NCBI GenBank assembly: GCA_007693395.1
Contig: REDS01000033.1
Coordinates: 1-63,322, forward strand
Length of the DNA: 63,322 nucleotides
DNA from: Balneolaceae bacterium
GTDB lineage: Bacteria > Bacteroidota > Rhodothermia > Balneolales > Balneolaceae
Direction of reading: 5' to 3'
The first letter of the stretch is position 1. Each line of letters starts with the position of its first letter. Positions 1 to 63,322 of this stretch are shown one piece after another. The position numbers were made by a program, and so were the translations under genes. A model generated the notes under the pieces. The model was given only the letters and a program-made list of their open reading frames with translations. It did no database searches and had not been told where the DNA came from.

Positions 1-1613
1 GAAGGCTGAAAGGAGATCTGGATACAATCATCCTCAAAGCCCTCGAAAAAGAGCCTGGTATGCGCTACAGCTCGGTTGAACGGATGTCGGATGATATATA
101 TCGGCACCTGAGCGGACAACCGATACTTGCATGCAAAGCGACATTGCGATACCGAATGGGTAAATTTTTCAAACGGCATCGCAGAATAGTTGTGGCTGTT
201 TGCATGTTGGTTGTGGGGTTATTTGCACTAAATACCTACCACACATCGCAATTATTTGAAGAGAGAGATATAGCTAGTCGCGAAGCTTTTAAAGCAGAAC
301 AGATCAATGATTTTATGATTGGATTATTCGAATTGGCTAATCCAAATCTAAATCAAGGAGAAATGCTTCGTGCAGATGAAATGCTTGAACAGGGAATAAA
401 CGAGATCACAAGCTTAGATTCACAACCTGAAGCCCAAATCGAAATTCTTTATTTAGCTTCTGAAATTTTTAGAATTCTTGAGCAATCCGACAAACAATCC
501 AGCACACTCCATCAGGCCCTTGATATTTCACTACAACATTATGGGGAGGAGCATGAAGTTACGGCCAACATATTAAATTCTTTGGGAACAGCTTATCTGA
601 ATTTAAGGTCGTTTGACGATTCCGAAGATTATTATTTAAGAGCCTATGATCTGAGAAAAAAGCTGCTTGGTGATAACCACCCAAGTACTATTTGTTCATA
701 TCATAACCTTGGCCTTATCGAATTAAATAGAGATAATTATGAAAAAGCTGAATACCATTTCAGAAAAGCTTCTGAGCATCAAAATACAGGATGTCATGGC
801 ATTGCATTGTATAATTTAGGTCAAGCTCATTATCACATGGGAGATTACCATTCTGCCAATAAATATTATACTGAAGCACTGGAAGTACGATTGGCTAAGT
901 ATGGTGAAAATCATATTTCAATTGCTCAAACATTAAACAGGCTTGGTAATAATGCCAGATATTTACAGGCTTATGATGATGCTTTAAATTATTTTGAGAA
1001 ATCCCTTGATATTCAGGTAAACCTGCTTGGAGAAAACCACGATGGAGTGGCGAGAATTCTGGAATCTAAAGCCAATGTTTATTTGTTTTTAGAAGAGTAT
1101 TACAGGGCCAAAGAACTGTATTCTGATGCTAAGAAAATATACATCAGCAACAGTGGTGAAAAAAGTATTGATAACGCAAGAATTATAAGCAATCTTGCTA
1201 TTGCTAAATTAGAAACAGGTAATTACGAAGAGGCTGTTAGCCTGCAAGAAGAATCGGCAATTTTGTTTAAAGATATATTGGGAAATAACCACATATTTAC
1301 TGCGCACATACTTACAAATCTTGGTGTAGCATTAAACCGAAAAGGAGATTACGGGGAAGCTGTAAATGTCTTAAGTAATTCTTTATCAACTAGAAAAGAT
1401 AGATTACCGGAAAATCACTGGCAAATCGGCCAAACAATGAGTTTGCTTGGATACAGCCTTCACCATATTGGTGAAACTGAACGTTCAAAAAATAAATTAA
1501 TTACTGGTTACCAAACCATCCTAGAACAACAGGGAACCGGTAACAGATTCACAATTGAAGCTTTCGAGCGTCTGGAAAAAGTTTATCCGGAGTTAGCATT
1601 AGAAATGCTTTGA
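1..1613 (+). CDS. Ser/Thr protein kinase with TPR tail, 5' truncated by window edge
   Basis: The reading frame is open from base 3 and the gene continues upstream of the window. The first visible residues (RLKGDLDTIILKALEKEP) are the end of a eukaryotic-type kinase C-lobe and match the equivalent stretch of the kinase at 25840-28407. After a linker there is one membrane segment (rough bases 186-236), then a long extracytoplasmic part made of TPR units of the kinesin-light-chain type, with recurring LG-(D/E)-NH motifs. The kinase would act in the cytoplasm and the TPR part in the periplasm, a common layout in Balneolota and Bacteroidota. The catalytic motifs lie outside the window. An internal ATG at base 60 is not the real start, because kinase-like sequence continues upstream of it. 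Family assignment is firm; substrate unknown. Confidence 0.88.
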   Translation, partial: RLKGDLDTIILKALEKEPGMRYSSVERMSDDIYRHLSGQPILACKATLRYRMGKFFKRHRRIVVAVCMLVVGLFALNTYHTSQLFEERDIASREAFKAEQINDFMIGLFELANPNLNQGEMLRADEMLEQGINEITSLDSQPEAQIEILYLASEIFRILEQSDKQSSTLHQALDISLQHYGEEHEVTANILNSLGTAYLNLRSFDDSEDYYLRAYDLRKKLLGDNHPSTICSYHNLGLIELNRDNYEKAEYHFRKASEHQNTGCHGIALYNLGQAHYHMGDYHSANKYYTEALEVRLAKYGENHISIAQTLNRLGNNARYLQAYDDALNYFEKSLDIQVNLLGENHDGVARILESKANVYLFLEEYYRAKELYSDAKKIYISNSGEKSIDNARIISNLAIAKLETGNYEEAVSLQEESAILFKDILGNNHIFTAHILTNLGVALNRKGDYGEAVNVLSNSLSTRKDRLPENHWQIGQTMSLLGYSLHHIGETERSKNKLITGYQTILEQQGTGNRFTIEAFERLEKVYPELALEML

Positions 1614-1709
1614 AAAGTTAATGTAAGCAATAAGAAAGGTCTTAAACTGAATAAAAAACCCAAAAATATGTGCTAATTTTTTTCAGATCCTTAAAAGGGT
1701 AATGCATCT

Positions 1710-1872
1710 AAAAAAATCCGGTGATTCATGAGTAATGAGAATCAACCAGATTGGGATTGGATTTACGATTTCAGTTATTTTGAAACCGCTCCTTTAGATA
1801 TGCACAATGTTGGGTATTGATCTATGTAGAGCTACCCGTATTTCAGGTGAATTAATTGTATGATGCTGTGAA
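1710..1872. repeat. Copy 1 of a ~165-bp imperfect direct repeat located 3' of a kinase gene
   Basis: About 165 bp aligns with 28451-28616 at high identity (roughly 85-90% by eye, a few 1-base indels). Shared blocks include GATTGGGATTGGAT, ATATGCACAATGTTGGGTAT and ATTAATTGT. The hairpin that is perfect in copy 2 is imperfect here. Stems TTTCA/TGAAA and TAGAT/ATCTA persist. A 30-codon ORF (1728-1820) is open in this copy but shifted and stopped in copy 2, so it is probably not a gene. On the minus strand this copy would end a protein in FTASYN, against FTSTHN in copy 2, so it may be the 3' end of a lost paralogue of the gene at 28595-29047. Confidence 0.75.
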
Positions 1873-2233
1873 CAGGCAGGATAAAGAATCAGTTTTGTAC
1901 TGGCTCGAAAAGGTTGAAACGATAGAAGATTATGACCTATTCAATGATTATGAAGGCTTGGTAAGTATTTCTCGCTACTGGCTGTCACAAAACAATACTT
2001 ATCGTGCAGGGGATCTGATAAACAGCGCTGAGGAACTCCTGGCATCGAGAGAAGAGAATCAGGGGCCACGGCTTGCACGGTTACATGCTCTAAAAGCTGA
2101 AAAGCAGTGCCAAAACGGTGAAACATCTCTTGGCATTGAAACACTTGATCAAGCAGAGTCATTATGGCAAGAAGTAGAAGGGCAACAATCCGGAATTCAA
2201 ACACTTCGAAATTACGCACAATCCTGCTCTTGA
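1856..2233 (+). pseudogene. Probable orphan C-terminal fragment of a TPR protein
   Basis: An open frame of 125 codons begins with TTG directly after an in-frame stop and has no ribosome-binding site. Its first codons lie in the conserved repeat. The translation is helical, with TPR-like spacing (for example LARLHALKAEKQCQNG then GIETLDQAESLWQE), and resembles the tail of TPR kinases such as its upstream neighbour. There is no signal peptide or start context. The likeliest reading is a remnant of a duplicated kinase/TPR gene joined to the repeat by rearrangement. It could instead be a small expressed TPR protein with an unusual start. No function is assigned. Confidence 0.45.
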
Positions 2234-2257
2234 TTTTTAAAAGTAAAGTAGCTTCTC

Positions 2258-2800
2258 CTAATCCACCAGATACTCTATTTGCAGGCCATCAAGCTCTGCC
2301 GGAGTGAGGATAACCACACTCTCTTCCGTTAGATCATCTACAATTAAACCCTCGCTATAGGTTAAAGAGAGCCTGCCGGGAAGTTCTGTAATTTCAGCAC
2401 TCCACTCTATACGCAGCTCTTCATGGCCTGCATGGTCAATATTGAATGTCCAGATAACCTGAGCCGCATTTCTGTCTCTGAAATCTTTCATCAGCGGGCG
2501 CCCATCGTTAACAAACCACGCATGCAATACTTCTCCTGGGGGAGCCGGTGGCGACTCCAAGTCAATACCGGGATCGTATGAGTTAGATGCACCATCAATC
2601 TGCCCAAAGACTAGGTCAACAGCCTGTCCATCTGCAGTTACTGATACTGAAATCTGGTAATTACTGATTCCATCAAGCTCTTCGGATGGGATGCCATTCG
2701 TTTCATCTTCATCACTATCTGTTACCCCGCCACATGCCGAGAGTAAAGCAAATAGAATGAATGGTATAACTACGGTAAAAAATTGTTTGAATAATTTCAT
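2258..2800 (-). CDS. Putative lipoprotein, unknown function
   Basis: 180 residues. The N-terminus is a lipoprotein signal with lipobox LSAC (Cys at about residue 22), followed by an acidic Ser/Asp/Glu-rich spacer, so the product is probably anchored in a membrane facing the periplasm or exterior. The rest is beta-rich with no recognised domain. It starts 6 bp after the large T9SS-exported adhesin gene (2807-6847), so the two are almost certainly co-transcribed, and the lipoprotein may act with the adhesin at the surface. I cannot place it in a named family. Confidence 0.7.
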   Translation of the reverse strand: MKLFKQFFTVVIPFILFALLSACGGVTDSDEDETNGIPSEELDGISNYQISVSVTADGQAVDLVFGQIDGASNSYDPGIDLESPPAPPGEVLHAWFVNDGRPLMKDFRDRNAAQVIWTFNIDHAGHEELRIEWSAEITELPGRLSLTYSEGLIVDDLTEESVVILTPAELDGLQIEYLVD

Positions 2801-2806
2801 AGCTGC

Positions 2807-5800
2807 TTACTTAATGAGTGATATTTTTTGCATGTGAACCTGATTTCCAGCTCTCAATCGCACAACATACAATCCCGAGGCGAGATTGTTTGCATTAAAT
2901 GATGTGGAGTACTTCCCTGCATGTTGGTTTTCATCAGCAAGAACATGAACTCTTCTGCCAGATGCATCAAAAACTTCAAGGGTAACATGAGTACCTTCGC
3001 TCAGCTGATATTGTATAGTAGTTGACGGATTAAACGGATTAGGATAATTCGGAAGAAGTTTATGCTCCGTAATACTCTCTGCCGTTTCAGATACCTTTTT
3101 AATCAGTATTTCATCAGCAGGAACATTCAGATCATAAGAACGGAATCCATCGATCGTAACTATCTCTTCACGATTTCCATCCCTTACAATCAGCTGGTAC
3201 TCTTCGCTGCCGTGTTGATCGGACAGCCGAATATTTACAGGATATTCGGACGCTTCAATAGTAAATGAATCTCCGGATGCCTGAAGTACCTTATAGCCTG
3301 TAGCAGACCGTACATCCAAAAATATCTCAGGTGCTTTTGGCGGTAAAAGATATCTGTAGCGTTCTCTCTGGCTAAGAACCTCGTCTGAAAGGTAGATGTT
3401 TTGTGTACGCCCATCCGCACTCTCAACGGTAAGAGCAGTTAGTTCTTCATGTTCTCCATCAATTAATTGATGCACTGAAAACAGATTGGGCGCTGCAGAA
3501 GCCAAAACTTCATGTAAACTAAGTTCAATGGTGCCAGCTTCTTCAGCATATACCCAATACCCTTTGCCCGGCTCGAGTTCATCCGCTACACTGTATTCAC
3601 CACCTTCAAAGTAGTATACCGGTGCTTCCGTTAAAACTCCGGCAGGATCGCCAATTTCAGATACCGGAAAATTGTATGCGATACCTCCAATCATATTCCA
3701 CCCTTCATTCAGAGATATACTCGTTTCCAGAACTCCCTCACCTCTTATTTCGATTTCAATACTGCTATCGTCGTTTGATTTCATCCAGTAACCATCTGTA
3801 CCATTGAGTGATTCGGCGATTTCATATCTGTCTGAAAAGCTAAATGCGGTAATAGATGAACCAAGCTGCACTGTTCCATTCAACGGTTTGCTGACCATTT
3901 GCCACGAATTGTTCGATAAAATCAACCCATCGAAAAAGTTAACAGCATCTGAAGAGGCACTCTCTTCTCCTGCCGCGTTCAGAGCGGTTACCACATAGAA
4001 GTTCGACTCATCCTGAATATCGCTATCGGTAAAGCTGTTTGATGATCCCTCAATTTCTGTAAGCAGTTCGATATCGCCGGGAGATGATCCTCTGTAAACA
4101 TGAAACAGATCCACATTATTAGAAGAGGATTCCCACTCAATTCGAACTCCCTCATCTACAGTAATTACATCTGTTATTACAGGAGGAGCAGGCACTACTG
4201 TTTCTACTTCCTCAAACACAATCTGAGGGGTTTCATCCAGCTCTGTACCATCCACACTAACCGTAACCGTTACCGTTTGAGCCGTACTGTTGGTTACTGT
4301 GAATTCATAGACCCCACTGCCTTCGTGCGATACACCTGAGGCCTCCGCATTGCCGGTAAGATCAATATCAAAATCACTATTCGAAAAACCTGTCATTGGA
4401 TTCCCATCATCGCCAATTACCGTAACTGTTACCGTAGAGGCATCACTGCCATCAGCGGTATGCGGACTGGTTGCTGAAACACCCGAAGCCGAGCCATCCA
4501 CAACCGGATCTTCTGGTTCTTCGGCTTCAAACACAATCTGAGGGGTTTCATCCAGCTCTGTACCATCCACACTAACCGTAACCGTTACCGTTTGAGCCGT
4601 ACTGTTGGTTACTGTGAATTCATAGACCCCACTGCCTTCGTGCGATACACCTGAGGCCTCCGCATTGCCGGTAAGATCAATATCAAAATCACTATTCGAA
4701 AAACCTGTCATTGGATTCCCATCATCGCCAATTACCGTAACTGTTACCGTAGAGGCATCACTGCCATCAGCGGTATGCGGACTGGTTGCTGAAACACCCG
4801 AAGCCGAGCCATCCACAACCGGATCTTCTGGTTCAGGTTCCTCCTCAAACTCAACTTCAATTCTATCTATGAGAACACTTCTTGCTGTAACAGCAACTCC
4901 AACAGTTTCTGCAGTACTATTTCTTAGCCTGAACTCATAAATCCCGTCATTGTCATCAACTATCTCAACAGCAGATTCCGTTGCACTGCCGCCAGCATCA
5001 ATCTCAAATTCATCAGAAGAAACTGTATTTATTGGCTGGCCGGATGAATCTAAAAGCTGAAAAGCGACAGCTATTTCATCACTCCCATCAGCTATAGCAG
5101 AACCACTGGTTCTGATTACGTTACTTAGCTCCGGATCAGGTAAGGATATAAACTCAATTTCAGGTATATCATCAAGATTAACCCATTCATCAATATTGGG
5201 ATCGAAAACACGTACTGCCACAGTTACGGTCTCTTCTGTTTCATTTACTATTTCTAGTACCGTTTCGTTAGAGTCGGGAGGCCCAACCAGGGAGCCAGTT
5301 TGCGAACTGCCGGAATCATCAGCCCGAATCTTTCCGGCCATTCTTGCATTACCGGAGATGTCAAAATCAAAAGACATTCCTGAGGTTATCATTCTTGGGT
5401 TACCGGAATCGTCGAAAAGTTTGATGGTAACTACAGATGTATCTTCGCCATCAGCCGCATGAGGTGAAGTAGCGGTTACCTCCGATTCTGAAGCGCTTAC
5501 AGGGTCTTCCTGGAAAGCAATTGTAGCGGTGTCGTACGAATCTTCTCCATTTATCCGGGCAGCAACCTCAACTGTTGCAATCTGGCCATTTGTTAGCTCT
5601 CCTTCAAAAACACCAATTTCCCCGGTTGAGGAGAACCCTGAAAAACTTAAAAAGTCCGAACCACCGGTAATGTAGCTTAACCAGATTTCATTTTCAGGAA
5701 CACCATCAACAGGTTCATTATTCGCATCAAATAGTGATACGGTTATGGTTGATGCATCCTGACCATCCGGCCTGTGGGGTGAAGTTGCTTCTACAATAGT

Positions 5801-6847
5801 TCTTGTTTGATCTACAAGTTCCACTGGATCCACTGCTTCAAAAACAATTTCAGGCTGGTCATCAAGTGTTACTTCACCTTCTATGGGGTCATCTACGGTA
5901 ACGGTAACGGTAACTGTTTCCGCTGTGTTATTTACGGCCTGGAAAAAATACTCTCCATCAAATGCTTGCCCTGTAATTTCTGCATTGCCACTTAAGCTTA
6001 CTGTAATATCATCAATAGGAATTTCAAACAGTTGGCTTCCGTCGGAATCTCTTAGAGTTACCGTAATGGTAGTGAAATCTTCACCATCTGCTGTATGCGG
6101 CGAAGTAGCCGTAACAATGGAATTACCGGGATCCGTACCAGTGGGTACCGGATCAAATGTAAATGAGGCGCTGCCAATAAATCTGCCGGCTACCCTCAAT
6201 TCATAACTACCACTACCGCTCTCTGTATTTGTTATACCGATATAGTAAAACCCGGCTGCTTCACTATCTTCATTAAAGGATTCAATCTGAGGTGGGCCTA
6301 ATGCTTTGAAATCAAAATTGAAATCTTCTTCGCGTACTCCTTCAATTGCCGTTCGGTCATCATCAATTAATTGAACACGAATTACTACTTCATCATCTCC
6401 GTCTGCCAATGCATTCGAAACTTCTGTAGTTACCGTCGAAATACTACCTATCTCCTGAAACTTTGTACTAAATGCTCCTAATGAAAACCGCAACCCAGAC
6501 AGTTCAACAGTACCACTTATTGTTTGATCCTCATTCGTTGACATCTCAGCTGCATAACCTACAACTCGTCCCCGAATGGCTACCGGCTCAAAGTCAGTAA
6601 TGGTTACCCTTCCTGATGGTGAACCGTCAAGGTCTACACTGAGATCGTCGGGATCTACCTCTACAAAGTCACCATCACCGTCGAGAGGTTCTACAAATAT
6701 AGTTGCTGTATATTCAACAAATAGTTTTTCCTCAGCTGTTACATTTGATATTAATGGATTTACCTGAGCCCAGGCTATAGTAGCCGTTAGTGTGGTGATC
6801 AGAAAAGTTAGCAGGAATGTTCGTAATCGTAGTATGTCTCTTGCCAC
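2807..6847 (-). CDS. Secreted Ig-like-repeat adhesin with T9SS type A sorting domain
   Basis: 1346 residues. A signal peptide ends near AWAQ. It is followed by about seven invasin/Big-like beta-sandwich modules marked by the motif ATSPHxADGxD, with TVTV strands and a D-x-x-G-x-P turn. Near residues 880-950 there is an FN3-like domain, then a Trp-rich double beta unit, and the last ~80 residues form a type A sorting domain (PNYPNPFNPSTTIQY, later GLYVVRL). The family role is export across the outer membrane by T9SS and surface attachment or release; a likely job is adhesion. Two adjacent modules are encoded by identical 308-bp stretches (see repeat). The lipoprotein gene follows within 6 bp. 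Upstream lies a 100-bp gap after the ECF sigma gene, so it may have its own promoter. Confidence 0.88.
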   Translation of the reverse strand: MARDILRLRTFLLTFLITTLTATIAWAQVNPLISNVTAEEKLFVEYTATIFVEPLDGDGDFVEVDPDDLSVDLDGSPSGRVTITDFEPVAIRGRVVGYAAEMSTNEDQTISGTVELSGLRFSLGAFSTKFQEIGSISTVTTEVSNALADGDDEVVIRVQLIDDDRTAIEGVREEDFNFDFKALGPPQIESFNEDSEAAGFYYIGITNTESGSGSYELRVAGRFIGSASFTFDPVPTGTDPGNSIVTATSPHTADGEDFTTITVTLRDSDGSQLFEIPIDDITVSLSGNAEITGQAFDGEYFFQAVNNTAETVTVTVTVDDPIEGEVTLDDQPEIVFEAVDPVELVDQTRTIVEATSPHRPDGQDASTITVSLFDANNEPVDGVPENEIWLSYITGGSDFLSFSGFSSTGEIGVFEGELTNGQIATVEVAARINGEDSYDTATIAFQEDPVSASESEVTATSPHAADGEDTSVVTIKLFDDSGNPRMITSGMSFDFDISGNARMAGKIRADDSGSSQTGSLVGPPDSNETVLEIVNETEETVTVAVRVFDPNIDEWVNLDDIPEIEFISLPDPELSNVIRTSGSAIADGSDEIAVAFQLLDSSGQPINTVSSDEFEIDAGGSATESAVEIVDDNDGIYEFRLRNSTAETVGVAVTARSVLIDRIEVEFEEEPEPEDPVVDGSASGVSATSPHTADGSDASTVTVTVIGDDGNPMTGFSNSDFDIDLTGNAEASGVSHEGSGVYEFTVTNSTAQTVTVTVSVDGTELDETPQIVFEAEEPEDPVVDGSASGVSATSPHTADGSDASTVTVTVIGDDGNPMTGFSNSDFDIDLTGNAEASGVSHEGSGVYEFTVTNSTAQTVTVTVSVDGTELDETPQIVFEEVETVVPAPPVITDVITVDEGVRIEWESSSNNVDLFHVYRGSSPGDIELLTEIEGSSNSFTDSDIQDESNFYVVTALNAAGEESASSDAVNFFDGLILSNNSWQMVSKPLNGTVQLGSSITAFSFSDRYEIAESLNGTDGYWMKSNDDSSIEIEIRGEGVLETSISLNEGWNMIGGIAYNFPVSEIGDPAGVLTEAPVYYFEGGEYSVADELEPGKGYWVYAEEAGTIELSLHEVLASAAPNLFSVHQLIDGEHEELTALTVESADGRTQNIYLSDEVLSQRERYRYLLPPKAPEIFLDVRSATGYKVLQASGDSFTIEASEYPVNIRLSDQHGSEEYQLIVRDGNREEIVTIDGFRSYDLNVPADEILIKKVSETAESITEHKLLPNYPNPFNPSTTIQYQLSEGTHVTLEVFDASGRRVHVLADENQHAGKYSTSFNANNLASGLYVVRLRAGNQVHMQKISLIK
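4212..4834. repeat. Perfect tandem duplication, 315-bp period, inside the adhesin gene
   Basis: Bases 4212-4519 and 4527-4834 read as identical over 308 bp, with an offset of exactly 315 bp (105 codons), keeping the frame. Each copy encodes one Ig-like module. The other modules in the gene have clearly diverged, so this pair reflects a recent duplication or ongoing homogenisation. Such a repeat is prone to copy-number change and to assembly collapse. Confidence 0.93.
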
Positions 6848-6947
6848 AGTCTTTCAGATTTAATGAGTGTTTAATCATGCTTTTCTATCTATATAAGCGC
6901 AAAAACACCCGAACGTCTGCCAAAAAAGTGAAGAATATTTTACTGAA
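6848..6947 (-). promoter_or_regulatory. 100-bp gap upstream of the adhesin gene, possible promoter
   Basis: This separates the ECF sigma gene from the adhesin gene on the same strand. Read on the minus strand it carries GTTTTTGCGCTTATATAGATAG about 60 bp before the adhesin start, an AT-rich -10-like patch. A similar string (TTTCGTTTATATAGG) lies just before the kinase gene at 25840. The resemblance is suggestive only, and no Rho-independent terminator is visible. Confidence 0.25.
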
Positions 6948-7511
6948 TTAATTCTCTAGCATTTCTCTGTAGAGGAAACCCTTGGCTTTTTTCCAGTCTC
7001 TGTGAACCGTACTCTCTGAAATGTTCAAAACTGTGGCTATTTCACTCATTTTCATCTCTCCAAAAAATCGCATGGTAACGATATCGCTTAGTCTTTTATT
7101 CAGCTTTTCGAGTTTATTGAGTGCTTTTTCAATATCCAGCAGATCGTTAGAACTCTTCTCATATTTGCTGTAAATTGTATCGATGTAGGTTTGTTTTTTC
7201 ACCCCGCCGCCACGTTTAAGAGCGTTTTTTTTACGGGCATGATCAATAAGCAGCTGGCGCATGCATGCCGAAGCAAGTGCCATGAAGTGATTTTTACTTT
7301 TTACATCTATTTTCTCTTGATTGATCAGTTTTATGTAAAGCTCATGCACCAGTGCCGTTTCAGTTATGGTATGGTTATGACTCTCTTTTGAGAGCTGAAA
7401 TCCTGCAATATTTTTTAACTCTTTATATACTATCGGGTATACTACATCGTACATGGATGCATCTTGCGAAAGCTCCAGAATTTGTTGAGTGAATGTCTCT
7501 TTTTTATTCAT
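6948..7511 (-). CDS. ECF RNA polymerase sigma factor (kinase-associated type)
   Basis: 187 residues. Region 2 is recognisable from TALVHELYIKLINQ through NHFMALASACMRQLLIDHAR, followed by the basic KKNALKRGGG motif that marks the Sigma70_ECF/TIGR02999 group. Region 4 carries the helix-turn-helix MKMSEIATVLNISESTVHRD near residues 150-175. This family is often encoded beside TPR Ser/Thr kinases in Planctomycetes, Acidobacteria and Rhodothermota. Here it follows the secreted TPR gene by 41 bp, at the distal end of the giant-protein operon, and no anti-sigma gene is adjacent. A reasonable inference is that it controls this envelope locus, with its activity gated by one of the two flanking kinases. 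Confidence 0.9.
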   Translation of the reverse strand: MNKKETFTQQILELSQDASMYDVVYPIVYKELKNIAGFQLSKESHNHTITETALVHELYIKLINQEKIDVKSKNHFMALASACMRQLLIDHARKKNALKRGGGVKKQTYIDTIYSKYEKSSNDLLDIEKALNKLEKLNKRLSDIVTMRFFGEMKMSEIATVLNISESTVHRDWKKAKGFLYREMLEN

Positions 7512-7552
7512 AGATCTACTTTTGGGTATAGAGTAGTGTATCAGCGCACCTC

Positions 7553-9571
7553 TTATTTACTTTCAAGAACCAGTTGTGCTTCCTCGAATCTGTTTGCCCT
7601 GTGCAGGGCCTCAATCAAATAGTCCCGCAATAGTTCATTATTGTTATCCTGCCGATATCGCCGCAACCACCTTTCGCAGAGAGTATCTAACTCACCTTTT
7701 ATTTGGCTCAGCCGGATTATTGACCTATAGGCTTCCCTGTTCTGATCATTTAGTGACAACACCCTTTCGTATGACAGAATTGCTCTGTCTAACTCATTAA
7801 GCTTTGTATGAACGTGCCCAAGAGTTAAGTGCGACATTTCATGATCCGGGCTAAACCGTATAGCAGTTTCCAGCCTCTGCTTTGCTTCGCTCAGATCATC
7901 CCCTTTCTGATAATACAGAATGCCCGTATAATGGTTTAAAATAGCACTATTCTGATGGACTTCACCTGTACGATCGAGAATGTATAATGCCGTTCCGAAG
8001 GATAGTTGTTCGCTAATCAAAACAAGAAATTCCTCCAAAGCACGATTTATGAAAGATAGCTTTCTGTAGTTTGTGAAGAGTTCCGGCTCAAGAAGCATTA
8101 GCTCATTAAGCCCGGCCTCCGCATCCCGGCTAACAGTTTGATAGGTTTGTTCATAAAGATTAAACAAATCAATCAATAGGTCAACATACTCTTTCACACT
8201 GTTTGAGTTGATTTCATTTGCCCTGATTACCAGTAAGTCTCCTAAAGCTGAAAACTTACTATTACCAAGAATTTCAAATAGATCTTCCCGTTTCTGTTCT
8301 ATGTGGATAATTGATGCATACTGAAGTGCAATCCAGGGATCGGAACCGGATGAAAGATAATTTTGAAAAATCAGTTTTGATTTTTCTATCTGACCAGCCT
8401 CTTTTAAAACTAATGCAAAATCACCCAGAAGCCCTGTATGGTTTGGCCAAACTGCAAGGTATGTTTCATAAGATGTTATCGCCTGATCAAAATCCGGTTC
8501 ATACAAGTAAGACCTTGCTGCCGCCCGGGCGTACTCGGCAGAATGGTGTAGAGTTGAAAGTGAATCAAAGTGCGCGTAAGCAGCTTCTGTTTGCCCGGAT
8601 GCTATCAATTCGCGCCCATACTCTTCCAGCAGTTTACGATCATCAGGAAATTCAGCCAGTTTTAGCTCAAGAATTTTTAGCAAACCGGTTATATTCATTC
8701 TCTGCCGATTTATCTCAATCAACGTACGGTAAAGCCTTCTTTCACTTGGATTTTCCTCAATTTTCCCCTGGAAAAATGCATTTGCACGTCGAGCTTCATT
8801 GTTGTTTAGCAGAGCTCGTCCATACATTATGGCTTTATCTATGTTTTCCGGATCGGACAGATAGAGCTGTTCAGCAGCCAAGAGTAAATTTTCCGGGTCA
8901 TTTTTGTTTTCATAAGCCTGTGCTTTCATAAAAAGCAGATTCTCGTTACCGGGAAATAACTCCAGAGCTTCTTTGGTTGTTTCAGCAGCTTCTTTCCATT
9001 TCTCATTTTTGATATAGAGATAGGCAAGATTATTATGAACCGATAAACTATCCGGGGTGTATTTACGCGCTTCTTTGAAATGTGAAATTGCTGTTCGTTG
9101 TTCATTTCTCTCAAAGGCGTTACCTCCTGCCTGCTGGTGCAATTGCCCAAGATATGCTGTAATCAGATTTATAGAGATATTTTCTGAATCATTTGAATCA
9201 TCTTTCATCATAGAATAGATCTCTTCAAAGACAGGTATTGCCTTAACCGGGTCTATTTTGATTAGTGCTTCACCTTTCAGTAAGCCAAGCCTGAGAGATT
9301 CTGAATGCTCTTCTAATCCTTCTGAGGTAATTTCAACTGCCTTATCCGGCTTGTCTGTTAACAGATAAGAGCTTGCTAAATAGGCATAAACCTCCTTTGG
9401 TGGAGACGGGTATTGTAGTGCTGAGCGAAAAAAGTCAATGGCCTGCTCATACTCCTGCAATTCGTAGTGCAATGCACCTTGACCCATAAAATATTGCAGA
9501 TTCTGCCCGCTTGCTATCAAAGGCAATAAAATCAACACTCCTGTAATGAGGCCCTTTCGAAACGGTTTCAT
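7553..9571 (-). CDS. Secreted tetratricopeptide-repeat protein
   Basis: 672 residues. A signal peptide (MKPFRKGLITGVLILLPLIA then SGQ) is followed almost to the end by degenerate TPR units. Clear examples are near residues 20-110 (YEQAIDFFRSALQYP), 170-230 and 560-660 (ALNDQNREAYRSIIRL type). TPR arrays are protein-docking scaffolds, and this one should sit in the periplasm or at the outer membrane. It begins 19 bp after the FN3 gene and is the fourth gene of the barrel / giant / FN3 / TPR operon, so it may help assemble or anchor the giant protein. No catalytic domain is seen. Confidence 0.85.
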   Translation of the reverse strand: MKPFRKGLITGVLILLPLIASGQNLQYFMGQGALHYELQEYEQAIDFFRSALQYPSPPKEVYAYLASSYLLTDKPDKAVEITSEGLEEHSESLRLGLLKGEALIKIDPVKAIPVFEEIYSMMKDDSNDSENISINLITAYLGQLHQQAGGNAFERNEQRTAISHFKEARKYTPDSLSVHNNLAYLYIKNEKWKEAAETTKEALELFPGNENLLFMKAQAYENKNDPENLLLAAEQLYLSDPENIDKAIMYGRALLNNNEARRANAFFQGKIEENPSERRLYRTLIEINRQRMNITGLLKILELKLAEFPDDRKLLEEYGRELIASGQTEAAYAHFDSLSTLHHSAEYARAAARSYLYEPDFDQAITSYETYLAVWPNHTGLLGDFALVLKEAGQIEKSKLIFQNYLSSGSDPWIALQYASIIHIEQKREDLFEILGNSKFSALGDLLVIRANEINSNSVKEYVDLLIDLFNLYEQTYQTVSRDAEAGLNELMLLEPELFTNYRKLSFINRALEEFLVLISEQLSFGTALYILDRTGEVHQNSAILNHYTGILYYQKGDDLSEAKQRLETAIRFSPDHEMSHLTLGHVHTKLNELDRAILSYERVLSLNDQNREAYRSIIRLSQIKGELDTLCERWLRRYRQDNNNELLRDYLIEALHRANRFEEAQLVLESK

Positions 9572-9590
9572 TTTGCAGATGCTGTTTTTA

Positions 9591-11618
9591 TTATCTGTTT
9601 ACAGCCTGAACCGGTGTGGCTGTACGGGCTTCCCGCCCCAACCTGTCAACAGGGTATACCTTGAACCACTGCCCGGCTTCGCTCTCTGTATGGATAAATG
9701 TTGTTTCTGCACCGTCAACTTCGGCAATAGTTTCAAAAATTCCGGTGGCGATATTTGCTCTGTAAATCTTGAATCGATCTACAACATTGGAATCCTGAAC
9801 CTGCCAGCGCAGTTCAACTCCCTCATCAACAGAAAAAGCCTGCACATTACGCGATCTCGGTGGCGGTTGTTGATGATGAGCCAGCAGCGTATCAGCAAGA
9901 ACCGGTTCCGACTCATTTCCTGCTGAATCTACTGCTGTGACCGAATAAACATAATGATTAAACAACTCAATTTCATCGTCGCGATAGATTCTCATTCCCC
10001 TGTCTCTTTCGGTAAGTGTGTTCGTAGAATCAGACTCTACATGATGCCTGTACACCTTGTAACTTGTAACATCCGTAGAAACTGAGGCCGGCCATGTTAC
10101 CTGAACTCTATCTGTATTTCTCATGCGTACATCAATGCTTACAGGTGGTTCTGGTGGTGTTATCACGGGGATTTGAATATCCGTCCAGACGGTATCACTC
10201 CTATTCCCATTGAGAGCCACGGTAACAACACCATATTCAAACGTAAGCCCCTCTCTGAAGCCGTCTTGATAGCCACTATCTGTAAAATGTGGTTCCAGAT
10301 GAGCTGATTCATTCAGCTGATCGAACGTAACACCGGCCTCCGGGTGAATTTGTCTTCTCAGAATCTGGAAAGTTCGTAACATTTCCGGATCATTATGTGA
10401 TTGCCAGCTTAGTTCTGTTTGGAACTGCTCAACATCAAAGCTTACACTTAAGTCCGATACCGGTTCAGGTGTTCTGTAATCCCAAATGTAAACATGGGCA
10501 GGATTGGAGCGCTCACTTTCATTGCCGTTTTCATCAACAGCTGTTACAGCATACCTAAATTGAACTCCCGGTTCGGTCTCTTCATGCACAAAAAAAGTTT
10601 GAAGTGGAGGGAGTAGCTCTTCCGTAATTCTGTGATACTCCTCTTCATCTCCCCTTGCTTTGTAAACATGGTACCCAACCACATCAATATCGGTGCTCGC
10701 TGGCCAGGTAATTTCACTATGGTACCGCTCATTGACATTTGCCCGAACTCTTCTAACCATGGAAGGTGGGATATTATCCCTGATTAATAACGTAACTACT
10801 TCACTTCTTTCTGATTGCTGGCCTGAATAATCCATAGCAACAACCCAAAATTCATACTCTCTGTCTATATGGGGTACGGTTATATGTTTTCTGTATTCAT
10901 TTTGATTAGTAGTTCGAAGAAGAATTGCATCAGTTGCATCAACTGTACGGTTATTGCTCATATCACGATAAAATGTTTGAAAACGCATTACATTTTCTGT
11001 GGCCGGATCTTCGTCGTAAGTTGGAAAACTCCACTGCAGCCGAACTCTGCGCTCTTCATGATCAGCTTCAACATTCTGCGGCTGTAGCGGGCGTTCAGGT
11101 GTTAATCTCGATTCATGTTCGAGAATATCACCGGTTGGCCTGTTTAAATCGTCCACTATCTCAATTCTGTAAGCCACTATCTCACCAATTGGTGCATTTT
11201 GGTCGATAAATGAACGGCCTAAAAGGCGGGCAAGATTTGGCAGTGTGGCATTAATAATGGCATTCTCATCCGTTTGCGCCCTCAGTAATAAAAAAGTTCG
11301 CTGGGCATCTTCAATCTCCATACTCTCTTGTATAAATTCAAATTCGTCGCCCATTTGCTGTTGTAACTGAAAACCATTTTGAACGGGAAAAATTGGCTTA
11401 TCCGTGAGTTGTTCCCATTTACCATCATTTACATTGCGATACACATGAAAACCATGCGATAACGGAATTGCATAGTCATGAAAAATATAGGCTGTGCCAT
11501 CTTCTCTTGCCAAAACATCCATCTCAGCAAGTTCAATATTTTGTGAAAATAGTATCTCCGGCAAAATTAAAATTACCGATATAATTGCTGTAAAAATTAT
11601 TTTATTTAGGTAATTCAT
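9591..11618 (-). CDS. Secreted FN3-repeat protein
   Basis: 675 residues. The signal peptide ends near ILFSQ. A unique N-terminal domain of ~180 residues is followed by about five fibronectin type III units, recognisable by repeated Y-x-V-Y-(R/K) strands and the A-V-D-x-x-G-N-E-S-E turn (for example YHVYKARGD, YAVTAVDENGNES). It lacks the PNYPNPFNP-type sorting domain found in the adhesin, so T9SS export is not obvious. It lies 26 bp downstream of the giant gene and 19 bp upstream of the TPR gene. An extracellular structural or binding role is inferred from architecture only. Confidence 0.85.
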   Translation of the reverse strand: MNYLNKIIFTAIISVILILPEILFSQNIELAEMDVLAREDGTAYIFHDYAIPLSHGFHVYRNVNDGKWEQLTDKPIFPVQNGFQLQQQMGDEFEFIQESMEIEDAQRTFLLLRAQTDENAIINATLPNLARLLGRSFIDQNAPIGEIVAYRIEIVDDLNRPTGDILEHESRLTPERPLQPQNVEADHEERRVRLQWSFPTYDEDPATENVMRFQTFYRDMSNNRTVDATDAILLRTTNQNEYRKHITVPHIDREYEFWVVAMDYSGQQSERSEVVTLLIRDNIPPSMVRRVRANVNERYHSEITWPASTDIDVVGYHVYKARGDEEEYHRITEELLPPLQTFFVHEETEPGVQFRYAVTAVDENGNESERSNPAHVYIWDYRTPEPVSDLSVSFDVEQFQTELSWQSHNDPEMLRTFQILRRQIHPEAGVTFDQLNESAHLEPHFTDSGYQDGFREGLTFEYGVVTVALNGNRSDTVWTDIQIPVITPPEPPVSIDVRMRNTDRVQVTWPASVSTDVTSYKVYRHHVESDSTNTLTERDRGMRIYRDDEIELFNHYVYSVTAVDSAGNESEPVLADTLLAHHQQPPPRSRNVQAFSVDEGVELRWQVQDSNVVDRFKIYRANIATGIFETIAEVDGAETTFIHTESEAGQWFKVYPVDRLGREARTATPVQAVNR

Positions 11619-11644
11619 AACGTTAAGCTTAAAAGATAATCCTA

Positions 11645-14600
11645 TTAAAATGGCATTATAAATGGCTGAATGATTATCAACGGCGGAGAGTAGATATCAC
11701 TCTCTGTAATATCTACAGATCTCACTCTTGTTAATCCGGCACCATTGGTTATACGTACAACAACTTTAAGTCCTGTTAGCTCAAGATCATCCGGGATGGC
11801 AGCGGATATCCCGCTTTCACTGAACGTACCATGCCGAACACCTTCGTGGCTTTGTATCTCTACTTTATCTGTAACCGGACTTAAATAAGCTTGGAAGTTG
11901 CCCCCATCTAATGTACCCTGAAACAACGTCTGTGCCACCCAAAGCTCTACCTTTGCAACCCCTGATTCAGGATCAAGTATATTTCCAATTTCTGCATCAA
12001 CTTTTCGAGTTGATTCATAAACCGTAAAATTAACATTTGGAACTACAGGTGGAGTGGTATCAAGATTAAATGGTCCCGTTGCCCTCACTGTCGAAGATAT
12101 ACCCTTTGTATTCACACTTCTATAACGAATGTAAAGGTTTTCTCCAACGGGCAGGTTTTCAGCTGGGATTGATAAATAGCGCTTCGTTTCATTTATCTGA
12201 GTTGACCTTGGAGATTGCTGAAACGACAACATATCAGATATAGATGGTGAAGCATCGTAAGTGCCACTCAATATCTGCGATCTTGTTAGGTTCCACTGCT
12301 TGTCAACGGTATTACCTTGTGGAAAACTACGAATATCGCCGCTTTCAGGAGAAGTTCCGATTGCATATTGAATACCCAACAGATCCGATTCCGGATCATA
12401 AGGTACATCAATGATATACAATTTCACATTGCTGCCACTTACTTTCGCCTGAAGTTTTCCGGAATTGGGCCTTGTTGCATCGATGGACTGATGCGGGCCA
12501 AATGTGTAGGTCTCGCCCACATTACCGGCATTATCTACTGGGCGTACATGCAGATATACATCCCGCTGAAATGAATCCAGTACCGGTGTATTTGTTCGTC
12601 CAAATCGAATGTCATCTTCTTCTCCTTCAATAACCAGAATGCCTTCCTCGTGAATATCAAAGGCACCGGAATCAAATAAATTTTCCGGGTCGGATGAGCT
12701 TCGAGACAATACATATTGATAATGCGAAAGGCCGGAAACATCCTCTTCTGCCGAGAAATTCGTAAACTGTACTGAAGGAACTCCATAGGTATTTGTCCAG
12801 GATTGAATCTGGCCGAATGAGGGGTTAAACTCCGGCACCGTTTCAATCAGCGGATGTACAGTTGTACTACTGCTGCCGCCAAAGAATGGATGGTTAAGAT
12901 TATCTATAAAGATGGCTCCCATAAACTGTAGTTCAACGCTGTGAGGTACGGAGTCATCATACACAAGTGGAGCGTTTAAAGTTACCTCAGGGCTCCATTG
13001 ACCCATATTGTTCTCGACCCGTGCATTTATGTAATATTCGTCACCCGGAGTCATATCAAGTGGCAAGGTTGGGCCTTGCATCTCTTCAGCGGGAATATCG
13101 CTGTTTGTTCTCCTCTGTCCCTGCAGCTGCGTCCACTCAATGATATTGTCCATCCCCGGTTCAGTACCAACTGAATATTCAAACCGGGCAATGCCAACTT
13201 CCGGATCGTTACCCTGTATTAGTAAATTCACATTGGTTGAGCTCGATGTCCAATACCGTTTCTCTCCATTAACTGACGTGCTATTATATTCCGGCAAAAC
13301 AATCACAGGCTCTTCAGGCGGGCTGGTTTCTTCTGGTAATACTTGCGTACCGGGAGCAGTAGTGCTTCCTCCCTCATCAACATCAACAGAAAAAGAAGCC
13401 CTTCTGATTGCTGTATTACCTCCAGAGCCACGTACCCGAACACCAAAGTTGACATTAGTGGTTCTTGCACCAAAATTGTTTGCATATAGTGTATGATTCA
13501 TTCGATTACCCACACTGAGGTATCGGTCCTGCGCACCATAAATGTCCGTACTGCCCTCTCCAAAAACTCTGTAATTGTATTGAATGCTGTTTTCAATGAT
13601 TTCAACCGGGTGAGTTGCGGTCCATTCAACCTGTGTTTCATTGTAAAAAGTACCGTCCTGCCTGTTTGGATTTACAACAATCTCCGTTATTTGCGGAGGC
13701 AAGAGCGATTGTGCAATTTGATCTCTTTGGTTCACATAACTCTGAAGGTTGGTGTCTATCTCTCCTTCCACATCATCGAGGGCTCCCCTCCAATCCAGAT
13801 AATTATCAATCAGGTTGTACAAAATACCTCCAAGATTCGACTTAGTAGTATAAAACTGGTCAAGCAGTATGGTAAAGTTTGCAGCTGTTTCAAAGGTTTC
13901 AATTTTACTGTCGCGGTAAACTGCCCATACTTCCTGAACCATTCTTTGGTTCATTGCATTGATGTAAGCAGAAAGACCTGCACGGTTCATTTCGATCCAA
14001 AAATTTGTGAATGCGTCTCGGTACTCATTACCCAAACTTGATGATGAGTCTGTGAAAGGGTGTGTTACCCTGCTGTATAATTCCGAAACATGACTTGAAG
14101 CAGTAGGAGACTGCAGGGTAGTGCGGGTATCTTCTTCATCTGAAAGGATTCTTGCAAACTGTATTAATTGTACAAATTGCCTGCTAAAATTATTGGCCGA
14201 ATTTATTAGATTCTGCCCTCCAACTATGCCTGTATTATTGATTGAAGTTATATACGCAGTTCTTAAATTATTAATTGTGGTTTCCAGAGAGGGTTCAAGG
14301 TTTGAAATCTCGCTTCTGAGCCCGGTAGCCCACTCTCTCTTTGCTAAAATTTCATTTCCTAAGGCTGCAAAATATTGATCGAATTGCTCCATTAGCATTG
14401 CATTTAAAGCCATCCAACCTACAATGTCCATCTCTCCGAACAGCCCTGATTCAGCTTTTAATAATCCATCAAGCGACTCAAGGTTTGATGAAATGTCACT
14501 TATATTTTGGATAAATTGCTCATTCAGCAAACGTAACTGTTCAGAATATTCGCCAACACTTTGTTGCTGTTGCCCTGCCAGGTTTTCATCAACTGCAAAA

Positions 14601-17600
14601 TCTACTCCAGTCTCTGCATTGGTTGATGGTTCCGGTTGGCTCACATATTGCACCGGGCTGTCTTCTAAACCCATCATCATGTTGTCAAATGCAATTTGAG
14701 CCTGTTCGGTGTACTCAACTGCAATCAAAATATCGTCTACTACGATATCGCTCCAGCTTGATAGAGTTTGATTCAGTACAATCGCGTACACCTCGAGAGC
14801 GCCCTTTAAATTACTGGCATTCATGTCACTTGGTATCCACGGACCTTCCGAGCGCATTATATCCATCACAGACACAAATATTTGCGGTATTTGAAATGAA
14901 ATACTTGGCGAGTAATAAGCTCCCATTGCTGTCTCAATCTGACTAACCCAGGAATTTCGCTGTGGGAAAGGAAGATCATAAAATGCTATACCTGCATCCC
15001 TATACGTTTGAACCCCCGGAGTAAGTGCTGCAAGCGGTATTTGTTCCGGCATAGTTATATCATCAACAGCTTGAAGTGCTTCTGCAAGTAGCTGTGCAAT
15101 ATGTTCCTCAAACTGTTCCTGTTGGGCTCTTGCCTGATCAACAAGGTCAACATGATCTCCCTTACCTCTGCCATAGTCAAGGCCGTCACTGTCAGAATAG
15201 GATGCCCAACCATGGCCGCAGCGTGATTTCCCCAACACTCGGCCGCAACCATAAGCCGATGCAAAAAACTCATAGCCACCCCCTTGTTTTGTAACAAAAA
15301 TGGCCTTCGCTTCCGCATCAACAGATACCAATCCCTTCAAAACCTTGGCTTCTACATCAACAACCCCATAAGCACCAAATGGATACTGATAATCCTCATC
15401 CTGCATTATCCATATAGCTCCGGTAAGACTTGCTTTAAAATCGATTATCTTTATATCAAACCCGACAGATAGAGTAGCTTCGAACATAAATCCCGGATTC
15501 CCTGCCAAAAGTGTTGCATTACCGTTTAAATATCTGTATACAGTTAAATCTACATTTCCAATCACTCCCCATACCCTTTCACCTTCTTCACCAGCCAAGA
15601 AAAATTCCACATCTCCTGTTCCGTCAATGATAAAGGGTACATCTACGGTTATATCAATACCTACGATAATTGCAAATGGATCGCGCATAATGGACGCTGA
15701 CAAGGTTCCGCTGATGTTGGTACTCGCAATGGATTCCACACCATCCATTCCCAGAACAGATGCCCTGGCATCCATATAAAAACTTTGATTGGTTATCTGA
15801 AAAAAGGTTGATCCCTCAAGAATGGCAGCACTGCCTCCACCACCTAAACTCACCGATGCAAACAGCATAACTGCAAAATCGGCCTCACCCTGAATGGATG
15901 CAGCATCTTCATCCACCAGCTCGTGCACACCGCTTCGGCTCATTGCATTGTGAACCATTGTGAGATCGTCCTGAACCGGCCTGTAGAAAAATCCGCCACC
16001 GGCACCGGTAAGGTTTATTACTCCCGGAACAATTGGTATGCCTGCGTCAGACTGAACCGCTACAAACAGGCCATAACTCACCTGCCCTCCAATAGTTGAA
16101 AACTTTCCTGCTACAACTGCATCAATGGACTCACCGGCTAAATTAAATGATGCTGAAGCGGCAGCTCTAACTAAAATATCTTGCCCTTCCTGCACATAGT
16201 TTAATGAGGCATTCATTGAGAAAAAGTCATCGAGCTGAACGTGCAGATTTTCAACGGTTAATGCCCTCCCATCTGCACTGTTATAGAACATGACCCTGTG
16301 TATCCCACCACTAAGTCCACCACTTTCATTTCCGCCATCTGCATTGATGCTGATTTCGAGGCCTGCATTGTCTGAGTCCATCCCTATTTCGGGGCATGGG
16401 CCAAAGCACATAATCTCGGTAACTTCAACTCTCGTTGTAGCTACCTCTTCAGAGTCAAAATCACCATCTTCCTGGAGCTCATCAGGAGCTCTTTCCTGAG
16501 TATCAGCAAGGTCTATCATAAAACCAGCCTCATCTGCCTTAAATACAAATTGGCCAACCTCCATCGAGAAAATGCTTGCAACATCTATCGATCCACCGGT
16601 TATGTTCCCTATATCAACCAGGCCTTCTTCTGTTACCCGGATACCTTCATAGCTTAAGCTGGCATCAACAGAAGGCAGAGTCATGCCTGCTTCACCGGCC
16701 AGTAAAAGTTCAAACCCTTCAGAAGCAGAGGAGCTTATATCTGCTGCGATTTGAATGTTGAAAAAGTGAAGATCGAAATCGAAAGAGGTATTTCCGGTAA
16801 TGTTATAGTTCACATTAATACTTTGCCCGATACCATAACTGAGGCCAATTCCCGGTTGATTTGGGAAATTATTACTCTTGCCAAACTCAATGACCGGATC
16901 AGGATCATCACCCAAGTAGATATTACCATTAGCGGCCACGCCGGTATCAATCCAATCGAATGGATTAATTTCTATTGCAACCTGAGTGAGTTCAAACTCC
17001 CCGAAATTCAACAAGTCAAAACGTTCGTTCACCTCAAACTCCAATCCAATCTGGTCGATCTGAATTTGATTGCTCTCATCCCTGTACATCGTCAATTGGC
17101 CAACGGCATCATAATCTTCCACCGGAGCCGGCAGTGTTACCTTAATATCTGAGGTAAGCTGAAGGCCCTCGTCATTGGTTAATTCAATGGACTGAAGCAC
17201 CAGGTATTGTTCAAATATTTCGATATCACCGGCACTTATCTGGTTAAAATTAAAGTGCCCGGCCGTTGTAATTTCGAGGCCGGTGTAATCAATTTGTTGA
17301 TTGAGAAATTGAATATTTCCATCGGTAGCTAATGCAAGCTCTCTCCCCGATAATGTTACCGTTGGGTTGATCAAATTGATCAGGAAAGCATCATCAAAAA
17401 AACCAAATTGCTGATCTCCAAGATCTCCAACAGCCTGGCCGATGGCAAAATGGAGCGATGGGGATGAACTGTAATTTGTTACTCCAACCTGTAAATCGTG
17501 CACTGTGATGGATACAGGCTCATCAAGAATATCTTCAAATGAAACCTGTCCGTTTACACTCAGGTAAAAATTGTCGTTCTCAGATACCAGAGCCAATCCC

Positions 17601-20600
17601 TCATGATCATCTAAAGAGAAAACCGCCTGTCCAAGCCTTAAATCATCCAGCGTATCGCCGGGATCAAGTAGGAAAGACCATCCTTCGGATGACCACTGTG
17701 CGTTAAAAAAGAGCGGGTCGTCATCTTCTTCAAGAACAAGGCTGCTGCCTAAGGTACCGGCAAAGCTCACACTGTTACTACCAAATGTGGCTTCAATGCC
17801 CAAAAGGTTTGCTACAAACGTATCGGTTTCACCGGAACCGGGAACAGACCCGGAGAAATCAAAGGTGTAAATCGGTTCAAGTGAAGCATCATACGTGGCA
17901 CTCACTTCTCCAACAGAAAATGACCCTGATTCGACACCATTCTGTGATAGCGTAGCAAAAAGTGCTGCTTCATGTCCCTCAAATATGGCTGGCAGATCAA
18001 ACGTGAGGCCAATTTCAAGCGAGATGCCGTCATCATCGTCCAGATTCAGATGGGTCAGGGTTACGGGCAGGTTCAGCCTGTTTTGCAGTGATATGTTGGA
18101 CTGAAGCGAGAGCGAACCGCCGGTTACATTATAGGCATCATCGGTTTGCAGTGTAAAGCTTACGCCAATTTCCAGATCTTCCCCGGCATGATCAGGAAGT
18201 GCCGGTACTACAAGAGACAAGTAATCACTTGCAGAGATCAGCATCCCGCTTTCGGTTGATTCCACCTCAACCAATGGTTCTCCCTCATCATCTTTTACTA
18301 TGATATATGCTATATCTTCACTCGGTAGTGGAATGCGATCTGGCAAAAATGCAAGTAACCCGGCACCAAAATGAAATCCATCTTCATCGATGTATGCAAT
18401 GGGCATGGCTGCTGGTACGCCATCTTCATCCCAGTAAAATTCAGCTCGCCCCCTGGTTACTGAAAGGCCGGAAATACTCATTGCGAAATCATCAACAAGT
18501 TCTACCCTCAGGTTGGTGTACTGTTCACCTTCGTATATTAAATTTGATGCGGCAGCACCTGTAAAGTTCAGGCCATGCTCGTTTATAATTACCTGGGCAT
18601 CGAGGTCCATCAGCAAAGCGTTGTTCGCAGGCATTGGATCTCCGTCTGCTATTATTTCGAATCCAAACGGCATCACATCAAATAGTACTGAAAATTCAGC
18701 GGCTACAGTTGCACTGCCACCGGCAATGTAAAATTCAGGAAGCGCAATTATTAGGTTATCGAAGTTCACGGATGCATCCACATTGCCCTTTTCCAGGTTA
18801 CCCGTACCTGTTAACGTTAACCCCTGCGAATCGAGTGAAGCCTGGTTGATGGCGAATGTGAAGAGAGGGTCTTCATCCTTAAAGTATGGCATGTTTAAGA
18901 CAAACGGTTGTGTGATGCTGACTGAACCATCATGAATAGTACCTGAAATTGCATCCAGTGCGAGTTGACCGGAAATTGTTCCGGGCTGTCCCCCACCCGG
19001 TGAGGGAAGTGTTACATCCACAGAGCCATCAAGAACAGCCATTTGTACGTCATTGTCGAGATAGAGATTGAGATCTGCATTTGGCACTTCCAGTATAACG
19101 GGGCCTAATTCAAGGTAACCGCAGGGCTGCAGGTTAGTTATGCTTCCTTCAAAAGCACGCCCTTCGATGATGGAAAGTGAATACTCAGCACCTTCAGGGC
19201 ATGCTGAGGGATCGTCCACAGTAAATGCAGGGATATTATTTATGGTACCGTTTATATCAAAATCTATTGCCTGCCGGTAGCTGTTTGATGGAACTTTAGC
19301 CAATGCAACAGATAGCCCATCTACAAGCAGAGATGGTGATTGATCACCTGAAGCTATAGGCAGTTCAATGCCACCTAAATCAAGATCAACCGCACCTGTT
19401 AAAAATCCTTCATCAAAGCCCACATTGGTAAATAATAATCCATCTTCAGGGCTTAGTGGAGTTCCCTCAAACTCCGGTAAATAGACTGCAAAGTTCATTA
19501 AAAGATTTGGACTTATATCAAATCCATCCACCCACGACCATGTGAACCCTGAGGGGATGTTGAGCGCCAGCGGCTTAAAGCCAAATCCAAGCAAGTCGAT
19601 TTCAGGGAGATTTAGTCCCGGGAAACTGCTTTCATCCACTAATTGTCCGGGGAAAGAAATGCCATCATGGCGGATTTCAATCTCATTAAGCGGAAAATCG
19701 ATACGCTGTCCACCGGATAATTCAATACCAATATCCAGATCCAACTCAATGGCAAATTCAAAACCATGCTCAGTTGAATAACTGAATTCGGGTATCGATA
19801 CAATTTCTTCCAGGTTTAAATTGAAGTTCCCAATTCCAAACCCTGGCGATTCATCAAAAGCATACCCATCAAAGTCAGAAATTGTGAAAAACCCTCCTGA
19901 TTCTGTTCTTACCGTGAGATCTGCTCCAGCCCGATAACCCTCATCCGTTAACACCTCAATACTGCCGCCAACGCTGAAATCGTAATTTGGCGATCCCGAG
20001 CCAACCGGCATATCGAAATTGCCGCTTAATTCATCCACGCCAATTACAACACGATCGCCGGGTGCGATGGAAAGCCGGCTGTCCATTCCTGTCAAATTAA
20101 AATTGGCACGTACGAATCCATCACCTCGAAGATAAAATTCCACATCGTTTGCGCCATCAAGCTCCTGATCAAACAGGTGCATATTTCCCAACATATAGAG
20201 TGCAGTAATGGAACTGCCGTTCACCATGCGGGAACCAAAATGTATCTGGCGAATGGTTAAGGGTACATTTCTGCCGGTAAGATTAAAAACCGGGTTATCT
20301 GCTGGCACATCAACTTCAACCGAACCGGAAATCACCTCCGGAGAGTATGGATTGGCTGATATGGTCAGATCGTTAATGGCAACATTAGCCAGTGTTGGCG
20401 GGTTGTCGGGGTCGATGTAAGGCACTACAAATGAAAGGTTTGAGCCAGGAATGGTTGACAGAACATAATTTCCCTCCTCATTTTCGGCAACATCAACCAG
20501 CAGTTCTCCATCTTCGCGAAGCTGAAGATAAGCAATCTGTTCTGTTGGAAGCGGCAGCCTGTCCGGCACAAGGTATTCCGCAAAGAATGCCATTACCGGA

Positions 20601-23600
20601 TGAAAGCCTGACGGATCTACATAAGCAAATTTGTCTCCCCGGAAGTAGAAATCGGCCTGACCGCTTTGTACTCCGAACGGATAGAGGGAGATGCGAAAAT
20701 CTCTGCTGTATTCAACTGTTACTGCCGAATCAAAATTGCGGTTACCAAAGGCCACGCTTGCATCGGCACTACCGGAAGTGTGCACCCCAAGTGAATCAAT
20801 AACCACAGTTCCTGCTAATTCCATTAGTAAACCTGGATCTAACATTAGCTCAGTTTCAGGCTCAACAGATTGAAAGGTTAACTGATCGAGCTGATCCGAT
20901 ATTCCCACTTCGAACGCAAACTGTTCATCAAAAATAATCCGTCCACTCTGCACCCTGAACGTGCTTAGATCGATGAGAAAGTTATCAAATGTAACTCCCA
21001 TGCTGCTTTCACGTAGCCTAAAGTTGTGGCGGCCATCAATAAAAAATCCATCCCGGGTAATTTCTGCTCTGTTCAGCCTGAATGTTAAGGCAGGAATATC
21101 TTCTGATGGAATGTACCAGTCAAATGGTTCGTCGATGATGAATGAAACGTCAATAAACCGGCCTGTCATCAAGTTGATAATTGCGGAACCCTCTGCTGTT
21201 GGCCCATTTGGCAAATCAATAAATGCATCTACATGCATAATTGCCTGCTGCCTGCCACTTTCACCTATATCAAACTCAACTGATGATGAGGTAACCTGAG
21301 CTTCAAATGGCCCAACAGCAAGCGGACATCCGGGAATTACATCTTCAAGGGTGCCACGTATTCCATCAGACAGACGTAAATCATCCCCTGAAAAACTGAT
21401 TCTATTATCACCGCCTTCACATTGAAATGGAGCGCCAAGCTCAATACCTCCATCAAGGTACAACCTGCCAAATGGCTGCATTTCATCCATTGATGGGTAC
21501 TCCAAACCGGCCACACCCGATATATCCTGAAGCTGAAACTGGTAGCCGGGCCCTATTTCCCAATCACAGCCCGCAAAATTTTCCAGATTTAAATTGGTTA
21601 TTACCCGATTTTGATCAATTCTGCCTTGTGTTGCCACTAATTCAGTACCAAGCAGGCAACCCGGTATATTTCTGCTATTTTGCACGGCAGCACTACCTTC
21701 GAACTCTATTTCCCATGGGCCGGGTGCCTGGCCGTCCCAGTCAAATACCGGGAATGTGAACTGATTTAAGACAAACTCTTGAAGCCTTAGTCTGAATAGC
21801 TCTGCATTGAAAGATGGCAGCGGATTTCTTTGCTCATTATCCCCAAAGTTGATTGACTCAAATTCAATTCCTTCCGGTGTTAATGAAATGCCCTCCATTG
21901 TCAGCGAACTCCACGAATTGAATGCCGGTACTTCGAGACTGGCATCAAACCCAAGCTCAAAATCCCATGAATTCCCTGGATTATAGCTTAAATGTCTTAG
22001 TTCAGTATTTTCAAAACGTAGCTCCGCAAAACCCAGATCAATTCTCGGATCAATTACAGGACAGCTTGAGCGATGCCGCTCTATATTAAAACCATCACTG
22101 CTGCTAAGTGCTATGGTTGATTTTGATCCACAATACCTGCCGCTGGTAGTCAACATACCGATAGTAGATGCCAGCTCTGCGTTGTATACAAGTGAGCCAT
22201 CAGCAGTAAAAAGATCTATATCGCCTAGTACTCTGTTTACCTGCATAGTCAAAAATTCGCTTTCACTTACAAGCGGTACATCAAATTGTTCGTTGCACAG
22301 TAAACCCGCAGCAAGTGATGCATCCCCCAATTCAAGGTTTCGCAGTTCGCAGGGCGAATCTATTCCCATCAGGCGGGCATCACCATCGGCCCATACCCGA
22401 TTTGCAGGATATTCAACCCCAACGGTTGTTAACTCAAGCTCAAGCAGATCGTGGCTGAAGGATGCAAGCGGATCACCCGAAATTTCTGCTTCGCCATGTA
22501 ATCCTTCTCTTGTTACCACAATTTCGCCATCAGCGCTGAACCAATGCTGATCAGGTGTTAAGAGAGAGATATCAAGAGTAAAGTTTCTGCCAAATCTCCA
22601 ATTCAGTTCATCAAAAGTAACCCACTCATTCTCCGGAAGAAGGTTTTCAATAATATCAGCTGCGGCATTTACACGGCCTCCTGCCAGAATGGGATTTGCA
22701 AGATTGTTTGCCTGAATTAAAATATTTACATCGGCTTCGGTTATGAATTCTCCGGCACCGGCGAAATCGAGATGAAGATTTGCTTCTCCAATCAGTTCAT
22801 ATGCGTCAGACACAAGATTGGCAGTGAGCCCTTCGAGTCCCGTAATTTTGGCAAAGTCGGGTATCAAAATAATTTCATCAAGATCTGCCAAATCGATAAC
22901 AGGATCTTGTTCAGCCTCTTTAAAGGTAAACGTATAAATCTCGCTCTCTCCATCACTTTGGAAAGGAATTTCCTGAATGGCATCATTAGCTGTCACCTGC
23001 CATGCATAACGCCTGCCTGGATCGAGAGGCAAAAACTCAATGGTATATGGCAGAGTGGTTTCATTGATGAGTGTAGTTTCAGCAATAGCCCGATTACCCG
23101 AGATAGCCTGTAACGGTGTTTGTCCCTCGAATACTTCTACAAGCAAAAAATCATACGCTATCTGCCGGCCGCGAAGCGCCACAACGGGAGTCCATGAAAA
23201 AACAGGTACATCCAGTGTTACATTTGAACCTCGTGAGGGAGAAACAAGGCGCGGAGGAGGCGGATAACGAACGGAAAAATTTGCAATACCGGGAATTACA
23301 CTAATTTGAGCTGCACTTGCAGGGCGAGCTTCAATCTCAATGGTATACCGGCCTTCCGGAATAACCCCCGTCTGTACCAGTTGATTTTGGATATCTCTTG
23401 GCAGGCCGCGAAGTACATCGTTTGAGGTTTGAGGAAAAATCAGTTCTTCAAAAAAGTTTACAAAGACATAGGTTCCGGGAGTAAATGCCCGGGGTTCTGA
23501 TTGCAGGTCAATAATTGCCCTGCCATCTTTTCGAACTACAAAATCAAAAATAAAATCGATAGGTTGATTAAACTGGCTTGTATAAGTAAAACTAATTTGA

Positions 23601-23800
23601 TATTGGCCGGAAATAAAATTGTTCTCGAGATCATCAGCGAAGGGAGTGGGTAAAATAGACGGTATGCCGGTAATAGAAACCTGACTTGAACTTTGGGACA
23701 AAGCTGTTGCAGGTAATAATACCATCAGAAGTGAAATCCCAAGAGATATTCTTGCGCTTAAAACCAATCTTTGAAATATTCTGGTATTCTCTCTATGCAT
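11645..23800 (-). CDS. Giant secreted beta-rich protein of about 4050 residues
   Basis: The preferred start is the ATG at 23800, ten bases after the upstream gene ends and directly before a signal peptide (LLMVLLPATALSQ). An upstream start at 23860 would overlap that gene by 50 bp. Residues ~150-320 hold an FN3-like domain (PRLVSPSRGSNVTLDVPVFSW). Residues ~320-2800 are short alternating beta strands with GxxxL/INxxGL-like turns. A long unit is duplicated: LVPDRLPLPTEQIAYL near residue 1075 recurs as FLPDRIPLPSEDIAYI near 1820. Residues ~2885-3375 are alpha-helical and probably coiled. The last ~680 residues return to FN3-like beta domains (VGTEPGMDNIIEW type). There is no T9SS sorting domain. 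The function is unknown; the strand pattern recalls long beta-structured translocation or bridge proteins, but I see no diagnostic motif. Confidence 0.88.
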   Translation of the reverse strand: MHRENTRIFQRLVLSARISLGISLLMVLLPATALSQSSSQVSITGIPSILPTPFADDLENNFISGQYQISFTYTSQFNQPIDFIFDFVVRKDGRAIIDLQSEPRAFTPGTYVFVNFFEELIFPQTSNDVLRGLPRDIQNQLVQTGVIPEGRYTIEIEARPASAAQISVIPGIANFSVRYPPPPRLVSPSRGSNVTLDVPVFSWTPVVALRGRQIAYDFLLVEVFEGQTPLQAISGNRAIAETTLINETTLPYTIEFLPLDPGRRYAWQVTANDAIQEIPFQSDGESEIYTFTFKEAEQDPVIDLADLDEIILIPDFAKITGLEGLTANLVSDAYELIGEANLHLDFAGAGEFITEADVNILIQANNLANPILAGGRVNAAADIIENLLPENEWVTFDELNWRFGRNFTLDISLLTPDQHWFSADGEIVVTREGLHGEAEISGDPLASFSHDLLELELTTVGVEYPANRVWADGDARLMGIDSPCELRNLELGDASLAAGLLCNEQFDVPLVSESEFLTMQVNRVLGDIDLFTADGSLVYNAELASTIGMLTTSGRYCGSKSTIALSSSDGFNIERHRSSCPVIDPRIDLGFAELRFENTELRHLSYNPGNSWDFELGFDASLEVPAFNSWSSLTMEGISLTPEGIEFESINFGDNEQRNPLPSFNAELFRLRLQEFVLNQFTFPVFDWDGQAPGPWEIEFEGSAAVQNSRNIPGCLLGTELVATQGRIDQNRVITNLNLENFAGCDWEIGPGYQFQLQDISGVAGLEYPSMDEMQPFGRLYLDGGIELGAPFQCEGGDNRISFSGDDLRLSDGIRGTLEDVIPGCPLAVGPFEAQVTSSSVEFDIGESGRQQAIMHVDAFIDLPNGPTAEGSAIINLMTGRFIDVSFIIDEPFDWYIPSEDIPALTFRLNRAEITRDGFFIDGRHNFRLRESSMGVTFDNFLIDLSTFRVQSGRIIFDEQFAFEVGISDQLDQLTFQSVEPETELMLDPGLLMELAGTVVIDSLGVHTSGSADASVAFGNRNFDSAVTVEYSRDFRISLYPFGVQSGQADFYFRGDKFAYVDPSGFHPVMAFFAEYLVPDRLPLPTEQIAYLQLREDGELLVDVAENEEGNYVLSTIPGSNLSFVVPYIDPDNPPTLANVAINDLTISANPYSPEVISGSVEVDVPADNPVFNLTGRNVPLTIRQIHFGSRMVNGSSITALYMLGNMHLFDQELDGANDVEFYLRGDGFVRANFNLTGMDSRLSIAPGDRVVIGVDELSGNFDMPVGSGSPNYDFSVGGSIEVLTDEGYRAGADLTVRTESGGFFTISDFDGYAFDESPGFGIGNFNLNLEEIVSIPEFSYSTEHGFEFAIELDLDIGIELSGGQRIDFPLNEIEIRHDGISFPGQLVDESSFPGLNLPEIDLLGFGFKPLALNIPSGFTWSWVDGFDISPNLLMNFAVYLPEFEGTPLSPEDGLLFTNVGFDEGFLTGAVDLDLGGIELPIASGDQSPSLLVDGLSVALAKVPSNSYRQAIDFDINGTINNIPAFTVDDPSACPEGAEYSLSIIEGRAFEGSITNLQPCGYLELGPVILEVPNADLNLYLDNDVQMAVLDGSVDVTLPSPGGGQPGTISGQLALDAISGTIHDGSVSITQPFVLNMPYFKDEDPLFTFAINQASLDSQGLTLTGTGNLEKGNVDASVNFDNLIIALPEFYIAGGSATVAAEFSVLFDVMPFGFEIIADGDPMPANNALLMDLDAQVIINEHGLNFTGAAASNLIYEGEQYTNLRVELVDDFAMSISGLSVTRGRAEFYWDEDGVPAAMPIAYIDEDGFHFGAGLLAFLPDRIPLPSEDIAYIIVKDDEGEPLVEVESTESGMLISASDYLSLVVPALPDHAGEDLEIGVSFTLQTDDAYNVTGGSLSLQSNISLQNRLNLPVTLTHLNLDDDDGISLEIGLTFDLPAIFEGHEAALFATLSQNGVESGSFSVGEVSATYDASLEPIYTFDFSGSVPGSGETDTFVANLLGIEATFGSNSVSFAGTLGSSLVLEEDDDPLFFNAQWSSEGWSFLLDPGDTLDDLRLGQAVFSLDDHEGLALVSENDNFYLSVNGQVSFEDILDEPVSITVHDLQVGVTNYSSSPSLHFAIGQAVGDLGDQQFGFFDDAFLINLINPTVTLSGRELALATDGNIQFLNQQIDYTGLEITTAGHFNFNQISAGDIEIFEQYLVLQSIELTNDEGLQLTSDIKVTLPAPVEDYDAVGQLTMYRDESNQIQIDQIGLEFEVNERFDLLNFGEFELTQVAIEINPFDWIDTGVAANGNIYLGDDPDPVIEFGKSNNFPNQPGIGLSYGIGQSINVNYNITGNTSFDFDLHFFNIQIAADISSSASEGFELLLAGEAGMTLPSVDASLSYEGIRVTEEGLVDIGNITGGSIDVASIFSMEVGQFVFKADEAGFMIDLADTQERAPDELQEDGDFDSEEVATTRVEVTEIMCFGPCPEIGMDSDNAGLEISINADGGNESGGLSGGIHRVMFYNSADGRALTVENLHVQLDDFFSMNASLNYVQEGQDILVRAAASASFNLAGESIDAVVAGKFSTIGGQVSYGLFVAVQSDAGIPIVPGVINLTGAGGGFFYRPVQDDLTMVHNAMSRSGVHELVDEDAASIQGEADFAVMLFASVSLGGGGSAAILEGSTFFQITNQSFYMDARASVLGMDGVESIASTNISGTLSASIMRDPFAIIVGIDITVDVPFIIDGTGDVEFFLAGEEGERVWGVIGNVDLTVYRYLNGNATLLAGNPGFMFEATLSVGFDIKIIDFKASLTGAIWIMQDEDYQYPFGAYGVVDVEAKVLKGLVSVDAEAKAIFVTKQGGGYEFFASAYGCGRVLGKSRCGHGWASYSDSDGLDYGRGKGDHVDLVDQARAQQEQFEEHIAQLLAEALQAVDDITMPEQIPLAALTPGVQTYRDAGIAFYDLPFPQRNSWVSQIETAMGAYYSPSISFQIPQIFVSVMDIMRSEGPWIPSDMNASNLKGALEVYAIVLNQTLSSWSDIVVDDILIAVEYTEQAQIAFDNMMMGLEDSPVQYVSQPEPSTNAETGVDFAVDENLAGQQQQSVGEYSEQLRLLNEQFIQNISDISSNLESLDGLLKAESGLFGEMDIVGWMALNAMLMEQFDQYFAALGNEILAKREWATGLRSEISNLEPSLETTINNLRTAYITSINNTGIVGGQNLINSANNFSRQFVQLIQFARILSDEEDTRTTLQSPTASSHVSELYSRVTHPFTDSSSSLGNEYRDAFTNFWIEMNRAGLSAYINAMNQRMVQEVWAVYRDSKIETFETAANFTILLDQFYTTKSNLGGILYNLIDNYLDWRGALDDVEGEIDTNLQSYVNQRDQIAQSLLPPQITEIVVNPNRQDGTFYNETQVEWTATHPVEIIENSIQYNYRVFGEGSTDIYGAQDRYLSVGNRMNHTLYANNFGARTTNVNFGVRVRGSGGNTAIRRASFSVDVDEGGSTTAPGTQVLPEETSPPEEPVIVLPEYNSTSVNGEKRYWTSSSTNVNLLIQGNDPEVGIARFEYSVGTEPGMDNIIEWTQLQGQRRTNSDIPAEEMQGPTLPLDMTPGDEYYINARVENNMGQWSPEVTLNAPLVYDDSVPHSVELQFMGAIFIDNLNHPFFGGSSSTTVHPLIETVPEFNPSFGQIQSWTNTYGVPSVQFTNFSAEEDVSGLSHYQYVLSRSSSDPENLFDSGAFDIHEEGILVIEGEEDDIRFGRTNTPVLDSFQRDVYLHVRPVDNAGNVGETYTFGPHQSIDATRPNSGKLQAKVSGSNVKLYIIDVPYDPESDLLGIQYAIGTSPESGDIRSFPQGNTVDKQWNLTRSQILSGTYDASPSISDMLSFQQSPRSTQINETKRYLSIPAENLPVGENLYIRYRSVNTKGISSTVRATGPFNLDTTPPVVPNVNFTVYESTRKVDAEIGNILDPESGVAKVELWVAQTLFQGTLDGGNFQAYLSPVTDKVEIQSHEGVRHGTFSESGISAAIPDDLELTGLKVVVRITNGAGLTRVRSVDITESDIYSPPLIIIQPFIMPF

Positions 23801-23810
23801 AGTATTTCTG

Positions 23811-25556
23811 TTAAAAAGTTCGCTGATATCTGAATGCTCCTTCCAGTTCCTGGTATTCACTGCCCGTACCTTCTACTACGGAGTTTACCCGCGTTCTTAC
23901 TGTAAGTGTTAAAGAATCTTTACTGCTGAGGCGGTAGGATGTATTGATTGTACCCATAATCTGCTGGATGGTGTTTAAATCGGTACCTCCATTAAACATC
24001 TCTCTCTCAACGCTGTTTTGACTATAGCCGCCATTTACACTGAGCGTCAGTGATCTGTCGAAAAAAGAGTAACTCATTCCGGCATTCAGCCCAATGTTGG
24101 TGATATCTGCCTGGCCCGATGAATTGACCATATAATTACCCGAAAGATTGGCCGACAGGCCTCCGGGAAATCGTATGGAATAGTTTGCATTACCAGAAAT
24201 AGTTTCTGAAAGTGTTGAATCATCGCCCAGAACATCATCACTAAATGTATTCTCAATAGTCATGAAACTGCCAGAGATTGAAAATGTGTGGCTGTAATCT
24301 CCGGTGCGGAAATTAAAACTTGGCTGTAACATAATGTTGTGCGACACCTGAGACTGTTCAAAGCCCTGATCATCCTGCGGGGTTACATTATTTAAAAAAA
24401 GATCGTAATTGGTGTTTAGCGAGAAATAGTCGGTGAACATAATCTGCAAATTTGTATTGATATTCGTGTCTGATTGTGTTTGGAGACGACTTCCCAAGAG
24501 GTTGTCCCGCCCCAAGACAATGTTCGACTGAATGTTTACACGGTTATTCAGCATTCGAAATGAGGGACTCAGACTGATGCGCTCATGATCATCACGGGTT
24601 CGGCTGCGCCCATGAGAAATAAATCCTGGCTGAATTCGCTCATAACCAAGTGTCAGATCAAATGGATTGGAAACAAAATTTGCAAAAGCTTGTCCTGCAT
24701 AGTTCACCCTTGTAGTATTTCGCGGCAGATAGATATTTGTCAGAAAAGACGGATAAGGAATTTCAGTAAGATCAATCGGTGAACTGCCCAAATCCCGTGT
24801 GAAGGCAGATACCGTTACTTCACTCTCAAGACTGAATCTGCCATCAAAAAAGTCCACTTTAAAATCCGGTGTGATTGTGATGTTTTCCTGAGCTGTAATC
24901 TCTACCTCTTCACTCGAAAGTGAGGCTCTTTCATCAATAGAATAGTATGTACTCAGATGAAAATAAGATCCTGTTTCTCGCCCAACCCCAATTTTGGCTC
25001 CACCTGACCACCTCTCAAAAGCCGGTTCCCGAAAACCCTGCTCCAGGCTTGGCCGAACTGCCCTTCTTGCCCTGCCTGCTATAAGTTCAACTAAAAAATT
25101 TCCTGGTTCAGCGCGGATGTACCCGCCACGAAGTGAGGCTCCGTTAAGACTGAACTCCGAAAACCTTGTATTAATATCGCCGGCCTGAATATTCAGCCAT
25201 CTCCAGGTAGCGCTGTACGATATTGTGTTCATATTCTGGCGCAGGCCAGTATCATCCGTAGAGTAGTTGATGTTAAAGCCCGACCGAAAGCCAAATGTGT
25301 TTACATTAACGCCTACATCCGTTCGGAGAACTGTTGGGCTGCGGCGATTCTCTATACCGTCTGCTGTATAGGCGTTCGCATCGAAACTGATCGACCCTGA
25401 AGTAGCGAAAGGCTGCAGGTCAGTATCATCCCAAAATGATCCTGACTGTGCATAGATCATACCTGCAATGAAATGTGCAATCAAAAAGAACATCACAAAA
25501 ATCGTAACGAAACGAAAAATCAAAACTCTGTTGATTGAATCTTTAAACATTTTCAA
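23811..25556 (-). CDS. Outer-membrane beta-barrel protein
   Basis: 581 residues. After a signal peptide (ending IYAQSGSFWDD) the sequence is a succession of amphipathic strands with alternating aromatic residues (YSATWRWLNIQAGDIN, FSLNTNYDLFLNN, MSYSFFDRSLTLSVNGGYS), ending in FRYQRTF with the terminal Phe typical of barrels inserted by BAM. It is the first gene of the operon, and the giant gene follows after 10 bp. It could be the export pore or surface anchor for the giant protein. The upstream 283-bp region is shared with the divergent kinase. Confidence 0.85.
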   Translation of the reverse strand: MKMFKDSINRVLIFRFVTIFVMFFLIAHFIAGMIYAQSGSFWDDTDLQPFATSGSISFDANAYTADGIENRRSPTVLRTDVGVNVNTFGFRSGFNINYSTDDTGLRQNMNTISYSATWRWLNIQAGDINTRFSEFSLNGASLRGGYIRAEPGNFLVELIAGRARRAVRPSLEQGFREPAFERWSGGAKIGVGRETGSYFHLSTYYSIDERASLSSEEVEITAQENITITPDFKVDFFDGRFSLESEVTVSAFTRDLGSSPIDLTEIPYPSFLTNIYLPRNTTRVNYAGQAFANFVSNPFDLTLGYERIQPGFISHGRSRTRDDHERISLSPSFRMLNNRVNIQSNIVLGRDNLLGSRLQTQSDTNINTNLQIMFTDYFSLNTNYDLFLNNVTPQDDQGFEQSQVSHNIMLQPSFNFRTGDYSHTFSISGSFMTIENTFSDDVLGDDSTLSETISGNANYSIRFPGGLSANLSGNYMVNSSGQADITNIGLNAGMSYSFFDRSLTLSVNGGYSQNSVEREMFNGGTDLNTIQQIMGTINTSYRLSSKDSLTLTVRTRVNSVVEGTGSEYQELEGAFRYQRTF

Positions 25557-25839
25557 ACTTTGTTACTTTCTATAGCGAAGTGGTGTGGAAAAAACTTTCA
25601 CTTTTTCTCATATCTATCAAAAATTAGCCTCAATCATAACTGATTGTGCCGCACATTTAGCGAAGCATACTTATTTGACAGAGTAGATTTATGAAGCGAA
25701 GTCCGACATAAGCTTCATTAGTTTTGTAAATAGCTATCTGTTTGAAGTGGATCAATCCACTCTCGCAGGAATTCTCAGTGAATTAATTTGACCGTTTTTT
25801 GCTAAAAATTTCGTTTATATAGGAAAGGGAAAACTGTTC
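25557..25839. promoter_or_regulatory. Divergent control region between barrel/giant operon and TPR kinase
   Basis: This 283-bp spacer must hold promoters for both directions. Visible elements are a dyad AGTGGAT-CA-ATCCACT at 25746-25761 (two 7-bp arms, 2-bp spacer); an inverted repeat ATGAAGC / GCTTCAT at 25691-25697 and 25712-25718; the heptamer AGCGAAG three times on the plus strand (25574, 25659, 25695); a TTGACA at 25675; and TAGTTTTG at 25719, which fits the Bacteroidota -7 form TAnnTTTG. AGGAAAGGGA at 25821-25830 may serve as the kinase ribosome-binding site. Assigning any of these to a specific regulator is inference. Confidence 0.45.
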
Positions 25840-28407
25840 ATGAAAGTCATGAATTCTGATCACTGGAAAAAAATTGAGGATATAGTTGATGAGCTTTTGA
25901 AGCTTTCTGAGGCTGAGAGAAGCCAAAGAGCCAGGGATTTGTGCGGTCAAGATATTGCCCTTCTAAACGAAGTATTGGATTTCCTGAATGTGATGGATCA
26001 ATCGGATGATGCCATCTTATCCCTGAAAAAATCGAAGCATATCATCGCAAAGTCTGTTGTTAGAGAGATTGAGCAGGAGAGAGATGCTTCCTATTTCATC
26101 GGGAAAGAGATCCAGAATTACCAGATTGTTAAGCACCTGGAAACAGGCGGTATGGGGGCCGTTTTTCTGGCAGAACGTTGTGATGGCACCTTCCAGAAGC
26201 AGGTTGCCATAAAAATTCTGAAACGGGAATTTGCGAACCCAACAATCAGTGAACGATTTAAACAGGAGAGGCAAATTCTTGCAAATCTGACCCATCCAGG
26301 AATTGCTAAACTATACGATGGCGGTATGTTTGAGGGGCTTCCGTATATCATTATGGAGTATGTGGAAGGTGAGCAGATCAACAAATACTGTAACTTGGAG
26401 AAACTTTCAGTAAAGCAGCGCCTCAAGCTCTTTGGGAAAGTACTTGATGTGGTTGATTTTGCTCATAGAAACTTGATTATTCATAGAGATTTAAAGCCAG
26501 AAAATATACTTGTGAATTACCGGGGAGACGTAAAAATTCTCGATTTTGGAATTGCACGAATTGAGAAACTGTCTGTTCAGGAAACAGATCGTCCGGATGG
26601 TTTTCATTTTTTAACGCCTCAGTTTGCATCCCCCGAACAGCTCCAAAAAAAGGAAATCAACACCCTTTCCGACATTTATTCACTCGGTATTTTACTCAAT
26701 CAGCTACTCATCGATGTCTCCCTTTTCGATATTGAAGGGTTGTCAATCAAAGAGATTCTGGAGAACAAAACATCGTACTACCCTAAACAACCATCAGAGA
26801 AGTATAACCATCTGCCTGAGCAAACCAAGCTTGATATAGCTGCAAACAGAGGGCAAGCACCGGGCAACCTGATAAGGGAACTTAAAAATGACCTTGACTG
26901 CATCGTATTAAAAGCCATACAGCCTGAACCAACTTCCAGATACGAATCTGCCAAGGCATTCAAAGAAGACCTTGAGAGGCGGGAAAAGCACCTGGCGATA
27001 ATGGCCAGGCAGGATGAACCCATCTACAGAACAAATAAATTTCTGATGAGAAATCGCTCATACCTTTTTGTGGCTCTGCTTTTAATGATTGTACTCTCTT
27101 CAACAGCTTTTGTAACCATATCAGGTATTTACGCAGAGAGAGACAGGGCCCTCTATGAAATGAAAAAAGCAGAAGAGGTAACACAATTTTTAATGGGACT
27201 GTTTGATGATGCCAATCCTGTGGAGCAAAATGATATCGAAGTATCAGCAAGCAGTATTCTTGAACTTGGAATCAACCGGATTGATACCGTTCAGGATCCT
27301 GAAATAAGGCATCAGTTATTTATGGTAATGGGTAATGCATTTCATAAGCTTAGTGAGTACGAAAATTCACTTAATGCTTTTAATCATGCACTCAAAGAGA
27401 GTAAAGAATTTTTTGGCTCAGATCATATTAACACAGCAGACGTCTATTATGCTATTGGTAATGTTGAAGTTACATTTTTTAACTGGCATCTGGCTGTACC
27501 GCCCCTCAGATCTGCATTTGAAATTTATGAAGAACAACTGGCAGAAGATAACTTGAAGCTTATCAGAACCATGTCGAGGCTGGGCAGATCACTATACAAT
27601 TTTGGAGAAAGGGATTTAGGTATAATTTTTTCTGAGAAAGCTTACCAACAAATAAGTGAAGAAATGTTGCCGGAAACTTCCTTAGAGATAATGGACGATT
27701 ATGCTATCTATCTTATGAACAATGAACAGATAGAAGATGGAATAGAGGTATTACATGCAAAGGTGAATTACATTTTAGAACATTTTGATGATGAAAATTA
27801 CAAACTTGTTGGCCCTTATAATCGTTTGGCGCTGGCTTACAGACAAATAGAGGAGTTTGAAACAGCGATTACTTACTATAAAAAAGCACTCCAAATTAGC
27901 GAATCAGTTTATGGAATAGAACACCTTACTACAGATCGTATCCGGAGAAATATGTTTGGTTCATTAGCTGCACTTGATCTCCATGAGGAACTGGAGAAAC
28001 AGTTTCATATTGCGATTGAAACAACCAGAAATCGATTCTCTGAAAATCACTGGAGAACGGGTCAGATCTATGGCACATTTGGCCTTTACAGAATGGAGAG
28101 AAACAACTATGCAGACGCTATGAAATATCTGCAGCTTCGACAAGATATTTATGTTGAAACATTGGGAGCAAACCATGAATGGACTGTTGGCGCCTTTTCA
28201 CATCTGGTGGCAGTACACATATTTTCTGAATCAGCACAGGCAGATTCTTTGCTTACAGAGCACAAAAAAATGATTCGCTCTCATCAGCCTGAAATACACA
28301 GCCAAATACTACGGTCACTTAATCATGTTATTGGAATTTATGAAAATAAAGAAGGGGATTATTCAAAAATAATAGATAAATACAGCACTTTTTTACCTGC
28401 AGAATGA
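25840..28407 (+). CDS. Membrane Ser/Thr protein kinase with extracytoplasmic TPR tail
   Basis: 855 residues. An N-terminal helical region (1-90) precedes the kinase domain (~94-375), which has Gly-loop GGMGAVF at 103-109, VAIK lysine at 125, HRDLKPEN from 215, DFG at 235-237 and SPEQ after the activation segment. The first Gly of the usual GxGGMG loop is Glu here (LETGGMG), but the catalytic residues are intact. One membrane segment spans about 408-430. Residues ~450-830 form kinesin-light-chain-like TPRs. The ATG at 25840 is preceded by AGGAAAGGG. The gene diverges from the giant-protein operon. Family knowledge suggests signalling from periplasmic protein status to cytoplasmic targets; an ECF sigma factor lies in the same locus. 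The substrate is unknown. Confidence 0.92.
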   Translation: MKVMNSDHWKKIEDIVDELLKLSEAERSQRARDLCGQDIALLNEVLDFLNVMDQSDDAILSLKKSKHIIAKSVVREIEQERDASYFIGKEIQNYQIVKHLETGGMGAVFLAERCDGTFQKQVAIKILKREFANPTISERFKQERQILANLTHPGIAKLYDGGMFEGLPYIIMEYVEGEQINKYCNLEKLSVKQRLKLFGKVLDVVDFAHRNLIIHRDLKPENILVNYRGDVKILDFGIARIEKLSVQETDRPDGFHFLTPQFASPEQLQKKEINTLSDIYSLGILLNQLLIDVSLFDIEGLSIKEILENKTSYYPKQPSEKYNHLPEQTKLDIAANRGQAPGNLIRELKNDLDCIVLKAIQPEPTSRYESAKAFKEDLERREKHLAIMARQDEPIYRTNKFLMRNRSYLFVALLLMIVLSSTAFVTISGIYAERDRALYEMKKAEEVTQFLMGLFDDANPVEQNDIEVSASSILELGINRIDTVQDPEIRHQLFMVMGNAFHKLSEYENSLNAFNHALKESKEFFGSDHINTADVYYAIGNVEVTFFNWHLAVPPLRSAFEIYEEQLAEDNLKLIRTMSRLGRSLYNFGERDLGIIFSEKAYQQISEEMLPETSLEIMDDYAIYLMNNEQIEDGIEVLHAKVNYILEHFDDENYKLVGPYNRLALAYRQIEEFETAITYYKKALQISESVYGIEHLTTDRIRRNMFGSLAALDLHEELEKQFHIAIETTRNRFSENHWRTGQIYGTFGLYRMERNNYADAMKYLQLRQDIYVETLGANHEWTVGAFSHLVAVHIFSESAQADSLLTEHKKMIRSHQPEIHSQILRSLNHVIGIYENKEGDYSKIIDKYSTFLPAE

Positions 28408-28448
28408 TTGATTTAAGGCAATAAACGTTTATCATTTCAAACTTTGGA

Positions 28449-28494
28449 TAAAAAAAATCCGGTTGATTCATAGTTTAATAGAATCAACCGGATT
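28449..28494 (-). terminator. Rho-independent terminator of the 28595-29047 gene
   Basis: Perfect 14-bp stem AATCCGGTTGATTC / GAATCAACCGGATT (28456-28469 with 28481-28494), 11-nt loop, followed on the minus strand by a T-run (plus-strand A-run from 28450). It terminates minus-strand transcripts about 100 bp after the small secreted gene. The related hairpin at 1717-1754 is degraded. Confidence 0.85.
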
Positions 28495-28616
28495 GGGATT
28501 GGATGTACGATTTCAGTTATTTCTGAAACCGCTCCTGTAGATATGCACAATGTTGGGTATTTATCTATGTAGAACTACCCGTATTGCAAGTGGATTAATT
28601 GTGTGTTGATGTGAAT
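28451..28616. repeat. Copy 2 of the ~165-bp imperfect direct repeat
   Basis: Partner of 1710-1872, about 26.7 kb away in the same orientation, again just 3' of a TPR-kinase gene. It contains the perfect terminator hairpin, a second stem TTTCAG / CTGAAA, and TAGATA / TATCTA around an ATGCACAATG loop. It overlaps the last seven codons of the 28595-29047 gene. Conservation extends well past the terminator, so the stretch may be a functional 3' RNA or a duplication footprint. Confidence 0.75.
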
Positions 28617-29047
28617 TGTTCAGACTGTACTCTCTCCTGAAAGTAGAAGAAAATACCATTCTGATAGGAGTTATCCAGCAGAGAAAGCAGTACCTCAGGT
28701 GTACCGAATTCTGATGGAGTTCTGTAGTAGTTTAACGTAAGATACGCTTTATATCTCAGCGAGTGGCTGTTGCCTTCTATTGCTATTCTTGCGAGTTCTG
28801 CTTCAACAGCTTCTGAGATAAACTCTGGGTAAGCTATTTTAATATGAACTGCATTGAATAAGGAAGATTCAACTACACCGGTAACGTCAGAAGACATTCC
28901 AAAAAGAAGGCCTGTCTCCAGTCTGTCGAAGGTTTCTGCACTCATTGTTGTAACAACTGTTGAATCTGCATTGCTTGCTTCAACAGCGTTAGTGAATGCT
29001 GATACCATAAATATGGCTGCAGTAATTACAAGTTTTAAAGCTTTCAT
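28595..29047 (-). CDS. Small secreted protein, unknown function
   Basis: 150 residues. A signal peptide (MKALKLVITAAIFMVSAF, cleavage near AVEA-SNA) precedes a mature helical protein of ~125 residues with two HEAT-like helix pairs (VEAELARIAIEGNSHSLRYKAYLTL and GTPEVLLSLLDNSYQ). I recognise no named family. It is convergent with the TPR kinase and ends in a strong terminator. A decayed 3' end of a possible paralogue lies at 1850-1872, so a kinase plus small secreted protein may form a duplicated pair. Confidence 0.7.
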   Translation of the reverse strand: MKALKLVITAAIFMVSAFTNAVEASNADSTVVTTMSAETFDRLETGLLFGMSSDVTGVVESSLFNAVHIKIAYPEFISEAVEAELARIAIEGNSHSLRYKAYLTLNYYRTPSEFGTPEVLLSLLDNSYQNGIFFYFQERVQSEQFTSTHN

Positions 29048-29513
29048 TGTATAAGTATTAGTTATTGTTTAATTGCGAACTGATGATTTATCAATTCGCT
29101 TATAAGTTAAGGGCATCCTTTTTCATCATACAAGTAGTTTTCTATTTTTTAATCTAATATCAGAGTCAGTTATGTGTCATTTTTGCATATTTTTTTCCCT
29201 GAAAACCCTTCCACAACACATTCCATAACAATAGCTTAATACAGTTTTTGGTTGATTGTAATTTTACCTTTCATAGTTTAGCAGAAAAGCCCTTTTATAA
29301 GGTATTTACATGAAAAGCGTTTCCATCTGAAAAGAACCATTTTCTGACAAAGTATCATATAATTTTCCATACATTTTAACCTGAAAAGCGCTTCGAATTC
29401 CTGAAATTTGTAATAATGACATTTGTCAGGCATAAATATACACTTGATTTTGAGAGCAAAGCTCACTCAACAAAAGTAATTTTTGCGATTTACTGATTTA
29501 ATCTTAATTAGTT
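29048..29513. other. 466-bp AT-rich intergenic region, no gene seen
   Basis: It lies between divergent genes, so it should hold both promoters. No RNA gene or convincing ORF is visible. A direct repeat TGAAAAGCG(T/C)TTC occurs at 29311 and 29382, with a weaker relative (AGAAAAGCCCTTT) at 29283. GAGC-AAA-GCTC near 29456 is a short dyad. TAATTTTTG about 35 bp before the macrodomain gene is a loose match to a Bacteroidota -7 element. Confidence 0.4.
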
Positions 29514-30050
29514 ATGACTATCACCCTTATAGATAACATTAATATTGAGGTTGTAAACGGAGACATAACCCGACAGCCAGACTGCGATGCTATCGTAAAT
29601 GCAGCCAATGCCCAATTGAAGAGTGGCGGAGGGGTGGCAGGGGCTGTACACCGGATTGGAGATCCTGATCTTGAAGAACGAACAAGAAAGTTTGCCCCTA
29701 TAAAAACTGGTGAAGCAGTAATTACGTCAGCCCCAAATTTCCCGAATAAATATATAATACATTGTCTTGGTCCGGTTTACGGTAAAGACAAGCCGGAGGA
29801 TCAGTTTCTGAAAAGTTGTTACACTAACGCACTGAAACTTGCTGATGATAATGAACTTCAATCGATCGCTTTTCCGGCTATATCAACCGGAATATTTGGA
29901 TATCCCGTTGAAGATGCTGCAAAAGTAGCTGCTGAAGTTTTTAAGGCAGTTGCTCCCGGGCTTACATGTATTACAATAATCAGGATGGTTTTGTGGAGCA
30001 AAGAGGATTGTACCATCCATAATGAGGTCTTTAAAAGTATTTTGAGTTGA
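29514..30050 (+). CDS. Macrodomain protein (ADP-ribose / O-acetyl-ADP-ribose processing)
   Basis: 178 residues, a single macrodomain. The adenosine-binding strand VVNGDITRQ, the catalytic-loop NAANAQLKSGGGVAGAVH, the IIHCLGPVYG strand and the phosphate-binding loop PAISTGIFGYP are all present, as in MacroD/YmdB enzymes that hydrolyse O-acetyl-ADP-ribose or remove ADP-ribose from proteins. Length and motif order are normal, and it should be cytoplasmic. It is a lone gene, convergent with the S1/P1 nuclease with 38 bp between stops. The exact substrate cannot be told from sequence. Confidence 0.92.
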   Translation: MTITLIDNINIEVVNGDITRQPDCDAIVNAANAQLKSGGGVAGAVHRIGDPDLEERTRKFAPIKTGEAVITSAPNFPNKYIIHCLGPVYGKDKPEDQFLKSCYTNALKLADDNELQSIAFPAISTGIFGYPVEDAAKVAAEVFKAVAPGLTCITIIRMVLWSKEDCTIHNEVFKSILS

Positions 30051-30088
30051 ATCGATAATCCGATGTGATATTAAAATTCACCCTCTGT

Positions 30089-30877
30089 CTAATTTTCCCT
30101 GTTCTCATCATAAATCTCATTCAAAACACCCGCCATACGAATACCTGCCTGCAACAAGCGTTCAAATACGATGTCGAGATTGTGATAGCGGTATTCAAAA
30201 CCCAATCGCATATTACCGGGAAGATTATAAATTCGGCTTCTGTAAGTCATCGATTCGTGTGCCCAGTCACGAACGGAAGCGCTCTGCCACTCTTCTATCT
30301 GCTCAGGTGTAGCCTTATTTAACTCTCTCGCAAGTTCTGTATAGCTCATATTCAGCGACATAATTATATCCGTATCCCACACTCTGTGCAGGTTAGAGTT
30401 TTGGCCCATCCACTGCACGCGCACATCATTTCCACCTCTGTCTTCACCGTTACCAACATGCAGGGGCTGGTGAATATCGCCAACCATATGCATTACCATA
30501 CGGAGTTTATCGCGTTCTTCGTCTTCATCGAGGCCCCCTTCTTTTAATTGCTCAATGATCGTTTCAAGTGCCCAAACTATATCACCATCCTCTTCCTGCT
30601 CAGCCTCTTCGTACGTTTTTCCATCCGGAATGGTAGCCCAGTGCCAGGTTCTTGTGTGATCGTATCTTCGGTCTGAGCGTATATCATCCATCCAAACAGT
30701 TGCAAGCGGAATGGAAGTATTCCCAAGTAACTGCTGAATTCGCTCTCTCGCCACTTCAGTAAGGTGATATTCAGCTATCTCCCCTGTTACATAATGGCCA
30801 ACCTGCCCCCATTTAGCCTCTTTATCTGATGTTTCAATTACAAAAAACAGGCTTAAAAATAGAAAAAGTAAATGCAT
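30089..30877 (-). CDS. S1/P1-type zinc nuclease, secreted
   Basis: 262 residues. A signal peptide precedes a mature part that should start at Trp23, whose amino group is a zinc ligand in this family. Other ligand motifs are GH (28), DDIR (64-65), TWHWA (His79), MVGDIHQPLH (about 128-137) and LHRVWD. The family cleaves single-stranded DNA or RNA, and 3'-mononucleotides, at three zinc ions. It is likely periplasmic or extracellular, for nucleotide scavenging. A dyad lies 50 bp upstream. Confidence 0.9.
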   Translation of the reverse strand: MHLLFLFLSLFFVIETSDKEAKWGQVGHYVTGEIAEYHLTEVARERIQQLLGNTSIPLATVWMDDIRSDRRYDHTRTWHWATIPDGKTYEEAEQEEDGDIVWALETIIEQLKEGGLDEDEERDKLRMVMHMVGDIHQPLHVGNGEDRGGNDVRVQWMGQNSNLHRVWDTDIIMSLNMSYTELARELNKATPEQIEEWQSASVRDWAHESMTYRSRIYNLPGNMRLGFEYRYHNLDIVFERLLQAGIRMAGVLNEIYDENREN

Positions 30878-30926
30878 AACCGATGTTATTTTGAGATTAT
30901 CGTATTTCAGAAGATAACACCTTCGG

Positions 30927-30945
30927 TTTTAACGTACCGTTAAAA
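30927..30945. promoter_or_regulatory. Operator-like dyad upstream of the S1/P1 nuclease gene
   Basis: TTTTAACG-TAC-CGTTAAAA is a perfect 8-bp inverted repeat with a 3-bp centre, 50 bp upstream of the nuclease start in a 252-bp intergenic region. The short spacer fits a dimeric repressor site better than a terminator. The regulator is unknown. Confidence 0.35.
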
Positions 30946-31129
30946 TCTTTTCTTAGCTCTGTTCAAGTTGTTAATACTTCATAAAGAATAGAATATTAGG
31001 CCATCGGCAGAATCCGGCCCTGAATCAGATGCATGGAACAAGGTGTTTTACAAATAAGATGGGCAAAAAATCTCAGATTCGAGATGAAGAGATCGGATTA
31101 CATATGTAGCAATACTACCTCAACATCAA

Positions 31130-32110
31130 TCAATTAGAATATCCTCTCTCTTCACCCATTTTTCTGATAATCTCTTTCTCTTTTTCGGTAAGATTTTTGG
31201 GTAGCTCAATTTCCATTTTAACCAGATAATCCCCTCGTTTGGATGGATTCTTCATATCGGGCAACCCTCTGCCCCGCAAACGGAAAATCTTTCCGTTTGA
31301 AGTTTCCTCAGGTATGTTAAGTTTTACTTTACCGCCCAAAGTTTCAACCGTTAGCGAGCCGCCTAATAAGGCTGTAAACAGATCAAGAGAAACAGTATGA
31401 TAGAGGTCTGACCCTTTTCTCTCAATGTGATCGGGCTGGTCTACTTTTATTTTAAGAAAAAGATCTCCTTTGTGCCCTCCCGGTGCCGCTGCATGGCCTT
31501 TTCCTTTTAATTTAAGCCGTTTCCCCTCCTCTATTCCGGCAGGAATTCTGATCTTCACTTTCTCCCCATTCACCCTGAACTGTTTTTCTACTCCCTTCAA
31601 AAGATCTTTCAGGTCAACGCGAATTTCTGCTTCACTGTCGGGCCCTTTCGGTGTACCCCTGCTGCGTGTTCTACTTTGGTACTGCCCGCTTTGATATTGC
31701 GCACCTTCAAACGGGTCACCTCCACCGAAGAGTGTTTCAAAAAAGCTTGAAAAACCACCGGCACCTCCGCTCTGCCTGCTCCCGCCTCCAAAGAGGTCTT
31801 CAAAGTTGATGTTTACCCTCTGGCCGCCCTGCCCGGCATACTGACTCCAGTTAAAATCGTTTGGGTTAGCACCGGCCTGCTGATATCTTTTCCAGTCAGA
31901 TCCAACCTGATCATATAGTTTTCGTTTTTCAGGGTCTTTTAAAACTTCATAGGCCTCGCCAAGGTCTTTGAATTTCTGCTCAGCGTTCTTGTCATCCGGA
32001 TTCTTGTCCGGGTGATATTTGGCAGCCAGCTTACGGTACTTTTTCTTTAAATCCGCGGCCGAAACATCGCGCGATACACCTAAAATCTTATAATAGTCTT
32101 TGTACTCCAT
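31130..32110 (-). CDS. cbpA: CbpA-like DnaJ-family co-chaperone
   Basis: 326 residues. The J-domain (1-70) carries [10 protein letters not shown] with the HPD that stimulates DnaK ATPase. A Gly/Phe-rich linker (about 75-150, [17 protein letters not shown]) and two C-terminal substrate-binding domains ([20 protein letters not shown] and later LRGRGLPDM) follow. The DnaJ zinc-finger cysteines are absent, which marks the CbpA/DnaJ-C class. It acts in the cytoplasm with DnaK. The gene has its own upstream region and lies 144 bp after degQ on the same strand, with a terminator between. Confidence 0.92.
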
Positions 32111-32191
32111 ACTTGTTCATTTACTACCAAAACATGCAAAAGTGATGCCACTCAACGCCTAATTGCGAATATGTCAGAAATTTTAACAGCA

Positions 32192-32223
32192 TAAAAAAAC
32201 CCCTGCCATTTCCGGCAGGGGTT
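32192..32223 (-). terminator. Terminator of the degQ gene
   Basis: Stem AACCCCTGCC / GGCAGGGGTT (10 bp, 6-nt loop) followed on the minus strand by a T-run. It ends the protease transcript before the co-chaperone gene. Confidence 0.9.
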
Positions 32224-32254
32224 ATCACCTTAACCATAACCACAGGGTACAATA

Positions 32255-33745
32255 TTACAGCTCAATCGCTATGAATACATTGTTACCCTGTCTGTTTACA
32301 CGTAAAAGAACTGCGTCAGTTCCTTCTTGTTTCAACGCTCTTATAGATCCATAAAATTCGTTGGGAATGGTTACAGGCTGATTTGCTACCTGAGTAATCA
32401 CATCTCCGCGGCGAAGTCCCTGGCGATGCGCACGGCTTGCCTGTGAAATATCGCTCACTACGACTCCCTGCGCATTTTCATTGAGCCTTAGCTGCTGGCG
32501 AATTGATTCTGTAAGCTCTTCAACAACAAAACCAAGCTCTTCTTTCAATTCATCAAGCTCATCAGAAGACATTGAGTCTGCAACCTCCTCTGGCTGAAGT
32601 TCTCCCAGTTCCACAACTTTTGTGAGGCGCTCACCGTCTCTGAAGATATCGAGAGTAACACTTTCACCCGGATTTCGGTTACCAATTTCCACACGGAAAT
32701 CCATCCAGCTGCGAACTTCATCGCCATTCAGTCTTAGGATAACATCACCCTCTTTAAGACCTGCTTGATATGCGGGCCCATCCGGCACTACTTCGCCAAC
32801 TACAATTCCTCGAGGCCGCTCAAGGCCAAGTGCACGTGCCATGGTTCTGTCAACTTCCGCACCGAAACCAACACCGAGATAACCACGCGCCACTCTGCCG
32901 TCTGTAATCAATGCTTCCATCACATTGCGCGCCATATTTACCGGAATGGCAAAACCAATACCCTGGCTGCCACCGCTTCGGCTTGCAATCGCAGTATTAA
33001 TTCCAATCAGTTCGCCATCAACATTGATGAGCGGGCCGCCTGAATTACCGGGGTTAATGGCAGCATCAGTCTGTATATAATTCTCATACGCATTCAATCC
33101 TAATGCTGAGCGGCCACTTGCGCTAATAATACCTTTCGAAACAGTGTGCGCAAACTGTTGTCCAAGCGGGCTACCGATGGCGAGAACCATTTCGCCCACG
33201 CGGATATTGTCGCTGTTTCCAAGCCTGATTGCAGGAATATTGTTGGCTTCAACTTTTAAGACTGCAATATCACTGGCCGGATCGGTACCTATAATTTCGG
33301 CATCGAGTTCATCTCCGGTGTAGGTGATGATTCTAATTTCATCAGCATCCTGAATTACGTGATTGTTTGTGAGAATGTATCCATCTTCGGAAACAACAAC
33401 GCCCGATCCAAGCCCGTCTCTTTGAAATTCACGTTCACGGTCGAAACGTGGATCATCAAAAAAGAAAGAGAATGGGGATTGCTGCCTCACTCTTACGGTT
33501 CGCCTTGTTGTAATGGTTACAACAGTTGGATTTGTACGTTCTGCAATGTTAACAATAGCATCGTTAAAGTCCCTCAAAAGATTAACCGAGCTCGATTCTG
33601 CATCGTCACTGCCTGAATAATATCGAGGCAATTCCCTGTTAACAGGAGTTTCTTCTGCTGGTGTAGTATCGGTAGCCAATCGAATACCAACAAAAAATGA
33701 TGCAAAAGCAAAAAGCACAGCTATAGCAAGTTTTAATCTGTCCAT
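32255..33745 (-). CDS. degQ: HtrA/DegQ periplasmic serine protease-chaperone
   Basis: 496 residues. An N-terminal signal anchor (LAIAVLFAFASFFVGIRLA) is followed by a trypsin-like domain with His129 (TNNHV), Asp159 (SDIAV) and Ser235 (GNSGGP), then two PDZ domains (about 290-380 and 400-490; RGYLGVGF and VVVSDISQASRAHRQGL). It degrades or refolds misfolded envelope proteins. The full-length two-PDZ layout is standard. It lies next to cbpA and a small heat-shock gene, giving a protein-quality-control cluster with separate terminators. Confidence 0.95.
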   Translation of the reverse strand: MDRLKLAIAVLFAFASFFVGIRLATDTTPAEETPVNRELPRYYSGSDDAESSSVNLLRDFNDAIVNIAERTNPTVVTITTRRTVRVRQQSPFSFFFDDPRFDREREFQRDGLGSGVVVSEDGYILTNNHVIQDADEIRIITYTGDELDAEIIGTDPASDIAVLKVEANNIPAIRLGNSDNIRVGEMVLAIGSPLGQQFAHTVSKGIISASGRSALGLNAYENYIQTDAAINPGNSGGPLINVDGELIGINTAIASRSGGSQGIGFAIPVNMARNVMEALITDGRVARGYLGVGFGAEVDRTMARALGLERPRGIVVGEVVPDGPAYQAGLKEGDVILRLNGDEVRSWMDFRVEIGNRNPGESVTLDIFRDGERLTKVVELGELQPEEVADSMSSDELDELKEELGFVVEELTESIRQQLRLNENAQGVVVSDISQASRAHRQGLRRGDVITQVANQPVTIPNEFYGSIRALKQEGTDAVLLRVNRQGNNVFIAIEL

Positions 33746-33824
33746 AGAAATAGTTAGTAGTTTAAATTTTCAATTTAGCAAACGTTTGAGGTGGTATTTA
33801 TTGCATGTGCATTGTTAAATATGC

Positions 33825-33862
33825 AAAAAAATGCCGGAGGCGCATGTCAATGCATCTCCGGC
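33825..33862 (-). terminator. Terminator of the small heat-shock gene
   Basis: GCCGGAG (33833-33839) pairs with CTCCGGC (33856-33862), extended by partial pairing of GCGCATG with ATGC, followed on the minus strand by a T-run. It lies just beyond the hsp20 stop. Confidence 0.85.
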
Positions 33863-33906
33863 GCTAACTAACCTGCTCTCTTTAGGGGACTAAGAAGAAC
33901 AGCTCT

Positions 33907-34335
33907 TTACTTAATTTTAATTTGCTTGCGCATACTCTGTTCACTCTTATCAACGGTAATACTTAGTATTCCATTGTGGTAAACTGCATTAATTGTTTCA
34001 ACATCTACATTATCCGGCAGTGTGAACGAGCGGCTGAAGCTACCAAAATGAGATTCTACTCTATGATAGTGTTTGCCATCTTCTTTCTTTTCGAACTTAC
34101 GCTCGCCACTGATGGTAAGTGTGTTTTTTTCAACGTTCAGTTCGATATCTTTCTTGTCCACACCGGGAACTTCTACATCAATAACGAACTGCTTCTCTGT
34201 TTCTGATATATTAATACTTGGTGCAAAACTATCTCTTCGGGTTTCGAGTGCATCATTGAAAAATTCATCCATGATATCGGAAAATCTTTTCCCGAAAATG
34301 TCTCTGTTTGGCTGGGTATATTTAATAAGTGTCAT
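33907..34335 (-). CDS. hsp20: Small heat-shock protein, Hsp20/alpha-crystallin family
   Basis: 142 residues from the ATG at 34335, chosen because GGAGAA lies directly upstream and the product starts MTLIKYT; the frame stays open 30 codons further up but without features. The alpha-crystallin domain (about 40-140) has the EVPGVDKKDIELNVEKNTL strand pair and the C-terminal NGILSITVDK motif (A/G-x-L family signature). Holdase for unfolding cytoplasmic proteins. No CIRCE inverted repeat is seen upstream. Confidence 0.93.
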   Translation of the reverse strand: MTLIKYTQPNRDIFGKRFSDIMDEFFNDALETRRDSFAPSINISETEKQFVIDVEVPGVDKKDIELNVEKNTLTISGERKFEKKEDGKHYHRVESHFGSFSRSFTLPDNVDVETINAVYHNGILSITVDKSEQSMRKQIKIK

Positions 34336-34553
34336 AATTAATTCTCCATTTGGTTTACTGTTTAACAGGTTTTCAATAGTGTTATCGCAATTGAAATGCC
34401 AAATGAGTAAACCGTGCAAAAACATGACACACCTTTAATGCTAATCTGCAGTTTTTTCACTCTTTACACCAATCATAGACCGATTGACATGTCCGGAGAG
34501 ACAGCTTGACCATGCCGAACTGTAAAGTTGTCTGATTTGTACCGAATGCGGGC

Positions 34554-35951
34554 TTATCTGTAGCTCTTATTCCACTCTTTTGCCACCAGAAACGCCATTT
34601 CGAGGCTCTGCTCGTAGTTCAGTCGGGGGTCGCAGTAGGTTTGGTAGTTGGAAGCCAGTCCGTCTTCATTCAGGCCGTTTGCACCGCCAACACACTCGGT
34701 AACATTATCACCGGTAAGTTCAAGGTGCACACCACCCAGATAGCTCGCTTCTGAACGGTGAACTTCGAATGTTTCTCTTATTTCCTGAAGAATATCGTTG
34801 AATTTTCTCGTCTTAACGTTGCTCCCGGTAGAATATGTGTTTCCGTGCATCGGGTCACAACTCCAAACCACCGGGTGGCCGTGCTGCTTGATAGCCCTGA
34901 TATAGGTTGGCAGATGTTTTTTCACATTATCGTGCCCCATTCTTGTAATAAGCACAATTTTACCCGCCTCGTGGTTCGGGTTGATGGTATCCAGAAGCCG
35001 CAAAAGATTTTCCAGATCAAACGGAGGGCCCACTTTTATGCCAATGGGATTCTGTATCCCTTTCAGATATTCGATGTGGGCACCATAAATTTGCTGGGTA
35101 CGATTTCCAAGCCATACAAGATGCGCGCTTAAGTTGAACCAGCCTTGCTTACGGGGCACTCTGCGTGTTTGAGCAGAATCGTAAAAAAGATTGAGCGCCT
35201 CGTGCGAGGTGTAAAGATCAACTTTGTGAGAGGTGTTAATTCTGTTTGGAGTGATGGTATCCATAAACTTAATCGCCTTATTGATGGAGCTTACCATCTG
35301 CTCGTAATCTTTGTAATACTCGTTGTTCTGCATAAAATCGAGTTCCCACTGCTCGGGGTGCTGAAGATCAGCAAATCCTTCATCAGAGAGTGCCCGTAAA
35401 AAGTTCAGTGAGAGTGCGGCTTTTTCGTATGCTTCAAGCAGTCTTGAAGGATCAGGTGTACGTGTTTTAACGCTTGCTTCAATGCTATTGATCAGATCAC
35501 CACGGTAGTTGAGCATCTTTACACCGTCTACCACTTCAAAATCCTGAGAGCGCGGTTTTGCATACTGGCCGGCAATTCGCCCCAGTCTGATTACAGGCGT
35601 ACCCATCTCATGGATAAGGATAAAGCTCATTTGTAACATCACTTTTAGCATATTTACCAGCTTCACCGATGTGCATGCGTCAAATGTTTCGGCACAATCG
35701 CCCCCCTGCAGAAGAAACGCGTTGCCTTCGGCTACATCCGCCAGTTTCTCTTTCAATGCTTCAATCTCCCATGAAGTGATGAGCGGAGGTAGTGATTTCA
35801 ATTCGTTAAATGAACGCTGCAGTTCCTCCGTATCCGGATAAGCAGGGAGCTGACTGATCTCCTTTTTGTTCCATGAAAGCGGATACCATCCTTCGCCTTC
35901 TAAAATATGCTGGCTGTCAATTTGGTTGATTTTTGGGGTAGCAGTACTCAT
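34554..35951 (-). CDS. Class II 3-deoxy-7-phosphoheptulonate (DAHP) synthase
   Basis: 465 residues, the plant/actinobacterial-type enzyme. It condenses phosphoenolpyruvate and erythrose 4-phosphate in the first step of the shikimate pathway. Diagnostic motifs are QGGDCAETFDAC (metal-binding Cys and PEP site), GRIAGQYAKPRSQ, HVTWR-equivalent region, WSCDPMHGNT and the ECxGG-like VGGANGL loop. Length is typical. It stands alone, with no other shikimate genes nearby and no attenuator leader visible. Confidence 0.95.
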   Translation of the reverse strand: MSTATPKINQIDSQHILEGEGWYPLSWNKKEISQLPAYPDTEELQRSFNELKSLPPLITSWEIEALKEKLADVAEGNAFLLQGGDCAETFDACTSVKLVNMLKVMLQMSFILIHEMGTPVIRLGRIAGQYAKPRSQDFEVVDGVKMLNYRGDLINSIEASVKTRTPDPSRLLEAYEKAALSLNFLRALSDEGFADLQHPEQWELDFMQNNEYYKDYEQMVSSINKAIKFMDTITPNRINTSHKVDLYTSHEALNLFYDSAQTRRVPRKQGWFNLSAHLVWLGNRTQQIYGAHIEYLKGIQNPIGIKVGPPFDLENLLRLLDTINPNHEAGKIVLITRMGHDNVKKHLPTYIRAIKQHGHPVVWSCDPMHGNTYSTGSNVKTRKFNDILQEIRETFEVHRSEASYLGGVHLELTGDNVTECVGGANGLNEDGLASNYQTYCDPRLNYEQSLEMAFLVAKEWNKSYR

Positions 35952-36332
35952 TTATCTGTGGATATATTGTTTAAAAAGACACTAAATATACAAATGATTC
36001 TGTAAATAGAGTAAACTGCGTTTATTGAATAGCAGCCCGATATCAATATTACCCTGCCAAGGCGTAAACTATATCTATTACAAACAAGTCAAACCTCTGT
36101 TATCAACGTGTCAAAATCGTTCACCTCACCACAAGATCACAAAAATCAGGCGTTGCATGTAGTATAGCGGTGCTTTCCATAAATCATCAGCCTGTTACAG
36201 ATTAATTAGAAGTATGTGCCAAAAAATATCGGTCAGAAGTAATCACAATTCATTACTTTTTTCATAACGAAGAAACGTGAGGTTGCAGAAAACGTTTTGT
36301 AAGTTACCCGATTAATAAAAAAACCAGGGATT
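35952..36332. other. 381-bp intergenic region between divergent genes, no gene seen
   Basis: It should hold the promoters of the DAHP synthase (minus) and uvrA (plus). The sequence is AT-rich, with no clear dyad, terminator, RNA gene or recognisable SOS box. AGGGA at 36327-36331 sits just before the uvrA start. Confidence 0.4.
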
Positions 36333-39185
36333 TTGCAGAATAACATCATCATACGCGGCGCCCGCGAACACAATCTCAAAAACATTGACATCGACATACC
36401 CCGTGAACAGCTTGTTGTTTTAACAGGGCTTTCGGGTTCGGGTAAATCGTCACTCGCCTTCGATACCATCTATGCGGAGGGGCAGCGCCGTTTTCTTGAA
36501 TCGCTCTCTGCTTACGCACGACAGTTTTTGGGAATGATGGAACGCCCCGATGTAGATTTTATAGACGGTCTCTCCCCGGTCATATCCATCGATCAGAAAA
36601 CCACCAACCGAAATCCTCGCTCTACGGTAGGTACCGTAACGGAAATCTACGATTTTCTCCGCCTTCTCTATGCCCGTATTGGCGAACCATACTCCTACAT
36701 ATCCGGGAATAAGATGGCCAAGCAGACATCCGATCAGATTGTGCAGGCTATTATGGATCTGCCGGAAGGCACCAAAGCGTACTGCCTCGCCCCGGTTGTG
36801 CGGGGGCGAAAGGGCCACTACCGCGAACTTTTTGAGCAGATGCAGAAACAGGGCTACATCAAAGCGCGTGTGGATGGCGAGCTGATTGATCTTGAAGGTG
36901 AAATCAAGCTCGACCGATACAAAACGCACAACATCGAAGTGGTGGTTGATCGCTTTGTGATTTCAAATAAGAGCAAAAACCGTATCTCTGAAAGTGTGCA
37001 CCTTGCCCTTGAGATGGCCGATGGAAATCTGATTCTCGGCATCCAGGAAAACGGGGCGATTCGCGATCAGGTGTTTTCGAAAAATTTGTACGATCCTGAA
37101 AGCGGGCTCTCTTACGAAGACGCCGCACCAAACCTTTTTTCATTCAACTCCCCGTTTGGCGCCTGCAAAGCATGTAACGGGCTGGGCTATAAATACGATG
37201 TAAACCGTAATCTTGTGATCCAAAACCCTGAGCAGAGCATTGACGAAGGGGCCATCCGGTTTTTGGGAGAACCGCGCGATATATTTGTATTTAAACAGCT
37301 CGATGCCGTTCTGCGAAGTGTGAACCACGATTTCAGCATGCCAATTGAATCGTTCACAGACGAAGCACTTGACCTGCTTTTTGAAGGTGGCGGTGACAAA
37401 AAATTCAACATCAGCTACGATTTTAAAAACAATAATGTAACCTACAAACACCGCTTCCCGGGTCTGAAGTCGATCATCAGAGAGCAGTATGAGGAGAGCA
37501 AATCAAACAAACAGCGGGATAAAGCAAAAGCATTTTTATCGAAAATAACCTGCCCCGCATGTGATGGCGGCAGGCTCAACAAAGAGGCACTCTCTTATAA
37601 AATAGATGGATATACCATCCGTGATCTTGTTGTGCAGGATATCAGCACGCTCCGGAAAACAGTTGGTAATTTAAAACTGACCGAACGGCAGCGAATAATT
37701 GGCCAGCAGGTTTTAAAAGAAGTAATTGACCGCATCGATTTTCTGCTGAATGTTGGGCTGAACTATCTCTCCCTCGATCGTGAAGCACAAACTCTGAGCG
37801 GTGGTGAAGCACAGCGCATTCGCCTTGCTACCCAAATTGGTACCCAACTTGTTGGTGTGCTCTACATTCTGGACGAACCGAGCATTGGGCTGCATCAGCG
37901 TGATAACATTAAACTGATCCAATCTCTCGAAACCTTGCGCGATCTTGGCAACAGTGTGATTGTGGTTGAGCACGACCGCGAAACTATTGAACATGCCGAT
38001 TATGTGGTTGATCTGGGCCCGGGCGCCGGTACCGAAGGTGGCCACATTGTAACAAAAGGCAAGCCGGAAGAGCTTGATGCTGCTTCCATGACCTCAAAAT
38101 ACCTGAACGATGAAGAGGTGATTCCCTATCCTGAAAAGCGCCGAAAAGGTAGTGGCAAGAATATTACGGTAAAAAATGCCACAGGCCACAATCTGAAAGA
38201 TGTAACGCTGAATGTACCACTCGGCAAATTTATTGCAGTAACAGGTGTAAGCGGCAGCGGAAAAAGCTCGCTGATTAACCAAACCCTCACACCCATACTC
38301 TCCAACGAATTTTACAACTCCAAAGCGGTGCCCCTTCCCTACCGAAAAGTTGAAGGGCTAAATCATGTAGACAAGGTAATTTCGATCGACCAGAGCCCTA
38401 TCGGGCGTACCCCGCGATCCAATCCAGGAACCTACACTAAAGTTTTTGACCATATCCGCTCTCTTTTTGCTGAGCTTCCCGAGTCAAAAATCAGAGGGTA
38501 TGATCAAGGCAGATTCTCATTTAATGTAAAAGGCGGGCGATGCGAAACCTGCCAGGGCGATGGTGTTCGAAAGATCGAAATGAATTTTCTGCCCGATGTA
38601 TACGTAAACTGTGAAAACTGCAATGGCAAACGATACAATCGGGAAACTCTCGAAATTCATTACAAAGGCAAAAATATATCGGATGTGTTGCAAATGCCCA
38701 TCAGTGAAGCTGAAGGTTTCTTTGATTCTGTGCCTTCCATCAAACGGAAACTGAAAACACTGAACTCGGTTGGGCTTGGCTATTTAACAATGGGCCAGTC
38801 GAGTACCACGGTAAGCGGCGGTGAGGCGCAGCGGATTAAGCTCTCAAGAGAGTTGTCTAAAATTGGTACCGGAGATACGGTATATATTATGGACGAACCT
38901 ACCACAGGCCTGCACTTTCAGGATGTTCGAATGCTTGTTGAGGTAATCCAGAAACTGGTTGAGAAAGGGAACACCGTAATTGTGATTGAACACAACCTGG
39001 ACCTGATAAAGGCAGCCGACTGGATTATTGACCTTGGCCCCGAGGGCGGCATGGGCGGCGGGCAAATTATTGCCGAAGGCACCCCCGAACAGGTAGCTCA
39101 AATTCCCGATAGCTACACCGGAAAATACCTGCAAATGGAATTTGAAAGAGAGAAGGGGAAGAAGGCTGAAGCAGTATCGGGCTGA
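36333..39185 (+). CDS. uvrA: UvrABC excinuclease subunit A
   Basis: 950 residues, full length. It recognises bulky DNA lesions and loads UvrB in nucleotide excision repair. Two ABC ATPase halves: Walker [10 protein letters not shown] at 32-40 and GVSGSGKSS near 640; signatures LSGGEAQRI and VSGGEAQRI; zinc-finger pairs [15 protein letters not shown] and CETCQGDG. The start is TTG at 36333, supported by AGGGA a few bases upstream and by alignment with the usual N-terminus ([14 protein letters not shown]). The next ATG would remove the first Walker motif. Confidence 0.97.
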
Positions 39186-39369
39186 ATGTTACTTTTGTAG
39201 TTCAGTGGGTTCTTTTCTTTTTACTTGTAACCATCTCTCTTTTAGATTTAGACATATAGAGTACTTAAATCCCCCATACAAGACAATAAAATACCTCCAC
39301 CCAGCTTTACAAAAGCATCACAAATAAAGTTTGTCAACAGATTGCTTTCTGCCTATTTTTACTGGTCTG

Positions 39370-39924
39370 ATGAAAAACCGGCCTTCACATATTTTCCGAT
39401 CTCTGACCATTACCCTTGTAATGGCCGGGTTTATTGCCCATCTTGCACAGCCGTTCTCCAGCCAGGCTAAAAAAAATGCCTTTGCGCTGTGGCTGAACCA
39501 GAATGTAGTAGCATCAGGAAATGAAAATGAAACCAAGCTCAGAGACTCCATTCGTCAGTTACCCGAACAAGCCAACGATTTCTGGATACTTGTTGAGCAG
39601 GCATCCAAGCTGGTAGCCGATCATAAAGATGATTTTCGCATTCAATTCTCATTCTCTGATGAAGAGCAACGATCTGTATCTACCTGGCTTGTAGGCCAGT
39701 GGAACGTGTTTGAAAATCACAAAACCGGTGCAAATGCAATTCTGCCGGAGTTTCCGAAACCATTATACAAATGGCTTTCATCCAATCCGGTTCACTCTGT
39801 TGCCTCACCGGCAGCTGTTGATCAAACATTTACTGTTCCTCAGTATGCATCTATATTTACAGGCAACGCCCTCTCCCTCATTCTGATACCTCTTGCAGGC
39901 GGTATCAGCATCAATGCCCCGTAG
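39370..39924 (+). CDS. Secreted protein upstream of secDF, unknown; candidate Sec-monitoring leader
   Basis: 184 residues from the ATG at 39370; a TTG at 39331 in the same frame is less likely. A signal-like segment (FRSLTITLVMAGFIAHLA) is followed by a soluble middle part and a hydrophobic C-terminus ending IPLAGGISINAP directly before the stop. No known domain is recognised. It lies 146 bp before secD on the same strand, with a nested hairpin in between. Secreted, otherwise featureless proteins just upstream of sec genes are the layout of the translation-arrest regulators SecM and VemP. That role here is inferred from position and C-terminal sequence only. Confidence 0.65.
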   Translation: MKNRPSHIFRSLTITLVMAGFIAHLAQPFSSQAKKNAFALWLNQNVVASGNENETKLRDSIRQLPEQANDFWILVEQASKLVADHKDDFRIQFSFSDEEQRSVSTWLVGQWNVFENHKTGANAILPEFPKPLYKWLSSNPVHSVASPAAVDQTFTVPQYASIFTGNALSLILIPLAGGISINAP

Positions 39925-39952
39925 GCGGCTATCAAAAATCTCATCAAATTTT

Positions 39953-40004
39953 CACTGCCAGCATGATTTTTTTCATCCGCTGTGGTATGGATGTGCCGGC
40001 AGTG
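39953..40004 (+). promoter_or_regulatory. Nested hairpin in the secD leader
   Basis: Outer stem CACTGCCAGCA / TGCCGGCAGTG (39953-39963 with 39994-40004, one mismatch) encloses an inner stem CATCC / GGATG. No T-run follows, so it is not an intrinsic terminator. It sits 28 bp after the stop of the upstream secreted gene and 66 bp before the secD ATG, and could be a translation-coupling or mRNA-processing element. Confidence 0.5.
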
Positions 40005-40070
40005 CTCTTCAGTGCATAGATGTGCTGAATTTTCCCAATTTTAACCAATCACAGTTATCAATTTACTACC

Positions 40071-41876
40071 ATGAAAAAACAGAATAATGGATTTAAAATA
40101 GGTATGATAGTCCTCTTCCTGGGGCTTACGGGCTATTACCTGTTCCCCACCATCCAGTGGACTCTTGAACAGCGCCATATGGAAAGCCTCACCGAAACCG
40201 AGCGCATTCAGTATGAAAGTGAAAATGCAGAACGAATTCAGCGTATACGGGAACGGTCACTCTCTCTTGGGCTCGACCTGCAGGGTGGTATGTACGTAAC
40301 CCTCGAAGTGGGAACTCCACAGCTGGTGCTTGAACTGGCAGGAGATTTTGCCGACAGCAACCTTGAAGATGTGATCCGTGTAGCACGTGATAATTACTTC
40401 GAAAGGCGAACCGATTTCATCGATGAATTTGTAGCTGAGTTCGAGCGTCGCGACCCTAACGCCATGCTCAGCCGTTATTTCAGGTCTGATGCTCAGAACA
40501 TTACAAGAACATCATCCAACTCAGAAATTTCAGCATTTCTTAAAACACAACGAACCAATGCCGTTGAGCGGGCTATGGAGATTATCCGCTCCAGGATTGA
40601 CCGTTTTGGTGTAACGGAACCAGGTATTCTCCAGCAGGGAAATAGCCGTATTGTGGTTGAACTGCCCGGTGTAGACGACGAAGAGCGGGTGCGTGATCTC
40701 CTCAGAGGTACTGCGCGGCTGGAGTTCAGACTAACCCCTGAAGTTGATGAGATTAATAGTGCAAAGCAGGCGATTGCGAACTTTTTCAGTGAATTAGAAG
40801 AAGATGAGGAGAGCGACGAGGTTCAGAACCTGCTCGATATCTTCGATCTCCGCGGTACCAACCAGTACTCTTTCGGATTTGCTGCCGGCCGTGATACAGC
40901 TGCCGTAAACCGCATTTTACAAACTGAGGATGTTCAGCGCCTCATTCCCCGAAATATGGAACTGCTATGGGGAGCCAGTGCTTTTACACATGACAACGGC
41001 ATTCCTCTCTATGAAATGATTCCTGTTCGCAGCCAGATTGAACTAACAGGTGATGTGATCTCCGAGGCCCGCGTGGCTTTCGATCCAACAACCAATCGCC
41101 CGGAAGTTTCGATGACAATGGATTCTGACGGTGCAAGACGATGGTCGCGAATTACAGGTGCCAACATCGGGCGTCCTGTTGCAATTGTGCTCGACGGGTA
41201 TGTTTACTCTTACCCAACGGTGCGGTCGCAGATAAACAACGGGCGTTCATCCATCTCTGGAATTGGCGGCGTTCAGGAAGCAGAAGATTTGGTGAACATT
41301 CTCCTTTCCGGTGCGCTCCCTGCCCCACTCGAAATTATTGAGGAACGAACTGTTGGAGCATCACTTGGCGAGGCATCCATTCGCGCGGGCCTCTACTCCA
41401 TTATATTTGGTTTAAGTGTGGTAGCCATCTTTATGATTGTCTACTACCGGACCGGAGGGGCTATTGCCGACCTCGCACTGCTGCTCAATATTATATTTAT
41501 TCTGGGCATTTTGGCCGGTTTCCAGGCAACACTTACGCTGCCCGGTATTGCAGGTATTGTATTGACCATTGGTATGGCGGTTGATGCGAACGTGCTGATA
41601 TTCGACAGAATACGTGAAGAGATGCGGGGGGGTAAAACACTTCGCGCCGCAATTGATAACGGATATGCCAACGCGATGAGCGCTATTATTGATGCAAACG
41701 TAACCACGTTCTTTGTAGCGGTAATTCTCTACAGCTTCGGTGTTGGCCCAATCAAAGGCTTTGCGGTTACACTGATGGCAGGTATTGTGGCCTCACTCTT
41801 CAGCGCCATTGTAATTACACGGGTAATTGTTGATTACCTCACCCGCGAGAAGTCATCCAGAGTGAGCTTCGGTTAA
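40071..41876 (+). CDS. secD: Protein translocase subunit SecD
   Basis: 601 residues. N-terminal transmembrane helix (IGMIVLFLGLTGYYLFPTI), a large periplasmic part with the LGLDLQGGMYVTLEV motif and the SRIDRFGVTEPGI region, then five C-terminal helices including GIVLTIGMAVDANVLIFDRIREE. It works with SecF and SecYEG, using proton flow to pull exported proteins across the inner membrane. secF follows after 36 bp. The start ATG lacks an obvious Shine-Dalgarno, and the leader contains a hairpin. Confidence 0.97.
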   Translation: MKKQNNGFKIGMIVLFLGLTGYYLFPTIQWTLEQRHMESLTETERIQYESENAERIQRIRERSLSLGLDLQGGMYVTLEVGTPQLVLELAGDFADSNLEDVIRVARDNYFERRTDFIDEFVAEFERRDPNAMLSRYFRSDAQNITRTSSNSEISAFLKTQRTNAVERAMEIIRSRIDRFGVTEPGILQQGNSRIVVELPGVDDEERVRDLLRGTARLEFRLTPEVDEINSAKQAIANFFSELEEDEESDEVQNLLDIFDLRGTNQYSFGFAAGRDTAAVNRILQTEDVQRLIPRNMELLWGASAFTHDNGIPLYEMIPVRSQIELTGDVISEARVAFDPTTNRPEVSMTMDSDGARRWSRITGANIGRPVAIVLDGYVYSYPTVRSQINNGRSSISGIGGVQEAEDLVNILLSGALPAPLEIIEERTVGASLGEASIRAGLYSIIFGLSVVAIFMIVYYRTGGAIADLALLLNIIFILGILAGFQATLTLPGIAGIVLTIGMAVDANVLIFDRIREEMRGGKTLRAAIDNGYANAMSAIIDANVTTFFVAVILYSFGVGPIKGFAVTLMAGIVASLFSAIVITRVIVDYLTREKSSRVSFG

Positions 41877-41912
41877 TCATCACCCAGAAAATTTTAAAAT
41901 ACAGGTATTAAT

Positions 41913-42833
41913 ATGAGATGGTTTGAATCACCAAACTTCGACTTTATCAAAGCACACAATATTGCGTACTTCTTTTCAGGTACTCTTATTGTGATATCCA
42001 TCGTAGCCATTTTCACAATGGGACTAAACTACGGTATCGACTTCAGAGGCGGGCAAGAGTTCGTATTCGAGTTTCAGGAACCGGTTGATGTAGTCGAAAT
42101 CCGTTCTGAATTAACAGAACCGCTCGGCAGCGTACCCGAAATTAAACTCTTCGGGTCCGACCGTGAAATTCTTCTCCGTATCGATTCGGAAGAAGACATC
42201 ACCGCAACCCGCGAACTTCTGCTGGCAAATTTTGCCTTGCTCTACCCCGGCAATGAAGTTACCGTTCAGAAAACCGACCTCGTAGGCCCCCGGTTTGCTG
42301 AAGACCTTCGCCGCGGTGCGATATATTCTATTATCTTTGCTCTTGCTGTGGTATTTATCTACATCTTCATCCGGTTTAAAGGGTGGTACTTCTCAGCCGG
42401 AGCCATTGCCGCACTTGCGCACGACGTATTGATCGTTCTGGGTGTGTTTACCATCATGGCAGAAATCGCTCCGTTTGATGTGAGTATTGATCAGGCGTTG
42501 ATCGCGGCATTCCTAACCATTGTGGGTTATTCGCTGAACGATACCGTGGTAGTGTTCGACCGCATTCGGGAGAACTCTATCATCTACAAAACCATGAACT
42601 TTAAGGATATGATCAATAAAAGCCTAAATGATACGCTTAGCCGTACTGTAGTAACTTCGGTAACTACCTTGTTTGTGGTATCTGTGCTGTTTATCTTTGG
42701 CGGGGAGGTTCTTAAAGGCTTCGCTTTTGCACTTGTACTTGGTGTAATTTTAGGTACTTACAGCTCGCTATTTGTAGCCAGTGCGTTGGTGGTAGAGCTT
42801 CAGAAGCGCGCCCTAAAAGCCAAAGCAAAGTAA
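41913..42833 (+). CDS. secF: Protein translocase subunit SecF
   Basis: 306 residues, six transmembrane helices. GLNYGIDFRGGQEFVFEF is the conserved first periplasmic motif, and the SecD/F signature VVVFDRIREN is in the fourth helix region. Partner of SecD. Length is standard. It is followed by the STAS gene after 25 bp in the same operon. Confidence 0.97.
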   Translation: MRWFESPNFDFIKAHNIAYFFSGTLIVISIVAIFTMGLNYGIDFRGGQEFVFEFQEPVDVVEIRSELTEPLGSVPEIKLFGSDREILLRIDSEEDITATRELLLANFALLYPGNEVTVQKTDLVGPRFAEDLRRGAIYSIIFALAVVFIYIFIRFKGWYFSAGAIAALAHDVLIVLGVFTIMAEIAPFDVSIDQALIAAFLTIVGYSLNDTVVVFDRIRENSIIYKTMNFKDMINKSLNDTLSRTVVTSVTTLFVVSVLFIFGGEVLKGFAFALVLGVILGTYSSLFVASALVVELQKRALKAKAK

Positions 42834-42858
42834 ATTAACTTTTAAAAACGGGATAATT

Positions 42859-43200
42859 ATGAGTTTTAATGTTTCTGAGCGCTATAATTGCGTTGTGATA
42901 GAGTTTAAAGGAAATGTAATGGGCGGCCCTGATGCGGTAAGCCTCAATGAAAAAATTCACGAGCTGATCGATAGCAACCGAACCAACGTTGTTGTGGATC
43001 TCAGCAAAGTGAAATTTATGAACTCATCAGGCCTGGGGATGCTTATCGGCGCCCTTACCACCATGAGGAAGGCAGGTGGTGATCTGCGCATTGCTAACGC
43101 TACCGATAAGATTGAGAGCTTGCTCATTATCACAAAACTCATTACCGTTTTTAAACACTTCAAATCGATAGATGAAGCAATTGAATCTTACAAAGATTAG
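42859..43200 (+). CDS. STAS-domain protein, anti-sigma-factor antagonist type
   Basis: 113 residues, a single STAS domain. It carries VDLSKVKFMNSSGLGML, in which the Ser of NSSGLG is the usual phosphorylation site for a partner kinase/anti-sigma factor (SpoIIAA/RsbV family). No RsbW-like kinase or RsbU phosphatase is nearby, so its partner must be encoded elsewhere. It is co-directional after secF, and a hairpin with T-run follows, closing the secDF-STAS transcript. Confidence 0.9.
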   Translation: MSFNVSERYNCVVIEFKGNVMGGPDAVSLNEKIHELIDSNRTNVVVDLSKVKFMNSSGLGMLIGALTTMRKAGGDLRIANATDKIESLLIITKLITVFKHFKSIDEAIESYKD

Positions 43201-43234
43201 CGACTTCATCCCGATTAACAAATAAATCAATTAC

Positions 43235-43262
43235 GGAGGTGTTTGCGCACCTCCTTTTTTTT
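43235..43262 (+). terminator. Hairpin with T-run directly before purA
   Basis: GGAGGTG / CACCTCC stem (7 bp) with a TTTGCG loop followed by eight T. It ends 10 bp before the purA ATG at 43272, so it can end the secDF-STAS transcript, but any purA transcript starting upstream must read through it. The left arm contains GGAGG, and its pairing could also hide a ribosome-binding site. Confidence 0.8.
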
Positions 43263-43271
43263 GGAAAAAAT

Positions 43272-44546
43272 ATGGCTGTACGAATTGTTATTGGTGCCCA
43301 GTGGGGCGATGAAGGAAAAGGAAAAGTTGTTGACATTTTAAGTGCAGAGGCCGATTACGTTGTCCGTTATCAGGGCGGTGCGAACGCAGGCCATACGCTT
43401 AAATTCGACGACACCACCATTGTGCTTCACCTTATCCCCTCCGGAATGTTTAACGGAAATTCAAAGTGCATTATCGGCAATGGGGTTGTGGTAGATCCCA
43501 TCGCACTGGTTGATGAACTCAAAGAAGTGGAGTCACTCGGTGTTGATCTGAAGGGGCGCTTTTTCATCAGCAGTTCTGCCCATCTTATTTTGCCCTACCA
43601 CAAAGTACTTGACCAGGTAAAAGAGAAAAGCCGTGGCAGTGATGCCATCGGAACAACAGGCAGAGGAATAGGCCCGGCTTATGTGAGCAAGGTTTCCAGA
43701 ATCGGTATCCGTATGCTCGATCTGCTTGATATGAAATCACTTGAGGAAAAAATTAAAAAGAATCTCCGTGACATTAACGTTGCTCTTGAAAATGTGTACG
43801 GAGAAGAACCACTTGATGGCGACGAGATGATCGCCAAACTGAAACCCGCAGTTGAGATTGTTAAGCCATACATCACAAACACTACCGAACTGTTGCACGA
43901 TGCCCTTGAAAACGGTGAATCTGTACTGCTTGAAGGTGCTCAAGGAAGCCTGCTCGATGTAGATCATGGTACATATCCCTATGTAACCTCTTCATCCCCC
44001 ACGGCGGGCGGTGCGTGTTGCGGGAGCGGAATTCCGCCACTTGCAGTTACCCACTCAATGGGCATTACCAAAGCGTACTGCACGCGGGTTGGTAATGGGC
44101 CATTCCCTACCGAACTGGATGATGCTGCGGGCGAGAAGCTTAGGAAAAACGGTCAGGAGTTTGGTGCAACCACGGGCAGGCCCCGGAGATGCGGCTGGCT
44201 CGATCTGGTGGCATTAAAATACGCTATCAGGCTGAACGGTATGAATGAACTTACCCTCACCAAACTCGATGTGCTTGATGATTTTGAAACCATTAAGCTG
44301 TGTACTCATTATGAGCTTGATGGAGAAAAAACAGAGGTTTTCCCGCTGGATACAGAAAAAGTTGAACGGGTAAAACCTGTGTATACGTCATTTGAAGGTT
44401 GGAATACCTCTACCCGAAATATCTCCGCTTTCGATGAACTTCCTGAAAAGGCAAAAGAGTATATCCGATTTATTGAAGAGTTTACCGGAGTGAAGTTTAC
44501 CATTATATCCACAGGACCGAAACGCTCCGAAACCATAATTTTATAA
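43272..44546 (+). CDS. purA: Adenylosuccinate synthetase
   Basis: 424 residues from the ATG at 43272 (MAVRIVIGAQWGDEGKGK); an upstream GTG in frame runs through the terminator hairpin and is rejected. It joins IMP and aspartate with GTP in the first step to AMP. Diagnostic are the P-loop-like GAQWGDEGKGK, GANAGHT with the catalytic Lys/His, GTTGRGIGPAY and the GTP-binding TKLDVLD. It is followed 8 bp later by the RuBisCO-like gene. Confidence 0.97.
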   Translation: MAVRIVIGAQWGDEGKGKVVDILSAEADYVVRYQGGANAGHTLKFDDTTIVLHLIPSGMFNGNSKCIIGNGVVVDPIALVDELKEVESLGVDLKGRFFISSSAHLILPYHKVLDQVKEKSRGSDAIGTTGRGIGPAYVSKVSRIGIRMLDLLDMKSLEEKIKKNLRDINVALENVYGEEPLDGDEMIAKLKPAVEIVKPYITNTTELLHDALENGESVLLEGAQGSLLDVDHGTYPYVTSSSPTAGGACCGSGIPPLAVTHSMGITKAYCTRVGNGPFPTELDDAAGEKLRKNGQEFGATTGRPRRCGWLDLVALKYAIRLNGMNELTLTKLDVLDDFETIKLCTHYELDGEKTEVFPLDTEKVERVKPVYTSFEGWNTSTRNISAFDELPEKAKEYIRFIEEFTGVKFTIISTGPKRSETIIL

Positions 44547-44554
44547 AAAAACAA

Positions 44555-45667
44555 ATGGCCAGCTCTGCACGCTTCACCATAACTTACCGTATTGCGGCCG
44601 GTTCTGAAGATGAGGCAGTGCAGTTTGCTGAAAAAATTGGGACGGAGCAATCAGTAGAAATGCCTCTGGAAGCTGTGCCCGAATCCGGCAAACTTTCCCT
44701 GCCACATATTATAGATATGGTACAGTGGGCCGAGAACCTTTGGGATGCCACCCTTACCTACCCCAAATCTCTGTTTGATAGCGACACTACCCAGCTGATG
44801 AACGTGCTGTTTGGTAATATTTCCATGCTTCACAATATCAAATTGATTGATATTGATGAGAGTGTCTGGAAAGATAATCTCCACGGCCCGGCATTCGGTA
44901 TTTCGGGCATCCGAAAGAAACTGGATGTAACCAAAAGAGCCCTAAGCTGTACCGCACTGAAACCGATTGGCCTCTCACCCGCCGAACTTGCTGAAAACGC
45001 ATACCAGTTTACATCAGGAGGCATCGATATCATCAAAGATGATCACGGGCTGGCAAATCAATCATCCGCTGAATTTACATCGCGCGTTTCAGCAGTTGTA
45101 CAAGCAGTGAGGATAGGCGAGCAGGCTTCAGGCAAAAAAACACTCTACTTTCCCAATATTACAACTTCACCTGCCTATGTATTAGACAGGTTTCATGAGG
45201 CTGTTGAACATGGCGCTGATGGGGTGTTGGTTTCGCCGCAACTAACAGGTATAGAAATGCTCCATACCCTTTCCAACCGGGGTCACCTTCCGTTAATGGC
45301 GCACCCGGCATTTTCGGGCTCATTCGTGATTCATCCCAACCATGGTTTTACACCGGAACTCTACTACGGAACCATCTGGAGAGCACTTGGCGCAGATTCG
45401 GTGATCTATCCCAACACCGGGGGGCGCTTTTCATTTACCAGAGAAACATGCATTGCGATTAACCACAACCTGCGAACTGACCTTCACAGTTTCTACAAAA
45501 CATTCCCAACACCTGCAGGCGGCATTGATCTTTCAAGCCTTGAACAGGAAATTGCTGCTTATGGAAATGATACCATTTATTTGATTGGCGGCAGTCTTTA
45601 TAAGCAGAAAGATGGCCTTCAGGCTGCCACCGAAAATTTTCAAACCGTTTTGAGGAGTTATGAGTAA
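44555..45667 (+). CDS. RuBisCO-like protein (form IV type)
   Basis: 370 residues, shorter than true RuBisCO large subunits. The core ALKPIGLSPAELAENAY matches the K175 region (Lys136 here). GGIDIIKDDHG matches the carbamate-lysine site: Lys161 for K201 and Asp163 for D203, but His164 where carboxylating enzymes have Glu204. The loop-6 Lys is not evident (NTGGRFSF). It should therefore not fix CO2. Family relatives act in methionine salvage or in decarboxylation/isomerisation of sugar-acid phosphates. The gene lies 8 bp after purA and overlaps the cupin gene by 8 bp, so a joint sugar-phosphate role with the cupin is plausible. The substrate is unknown. Confidence 0.87.
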   Translation: MASSARFTITYRIAAGSEDEAVQFAEKIGTEQSVEMPLEAVPESGKLSLPHIIDMVQWAENLWDATLTYPKSLFDSDTTQLMNVLFGNISMLHNIKLIDIDESVWKDNLHGPAFGISGIRKKLDVTKRALSCTALKPIGLSPAELAENAYQFTSGGIDIIKDDHGLANQSSAEFTSRVSAVVQAVRIGEQASGKKTLYFPNITTSPAYVLDRFHEAVEHGADGVLVSPQLTGIEMLHTLSNRGHLPLMAHPAFSGSFVIHPNHGFTPELYYGTIWRALGADSVIYPNTGGRFSFTRETCIAINHNLRTDLHSFYKTFPTPAGGIDLSSLEQEIAAYGNDTIYLIGGSLYKQKDGLQAATENFQTVLRSYE

Positions 45668-46112
45668 TACCTCTAAAGTGATAAAAGCAGCGAATTTTTC
45701 ATGGAATGGAGTGGAGCGCAAACTGTACAAAACGGATACGAAAAACTTTAAAGCGATCCATAGATACACACTTCTTGGTGATGAAATAACTGCTCTGAAC
45801 TCAGAAACACGCTATTTCGAAATTCAGCCGGATGGCTACTCTTCGCTTGAATTGCACAGACATCCGCACAGTGTAGTGATTATCCGGGGATCTGGAACAT
45901 TAATCCTTGAAAATGAACTGCATGCGCTGAATTTACACGATGTTGTATTCATTGCTCCGGAAACCATTCACCAGTTTCACGCGGATAATGGAGAGCCTCT
46001 CGGCTTTATCTGCATTGTTGACCGCTACCGCGACCGCCCCGCCATTCCCGATGATGAGACCATTAAAGAGAGGATTACCTCAGAAAAAGTTTTGAAGAAA
46101 ATTCAAAAATAA
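45660..46112 (+). CDS. Cupin-domain protein
   Basis: 150 residues with one cupin barrel. Motif 1 is LELHRHPHSVVIIRGSG with the metal His pair, and motif 2 is VVFIAPETIHQFH. Probably a metal-dependent isomerase, epimerase or binding protein in the cytoplasm. The start overlaps the end of the RuBisCO-like gene by 8 bp, indicating translational coupling and a shared pathway. The specific reaction is unknown. Confidence 0.88.
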   Translation: MSNTSKVIKAANFSWNGVERKLYKTDTKNFKAIHRYTLLGDEITALNSETRYFEIQPDGYSSLELHRHPHSVVIIRGSGTLILENELHALNLHDVVFIAPETIHQFHADNGEPLGFICIVDRYRDRPAIPDDETIKERITSEKVLKKIQK

Positions 46113-46211
46113 CCTTGAAAAGGAGTGAGCAAAGATCTTATATTTTAAGTCTTGAATAAATCAAAAAAATGGTTGTTCAAGACGGTTGAAATAGTGATTT
46201 ACTACAAATAT

Positions 46212-46283
46212 GCGGGAATAGCTCAGTGGTAGAGCACCACCTTGCCAAGGTGGGGGTCGCGAGTTCAAATCTCGTTTCCCGCT
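46212..46283 (+). tRNA. tRNA-Gly(GCC)
   Basis: A 72-nt cloverleaf. Acceptor GCGGGAA / TTCCCGC with discriminator T, D-arm GCTC-AGTGGTA-GAGC, anticodon arm CCACC-TTGCCAA-GGTGG (anticodon GCC), T-arm GCGAG-TTCAAAT-CTCGT. The CCA end is not encoded. A terminator follows. Confidence 0.97.
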
Positions 46284-46290
46284 CTTTCCA

Positions 46291-46325
46291 AAAAGCTCAA
46301 AGATAAACTCTTTGAGCTTTTTTTG
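46291..46325 (+). terminator. Terminator after tRNA-Gly
   Basis: AAAAGCTCAAAGA / TCTTTGAGCTTTT stem (13 bp, 5-nt loop) followed by T-rich sequence, starting 7 bp after the tRNA 3' end. Confidence 0.9.
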
Positions 46326-46469
46326 TTTGTGGTAATTCTATTCTATCCTGAGTAGCTATGCTACAACACTCTCCTGCACCCATCCATGTGGGAATATCAG
46401 CGCATTGCTTTTTCATACTGCAATCCCGTTGCGTTGGATTACAATTCTGCTAAAAGCCCTATAACTATA

Positions 46470-47585
46470 TTACCTCGCCCTCGCTATCCTCATGGTACGA
46501 TTATTCTCTTCATCCATTACCACCCGAAAAGCGATGTACCAGGTCCCCTCATGCATAAAGAGCTGGCGGCTATGGCCGGCACTCGTCCAATGCTGAATAT
46601 CTATCAGCTGCCCTTTCTGTTCAAATGGCCCGGTTACATCATCTGCCACCTCCAGGCCAATAGCGCGGCCATCCGGGTTACCATCTGCACGCATATTGTA
46701 AATATTATACCATTTTCCATCGTAGTAAATTGGCATAGGGCGTGGAACTCTTCCCTTTACCTCAACTCTTTCCCATCCTTCCAGAGGATCTCTTGATCGT
46801 ACAATCAAATTATAATCGGTACCATCTGCACTGCCGCCAACCGCAAGATAAATGTAACCTTCGTGCCAGGTAGCACCGAAAGCATACACCCTTCCATTTC
46901 GGGTAGGCTGTTCGATCTCTTTAAACAGTTCCGGGGCAAATTCAACCATATCGTTGATATGAAAAAGAGGGGCTTCTTTGGTGAGGTATTCCCAATTTTT
47001 TAAATCTTTTGATGCCGCCATCCCAAGTGCTCTGCGCCCGGGATACGTATCGTTATCGCCGCCTGATGCCATATCTCCGTAAAAAGTGTAAAATAGCTCG
47101 TCTTCGGGGTGCCATACCAGCGCATAAGGATTGGTTCGGTTTCTGCTTTGCCAGATATATTGGGGTTCATTAAGTACAGGATTTTCCTCATAGTTATGCC
47201 AGTTAAGCATATTTCTGGTGGCAATAAGGCTGCCGTCCTGATTGGTGCTGTGAGGGTGCCCGGCCCAATTTGAATAATTCCCGGCCGGACTTGAATTATA
47301 AAATAATGCAAGGTTGTTTTCGGTATGATAAAATCCAACGGGATCAATCTTTCGCTTGCCGGTTGTCTCATACCATGGCACAATATCTATCGATCCGTTT
47401 TTTTCGAGGAGCTCCCACCCGGTTAACGGAGGCGGGTTCCCGGTTGATGTAGATTGCATCCCGTGGATGTTCACACAATCGTTGCAGGTACCAATTACCG
47501 GCTCAAATGTGTACTCCTGCGGCGTGTAATTGAAAGATGCCAGCACATAGAGAATAAACGCTTTGATGAAAAATTGTATCGTCAT
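46470..47585 (-). CDS. Secreted glycosidase-like five-bladed beta-propeller protein
   Basis: 371 residues. A weak signal peptide (FFIKAFILYVLASF) is followed by a domain with repeats of the GH32/GH43/GH130-type propeller: DPVGFYHTENNLALFYNSS, NPVLNEPQYIW, GMAASKDLKNWEYL and IGLEVADDVTGPFE (the ASKDLKNWE and DVTGPFE turns are typical). Two Cys lie near the mature N-terminus (GTCNDCVN). It probably hydrolyses or binds a polysaccharide outside the inner membrane. I cannot pin the catalytic acids or the exact family. It stands alone on the minus strand. Confidence 0.75.
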   Translation of the reverse strand: MTIQFFIKAFILYVLASFNYTPQEYTFEPVIGTCNDCVNIHGMQSTSTGNPPPLTGWELLEKNGSIDIVPWYETTGKRKIDPVGFYHTENNLALFYNSSPAGNYSNWAGHPHSTNQDGSLIATRNMLNWHNYEENPVLNEPQYIWQSRNRTNPYALVWHPEDELFYTFYGDMASGGDNDTYPGRRALGMAASKDLKNWEYLTKEAPLFHINDMVEFAPELFKEIEQPTRNGRVYAFGATWHEGYIYLAVGGSADGTDYNLIVRSRDPLEGWERVEVKGRVPRPMPIYYDGKWYNIYNMRADGNPDGRAIGLEVADDVTGPFEQKGQLIDIQHWTSAGHSRQLFMHEGTWYIAFRVVMDEENNRTMRIARAR

Positions 47586-47816
47586 CTGTTACTTCTATTT
47601 GACGGGTTAGTGATGTAATGTGATCTCAAAGTAGTAGTGAATGTTACAAGTATGTGGCGCAACAGTGCGTATCACACCTGGGATTCGCGCGCCATTCTTC
47701 TCTATAACGCACGTTGATCAATTTACATACAGCTCATTTCAGGGTTCGGGAATTTTTATTTTGGATCTGATTATTTATATGTGCAAAATATGTGTAATAT
47801 TGATTATCATTCAGCT

Positions 47817-49145
47817 ATGGATCCCGAACTATACCAGCAATACGATCTCGAGCAGGATGTGCACCGCATTACACTTTACAGCACGGTAGCGAAAGAGCAT
47901 CAGCATGTTTCGGGCAGAAAACGGCTCTATCTCCATCTCGATATGAACTGTTTTTACGCACAGGTGGAGCAGCGTGCTTACAATCTGTACGGGCTGCCTG
48001 TGGCCATGGGCGGCTGGCGAAAACCAAACGGAGTGGCGCGGGGTATTGTGGCAACCGCCAGTTACGAGGCGCGAGCGCTCGGCATTAAAACAGCGATGAG
48101 CGCGTTTGAAGCTTCACAAATTTGCCCCTACCTGGTATTTATGCAGATTGATTATGACAAGTATAAAGGAATCAGCCGCCAGTTGAAATCCATCCTCGAT
48201 ACCTACTCTCCCGAGGTAGAAAAATACTCCATGGATGAGTACTTCATGGATATCACCTTTATGCTTGGAAAGTCGCGCAGGCAGCTCGAAGCATTCGGGT
48301 ATACCATGAAAAACGACATCTTCCGGCAACTTGGGCTGGTCTGTTCTGTGGGAATAGCCACCAGTAAAACCTACTCAAAGCTGGCATCAGACCTTAAAAA
48401 ACCGAAGGGGCTTTCATTAATTCTAACCCCCGACGATGCTGCACAATGTATCTACCCACTACCCATTGATAAGGTATGGGGGATTGGGCGCAGGCGCTAT
48501 GAACACCTTAAGAGGTATGGCCTGCTCACCATCTCAGACGCACACAAACAAGGCCCCGCGCCTTTTAAAAAGCTTTTTGGTGAGATGCAGGGACAGCTTT
48601 TCTGGGAAACCGTAACTGGACGCGATCGGGCTAAAGTGCTTACCAACGAGATTCATATCCCCGATGAGGTAAGCTACATGCACACATTCTCCGACTGGAC
48701 AGATGAACCCACACTTGTACGGGGCGAAGTTGTAAAAGCTGTACGTAAGGTGTGCTACCGAATGAGAGGCTACAAACGAAAAGCCCGGCGATGGAGCTGC
48801 CATATCCGCTATCAGGAAGCGCACTGGGAAGGTGTAAGCTTTGCATTTACCACCTCCGGCTTCACCAATCTCGACGATTATGTGCTGAAAGCGTGCCTTC
48901 CGAAGGCTATAAAACTTATAAACAGTGCGGTTCAGAAAGGCATAAAAATACGTGGCATAGGCCTGCATACCATCGAAATGCAGCAGACCGAACAGCTTGA
49001 AATATTTTTTACGGAAGAGGAGAGAATGCGCCATCTGTACCGTGCTGCAGACTGTCTCAACAACTGCTACGGCCCCGATACCATTGCCAAAGCCGCCATC
49101 CACGAAAGCGTGAAAGGAAACACGCACTTTGTAAACAGAAGCTAA
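47817..49145 (+). CDS. dinB: Y-family DNA polymerase (DinB/Pol IV type)
   Basis: 442 residues from the ATG at 47817; GTG at 47781 and ATG at 47790 in frame are alternatives. It copies across damaged template. Palm motifs are LHLDMNCFYAQVEQR (Asp42) and YSMDEYFMDIT (Asp140, Glu141); the latter replaces the usual SIDE-A/V-FLD. The thumb helix-hairpin-helix is VWGIGRRRYEHLKRYGL, and the little-finger domain follows. The first ~35 residues extend beyond common Pol IV starts. The C-terminus (TEQLEIFFTEEE) resembles a beta-clamp-binding motif. No LexA box was seen upstream. Confidence 0.92.
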   Translation: MDPELYQQYDLEQDVHRITLYSTVAKEHQHVSGRKRLYLHLDMNCFYAQVEQRAYNLYGLPVAMGGWRKPNGVARGIVATASYEARALGIKTAMSAFEASQICPYLVFMQIDYDKYKGISRQLKSILDTYSPEVEKYSMDEYFMDITFMLGKSRRQLEAFGYTMKNDIFRQLGLVCSVGIATSKTYSKLASDLKKPKGLSLILTPDDAAQCIYPLPIDKVWGIGRRRYEHLKRYGLLTISDAHKQGPAPFKKLFGEMQGQLFWETVTGRDRAKVLTNEIHIPDEVSYMHTFSDWTDEPTLVRGEVVKAVRKVCYRMRGYKRKARRWSCHIRYQEAHWEGVSFAFTTSGFTNLDDYVLKACLPKAIKLINSAVQKGIKIRGIGLHTIEMQQTEQLEIFFTEEERMRHLYRAADCLNNCYGPDTIAKAAIHESVKGNTHFVNRS

Positions 49146-49168
49146 TCAGCGGCTGAAAAATCAGTTCA

Positions 49169-50062
49169 TTAGTCCAGAGGATAGATCGATTTTTTCGCGG
49201 CAAGCAGGGTGTTTTTCATCAGCATAGCTACCGTCATCGGGCCAACACCACCTGGAACGGGTGTTATCCAGCTGGCTTTTTGTTTGATAGCATCAAAATC
49301 GCAGTCACCCACCAGTTTGTAGCCTTTTTCAGTGGTTTCATCAGCTACACGGTTAATACCCACATCGATTACAACCGCACCCTCTTTAATCATTTCCGCT
49401 TTGATGAGATTGGGTTGTCCGGCTGCCACAACCAAAATATCAGCTGATATAGTGTGTGAGGTGAGATCTTTTGTGAATTTGTGGCAAATGGTTGTGGTTG
49501 CCTTACCGGATGCATTCTCGCGCGAAAGCATAATTGCCATCGGAGAGCCAACAATATTACTCGCTCCAACCACTACTGCGTGTTTACTCTTCACCGGGAT
49601 GCTGTAGTAATTAAAAAGCTCAAAAATACCCGCAGGGGTGCACGATTTAAATGTTGGCTGATCAACCGTCAGCCGCCCTACATTCATGGGATGGAAACCA
49701 TCCACATCTTTTTTATGGTCAATACTTTCGATAACATCATGTGCAGATAGGTGCGAAGGCAGTGGAAGCTGAACGAGGATTCCATCAACAGTGGAGTCTT
49801 CGTTGAACGATCGGATTGTCTCTTTCAGCTCTCTCGCAGAAACCGTATCAGGCAGGTGTGCGGTATCCGTATTGATACCAACACGCTGGCAGGCTCTTGT
49901 TTTGGCGCCAATATATGTTGTTGACGCCGGGTCGTTGCCAACCTGAACCACTTTGAGAAACGGCCTTCGGAACCCCGCTTTCACCCAGTTCTCCACATCC
50001 TCCTTCAGGAGATTCATAGTTATATCTGCTACTTTTTTTCCGTCAATTATTTTGGCTGACAT
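49169..50062 (-). CDS. folD: Bifunctional methylene-THF dehydrogenase / methenyl-THF cyclohydrolase
   Basis: 297 residues. It interconverts methylene-, methenyl- and formyl-tetrahydrofolate using NADP. Family signatures are VQVGNDPASTTYIGAKTRAC (catalytic Lys in the YxxxK-like YIGAK), DGILVQLPLP and TPVGG-like TPVPGGVGPMTVAML. Convergent with the polymerase gene, 23 bp apart. It starts 88 bp downstream of the NtrC-type gene. Confidence 0.97.
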   Translation of the reverse strand: MSAKIIDGKKVADITMNLLKEDVENWVKAGFRRPFLKVVQVGNDPASTTYIGAKTRACQRVGINTDTAHLPDTVSARELKETIRSFNEDSTVDGILVQLPLPSHLSAHDVIESIDHKKDVDGFHPMNVGRLTVDQPTFKSCTPAGIFELFNYYSIPVKSKHAVVVGASNIVGSPMAIMLSRENASGKATTTICHKFTKDLTSHTISADILVVAAGQPNLIKAEMIKEGAVVIDVGINRVADETTEKGYKLVGDCDFDAIKQKASWITPVPGGVGPMTVAMLMKNTLLAAKKSIYPLD

Positions 50063-50150
50063 GGCACTGAGTTAAAAAGGTTTGTTATTTTTGATCAGAA
50101 AGGTAAGCCCAAATCGGCATGAAATAAACTATAGATTACATAAACTTTAC

Positions 50151-51521
50151 TTAGCGCTCTATATCGTACTTTTTCATTTTATTATAGATGTGGCTTCGCT
50201 GTATTTCGATAGCATCAGCGGTGGCAGAGACGTTCCAGTCAAACTTTTCGAGCTTCTTTAATAAAAAAATACGTTCGGCTTCTTCTTTGTATTCATGGAA
50301 CGAATCGGTCTGCGCAATAAGGTTATCGAGAAGGTCTTTATTTTTTTTGCGGCTCGCAACCTGCTTCTCTACGTCACTTTTCGAGATAACATCATCCTGC
50401 GAAAGCAGTGCCAGCCGTTCAACAGAGTTTTGCAGTTCCCTGATATTTCCCGGCCAGGATTGTTTTTGCAATTCTTCAAGGGCTTCATCAGAAAATGATT
50501 TTCCGGCAAAAATAATCTCCTTCTCAGCCAGGTTCTGCAGAAACCATGCAGCTAATAGCGGGATATCTTCCCGGCGATCCCGCAAGGGTGGCAAGTGAAT
50601 CGGAATTACATTAAGGCGATGGTAGAGATCTTCCCTGAAATTGCCTTCCTCAATTTCTTCAGCTAAATCTTTGTTTGTGGCAGAGAGTACCCGCACGTCT
50701 ACCTTAATCGTTTCGTTGCTGCCAACTCGTACAATTTGCCCCTCCTGAAGTGCACGCAAAACTTTTGCCTGGGCTTCGGAAGTCATATCCCCAATCTCAT
50801 CCAGAAAGAGCGTTCCGCCATCAGCCTGTTCAAATTTCCCTATTCGCCTGCCTGAAGCACCTGTAAATGCTCCTTTTTCGTGGCCAAAGAGTTCACTTTC
50901 CAGCAGCTCTGCGGGTATAGCTGCGCAATTCACATCCACAAATGTTTTTGATGCGCGTGTGCTGTTATTGTGAATAGCGCGTGCCACAAGCTCCTTACCC
51001 GTTCCGTTTTCGCCGGTGATAAGAACCCTGCTGCTGCTTGGAGCCACTTTTTCGATCAGTTTTTTTATCTGACCGATTGCGGGGCTGTTGCCTATCAGCT
51101 CGGTATGGCCATGGAGCTGTTTCCGAATATCTCTATTTTCACGAATCAGTTCACTGCTTTTCAGTGCATTTCTTATGCTAATGAGGAGCCGGTTTAAATC
51201 AGGCGGTTTTTCCAGAAAATCGAAAGCACCCGATTTTGTGGCTTCTACAGCAATTTTTATAGTACCGTGGCCGGATATCATAATTACCGGAAGCTCTTTT
51301 CGAAGCTCTTTGATTTTCGGAAGAACCTCCATCCCATCCATTCCTTTCATTTTGATATCGAGCATTACAAGATCAATATGTTCGGATGATACCATTGCCA
51401 GTGCCTGTTCGCCATTCTCGGCTTCAAGAACGGCATAATTCTCAAACTCAAGAATCTCACGCAAAGCATTGCGAATGCTTTTTTCGTCGTCAGTGATAAG
51501 GATAACCGGCTTTTTACTCAT
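50151..51521 (-). CDS. NtrC-family sigma-54-dependent response regulator
   Basis: 456 residues from the ATG at 51521; a TTG nine bases upstream overlaps the dacB stop. The receiver domain (1-120) has acidic pocket DD11-12 and phospho-acceptor Asp55 (LVMLDIKM). The AAA+ domain has Walker A GENGTGKE, the sigma-54 contact motif GAFTGA and Walker B GGTLFLDEIGD. It ends in a Fis-type HTH (VSATADAIEIQRSHIYNKM). No sensor kinase lies beside it. It is third in a ptsN-dacB operon, linking a PTS(Ntr) component with a sigma-54 activator. Confidence 0.95.
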   Translation of the reverse strand: MSKKPVILITDDEKSIRNALREILEFENYAVLEAENGEQALAMVSSEHIDLVMLDIKMKGMDGMEVLPKIKELRKELPVIMISGHGTIKIAVEATKSGAFDFLEKPPDLNRLLISIRNALKSSELIRENRDIRKQLHGHTELIGNSPAIGQIKKLIEKVAPSSSRVLITGENGTGKELVARAIHNNSTRASKTFVDVNCAAIPAELLESELFGHEKGAFTGASGRRIGKFEQADGGTLFLDEIGDMTSEAQAKVLRALQEGQIVRVGSNETIKVDVRVLSATNKDLAEEIEEGNFREDLYHRLNVIPIHLPPLRDRREDIPLLAAWFLQNLAEKEIIFAGKSFSDEALEELQKQSWPGNIRELQNSVERLALLSQDDVISKSDVEKQVASRKKNKDLLDNLIAQTDSFHEYKEEAERIFLLKKLEKFDWNVSATADAIEIQRSHIYNKMKKYDIER

Positions 51522-51526
51522 AGCTG

Positions 51527-52987
51527 TCAATAACTTGCCTGAAGATACTCAAGAATTCGCTGATGAATAAAATCAATATGAGAAGTCTGAACCGTGTAGT
51601 TATTGGTGAGAATAGTAACTACAAGCCGTTCTCCTGAATTTGTATAAAGATAGCCCGATAGCGCTCGTACGCCGGATACAAACCCTGTTTTACCCTTAAA
51701 ATTATCATGAACGGTACTGTTTCGGAATCTGTGGCTAAGTGTACCACTAAACGTGCTTTGCGCTAATGAGTTGTAGAAATAGGGAAAGTACTCTTTAGAC
51801 TGAATGGCAATCAAAAACCGGTTTAAATCATCCGATTTCAGCAGTGTGGCGGGTGCCATACCGGAACCGTCTCTCAGGCTTACGCTTGTGGTGTCGAAAC
51901 CCATATCAGCCATATAGCTTTTTACCACCTGTAACCCAAGATCGGTTGTACCCTGTACGCCAAATTCTGCGGCACCAAGTTTTTTGAGCAGCATCTCTGT
52001 GATAAAATTATTGCTCTCTCTGTTTACCTCATTGATCATTCTGTAAAGAGGTACAGAATAGTGCTCATCCAGCACTTCAAGCCCGGTTTCATTCCATCGG
52101 TGAAAATCATTATCCGAATAAATGTGCCCCGTTATATCAATCCCACTTTTCATAAAATATCTGTACATGGTATCCAGAAAATAGTGAGTGGGTGCTGTGA
52201 TGGTGAGTGGCTCAGTTTCGTAATAACCTTGCGGAAGTGTACTTCTGAGAAATATGGTATTGGTTCCCAGTTCTCTCCTGTACGATTCACGAAAGCGTGT
52301 GCCCGGTGCAGTTATCAGCTGTTCATTAATAAACTCAACATAAGGGGTATTGAACGGCATCCATTGAATCTCGGGAGTTGTACCAACCCTGCCGGAAGCT
52401 ATTACCTCAAGATCTACCACATTTCCGTTAAAAGAGATAGCACCGATTTCCGGTGCATAGTAGTAGCTCAGATCATCCCACTCCCATCCTCTTGGATAGG
52501 GAACATCATCAAATAGGCCATCGAACCCAATCAGATTACCATCAATCAACCTGATTCCTCTTTCTTGCAAAATCAAAGCCCATTTCTCGAAAAGAAAAAG
52601 CGAATTACCCTGAGCAAAAAGCCCGCTTATGGAGGGATCACCCGACCCTTTTACGATGATATCACCTTTCCACGTATTTCCAACCTGTTCACCCCTGCCA
52701 AAAAGAGTGGTTTTAAAACGGTAGCCGGCTCCAAGCTTTTCAAGGTAGGCGCCTGATGTTACCATTTTCAAATTTGATGCAGGCCGCATCAGATAATTTC
52801 CATTCAGGCTTTCGAGAAGTTCGCCTGAGCTGTCTCTCACCTGCAGCGACCATACAGCATTTGATGCACGGCTGTTTTCAATGATTGATGAAATTTGCGA
52901 CGAAACCTGTGCATTACCCACATAGGGGCAGAAAATGAACCAGCAAAAAAGCAGAGCGGTAATCAGAACTGCACAGCGCTGTTTCAT
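51527..52987 (-). CDS. dacB: D-alanyl-D-alanine carboxypeptidase/endopeptidase, PBP4 type
   Basis: 486 residues. The signal peptide ends near GNAQ. The penicillin-binding motifs are SxxK as SNLK (Ser71, Lys74) after RPA, SxN as SNN in NRESNNFITEM, and KTG in FKGKTGFVSG. It trims peptidoglycan stem peptides or cuts cross-links in the periplasm. ptsN ends 9 bp upstream and the regulator begins 5 bp after its stop, so the three genes form one transcript. Confidence 0.95.
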   Translation of the reverse strand: MKQRCAVLITALLFCWFIFCPYVGNAQVSSQISSIIENSRASNAVWSLQVRDSSGELLESLNGNYLMRPASNLKMVTSGAYLEKLGAGYRFKTTLFGRGEQVGNTWKGDIIVKGSGDPSISGLFAQGNSLFLFEKWALILQERGIRLIDGNLIGFDGLFDDVPYPRGWEWDDLSYYYAPEIGAISFNGNVVDLEVIASGRVGTTPEIQWMPFNTPYVEFINEQLITAPGTRFRESYRRELGTNTIFLRSTLPQGYYETEPLTITAPTHYFLDTMYRYFMKSGIDITGHIYSDNDFHRWNETGLEVLDEHYSVPLYRMINEVNRESNNFITEMLLKKLGAAEFGVQGTTDLGLQVVKSYMADMGFDTTSVSLRDGSGMAPATLLKSDDLNRFLIAIQSKEYFPYFYNSLAQSTFSGTLSHRFRNSTVHDNFKGKTGFVSGVRALSGYLYTNSGERLVVTILTNNYTVQTSHIDFIHQRILEYLQASY

Positions 52988-52996
52988 GGCAGTATT

Positions 52997-53467
52997 CTAA
53001 TTACCAAAATATTTTAACTCTTCCTGCTCAAATACGTTGTGAATTTCCTCAGCAGTGGTGCAGGCAAGTAGTGATTCCCGGAAAGATACGCTGTTCATCA
53101 GCCGGGAAATTCGGCTGAGGAGTTTAATATGAACACTATTTTTCTTCTCGGGACCAACAAGCAGAAATGCCATTTTTACCGGTTTTTCATCGATGGAATC
53201 GAACTCAATCGGCTCATTTAATATGGCGAAACTTGCGAGGTTCTCTTCGATAAACGCCACTTTTCCGTGAGGAATAGCCAGGCTCTTCCCAACACCAGTC
53301 GACATGATTCTCTCTCTTTCAAAGACAGATTGGCGAACTTCATCGAGCCAGCCTTCTTCTATTTTTCCATTTAGGGTGTCGATCATTTTGTTGAGTAACT
53401 CTTCCTTATCGCTTGCATCAACGTTGGCAAGAATGGTAGAGTTATCAAGCAGCGAATAGAGGTTCAT
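52997..53467 (-). CDS. ptsN: PTS IIA-like nitrogen-regulatory protein
   Basis: 156 residues, the EIIA(Ntr) fold. Phospho-acceptor His67 in SLAIPHGKV, with the STGVGKS strand before it and PVKMAFLLVGP after. It accepts phosphate from NPr and modulates transporters or regulators instead of sugar uptake. First gene of the ptsN-dacB-NtrC operon. No NPr or EI(Ntr) gene is in view. Confidence 0.93.
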   Translation of the reverse strand: MNLYSLLDNSTILANVDASDKEELLNKMIDTLNGKIEEGWLDEVRQSVFERERIMSTGVGKSLAIPHGKVAFIEENLASFAILNEPIEFDSIDEKPVKMAFLLVGPEKKNSVHIKLLSRISRLMNSVSFRESLLACTTAEEIHNVFEQEELKYFGN

Positions 53468-53766
53468 AGATAGAAATAATCTCGTTTTGTTGAATGTGTA
53501 TCAGATGGCTTTGTACAATCCACTGATAATATAACCTGAAATAGAGTGAATGTTAAGTAAAACCGATAAACAGATGAGCAGTATTAACCATCTATTCAAC
53601 ATTCATTCTTAGGAGACACTGTCCGGACTAATGTAAGAATCAAATCAATTAAAAACGCTTTATCAACTGAACTTTTTAATTAAGGGAATTTGACCAGAGG
53701 TTAAAAGTCCATGTTTCTAACCCGCTTCATTTTCAGTACTTTTACTGCCCTTATATTATTGCTGAA

Positions 53767-54429
53767 ATGATCCGATCGTCCATTGCCATTTTTAAGAAAG
53801 AAGTTATGCAGGAGCTGCGCACCAAATACGCGCTCAACACCCTGCTTGCATTTACCGGTTCATCCCTGCTGCTCATTCTTTTTACGCTTCGGGCGCATCA
53901 GATGGATCCCACACCAAAAAGCGGCCTGATCTGGATTATCATTCTGTTTGCAGCGATGTCGGGCATGATGCGTTCGTTTGTCCAGGAAGCCGAACGAAAA
54001 ACCTGGGCGTTATTACAGCTCCATGCCGCTGCAGGGGACGTGTTTCTTGGAAAACTGTTCTACAATTTCTGCTTTTTACTGGCACTCCACCTCTTCACAT
54101 TTTTCTTTTATATGCTGATGATGGATATGAACGTGGTGAACATCACCTACTTTATAGGTGCACTTTTTTTTGGCGCTGCCGGCCTTTCCGCAGTAACTAC
54201 ACTCACCTCGGCTATGATTGCACAGGCCGACCGTAAAGGTGCTCTTTTTTCTGTACTTTGCATTCCCCTTGTGGTGCCGCTTCTGCTTATATTAACAAGG
54301 GTAACAAATGCTGCACTCATTTCCGGGCCGGATGGCTCATCTATTAACGACCTTGTGGCGCTTGTGGGCTTTTGTGGCGTAACCGTAACAACCGGAGTGC
54401 TTCTTTTTGACTTTATCTGGGAAGATTAA
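53767..54429 (+). CDS. ccmB: Haem exporter permease CcmB
   Basis: 220 residues, six predicted membrane helices. The N-terminus IAIFKKEVMQELRTKYALNT and the motif FVQEAERKTWALLQLHAAAGDVFLGK are typical of CcmB, the ABC permease of cytochrome c maturation System I, which works with CcmA, CcmC and CcmD. None of these partners is adjacent; the next gene, 6 bp on, is a DNA polymerase III delta'-like gene, so this ccmB is orphaned in an unrelated operon. Preceded by 299 bp with no gene or clear motif. Confidence 0.92.
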   Translation: MIRSSIAIFKKEVMQELRTKYALNTLLAFTGSSLLLILFTLRAHQMDPTPKSGLIWIIILFAAMSGMMRSFVQEAERKTWALLQLHAAAGDVFLGKLFYNFCFLLALHLFTFFFYMLMMDMNVVNITYFIGALFFGAAGLSAVTTLTSAMIAQADRKGALFSVLCIPLVVPLLLILTRVTNAALISGPDGSSINDLVALVGFCGVTVTTGVLLFDFIWED

Positions 54430-54435
54430 GATTTG

Positions 54436-55638
54436 ATGACACCATTAAACAACATAAAATTTGGCGATCGCAGGCTTGTAGGGCAGGCAAAAGCAAAAGA
54501 TCAGATTCAACGAATGCTGAAATCTGAAAGACTTTCCCATGCATATTTGCTTACAGGCCCTGAAGGTTCTGGTAAAATTGCTTTTGCACTGGCACTGGCT
54601 GAATATATTAACGGCATCGATAATATTACGGACCTTAAAGGAAACGCCGCCACAAAGAAATCGGGCTGGTACACCCACCCCGATGTTCACCTTTTCATTC
54701 CTCATCCCAGAACGGTAGCCGCAAATGAGCTTAAACAACGGCTTGAAATGCTTGCTGACGACCCGTATGAAATTGTTGATTTCTCCCTTCGGCCAGCACT
54801 GAATAATCCCGAATCCACCAAAAATCTTCAGGCATTTTACTCAATCGAGTACTATCACACAGAAATTCGCCCCCGCACGGTGTACAAACCCAATGAAGGC
54901 AAAAAATCTGTGGTAATCATCACCGGAATTGAGACAATGAGGAAAGAGTCGGCCAATGCATTTCTGAAACTGCTTGAAGAGCCCTCACCTAATTTGATGT
55001 TCATCCTAACAGCATCAAAAACCGAACAGCTGCTGCCCACTATTATATCACGCTGCCAGCAAATTCGATTACAGCCGCTTTCGCATGAAGAGGTAGCCGA
55101 TGGTTTGGTTCGGTTCGACGGAATAAATGAAGAGGATGCAAAATTTTTAGCCCGTATGTCTGGAGGTAACTACTCTCTGGCACGCTTTTTTGATGTGGAA
55201 ACTCTGCAAAAAACCCGCGGTGAAATTGTTGATTTTTTACGCTACTCCTACACACAGGATGCCCCACTTGTTCTTGCACTCATTAAAGACTGGAACAGCG
55301 GCCTGAACAGAGAGAATCAAATTGGCCTCTGCAACACGATGGAGCAATTTTTGAGAGATATCCTGATCTACCGTGAAACATCGAACATTGAGTTGGTTAC
55401 CAATATTGATCAGGCCGATGTGATTCAGCGCTTCTGTAATTCCATGGAGAAGGCAGATGTAATAGGCATGATTGAACAGCTACAACAACTAAAGCGGCTT
55501 CTCTATCAAAATGTGCAGTTTAAGTATGTCTTCACGGTTTTATCCACACGATTCACCAGCCTGATGCGCGGTACAGAGACGGCAATACCATCAGAAACTC
55601 CCTGGCGGCACATGCCGGCTTACAACGAGGGCGTGTAG
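54436..55638 (+). CDS. holB: DNA polymerase III clamp-loader subunit delta' type
   Basis: 400 residues from ATG 54436 (a TTG one codon upstream is possible). AAA+ fold with P-loop LTGPEGSGK and a conserved KLLEEPSPNLMFIL strand and ISRCQQIRLQPL segment, which mark clamp-loader subunits. It is not DnaX: it is short, lacks the C-terminal domains, and the zinc-finger Cys set is not evident. It loads the sliding clamp with gamma/tau and delta. Two bp before dapF. Confidence 0.9.
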   Translation: MTPLNNIKFGDRRLVGQAKAKDQIQRMLKSERLSHAYLLTGPEGSGKIAFALALAEYINGIDNITDLKGNAATKKSGWYTHPDVHLFIPHPRTVAANELKQRLEMLADDPYEIVDFSLRPALNNPESTKNLQAFYSIEYYHTEIRPRTVYKPNEGKKSVVIITGIETMRKESANAFLKLLEEPSPNLMFILTASKTEQLLPTIISRCQQIRLQPLSHEEVADGLVRFDGINEEDAKFLARMSGGNYSLARFFDVETLQKTRGEIVDFLRYSYTQDAPLVLALIKDWNSGLNRENQIGLCNTMEQFLRDILIYRETSNIELVTNIDQADVIQRFCNSMEKADVIGMIEQLQQLKRLLYQNVQFKYVFTVLSTRFTSLMRGTETAIPSETPWRHMPAYNEGV

Positions 55639-55640
55639 CT

Positions 55641-56468
55641 ATGGAGAGACAAACACTGATCTTCACAAAAATGCAGGGTGCCGGAAACGATTTTATTCTG
55701 TTTGATAACCGCGGGGTAAAAATGACCGATCAGGAACTTTCTAACCTTGCCCCATCCCTTTGCAACAGAAGATTCGGGATAGGTTCAGACGGGGTTATTG
55801 CGCTGCAGTTTGACGAAACAAAAGAGGCCGACCTTGTTATGCTCTATAAAAACCCTGATGGAAGTGATGCGGGAATGTGCGGAAATGGAGCCCGGTGCTT
55901 TGCCGCTTTTGCTGCAACTCTTGGATCACCCAAAAAATTTACGTTTCGGGTTCACGACAAGGTGTACCGCGCCTCAGTTAAGAAAAAGTCTGTAGTGATT
56001 TACTTTCCGCTCGAGACGAATGTATTGGAACAGTCTGTGGCAAATGAAGCTATTTTAAATATCTATACCAATACAGAACACATTGTTTGCCCCACACAAA
56101 CCCACAAACTCGATGATGAACAAGATCTGGTTCAACGTGGCAGGTTTTTGAGAAATCATCCGAAGTTTAACCCAAAAGGCACCAATGTAAATTTTGTAGC
56201 AGGATTGGATAAAACAAGCCTCTGTTTACAAACCTACGAACGGGGTGTGGAAGATTTAACCCTTGCATGCGGAACCGGTGCAATTGCCTCGGCGCTGGGC
56301 TGGCATCATCTTCAGCAGGCACCATCCGGAAAGTTTCTATACAAAATTAAGGTTAAGGGAGGCACTCTAAGTGTTCATTTTTCGTTTGATGAAGTGAATA
56401 AAACGTACAATAACATAAAACTGGAAGGCCCTGCCGATTTTGTTTATGAAGGGCAATACTATCTCTGA
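55641..56468 (+). CDS. dapF: Diaminopimelate epimerase
   Basis: 275 residues. It interconverts LL- and meso-diaminopimelate for lysine and peptidoglycan. The two catalytic cysteines are present: Cys80 in DAGMCGNGARC and Cys209 in LTLACGTGA. The N-terminal KMQGAGNDFIL motif is canonical. It starts 2 bp after holB, and its end overlaps the T9SS plug gene by 23 bp. Confidence 0.97.
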   Translation: MERQTLIFTKMQGAGNDFILFDNRGVKMTDQELSNLAPSLCNRRFGIGSDGVIALQFDETKEADLVMLYKNPDGSDAGMCGNGARCFAAFAATLGSPKKFTFRVHDKVYRASVKKKSVVIYFPLETNVLEQSVANEAILNIYTNTEHIVCPTQTHKLDDEQDLVQRGRFLRNHPKFNPKGTNVNFVAGLDKTSLCLQTYERGVEDLTLACGTGAIASALGWHHLQQAPSGKFLYKIKVKGGTLSVHFSFDEVNKTYNNIKLEGPADFVYEGQYYL

Positions 56469-57774
56469 TCCGTTGTTCCAAAAAAAAGCTCTCTTCTTAT
56501 CTCAGATTGCCGTTTTTCTGATCCTGAACGCCTGTACTCTGTTCGAGACAACCGGAAGTTACACAGAGCCATTGCCACAGGTTCAGGGTATAGAAAATCT
56601 GTTTAATGTTCCAGGGCAGATTGTTACAGACAGTCAAATACACTCCATCCAGTTTCACAGGGGCGGTAATTCATCCAATGCACCCATCATCGAGCTGAAC
56701 AGCAACCAGAGGCTTAACCTGCTCTTTGAGGTGCTTCAGTTTGAATCACGCCAGTTCAGTGTACATATCAGCCATCACAATCCAGACTGGAGCCGGTCAT
56801 CAATCGGCAGAGAGTCGTATATCGATGGGCTATTTACCGTTTATATGGATGCCGGAAGAGTATCATCTGTAAGGCAGCCACAGTACAGGCAATACGGGTT
56901 TGAATTTCCAAACGATGATCTTCGCATCCTCAAAAGCGGCAACTATATGCTCAGTGTTGAAGATGCTGATACAGGATACCTGGTAATGGCACTCCCCTTT
57001 TTCGTGACGGAAAACCAGGGAAGTATTACCTCTTCCGTTGAGCAGCTTATTACACCGAGGCAAAACCTCAGATCAACACACAGGCCGGTGAGCCGATACC
57101 GTTTACCGGATTTTGTGGATCAGCCTCAGTTTGACCTTGAATTTTATTTTGTTCAAAATCGCTTTTGGGGACGCTCGGAGAAAGCATCTGAACTTGATTT
57201 TTCCAGCCCGGAAGAGGTTCATTATGAAATGGACAGGAACAGTCCGTTCATTGGTGATTATGAATTTCTTGAACTTAACCTGAGCGATCTCACACAACGA
57301 AACCCTCAGGTATTGGAGTTTATCCCGGCTGAAGTTCCTCCAAAAGTTATTCTATTTGATGATGTAAGCGGCTTTTCTGCATCGGGACGCTTAACAGGTG
57401 CCGGAAATTTTGGCCGGCCTGTTATGAGCCTCAATGCCCAATATGCTAATGCACAGTTTACATTTGATGCGAATTTGAACCCGGATGAAGATTTGGAGAT
57501 CTATCTCACCGGCGATTTTAATAATTGGGCAATTCAGTCTGCCAATCGACTCATTTATAACGAAGAGTCAGATCGATGGCATACAAGTAAAATTCTCAAA
57601 GAGGGCATGTACCGGTACAAATACGTAGTGATGGAAAACAGTCGTGTTGACGATCTCTTTTTTGATGATCTCTTTACCAATACCCGGCAGGAGTATCATA
57701 CGTTTGTTTATATGCGCGATTCCCGCGAATTTTACTACAGGCTGCTTCAGTTTAACCACTTTTTTTCGAATTGA
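56446..57774 (+). CDS. T9SS plug-domain lipoprotein (DUF5103 family)
   Basis: 442 residues from ATG 56446. N-terminal lipoprotein signal with NAC lipobox (Cys30). It shows the family features RNQRLNLLFEV-like core, ISHHNPDWSRSS and, later, a carbohydrate-binding-like YLTGDFNNWAIQ strand followed by MYRYKYVV. Known members are proposed to plug the T9SS translocon, and the window also encodes a T9SS sorting domain (2807-6847). It overlaps dapF by 23 bp and is followed 7 bp later by the serine-hydrolase-like gene. Confidence 0.85.
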   Translation: MKGNTISDPLFQKKALFLSQIAVFLILNACTLFETTGSYTEPLPQVQGIENLFNVPGQIVTDSQIHSIQFHRGGNSSNAPIIELNSNQRLNLLFEVLQFESRQFSVHISHHNPDWSRSSIGRESYIDGLFTVYMDAGRVSSVRQPQYRQYGFEFPNDDLRILKSGNYMLSVEDADTGYLVMALPFFVTENQGSITSSVEQLITPRQNLRSTHRPVSRYRLPDFVDQPQFDLEFYFVQNRFWGRSEKASELDFSSPEEVHYEMDRNSPFIGDYEFLELNLSDLTQRNPQVLEFIPAEVPPKVILFDDVSGFSASGRLTGAGNFGRPVMSLNAQYANAQFTFDANLNPDEDLEIYLTGDFNNWAIQSANRLIYNEESDRWHTSKILKEGMYRYKYVVMENSRVDDLFFDDLFTNTRQEYHTFVYMRDSREFYYRLLQFNHFFSN

Positions 57775-57781
57775 TATTTTT

Positions 57782-58975
57782 ATGAGAGCACTAAAGTTTT
57801 TTGCCGTTTTTATCATCACCGCTGTAGTTGTACTTGGTTTTGTGCTTGGGTGGAACTGGAAATCGTTCTCCGTATTTCTGGAAAACCGCGAGGCTTTGTC
57901 AGAAGGCAATGAATGGATCGTAAAAACAAGTTCGCTGCGAGGTCTTTCTGAATTTATGGGTGAAAATCCAACTTACACTTCCGTTGTGAGCGTGGTTGTT
58001 AATCATCCCGACTCTTCCATTCACTTCAATCCGGATCAACAAAGAGTGATGGGAACTACGGCCAATATCTTCATTCTTGCTGCTTATGCCTATTTGTTCA
58101 GCAGCGAAGAGTTCTCTCCCGATACTGTTATAATCTGGAATGATGTTACCCGCTATCAGCTCCCGGATGTGGATGCATCCATACATCGCGGCAGTTACAG
58201 AACAGGTACAGACCGCGGATGGATTGCTGACGGTAATATATCGCTGCATAATGCCCTGCTTCTGCTTGCAGAAACAAATGACCTCGCCCTGGCCGATTAT
58301 CTCTGGTGGCAGGTTGACCCTTCTATCTGGGATTTGTTGAGTGATGAACTTGCGCTTGAATCAACAGAAATGCCGCTGCCATACTCTGGATTGTATCTCA
58401 GTATATCACCCGAATTTCAGGAAGCTTCCGTACCGGAAATCATCGAAAAGTGGAAAGCAGCATATCATTCAGAGTGGAGAGAACACGTAATGGAGCAGTC
58501 CCGGTTGTTTGCAGAGGATTCTGCAAAGAGAGATGCTATTTTACAATTCATGAACCGAAATCGCTTGGGAAATACATTTCAGGAGGAGCGGGATGGGATG
58601 ATTCTCTTTCCAAAAACCACAGCGGCTGAAATTACGAATATCTTATATCGGTTAATAAACCGGGAATTGGTCAATGAAACCGTGAGTGAAACGTTGTTAA
58701 ACTATATGCGATGGCCAATGGAGCGGCAAGCAGGTATAGACAGAGACTTTCTGGATTATGGTGCCATTTACGACAATCGAATGGGTTTAATGAACGGCAT
58801 CGATTTTGGCACGTCTGCCTATACAGGCCACACTACTGTACAGGCACTGTTTCTCGACCGGCTTCCGATCGGATTTTGGTTTCACGCATCGGGCGGGCAC
58901 ATGCATCAGGATTTTATGCAGCGCCTAATTTACGATCCTGCAATGATTGCACAGATGAAGCGTGTTATTCCGTAG
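57782..58975 (+). CDS. Beta-lactamase-fold membrane protein, catalytic motifs not evident
   Basis: 397 residues from the ATG at 57782; an open frame further up lies within the previous gene. N-terminal membrane anchor (FFAVFIITAVVVLGFVLGW), then a class A beta-lactamase-like fold: VVNHPDSSIHFNPDQQ, an SxxK-position helix reading TTANIFILAA (so TxxN instead of SxxK), an SDN-position reading ETND, and a final YTGHT and GFWFHASGGH. The catalytic Ser and Lys look lost, so it is probably not a classical enzyme. It could bind peptidoglycan, or have an undetected active site. Its neighbour is a T9SS lipoprotein. Confidence 0.62.
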   Translation: MRALKFFAVFIITAVVVLGFVLGWNWKSFSVFLENREALSEGNEWIVKTSSLRGLSEFMGENPTYTSVVSVVVNHPDSSIHFNPDQQRVMGTTANIFILAAYAYLFSSEEFSPDTVIIWNDVTRYQLPDVDASIHRGSYRTGTDRGWIADGNISLHNALLLLAETNDLALADYLWWQVDPSIWDLLSDELALESTEMPLPYSGLYLSISPEFQEASVPEIIEKWKAAYHSEWREHVMEQSRLFAEDSAKRDAILQFMNRNRLGNTFQEERDGMILFPKTTAAEITNILYRLINRELVNETVSETLLNYMRWPMERQAGIDRDFLDYGAIYDNRMGLMNGIDFGTSAYTGHTTVQALFLDRLPIGFWFHASGGHMHQDFMQRLIYDPAMIAQMKRVIP

Positions 58976-59058
58976 TAACCAAGCTTTATTCATTACATAT
59001 TTACTTTAACATCAGATATTGTCCAACTATATTTAGCTAAATCATAGCCGCAATCAAC

Positions 59059-59562
59059 ATGAACAAATATTACTTCATTTTCCTGATCTGGCTTTTGCCA
59101 ATCTATTTTTTAGGGCAGTTCAGCTATCAGCTGTTAACATTTAAGGGAATTCAGTCTACTTATAATAATGGCGACAGTTACATAGCTTCTGTAACTGATT
59201 TTGATGTGAAGCAGATTGCTGCTCAAACCAATGGCTATGTGGTTATAAACTTTACCACATCAAGTGGTGAGACTGTTGAGGAACGGCTTGCTTTGCCGGT
59301 TCAGTTTGCTCAGGTAATTATGAATTCTGAGTTAATACCTGTTCGCTATTCAGAATCATCCTTCAGCCCCATTGTGATGATGCCCATTTACGATCTGCAG
59401 CAAAACGTGGTGAAGGTAAATCTTGCTGTCACCCTTTTTGGTTCAATAGCAACCCTTCTGGTTGGTTTTTTTGCATCACGATATGCGCTTCGGAAAATAA
59501 GAGAGGGGGATGATGATATCGAGATAGAAATGATGGATGACGTTGCTCCTGCTGTTGGCTGA
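59059..59562 (+). CDS. Small membrane protein, unknown function
   Basis: 167 residues with two membrane helices (about 5-25 and 118-140) and a periplasmic beta-rich loop between (residues ~30-115), then a short basic and acidic tail (RKIREGDDDIEIEMMDD). I recognise no named family. It lies 83 bp after the beta-lactamase-like gene on the same strand and ends 5 bp before the convergent SDR gene. Confidence 0.7.
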   Translation: MNKYYFIFLIWLLPIYFLGQFSYQLLTFKGIQSTYNNGDSYIASVTDFDVKQIAAQTNGYVVINFTTSSGETVEERLALPVQFAQVIMNSELIPVRYSESSFSPIVMMPIYDLQQNVVKVNLAVTLFGSIATLLVGFFASRYALRKIREGDDDIEIEMMDDVAPAVG

Positions 59563-59567
59563 GCAGC

Positions 59568-60299
59568 TCAAATCATGTACGATCCGCCATTGATATGAAA
59601 TGTGGAACCGCTCATATGATTCACATTTCCGCCTGCTAAGAATAGACAGAGCCTTGCAATTTCATCAGGCTGCGTCATTTTATCGAAAGCGGAATCTTTT
59701 GTGAGATGCGATTCTCCATACACCGAAATGGATTCTTTAGCCATATCCGTTTCCACGAAACCTGGAGCAATAGAGTATGCAACAATCCCCATCCGGCTGA
59801 AGTCCCGCGCTATACTTTTGGTGAAAGCAACCATTGCCCCTTTGGAAGCAGCATATGCAGCGTACTCTTGTGTATCTCCCCTGTATGCTGCTCTTGATGC
59901 AATATTGATGATAATGCCTTCGCTCCCATTTTCTACGTGCTTATTGATGAACCATTTTGTGATAAGCGATGATGACTTGAGATTCACCATCATTGTTTTA
60001 TCCCACACTTCAAGCCAGTGATTGTCATCAGAAGCAAAATCAGCATCGCGGAAGATTCCTGCATTATTGATAAGCACATCAGGGCTATCTTCATCAATAA
60101 CCGGTTTTATGGAGGAAATCAAATCACGTTCCACAGATTGATCCACTTTTAAGCCTTCAAATTTCGGTGAGGAGTTTGAATCTTCAGAGAAAATACCTTT
60201 TGACGATGTGCCGGTTACCCGAAAGTTATTCTGAAGTAATAGCTGTGCAATTTCAAACCCTATGCCCCGTGAAGCACCGGTAATAAGAACATGTTTCAT
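59568..60299 (-). CDS. Short-chain dehydrogenase/reductase
   Basis: 243 residues, classical SDR. Cofactor motif GASRGIGFE, NNAG in DVLINNAGIF, catalytic Ser in NIASRAAYR and YxxxK as YAASKGAM, then PGFVETDM. It oxidises or reduces an alcohol/ketone with NAD(P)H; the resemblance is to 3-ketoacyl-ACP reductases (FabG), but the substrate cannot be set. It is downstream of DUF2480 by 52 bp and convergent with the small membrane protein, 5 bp between stops. Confidence 0.9.
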   Translation of the reverse strand: MKHVLITGASRGIGFEIAQLLLQNNFRVTGTSSKGIFSEDSNSSPKFEGLKVDQSVERDLISSIKPVIDEDSPDVLINNAGIFRDADFASDDNHWLEVWDKTMMVNLKSSSLITKWFINKHVENGSEGIIINIASRAAYRGDTQEYAAYAASKGAMVAFTKSIARDFSRMGIVAYSIAPGFVETDMAKESISVYGESHLTKDSAFDKMTQPDEIARLCLFLAGGNVNHMSGSTFHINGGSYMI

Positions 60300-60351
60300 G
60301 ATGTGTAGTTGCCTTACCTGTTTTATTTACAGCAAAGATAACACCTGAGGC

Positions 60352-60855
60352 TTACTTTTTCCTGTAAACAGGTACGTTCGAACACGCTTCACCATACATG
60401 AGCTTTTTTACATGCGGAAGGAGCTTTTTGGTAGCGTACATATATACATCGGCAGGAACCTCAATTTTACTGCACCCTTTCAGCAGTACAAACCGTCCTT
60501 CAAATTCAGACCAGTCTTTCTCATCAAGCTTAAGTTTGAAAATTTGTGTAAGTGCCTGATCGCGGTTCCCGAAAAGCACATCCCTTACACATTGCTCTGC
60601 ATGTTGCACAACAAGCATATACGCCCACTTGGGAATAATCGCATCCGTAGAACAGTAGACAGCGAGGTATTGTCCGCTATACTGACCCCAGTTATGCTTT
60701 TCCATCTCATCGCGAAACTCCGCTTCTTTCAGGATAAGCCCATGAAAAAGAAAATCTTTCAGATCGAGCTCTGCTACCCTTACATCTTGTGCAAACTTCT
60801 CGAGATCAATTGTTTCGAGTTTTGATAGCTTAACTTTGTTTACAATTTCGGCCAT
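60352..60855 (-). CDS. DUF2480 family protein
   Basis: 167 residues. It matches the DUF2480 family of Bacteroidota and relatives, with EIVNKVKLSKLETIDLE at the N-terminus, AVYCSTDAIIPKWAYML and FVLLKGCSKIEVPADVY. It has no known activity. Family members are commonly encoded beside suf genes, as here (88 bp after the IscA/SufA-type gene). The cysteines (Cys in STDAI strand, KGCSK, GEACS) are possible metal or cluster ligands; this is inference. Confidence 0.9.
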   Translation of the reverse strand: MAEIVNKVKLSKLETIDLEKFAQDVRVAELDLKDFLFHGLILKEAEFRDEMEKHNWGQYSGQYLAVYCSTDAIIPKWAYMLVVQHAEQCVRDVLFGNRDQALTQIFKLKLDEKDWSEFEGRFVLLKGCSKIEVPADVYMYATKKLLPHVKKLMYGEACSNVPVYRKK

Positions 60856-60859
60856 GGTG

Positions 60860-60945
60860 AGTGAGTCTTGAATTCAGAGTCTTGGGCGCTGAGTCTTGAG
60901 TCTTAATTTCGATACTAAATACTCAGCACTCAAGATTATCACATT
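60860..60945. repeat. Short repeats of GAGTCTTG with inverted copy between sufA-type and DUF2480 genes
   Basis: GAGTCTTG occurs near 60863 and again in CAGAGTCTTGGGCGCTGAG and GAGTCTTGAGTCTTAA (60875-60905). An inverted copy ACTCAGCACTCAAGA lies at 60920-60934. Heptad-like ACTCAAGACTCAG repeats of this sort are seen in intergenic regions of several Bacteroidota-group and cyanobacterial genomes. The inverted arms could fold as a hairpin in the transcript. Confidence 0.6.
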
Positions 60946-61279
60946 ATAACGAAAACGATTCGCCACAGGAGCAGCTGCGGGTGGCATTTGGGTTGTTGAA
61001 ATGAAAACCTTTTCCGGTCAGTCCATCTGTGTAATCGAGCATTGTTCCGGCCAGATAGAGAAAACTCCTCATATCCACAACAATTTTGACCCCGTGATCT
61101 TCGAAATGTTTATCGTGCTCATCAACCTCATCGTCGGAATCAAAATCGAGATTGTAGGTAAGCCCTGAACACCCTCCGCTAACTACTGCTACACGAATGG
61201 GGCGATCGTCAGGAATGTTTTGCTCCGACCTGATCTCAAGTATTCGTTGGGCTGCATTTTCACTGATTGCTAATGACAT
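60944..61279 (-). CDS. sufA: IscA/SufA-type Fe-S cluster carrier
   Basis: 111 residues. The HesB/IscA fold with Cys in GGCSGLTYNL and CxC in RSCSCGESF, the three cluster-ligating cysteines. It carries assembled Fe-S clusters to target proteins in the cytoplasm. 28 bp after nfu in the suf operon. Confidence 0.93.
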   Translation of the reverse strand: MSLAISENAAQRILEIRSEQNIPDDRPIRVAVVSGGCSGLTYNLDFDSDDEVDEHDKHFEDHGVKIVVDMRSFLYLAGTMLDYTDGLTGKGFHFNNPNATRSCSCGESFSL

Positions 61280-61307
61280 CTTACTACTCCTCAGTCAATT
61301 CAAATTT

Positions 61308-61859
61308 CTAAACAGATATCACCTGAATTTCAGGATCAATTCGTTTTACCATACTTTCGATAGCATAAAGTGTACCGGTGGATGCTGTAGGACATGTACC
61401 GCATGCCCCCTGATAGTGTACCTTAAGGCGATTGCCGTCGAGGCCAATAATTTTTAAACCACCACCATCAGCAAGAAGATAAGGCCTTACCTGCTCATCA
61501 AGCATTTGATTGATTTGAATCAGGCGCGGATCATCAGTTTCCTGCACCTCTTTTGAAGCGTGCACTTCTGTATCTTCTTCAATATCAAGCTGTGGCTTTG
61601 CTTCTCTTATTGGTGGCGCAAGTTTTCTCAACAACTCCGACCAAACTGCATTACCATCCTGGGTAACCGTGATATACTTATCCACATAGTAAACATTAAT
61701 CACATTTTTGATACTGAAAAGTGCTTTTGCAAGTTCGTCATGCAATGCTTCACCACTGTTTTCAAATGATCTGGTAACACCGTTTGTCAATGGCTCAGCA
61801 AGTACAAACCTCATCGCATCGGGGTTTGGAGTGCGTTCTATTTCTTTAATTTTTGGCAT
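61308..61859 (-). CDS. nfu: Nfu-type Fe-S scaffold protein
   Basis: 183 residues. N-terminal Nfu_N domain (1-90, TPNPDAMRFVL and VYYVDKYITVTQD) and C-terminal NifU domain with the CxxC of GACGTCPTA (about residue 155-160). It holds and passes on [4Fe-4S] clusters. 28 bp before the IscA-type gene and 38 bp after sufS. Confidence 0.94.
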   Translation of the reverse strand: MPKIKEIERTPNPDAMRFVLAEPLTNGVTRSFENSGEALHDELAKALFSIKNVINVYYVDKYITVTQDGNAVWSELLRKLAPPIREAKPQLDIEEDTEVHASKEVQETDDPRLIQINQMLDEQVRPYLLADGGGLKIIGLDGNRLKVHYQGACGTCPTASTGTLYAIESMVKRIDPEIQVISV

Positions 61860-61897
61860 AATAAAGTGGGTTCAGTTTTATTCTCTTTTTTGATTTT

Positions 61898-63142
61898 CTA
61901 TTCAAAAAACGTTTTGGCATAGCGAATGCCGTCTGTTAATCGGTCAACATCATCATGATTATTGTAAAACGCGAGTGATGCCCTTGCTGTTGCAGGGATA
62001 TTGAACCTCCGCATAATTGGTTGCGCACAGTGGTGGCCTGTTCGCACGGCTATTCCCTGTTTATCGAGAATAGTGCCAACATCAGATGCATGAATGTGAT
62101 CAAAAACGAAAGATACCACAGAGGCTCTGTTTTCGGCTTCGCCAATAAATCGTAATCCGTCAATCTTTCGTAACTCATTAACTGCATATTCTACAAGTTG
62201 TGCTTCGCGCTCTTCAATGGCATCCATTCCAATTTCCGAAAGATAATCCACAGCCTCGCTTAAACCGATTGACGAAGCTATTGGCGGAGTACCCGCTTCA
62301 AACCTGAATGGCACCACATTATAGGTAGTCTCTTCAAAGGTTACTTTGTCAATCATATCGCCTCCACCACGATAAGGCGGCATACCTTCAAGCAGATGTT
62401 TCTTACCGTAAAGAATGCCAAAACCGGTTGGGCCGCACATTTTATGGGAAGAAAACACATAAAAATCGGTATCCATCTGCTGTATGTCGATCTTTTGATG
62501 CGGTATGGATTGTGCGCCATCAATCAGAGTTACAGCTCCCGCTTCATGGGCCAAATCAACAATCTCTTTCACCGGGTTTACGGTACCCAGAGCGTTGGAT
62601 ATATGAATCACGGAAACCATTTTGGTTTTTGGACTCAGCAGCTTCTTGTATGCTTCCATGTCCAGCTCACCTGAGTCTGTAACCGGGATCACTTTTATCA
62701 CTGCCCCGGTTTTTTGAGCTACCATTTGCCAGGGAACAATATTGGCATGGTGTTCCATTTCGGAAAGGATAACCTCATCTCCCTCCAAAAAATTTTGCAA
62801 GCCGTAAGAATTAGCTACAAGATTAATAGCATCGGTGGTACCGGTGGTGTAGATGATTTCATGCTCATCAGCCGCATTTATAAAATGCTGAATTTTCTTT
62901 CTTGCCGCTTCGTAAGCGTCCGTGGCTTTTTGGCTGAGAGTATGAATACCACGATGCACATTAGAATGCTCACCAGTGTGATACCTGTGTATCCTTTCTG
63001 CAACCCGTTGCGGCATCTGGCTGGATGCAGCATTATCGAGATAGACAAGCGGATGCCCGTTTACATTCTGATTTAAAACAGGAAAATCTTTCCTGATTTT
63101 ATCAAAATCTATTGCCGATATGTTTAATGCTGACTGTTCCAT
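61898..63142 (-). CDS. sufS: Cysteine desulfurase SufS
   Basis: 414 residues. PLP enzyme releasing sulfur from cysteine for Fe-S assembly. PLP-lysine in FSSHKMCGPTG, cofactor motif YLDNAASSQMP near the N-terminus and active Cys in RTGHHCAQPIM. It is one cistron of a suf operon, 61 bp after the preceding gene. Confidence 0.96.
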   Translation of the reverse strand: MEQSALNISAIDFDKIRKDFPVLNQNVNGHPLVYLDNAASSQMPQRVAERIHRYHTGEHSNVHRGIHTLSQKATDAYEAARKKIQHFINAADEHEIIYTTGTTDAINLVANSYGLQNFLEGDEVILSEMEHHANIVPWQMVAQKTGAVIKVIPVTDSGELDMEAYKKLLSPKTKMVSVIHISNALGTVNPVKEIVDLAHEAGAVTLIDGAQSIPHQKIDIQQMDTDFYVFSSHKMCGPTGFGILYGKKHLLEGMPPYRGGGDMIDKVTFEETTYNVVPFRFEAGTPPIASSIGLSEAVDYLSEIGMDAIEEREAQLVEYAVNELRKIDGLRFIGEAENRASVVSFVFDHIHASDVGTILDKQGIAVRTGHHCAQPIMRRFNIPATARASLAFYNNHDDVDRLTDGIRYAKTFFE

Positions 63143-63203
63143 GAGTTAAAAACGAGCCGGCCGGTATTTCCCGGCAGACTCTTACTTTTTCAATAAAGAA
63201 TAA

Positions 63204-63322
63204 TTACGCGTTTACCTTCGATTCGGTATTGGCTTTTGTATATCGGTACACCTCTTCAATAAGAAGTTTGTGAACCGAATCAACTTTCACATTTTCAATG
63301 GTTTCGAGAGCAAAAGCATAGG
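63204..63322 (-). CDS. sufD: SufD C-terminal end, truncated by window edge
   Basis: Only the last 38 codons and the stop (TAA at 63204-63206) are inside the window. They read YAFALETIENVKVDSV then HKLLIEEVYRY, fitting the helical C-terminus of SufD/SufB-type scaffold proteins. The assignment rests on this short stretch plus the gene order immediately upstream of sufS, so it is moderate. Confidence 0.65.
   Translation of the reverse strand, partial: YAFALETIENVKVDSVHKLLIEEVYRYTKANTESKVNA

Follow-up and report, generated by a model that had tools for sequence, protein, structure and literature searches.

What does a compact set of envelope genes do when one of its members encodes a secreted protein of about 4,050 residues, and does such a set have a described relative? 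We addressed this question for a locus of a Balneolaceae bacterium (GenBank assembly GCA_007693395.1, contig REDS01000033.1). The window is the whole stretch of 63,322 nucleotides that was analysed.

Layout of the Locus

The genes of the unit and its immediate neighbors are as follows.

3..1613, plus strand: C-terminal part of a second kinase, truncated where the contig begins (matches the first kinase's profile)
2258..2800, minus strand: small lipoprotein adjoining the adhesin (lipobox-like start LLSACGG)
2807..6847, minus strand: T9SS-tailed Big_1/invasin-D3 adhesin adjoining the unit (PF09134, PF02369, Por_Secre_tail)
6948..7511, minus strand: ECF sigma factor, probably of the kinase-associated (ECF43-like) kind (TIGR02999, PF07638)
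7553..9571, minus strand: secreted (periplasmic) TPR protein, optional component (TPR matches)
9591..11618, minus strand: secreted FN3 protein, third core component (675 amino acids; PF00041, E 9e-12)
11645..23800, minus strand: giant secreted protein, the putative passenger (4,051 amino acids from the ATG at ORF residue 21)
23811..25550, minus strand: predicted outer-membrane beta-barrel (579 amino acids; signal peptide; C-terminal F)
25840..28407, plus strand: membrane-spanning Hanks-type kinase bearing TPRs, oriented away from the barrel gene (PF00069, E 8e-40)

A sequence-only reading had described a packed minus-strand series diverging from a membrane kinase with TPRs. The open reading frames bear this out exactly: barrel, giant, FN3 and TPR genes are separated by 10, 26 and 19 bp, the sigma factor gene follows after 41 bp, and the divergent gene has both its kinase domain and its TPRs. 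The second kinase placed at the far end is of the same type (E 1e-85 to a profile of the first), but only its C-terminal part, with the tail of the kinase domain, a transmembrane helix and TPRs, lies in the window. Pfam and NCBIfam recognize the kinase, the sigma factor, the TPRs and one FN3 domain at the locus; neither the barrel nor the giant of the window is matched by any model of the two collections.

Conservation of the Gene Set

Could such a layout be a coincidence? This is ruled out by the many relatives in which barrel and FN3 homologues pair on one strand about 14 kb apart. In a search of 147 related genomes the FN3 protein was matched in 74 and the barrel in 52. The paired regions were retrieved and annotated with profiles made in this analysis, a simple script calling the longest ORFs as genes. 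For some loci, selection was thus by paired barrel and FN3 matches; less biased are a sample of 345 genomes (see below) and a scan by the giant alone, blind to its neighbors and with one genome per species. The latter gave 40 loci from Balneolaceae, other Balneolales, Roseithermus, "Bacteroidetes" metagenome-assembled genomes, Ignavibacteriae, Calditrichota, Latescibacterota and KSB1, and full-length homologues of the giant occur in other classes and phyla.

The core of barrel, giant and FN3 protein recurs in Balneolota, Rhodothermota, other Bacteroidota, Ignavibacteriae, Calditrichota, Latescibacterota and KSB1, and wherever a locus has enough flanking sequence, the three genes are almost without exception kept together. 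The FN3 gene adjoins the giant in nearly all loci, and the barrel is found in nearly all full units. At the distant loci where the contig runs past the giant, the FN3 gene comes next; if the contig extends to the barrel, this gene is found on either the upstream or the downstream side of the FN3 or TPR gene, so that gene order is variable while gene content persists. The TPR gene belongs to only part of the units (some in Balneolia, Bacteroidota and Latescibacterota), and the kinase/sigma pair accompanies fewer still. The sigma factor, kinase and TPR genes are therefore optional accessories and not core. We found no name or description of the gene set in the open-licence PMC literature; it is apparently both widespread and unnamed.

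The window's own genome may hold a further long unit: contig C73 breaks off within a barrel gene that adjoins a kinase and a sigma factor, contig C209 ends inside the C-terminus of a giant followed by FN3 and TPR genes, and the two may be its two ends.

A TANFOR-Type Head

By eye, the first domains of the giant resembled the TANFOR domain. The corresponding model, TIGR02542, matches neither the giant nor anything else in its genome, even at E 10. A profile of giant residues 51-336 matches TANFOR-like proteins of other Bacteroidota (E 1e-17 to 1e-52), and hhalign aligns the giant's head with their heads over 268 columns (P 99.9, E 2.2e-35). These comparison proteins were found with TIGR02542 at 20-43 bits and so themselves lie below its curated cut-off of 67 bits. 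From these alignments we regard the TANFOR head of the Bacteroidetes "polymorphic toxins" as a homologue of roughly the first 290 mature residues of the giant. The locus was previously taken to have no obvious described counterpart; this no longer holds, since its giant carries a TANFOR-type head (PMC7073777). In several genomes the TANFOR-like genes stand with an FN3 gene, a T9SS-type repeat gene and small genes, a setting that resembles the toxin loci of PMC7073777, and in Flavobacterium-like loci the heads bear variable C-termini.

The bodies behind the head are interchangeable: among the giants of about 4,000 residues, a second type of about 1,950 residues and the other TANFOR proteins compared, the head is the sole region in common. 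The shorter type was seen at five loci (L041, L042, L045, L093 at 1734-7580, and L113), frequently alongside the long type in one genome, and has a conserved C-terminal domain of its own, cysteine-containing and about 220 amino acids long. This C-terminal family was considered as a wider link and rejected, being absent from the long giants and from TANFOR proteins outside the Balneolales loci. An even longer TANFOR-headed open frame, about 6,400 amino acids, is present in three related genomes (L166, from 4340); an FN3 gene lies downstream, and a barrel was not found within 25 kb of the head.

Architecture of the Giant

Four segments can be told apart in the giant, all on the minus strand.

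22853..23710: TANFOR-type head, two predicted FN3/Ig-like domains (ORF residues 51-336)
15161..22852: body, predicted long beta-strand array (ORF residues about 337-2900)
13691..15160: probably helical segment, from composition and sequence (ORF residues about 2901-3390)
11645..13690: C-terminal Ig/FN3-like repeats (weak fn3/Big matches in homologues)

A model of the first 900 or so residues, about a quarter of the giant (pLDDT about 85), places two FN3/Ig-like domains in the head (model residues 7-268; FN3 fold matches with Z up to 11), followed by consecutive long strands. A structure search on the modelled part gave no trustworthy fold match for the body. Teneurins in the top rows of a Foldseek search (TM about 0.09) were judged spurious; only the two head domains matched, and a search of solved structures by sequence with head and body gave nothing meaningful. 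No bridge-like lipid-transfer or AsmA-like structure was among the matches listed for the body, which is a weak test.

The body is conserved over about 3,700 residues, and the C-terminus can be aligned to its end across loci and genera; it is not polymorphic. No toxin domain was found in the window giant with Pfam or NCBIfam, nor in ten giants with Pfam. Downstream of the giant are the FN3, TPR and sigma factor genes and no immunity-like gene. Six cysteines are invariant across ten giants (ORF residues 504, 522, 577, 600, 1554 and 1580 of the window giant), which suggests that the body contains disulfides and therefore resides in an oxidizing environment. Phenylalanine is the last residue in about half of the long giants (for example NLNLTF, IMPF), recalling an outer-membrane beta-signal; this ending is not universal.

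The Barrel and Its Link to the Head

The product of 23811..25550 is predicted to fold as a barrel: its AlphaFold2 model (mean pLDDT 84) has 26 strands by DSSP and the usual terminal aromatic residue. The best fold match is MtrB (6r2q_B; Z 20.4, 454 residues aligned), and ushers and LptD are matched as well. We take these matches to point to a large barrel and not to a function. A search of solved structures by sequence returned nothing meaningful for the barrel, and a scan of 18 barrels against Pfam and NCBIfam left the family without a matching model, those of PorP/SprF included.

Does the barrel go with the head? A barrel profile built from window-family loci only matches genes near TANFOR-like genes of other Bacteroidota, with E from 1e-41 to 1e-88. 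In the phylum sample of 345 genomes (head threshold E < 1e-30), the head occurs in 81 genomes, the barrel in 82 and both in 80. A same-strand barrel lies within 25 kb of at least 97 of the 119 heads, and of at least 64 of the 81 heads outside the window's class; both counts are lower bounds, as the three best barrel candidates were scored per genome. The chance expectation is roughly 1 of 119, from about 1.4 barrel matches per genome of about 4 Mb. At seven loci (L157-L163) a TANFOR head and then a barrel form a single open frame of 871-1016 amino acids, and several of these fusions adjoin a separate TANFOR protein and an FN3 gene.

Over 40 units the distance correlation is 0.93 for head and barrel, 0.69 for head and FN3 protein and 0.72 for barrel and FN3 protein, all values inflated by shared ancestry. 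When the long and the short unit of one genome are compared, the heads share 39-42% identity and the barrels about 36%, against 16-18% for the FN3 proteins. Most simply, this would mean that the head and the barrel recognize each other, whereas the FN3 protein goes with the passenger. These observations suggest that the TANFOR class has a dedicated outer-membrane barrel partner, which the TANFOR paper (PMC7073777) does not mention.

Regulation

The sigma factor scores 169 bits with TIGR02999 (cut-off 126) and matches PF07638 at E 2e-38. The kinase at 25840-28407 has HRDLKPEN and DFG motifs and shares the build of PknS, with an N-terminal extension, a kinase domain, a transmembrane helix and TPRs. 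A Hanks-type kinase gene is near the sigma factor gene in the window, and adjacent pairs stand by six further units (L043, L048, L056, L083, L111, L113). According to PMC13147305, the ECF43-group factor EcfK is phosphorylated by PknS, and a neighboring Hanks kinase is a hallmark of that group. The PknS-EcfK and PknT-EcfP pairs described there resemble the window in that a TIGR02999-type sigma factor neighbors a Hanks kinase of the membrane, which is extended at its N-terminus and carries TPRs outside the cytoplasm; their target genes differ, EcfK controlling a type VI system. Judged by sequence, then, the window pair belongs to the known ECF43 kind. In region 2.2 the window sigma factor reads TETALVHE, as compared with the QTTA motif, which holds the phosphorylated threonine of the ECF43 kind; one threonine is kept and the other is a glutamate.

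The sequence-only reading suggested that the locus is sensed and regulated. The pair is indeed of a known one-pathway type (PMC13147305), but it is found at only some units, and from its position we infer that the unit may be its target.

Export and Display

Taken together, the data lead us to read the locus as a three-part module for outer-membrane display or export, with accessories, an interpretation that we consider reasonably probable. The barrel of about 26 strands would be the giant's dedicated outer-membrane partner, and the TANFOR-type N-terminal head would dock onto it, presumably on the periplasmic side. The long beta-rich body would be an interchangeable passenger whose final place is outside the cell. 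The FN3 protein goes with a given passenger body and may aid its folding, solubility or display, and the TPR protein, where present, may serve as a periplasmic escort. The membrane kinase with TPRs would probably phosphorylate the neighboring ECF sigma factor and so switch the unit on. Of the surface-assembly or export system proposed earlier, the conserved unit is upheld and display or export at the outer membrane is its best reading; export itself is inferred.

By which route would the giant leave? One alternative is that it is an atypical T9SS substrate, exported by SprA and merely anchored by the barrel, as in SprF/SprB and PorP/PG1035. SprA is present in 80 of 80 unit-bearing genomes tested, the window's own included, and exceeds the cut-off in 7 of 8 distant-locus genomes outside the first sample; no unit-bearing genome without T9SS was found in these two sets. 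T9SS-tailed adhesins are recurrent neighbors of the units, the one at 2807-6847 included, and the pairing of a giant adhesin with a barrel is well established for T9SS (PMC9143113). TANFOR neighborhoods are also enriched in T9SS substrates, and export of TANFOR proteins by T9SS is an open hypothesis in the one dedicated paper that we found (PMC7073777). Against this, the window giant has neither a type A (TIGR04183) nor a type B tail (NCBIfam, E 0.001) and ten giants have no T9SS tail (Pfam, E 0.1), while TIGR04183 matches 27 other places in the same genome. The barrel, with its 26 strands, also falls outside the PorP/SprF family of Pfam and NCBIfam. The co-occurrence with SprA is weak evidence, because SprA is common overall (266 of 345 genomes) and the listed genomes without it are almost all of one family. 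We regard T9SS export as a plausible minority reading. The size of the barrel, the lack of a tail and the presence of a TPR partner incline us slightly toward passage through the barrel itself over T9SS export with a barrel anchor, in what is nearly an even call.

Two observations concern the neighbors. The adhesin at 2807-6847 contains two identical repeats of about 100 residues in tandem, which suggests a recent duplication, and a pair of adhesin and small lipoprotein also flanks two other units (L050, L057). A conserved divergent neighbor of 725 amino acids was considered as a unit component and rejected, as it is an ordinary Tex protein.

In a second alternative the giant never leaves the periplasm but serves there as a rod, for structure or for transport, anchored to the outer membrane by the barrel. 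A periplasmic location could fit a long protein on which no export tail is seen, strand follows strand throughout the modelled part of the body, and the fusions put the head on the N-terminal, probably periplasmic, side of the barrel. We think this unlikely: the same head is found on proven or predicted toxins that must exit the cell (PMC7073777), the C-terminal Ig/FN3 repeats are typical of surface proteins, and, weak as that test is, known bridge-like transport folds are missing from the matches listed. That the giant is itself a TANFOR-class polymorphic toxin, as its homologous head and the variable C-termini of Flavobacterium-like loci (PMC7073777) might suggest, is very improbable given a C-terminus that aligns across genera instead of varying, the lack of a toxin domain, and FN3 and TPR genes where an immunity-like gene would be expected.

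Returning to passage through the barrel, it is tempting to hypothesize an export route of the FCB superphylum not recognized before, in which a 26-strand barrel recognizes an N-terminal TANFOR head and exports interchangeable passengers independently of the T9SS tail signal; we hold this broader reading to be possible but speculative. The passengers carried to the surface might then include rods of 4,000 residues, proteins of 2,000 residues and antibacterial toxins, a proposal just as tentative.

Comparison with Known Systems

How does the unit compare with systems already described? MtrB and other barrels of 24-26 strands (usher, LptD) resemble its barrel in size. MtrB, although the best fold match, shares 12% identity, and the unit has no cytochrome partners; a common function is unsupported. 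Inverse autotransporters (intimin/invasin, type Ve) likewise combine a barrel with a mostly beta passenger and an N-terminal anchoring end. Type Ve barrels have 12 strands, in contrast to the 26 of the unit, where barrel and passenger are separate open reading frames and where, in the fusions, what is joined to the barrel is the head and not the passenger. The T9SS type B adhesins SprB/SprF and PG1035/PorP (PMC9143113) also pair a large secreted protein with an outer-membrane barrel of its own. In the unit, by comparison, a type B tail was not found, the barrel is larger and of another family, and recognition is apparently by the N-terminal head.

Described relatives are the TANFOR toxins (TIGR02542; Jana et al. 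2020, PMC7073777), which resemble the giant in a two-domain N-terminal head judged homologous, a Sec-type N-terminus and large size. Their loci also have FN3 and T9SS-tailed neighbors, and the same barrel family stands beside TANFOR-like loci. The unit differs in a giant with a conserved body and without toxin domain or immunity gene, and in a genome that TIGR02542 does not match. The comparison suggests that the toxins form a single branch within a larger family; its long members, found in several phyla, are surface-type proteins that are conserved and not polymorphic. A dedicated barrel that co-varies with the head and is sometimes fused to it is a concrete candidate for how TANFOR proteins, antibacterial toxins included, cross the outer membrane, and such a partner for a class known mainly as toxins changes how TANFOR export should be tested.
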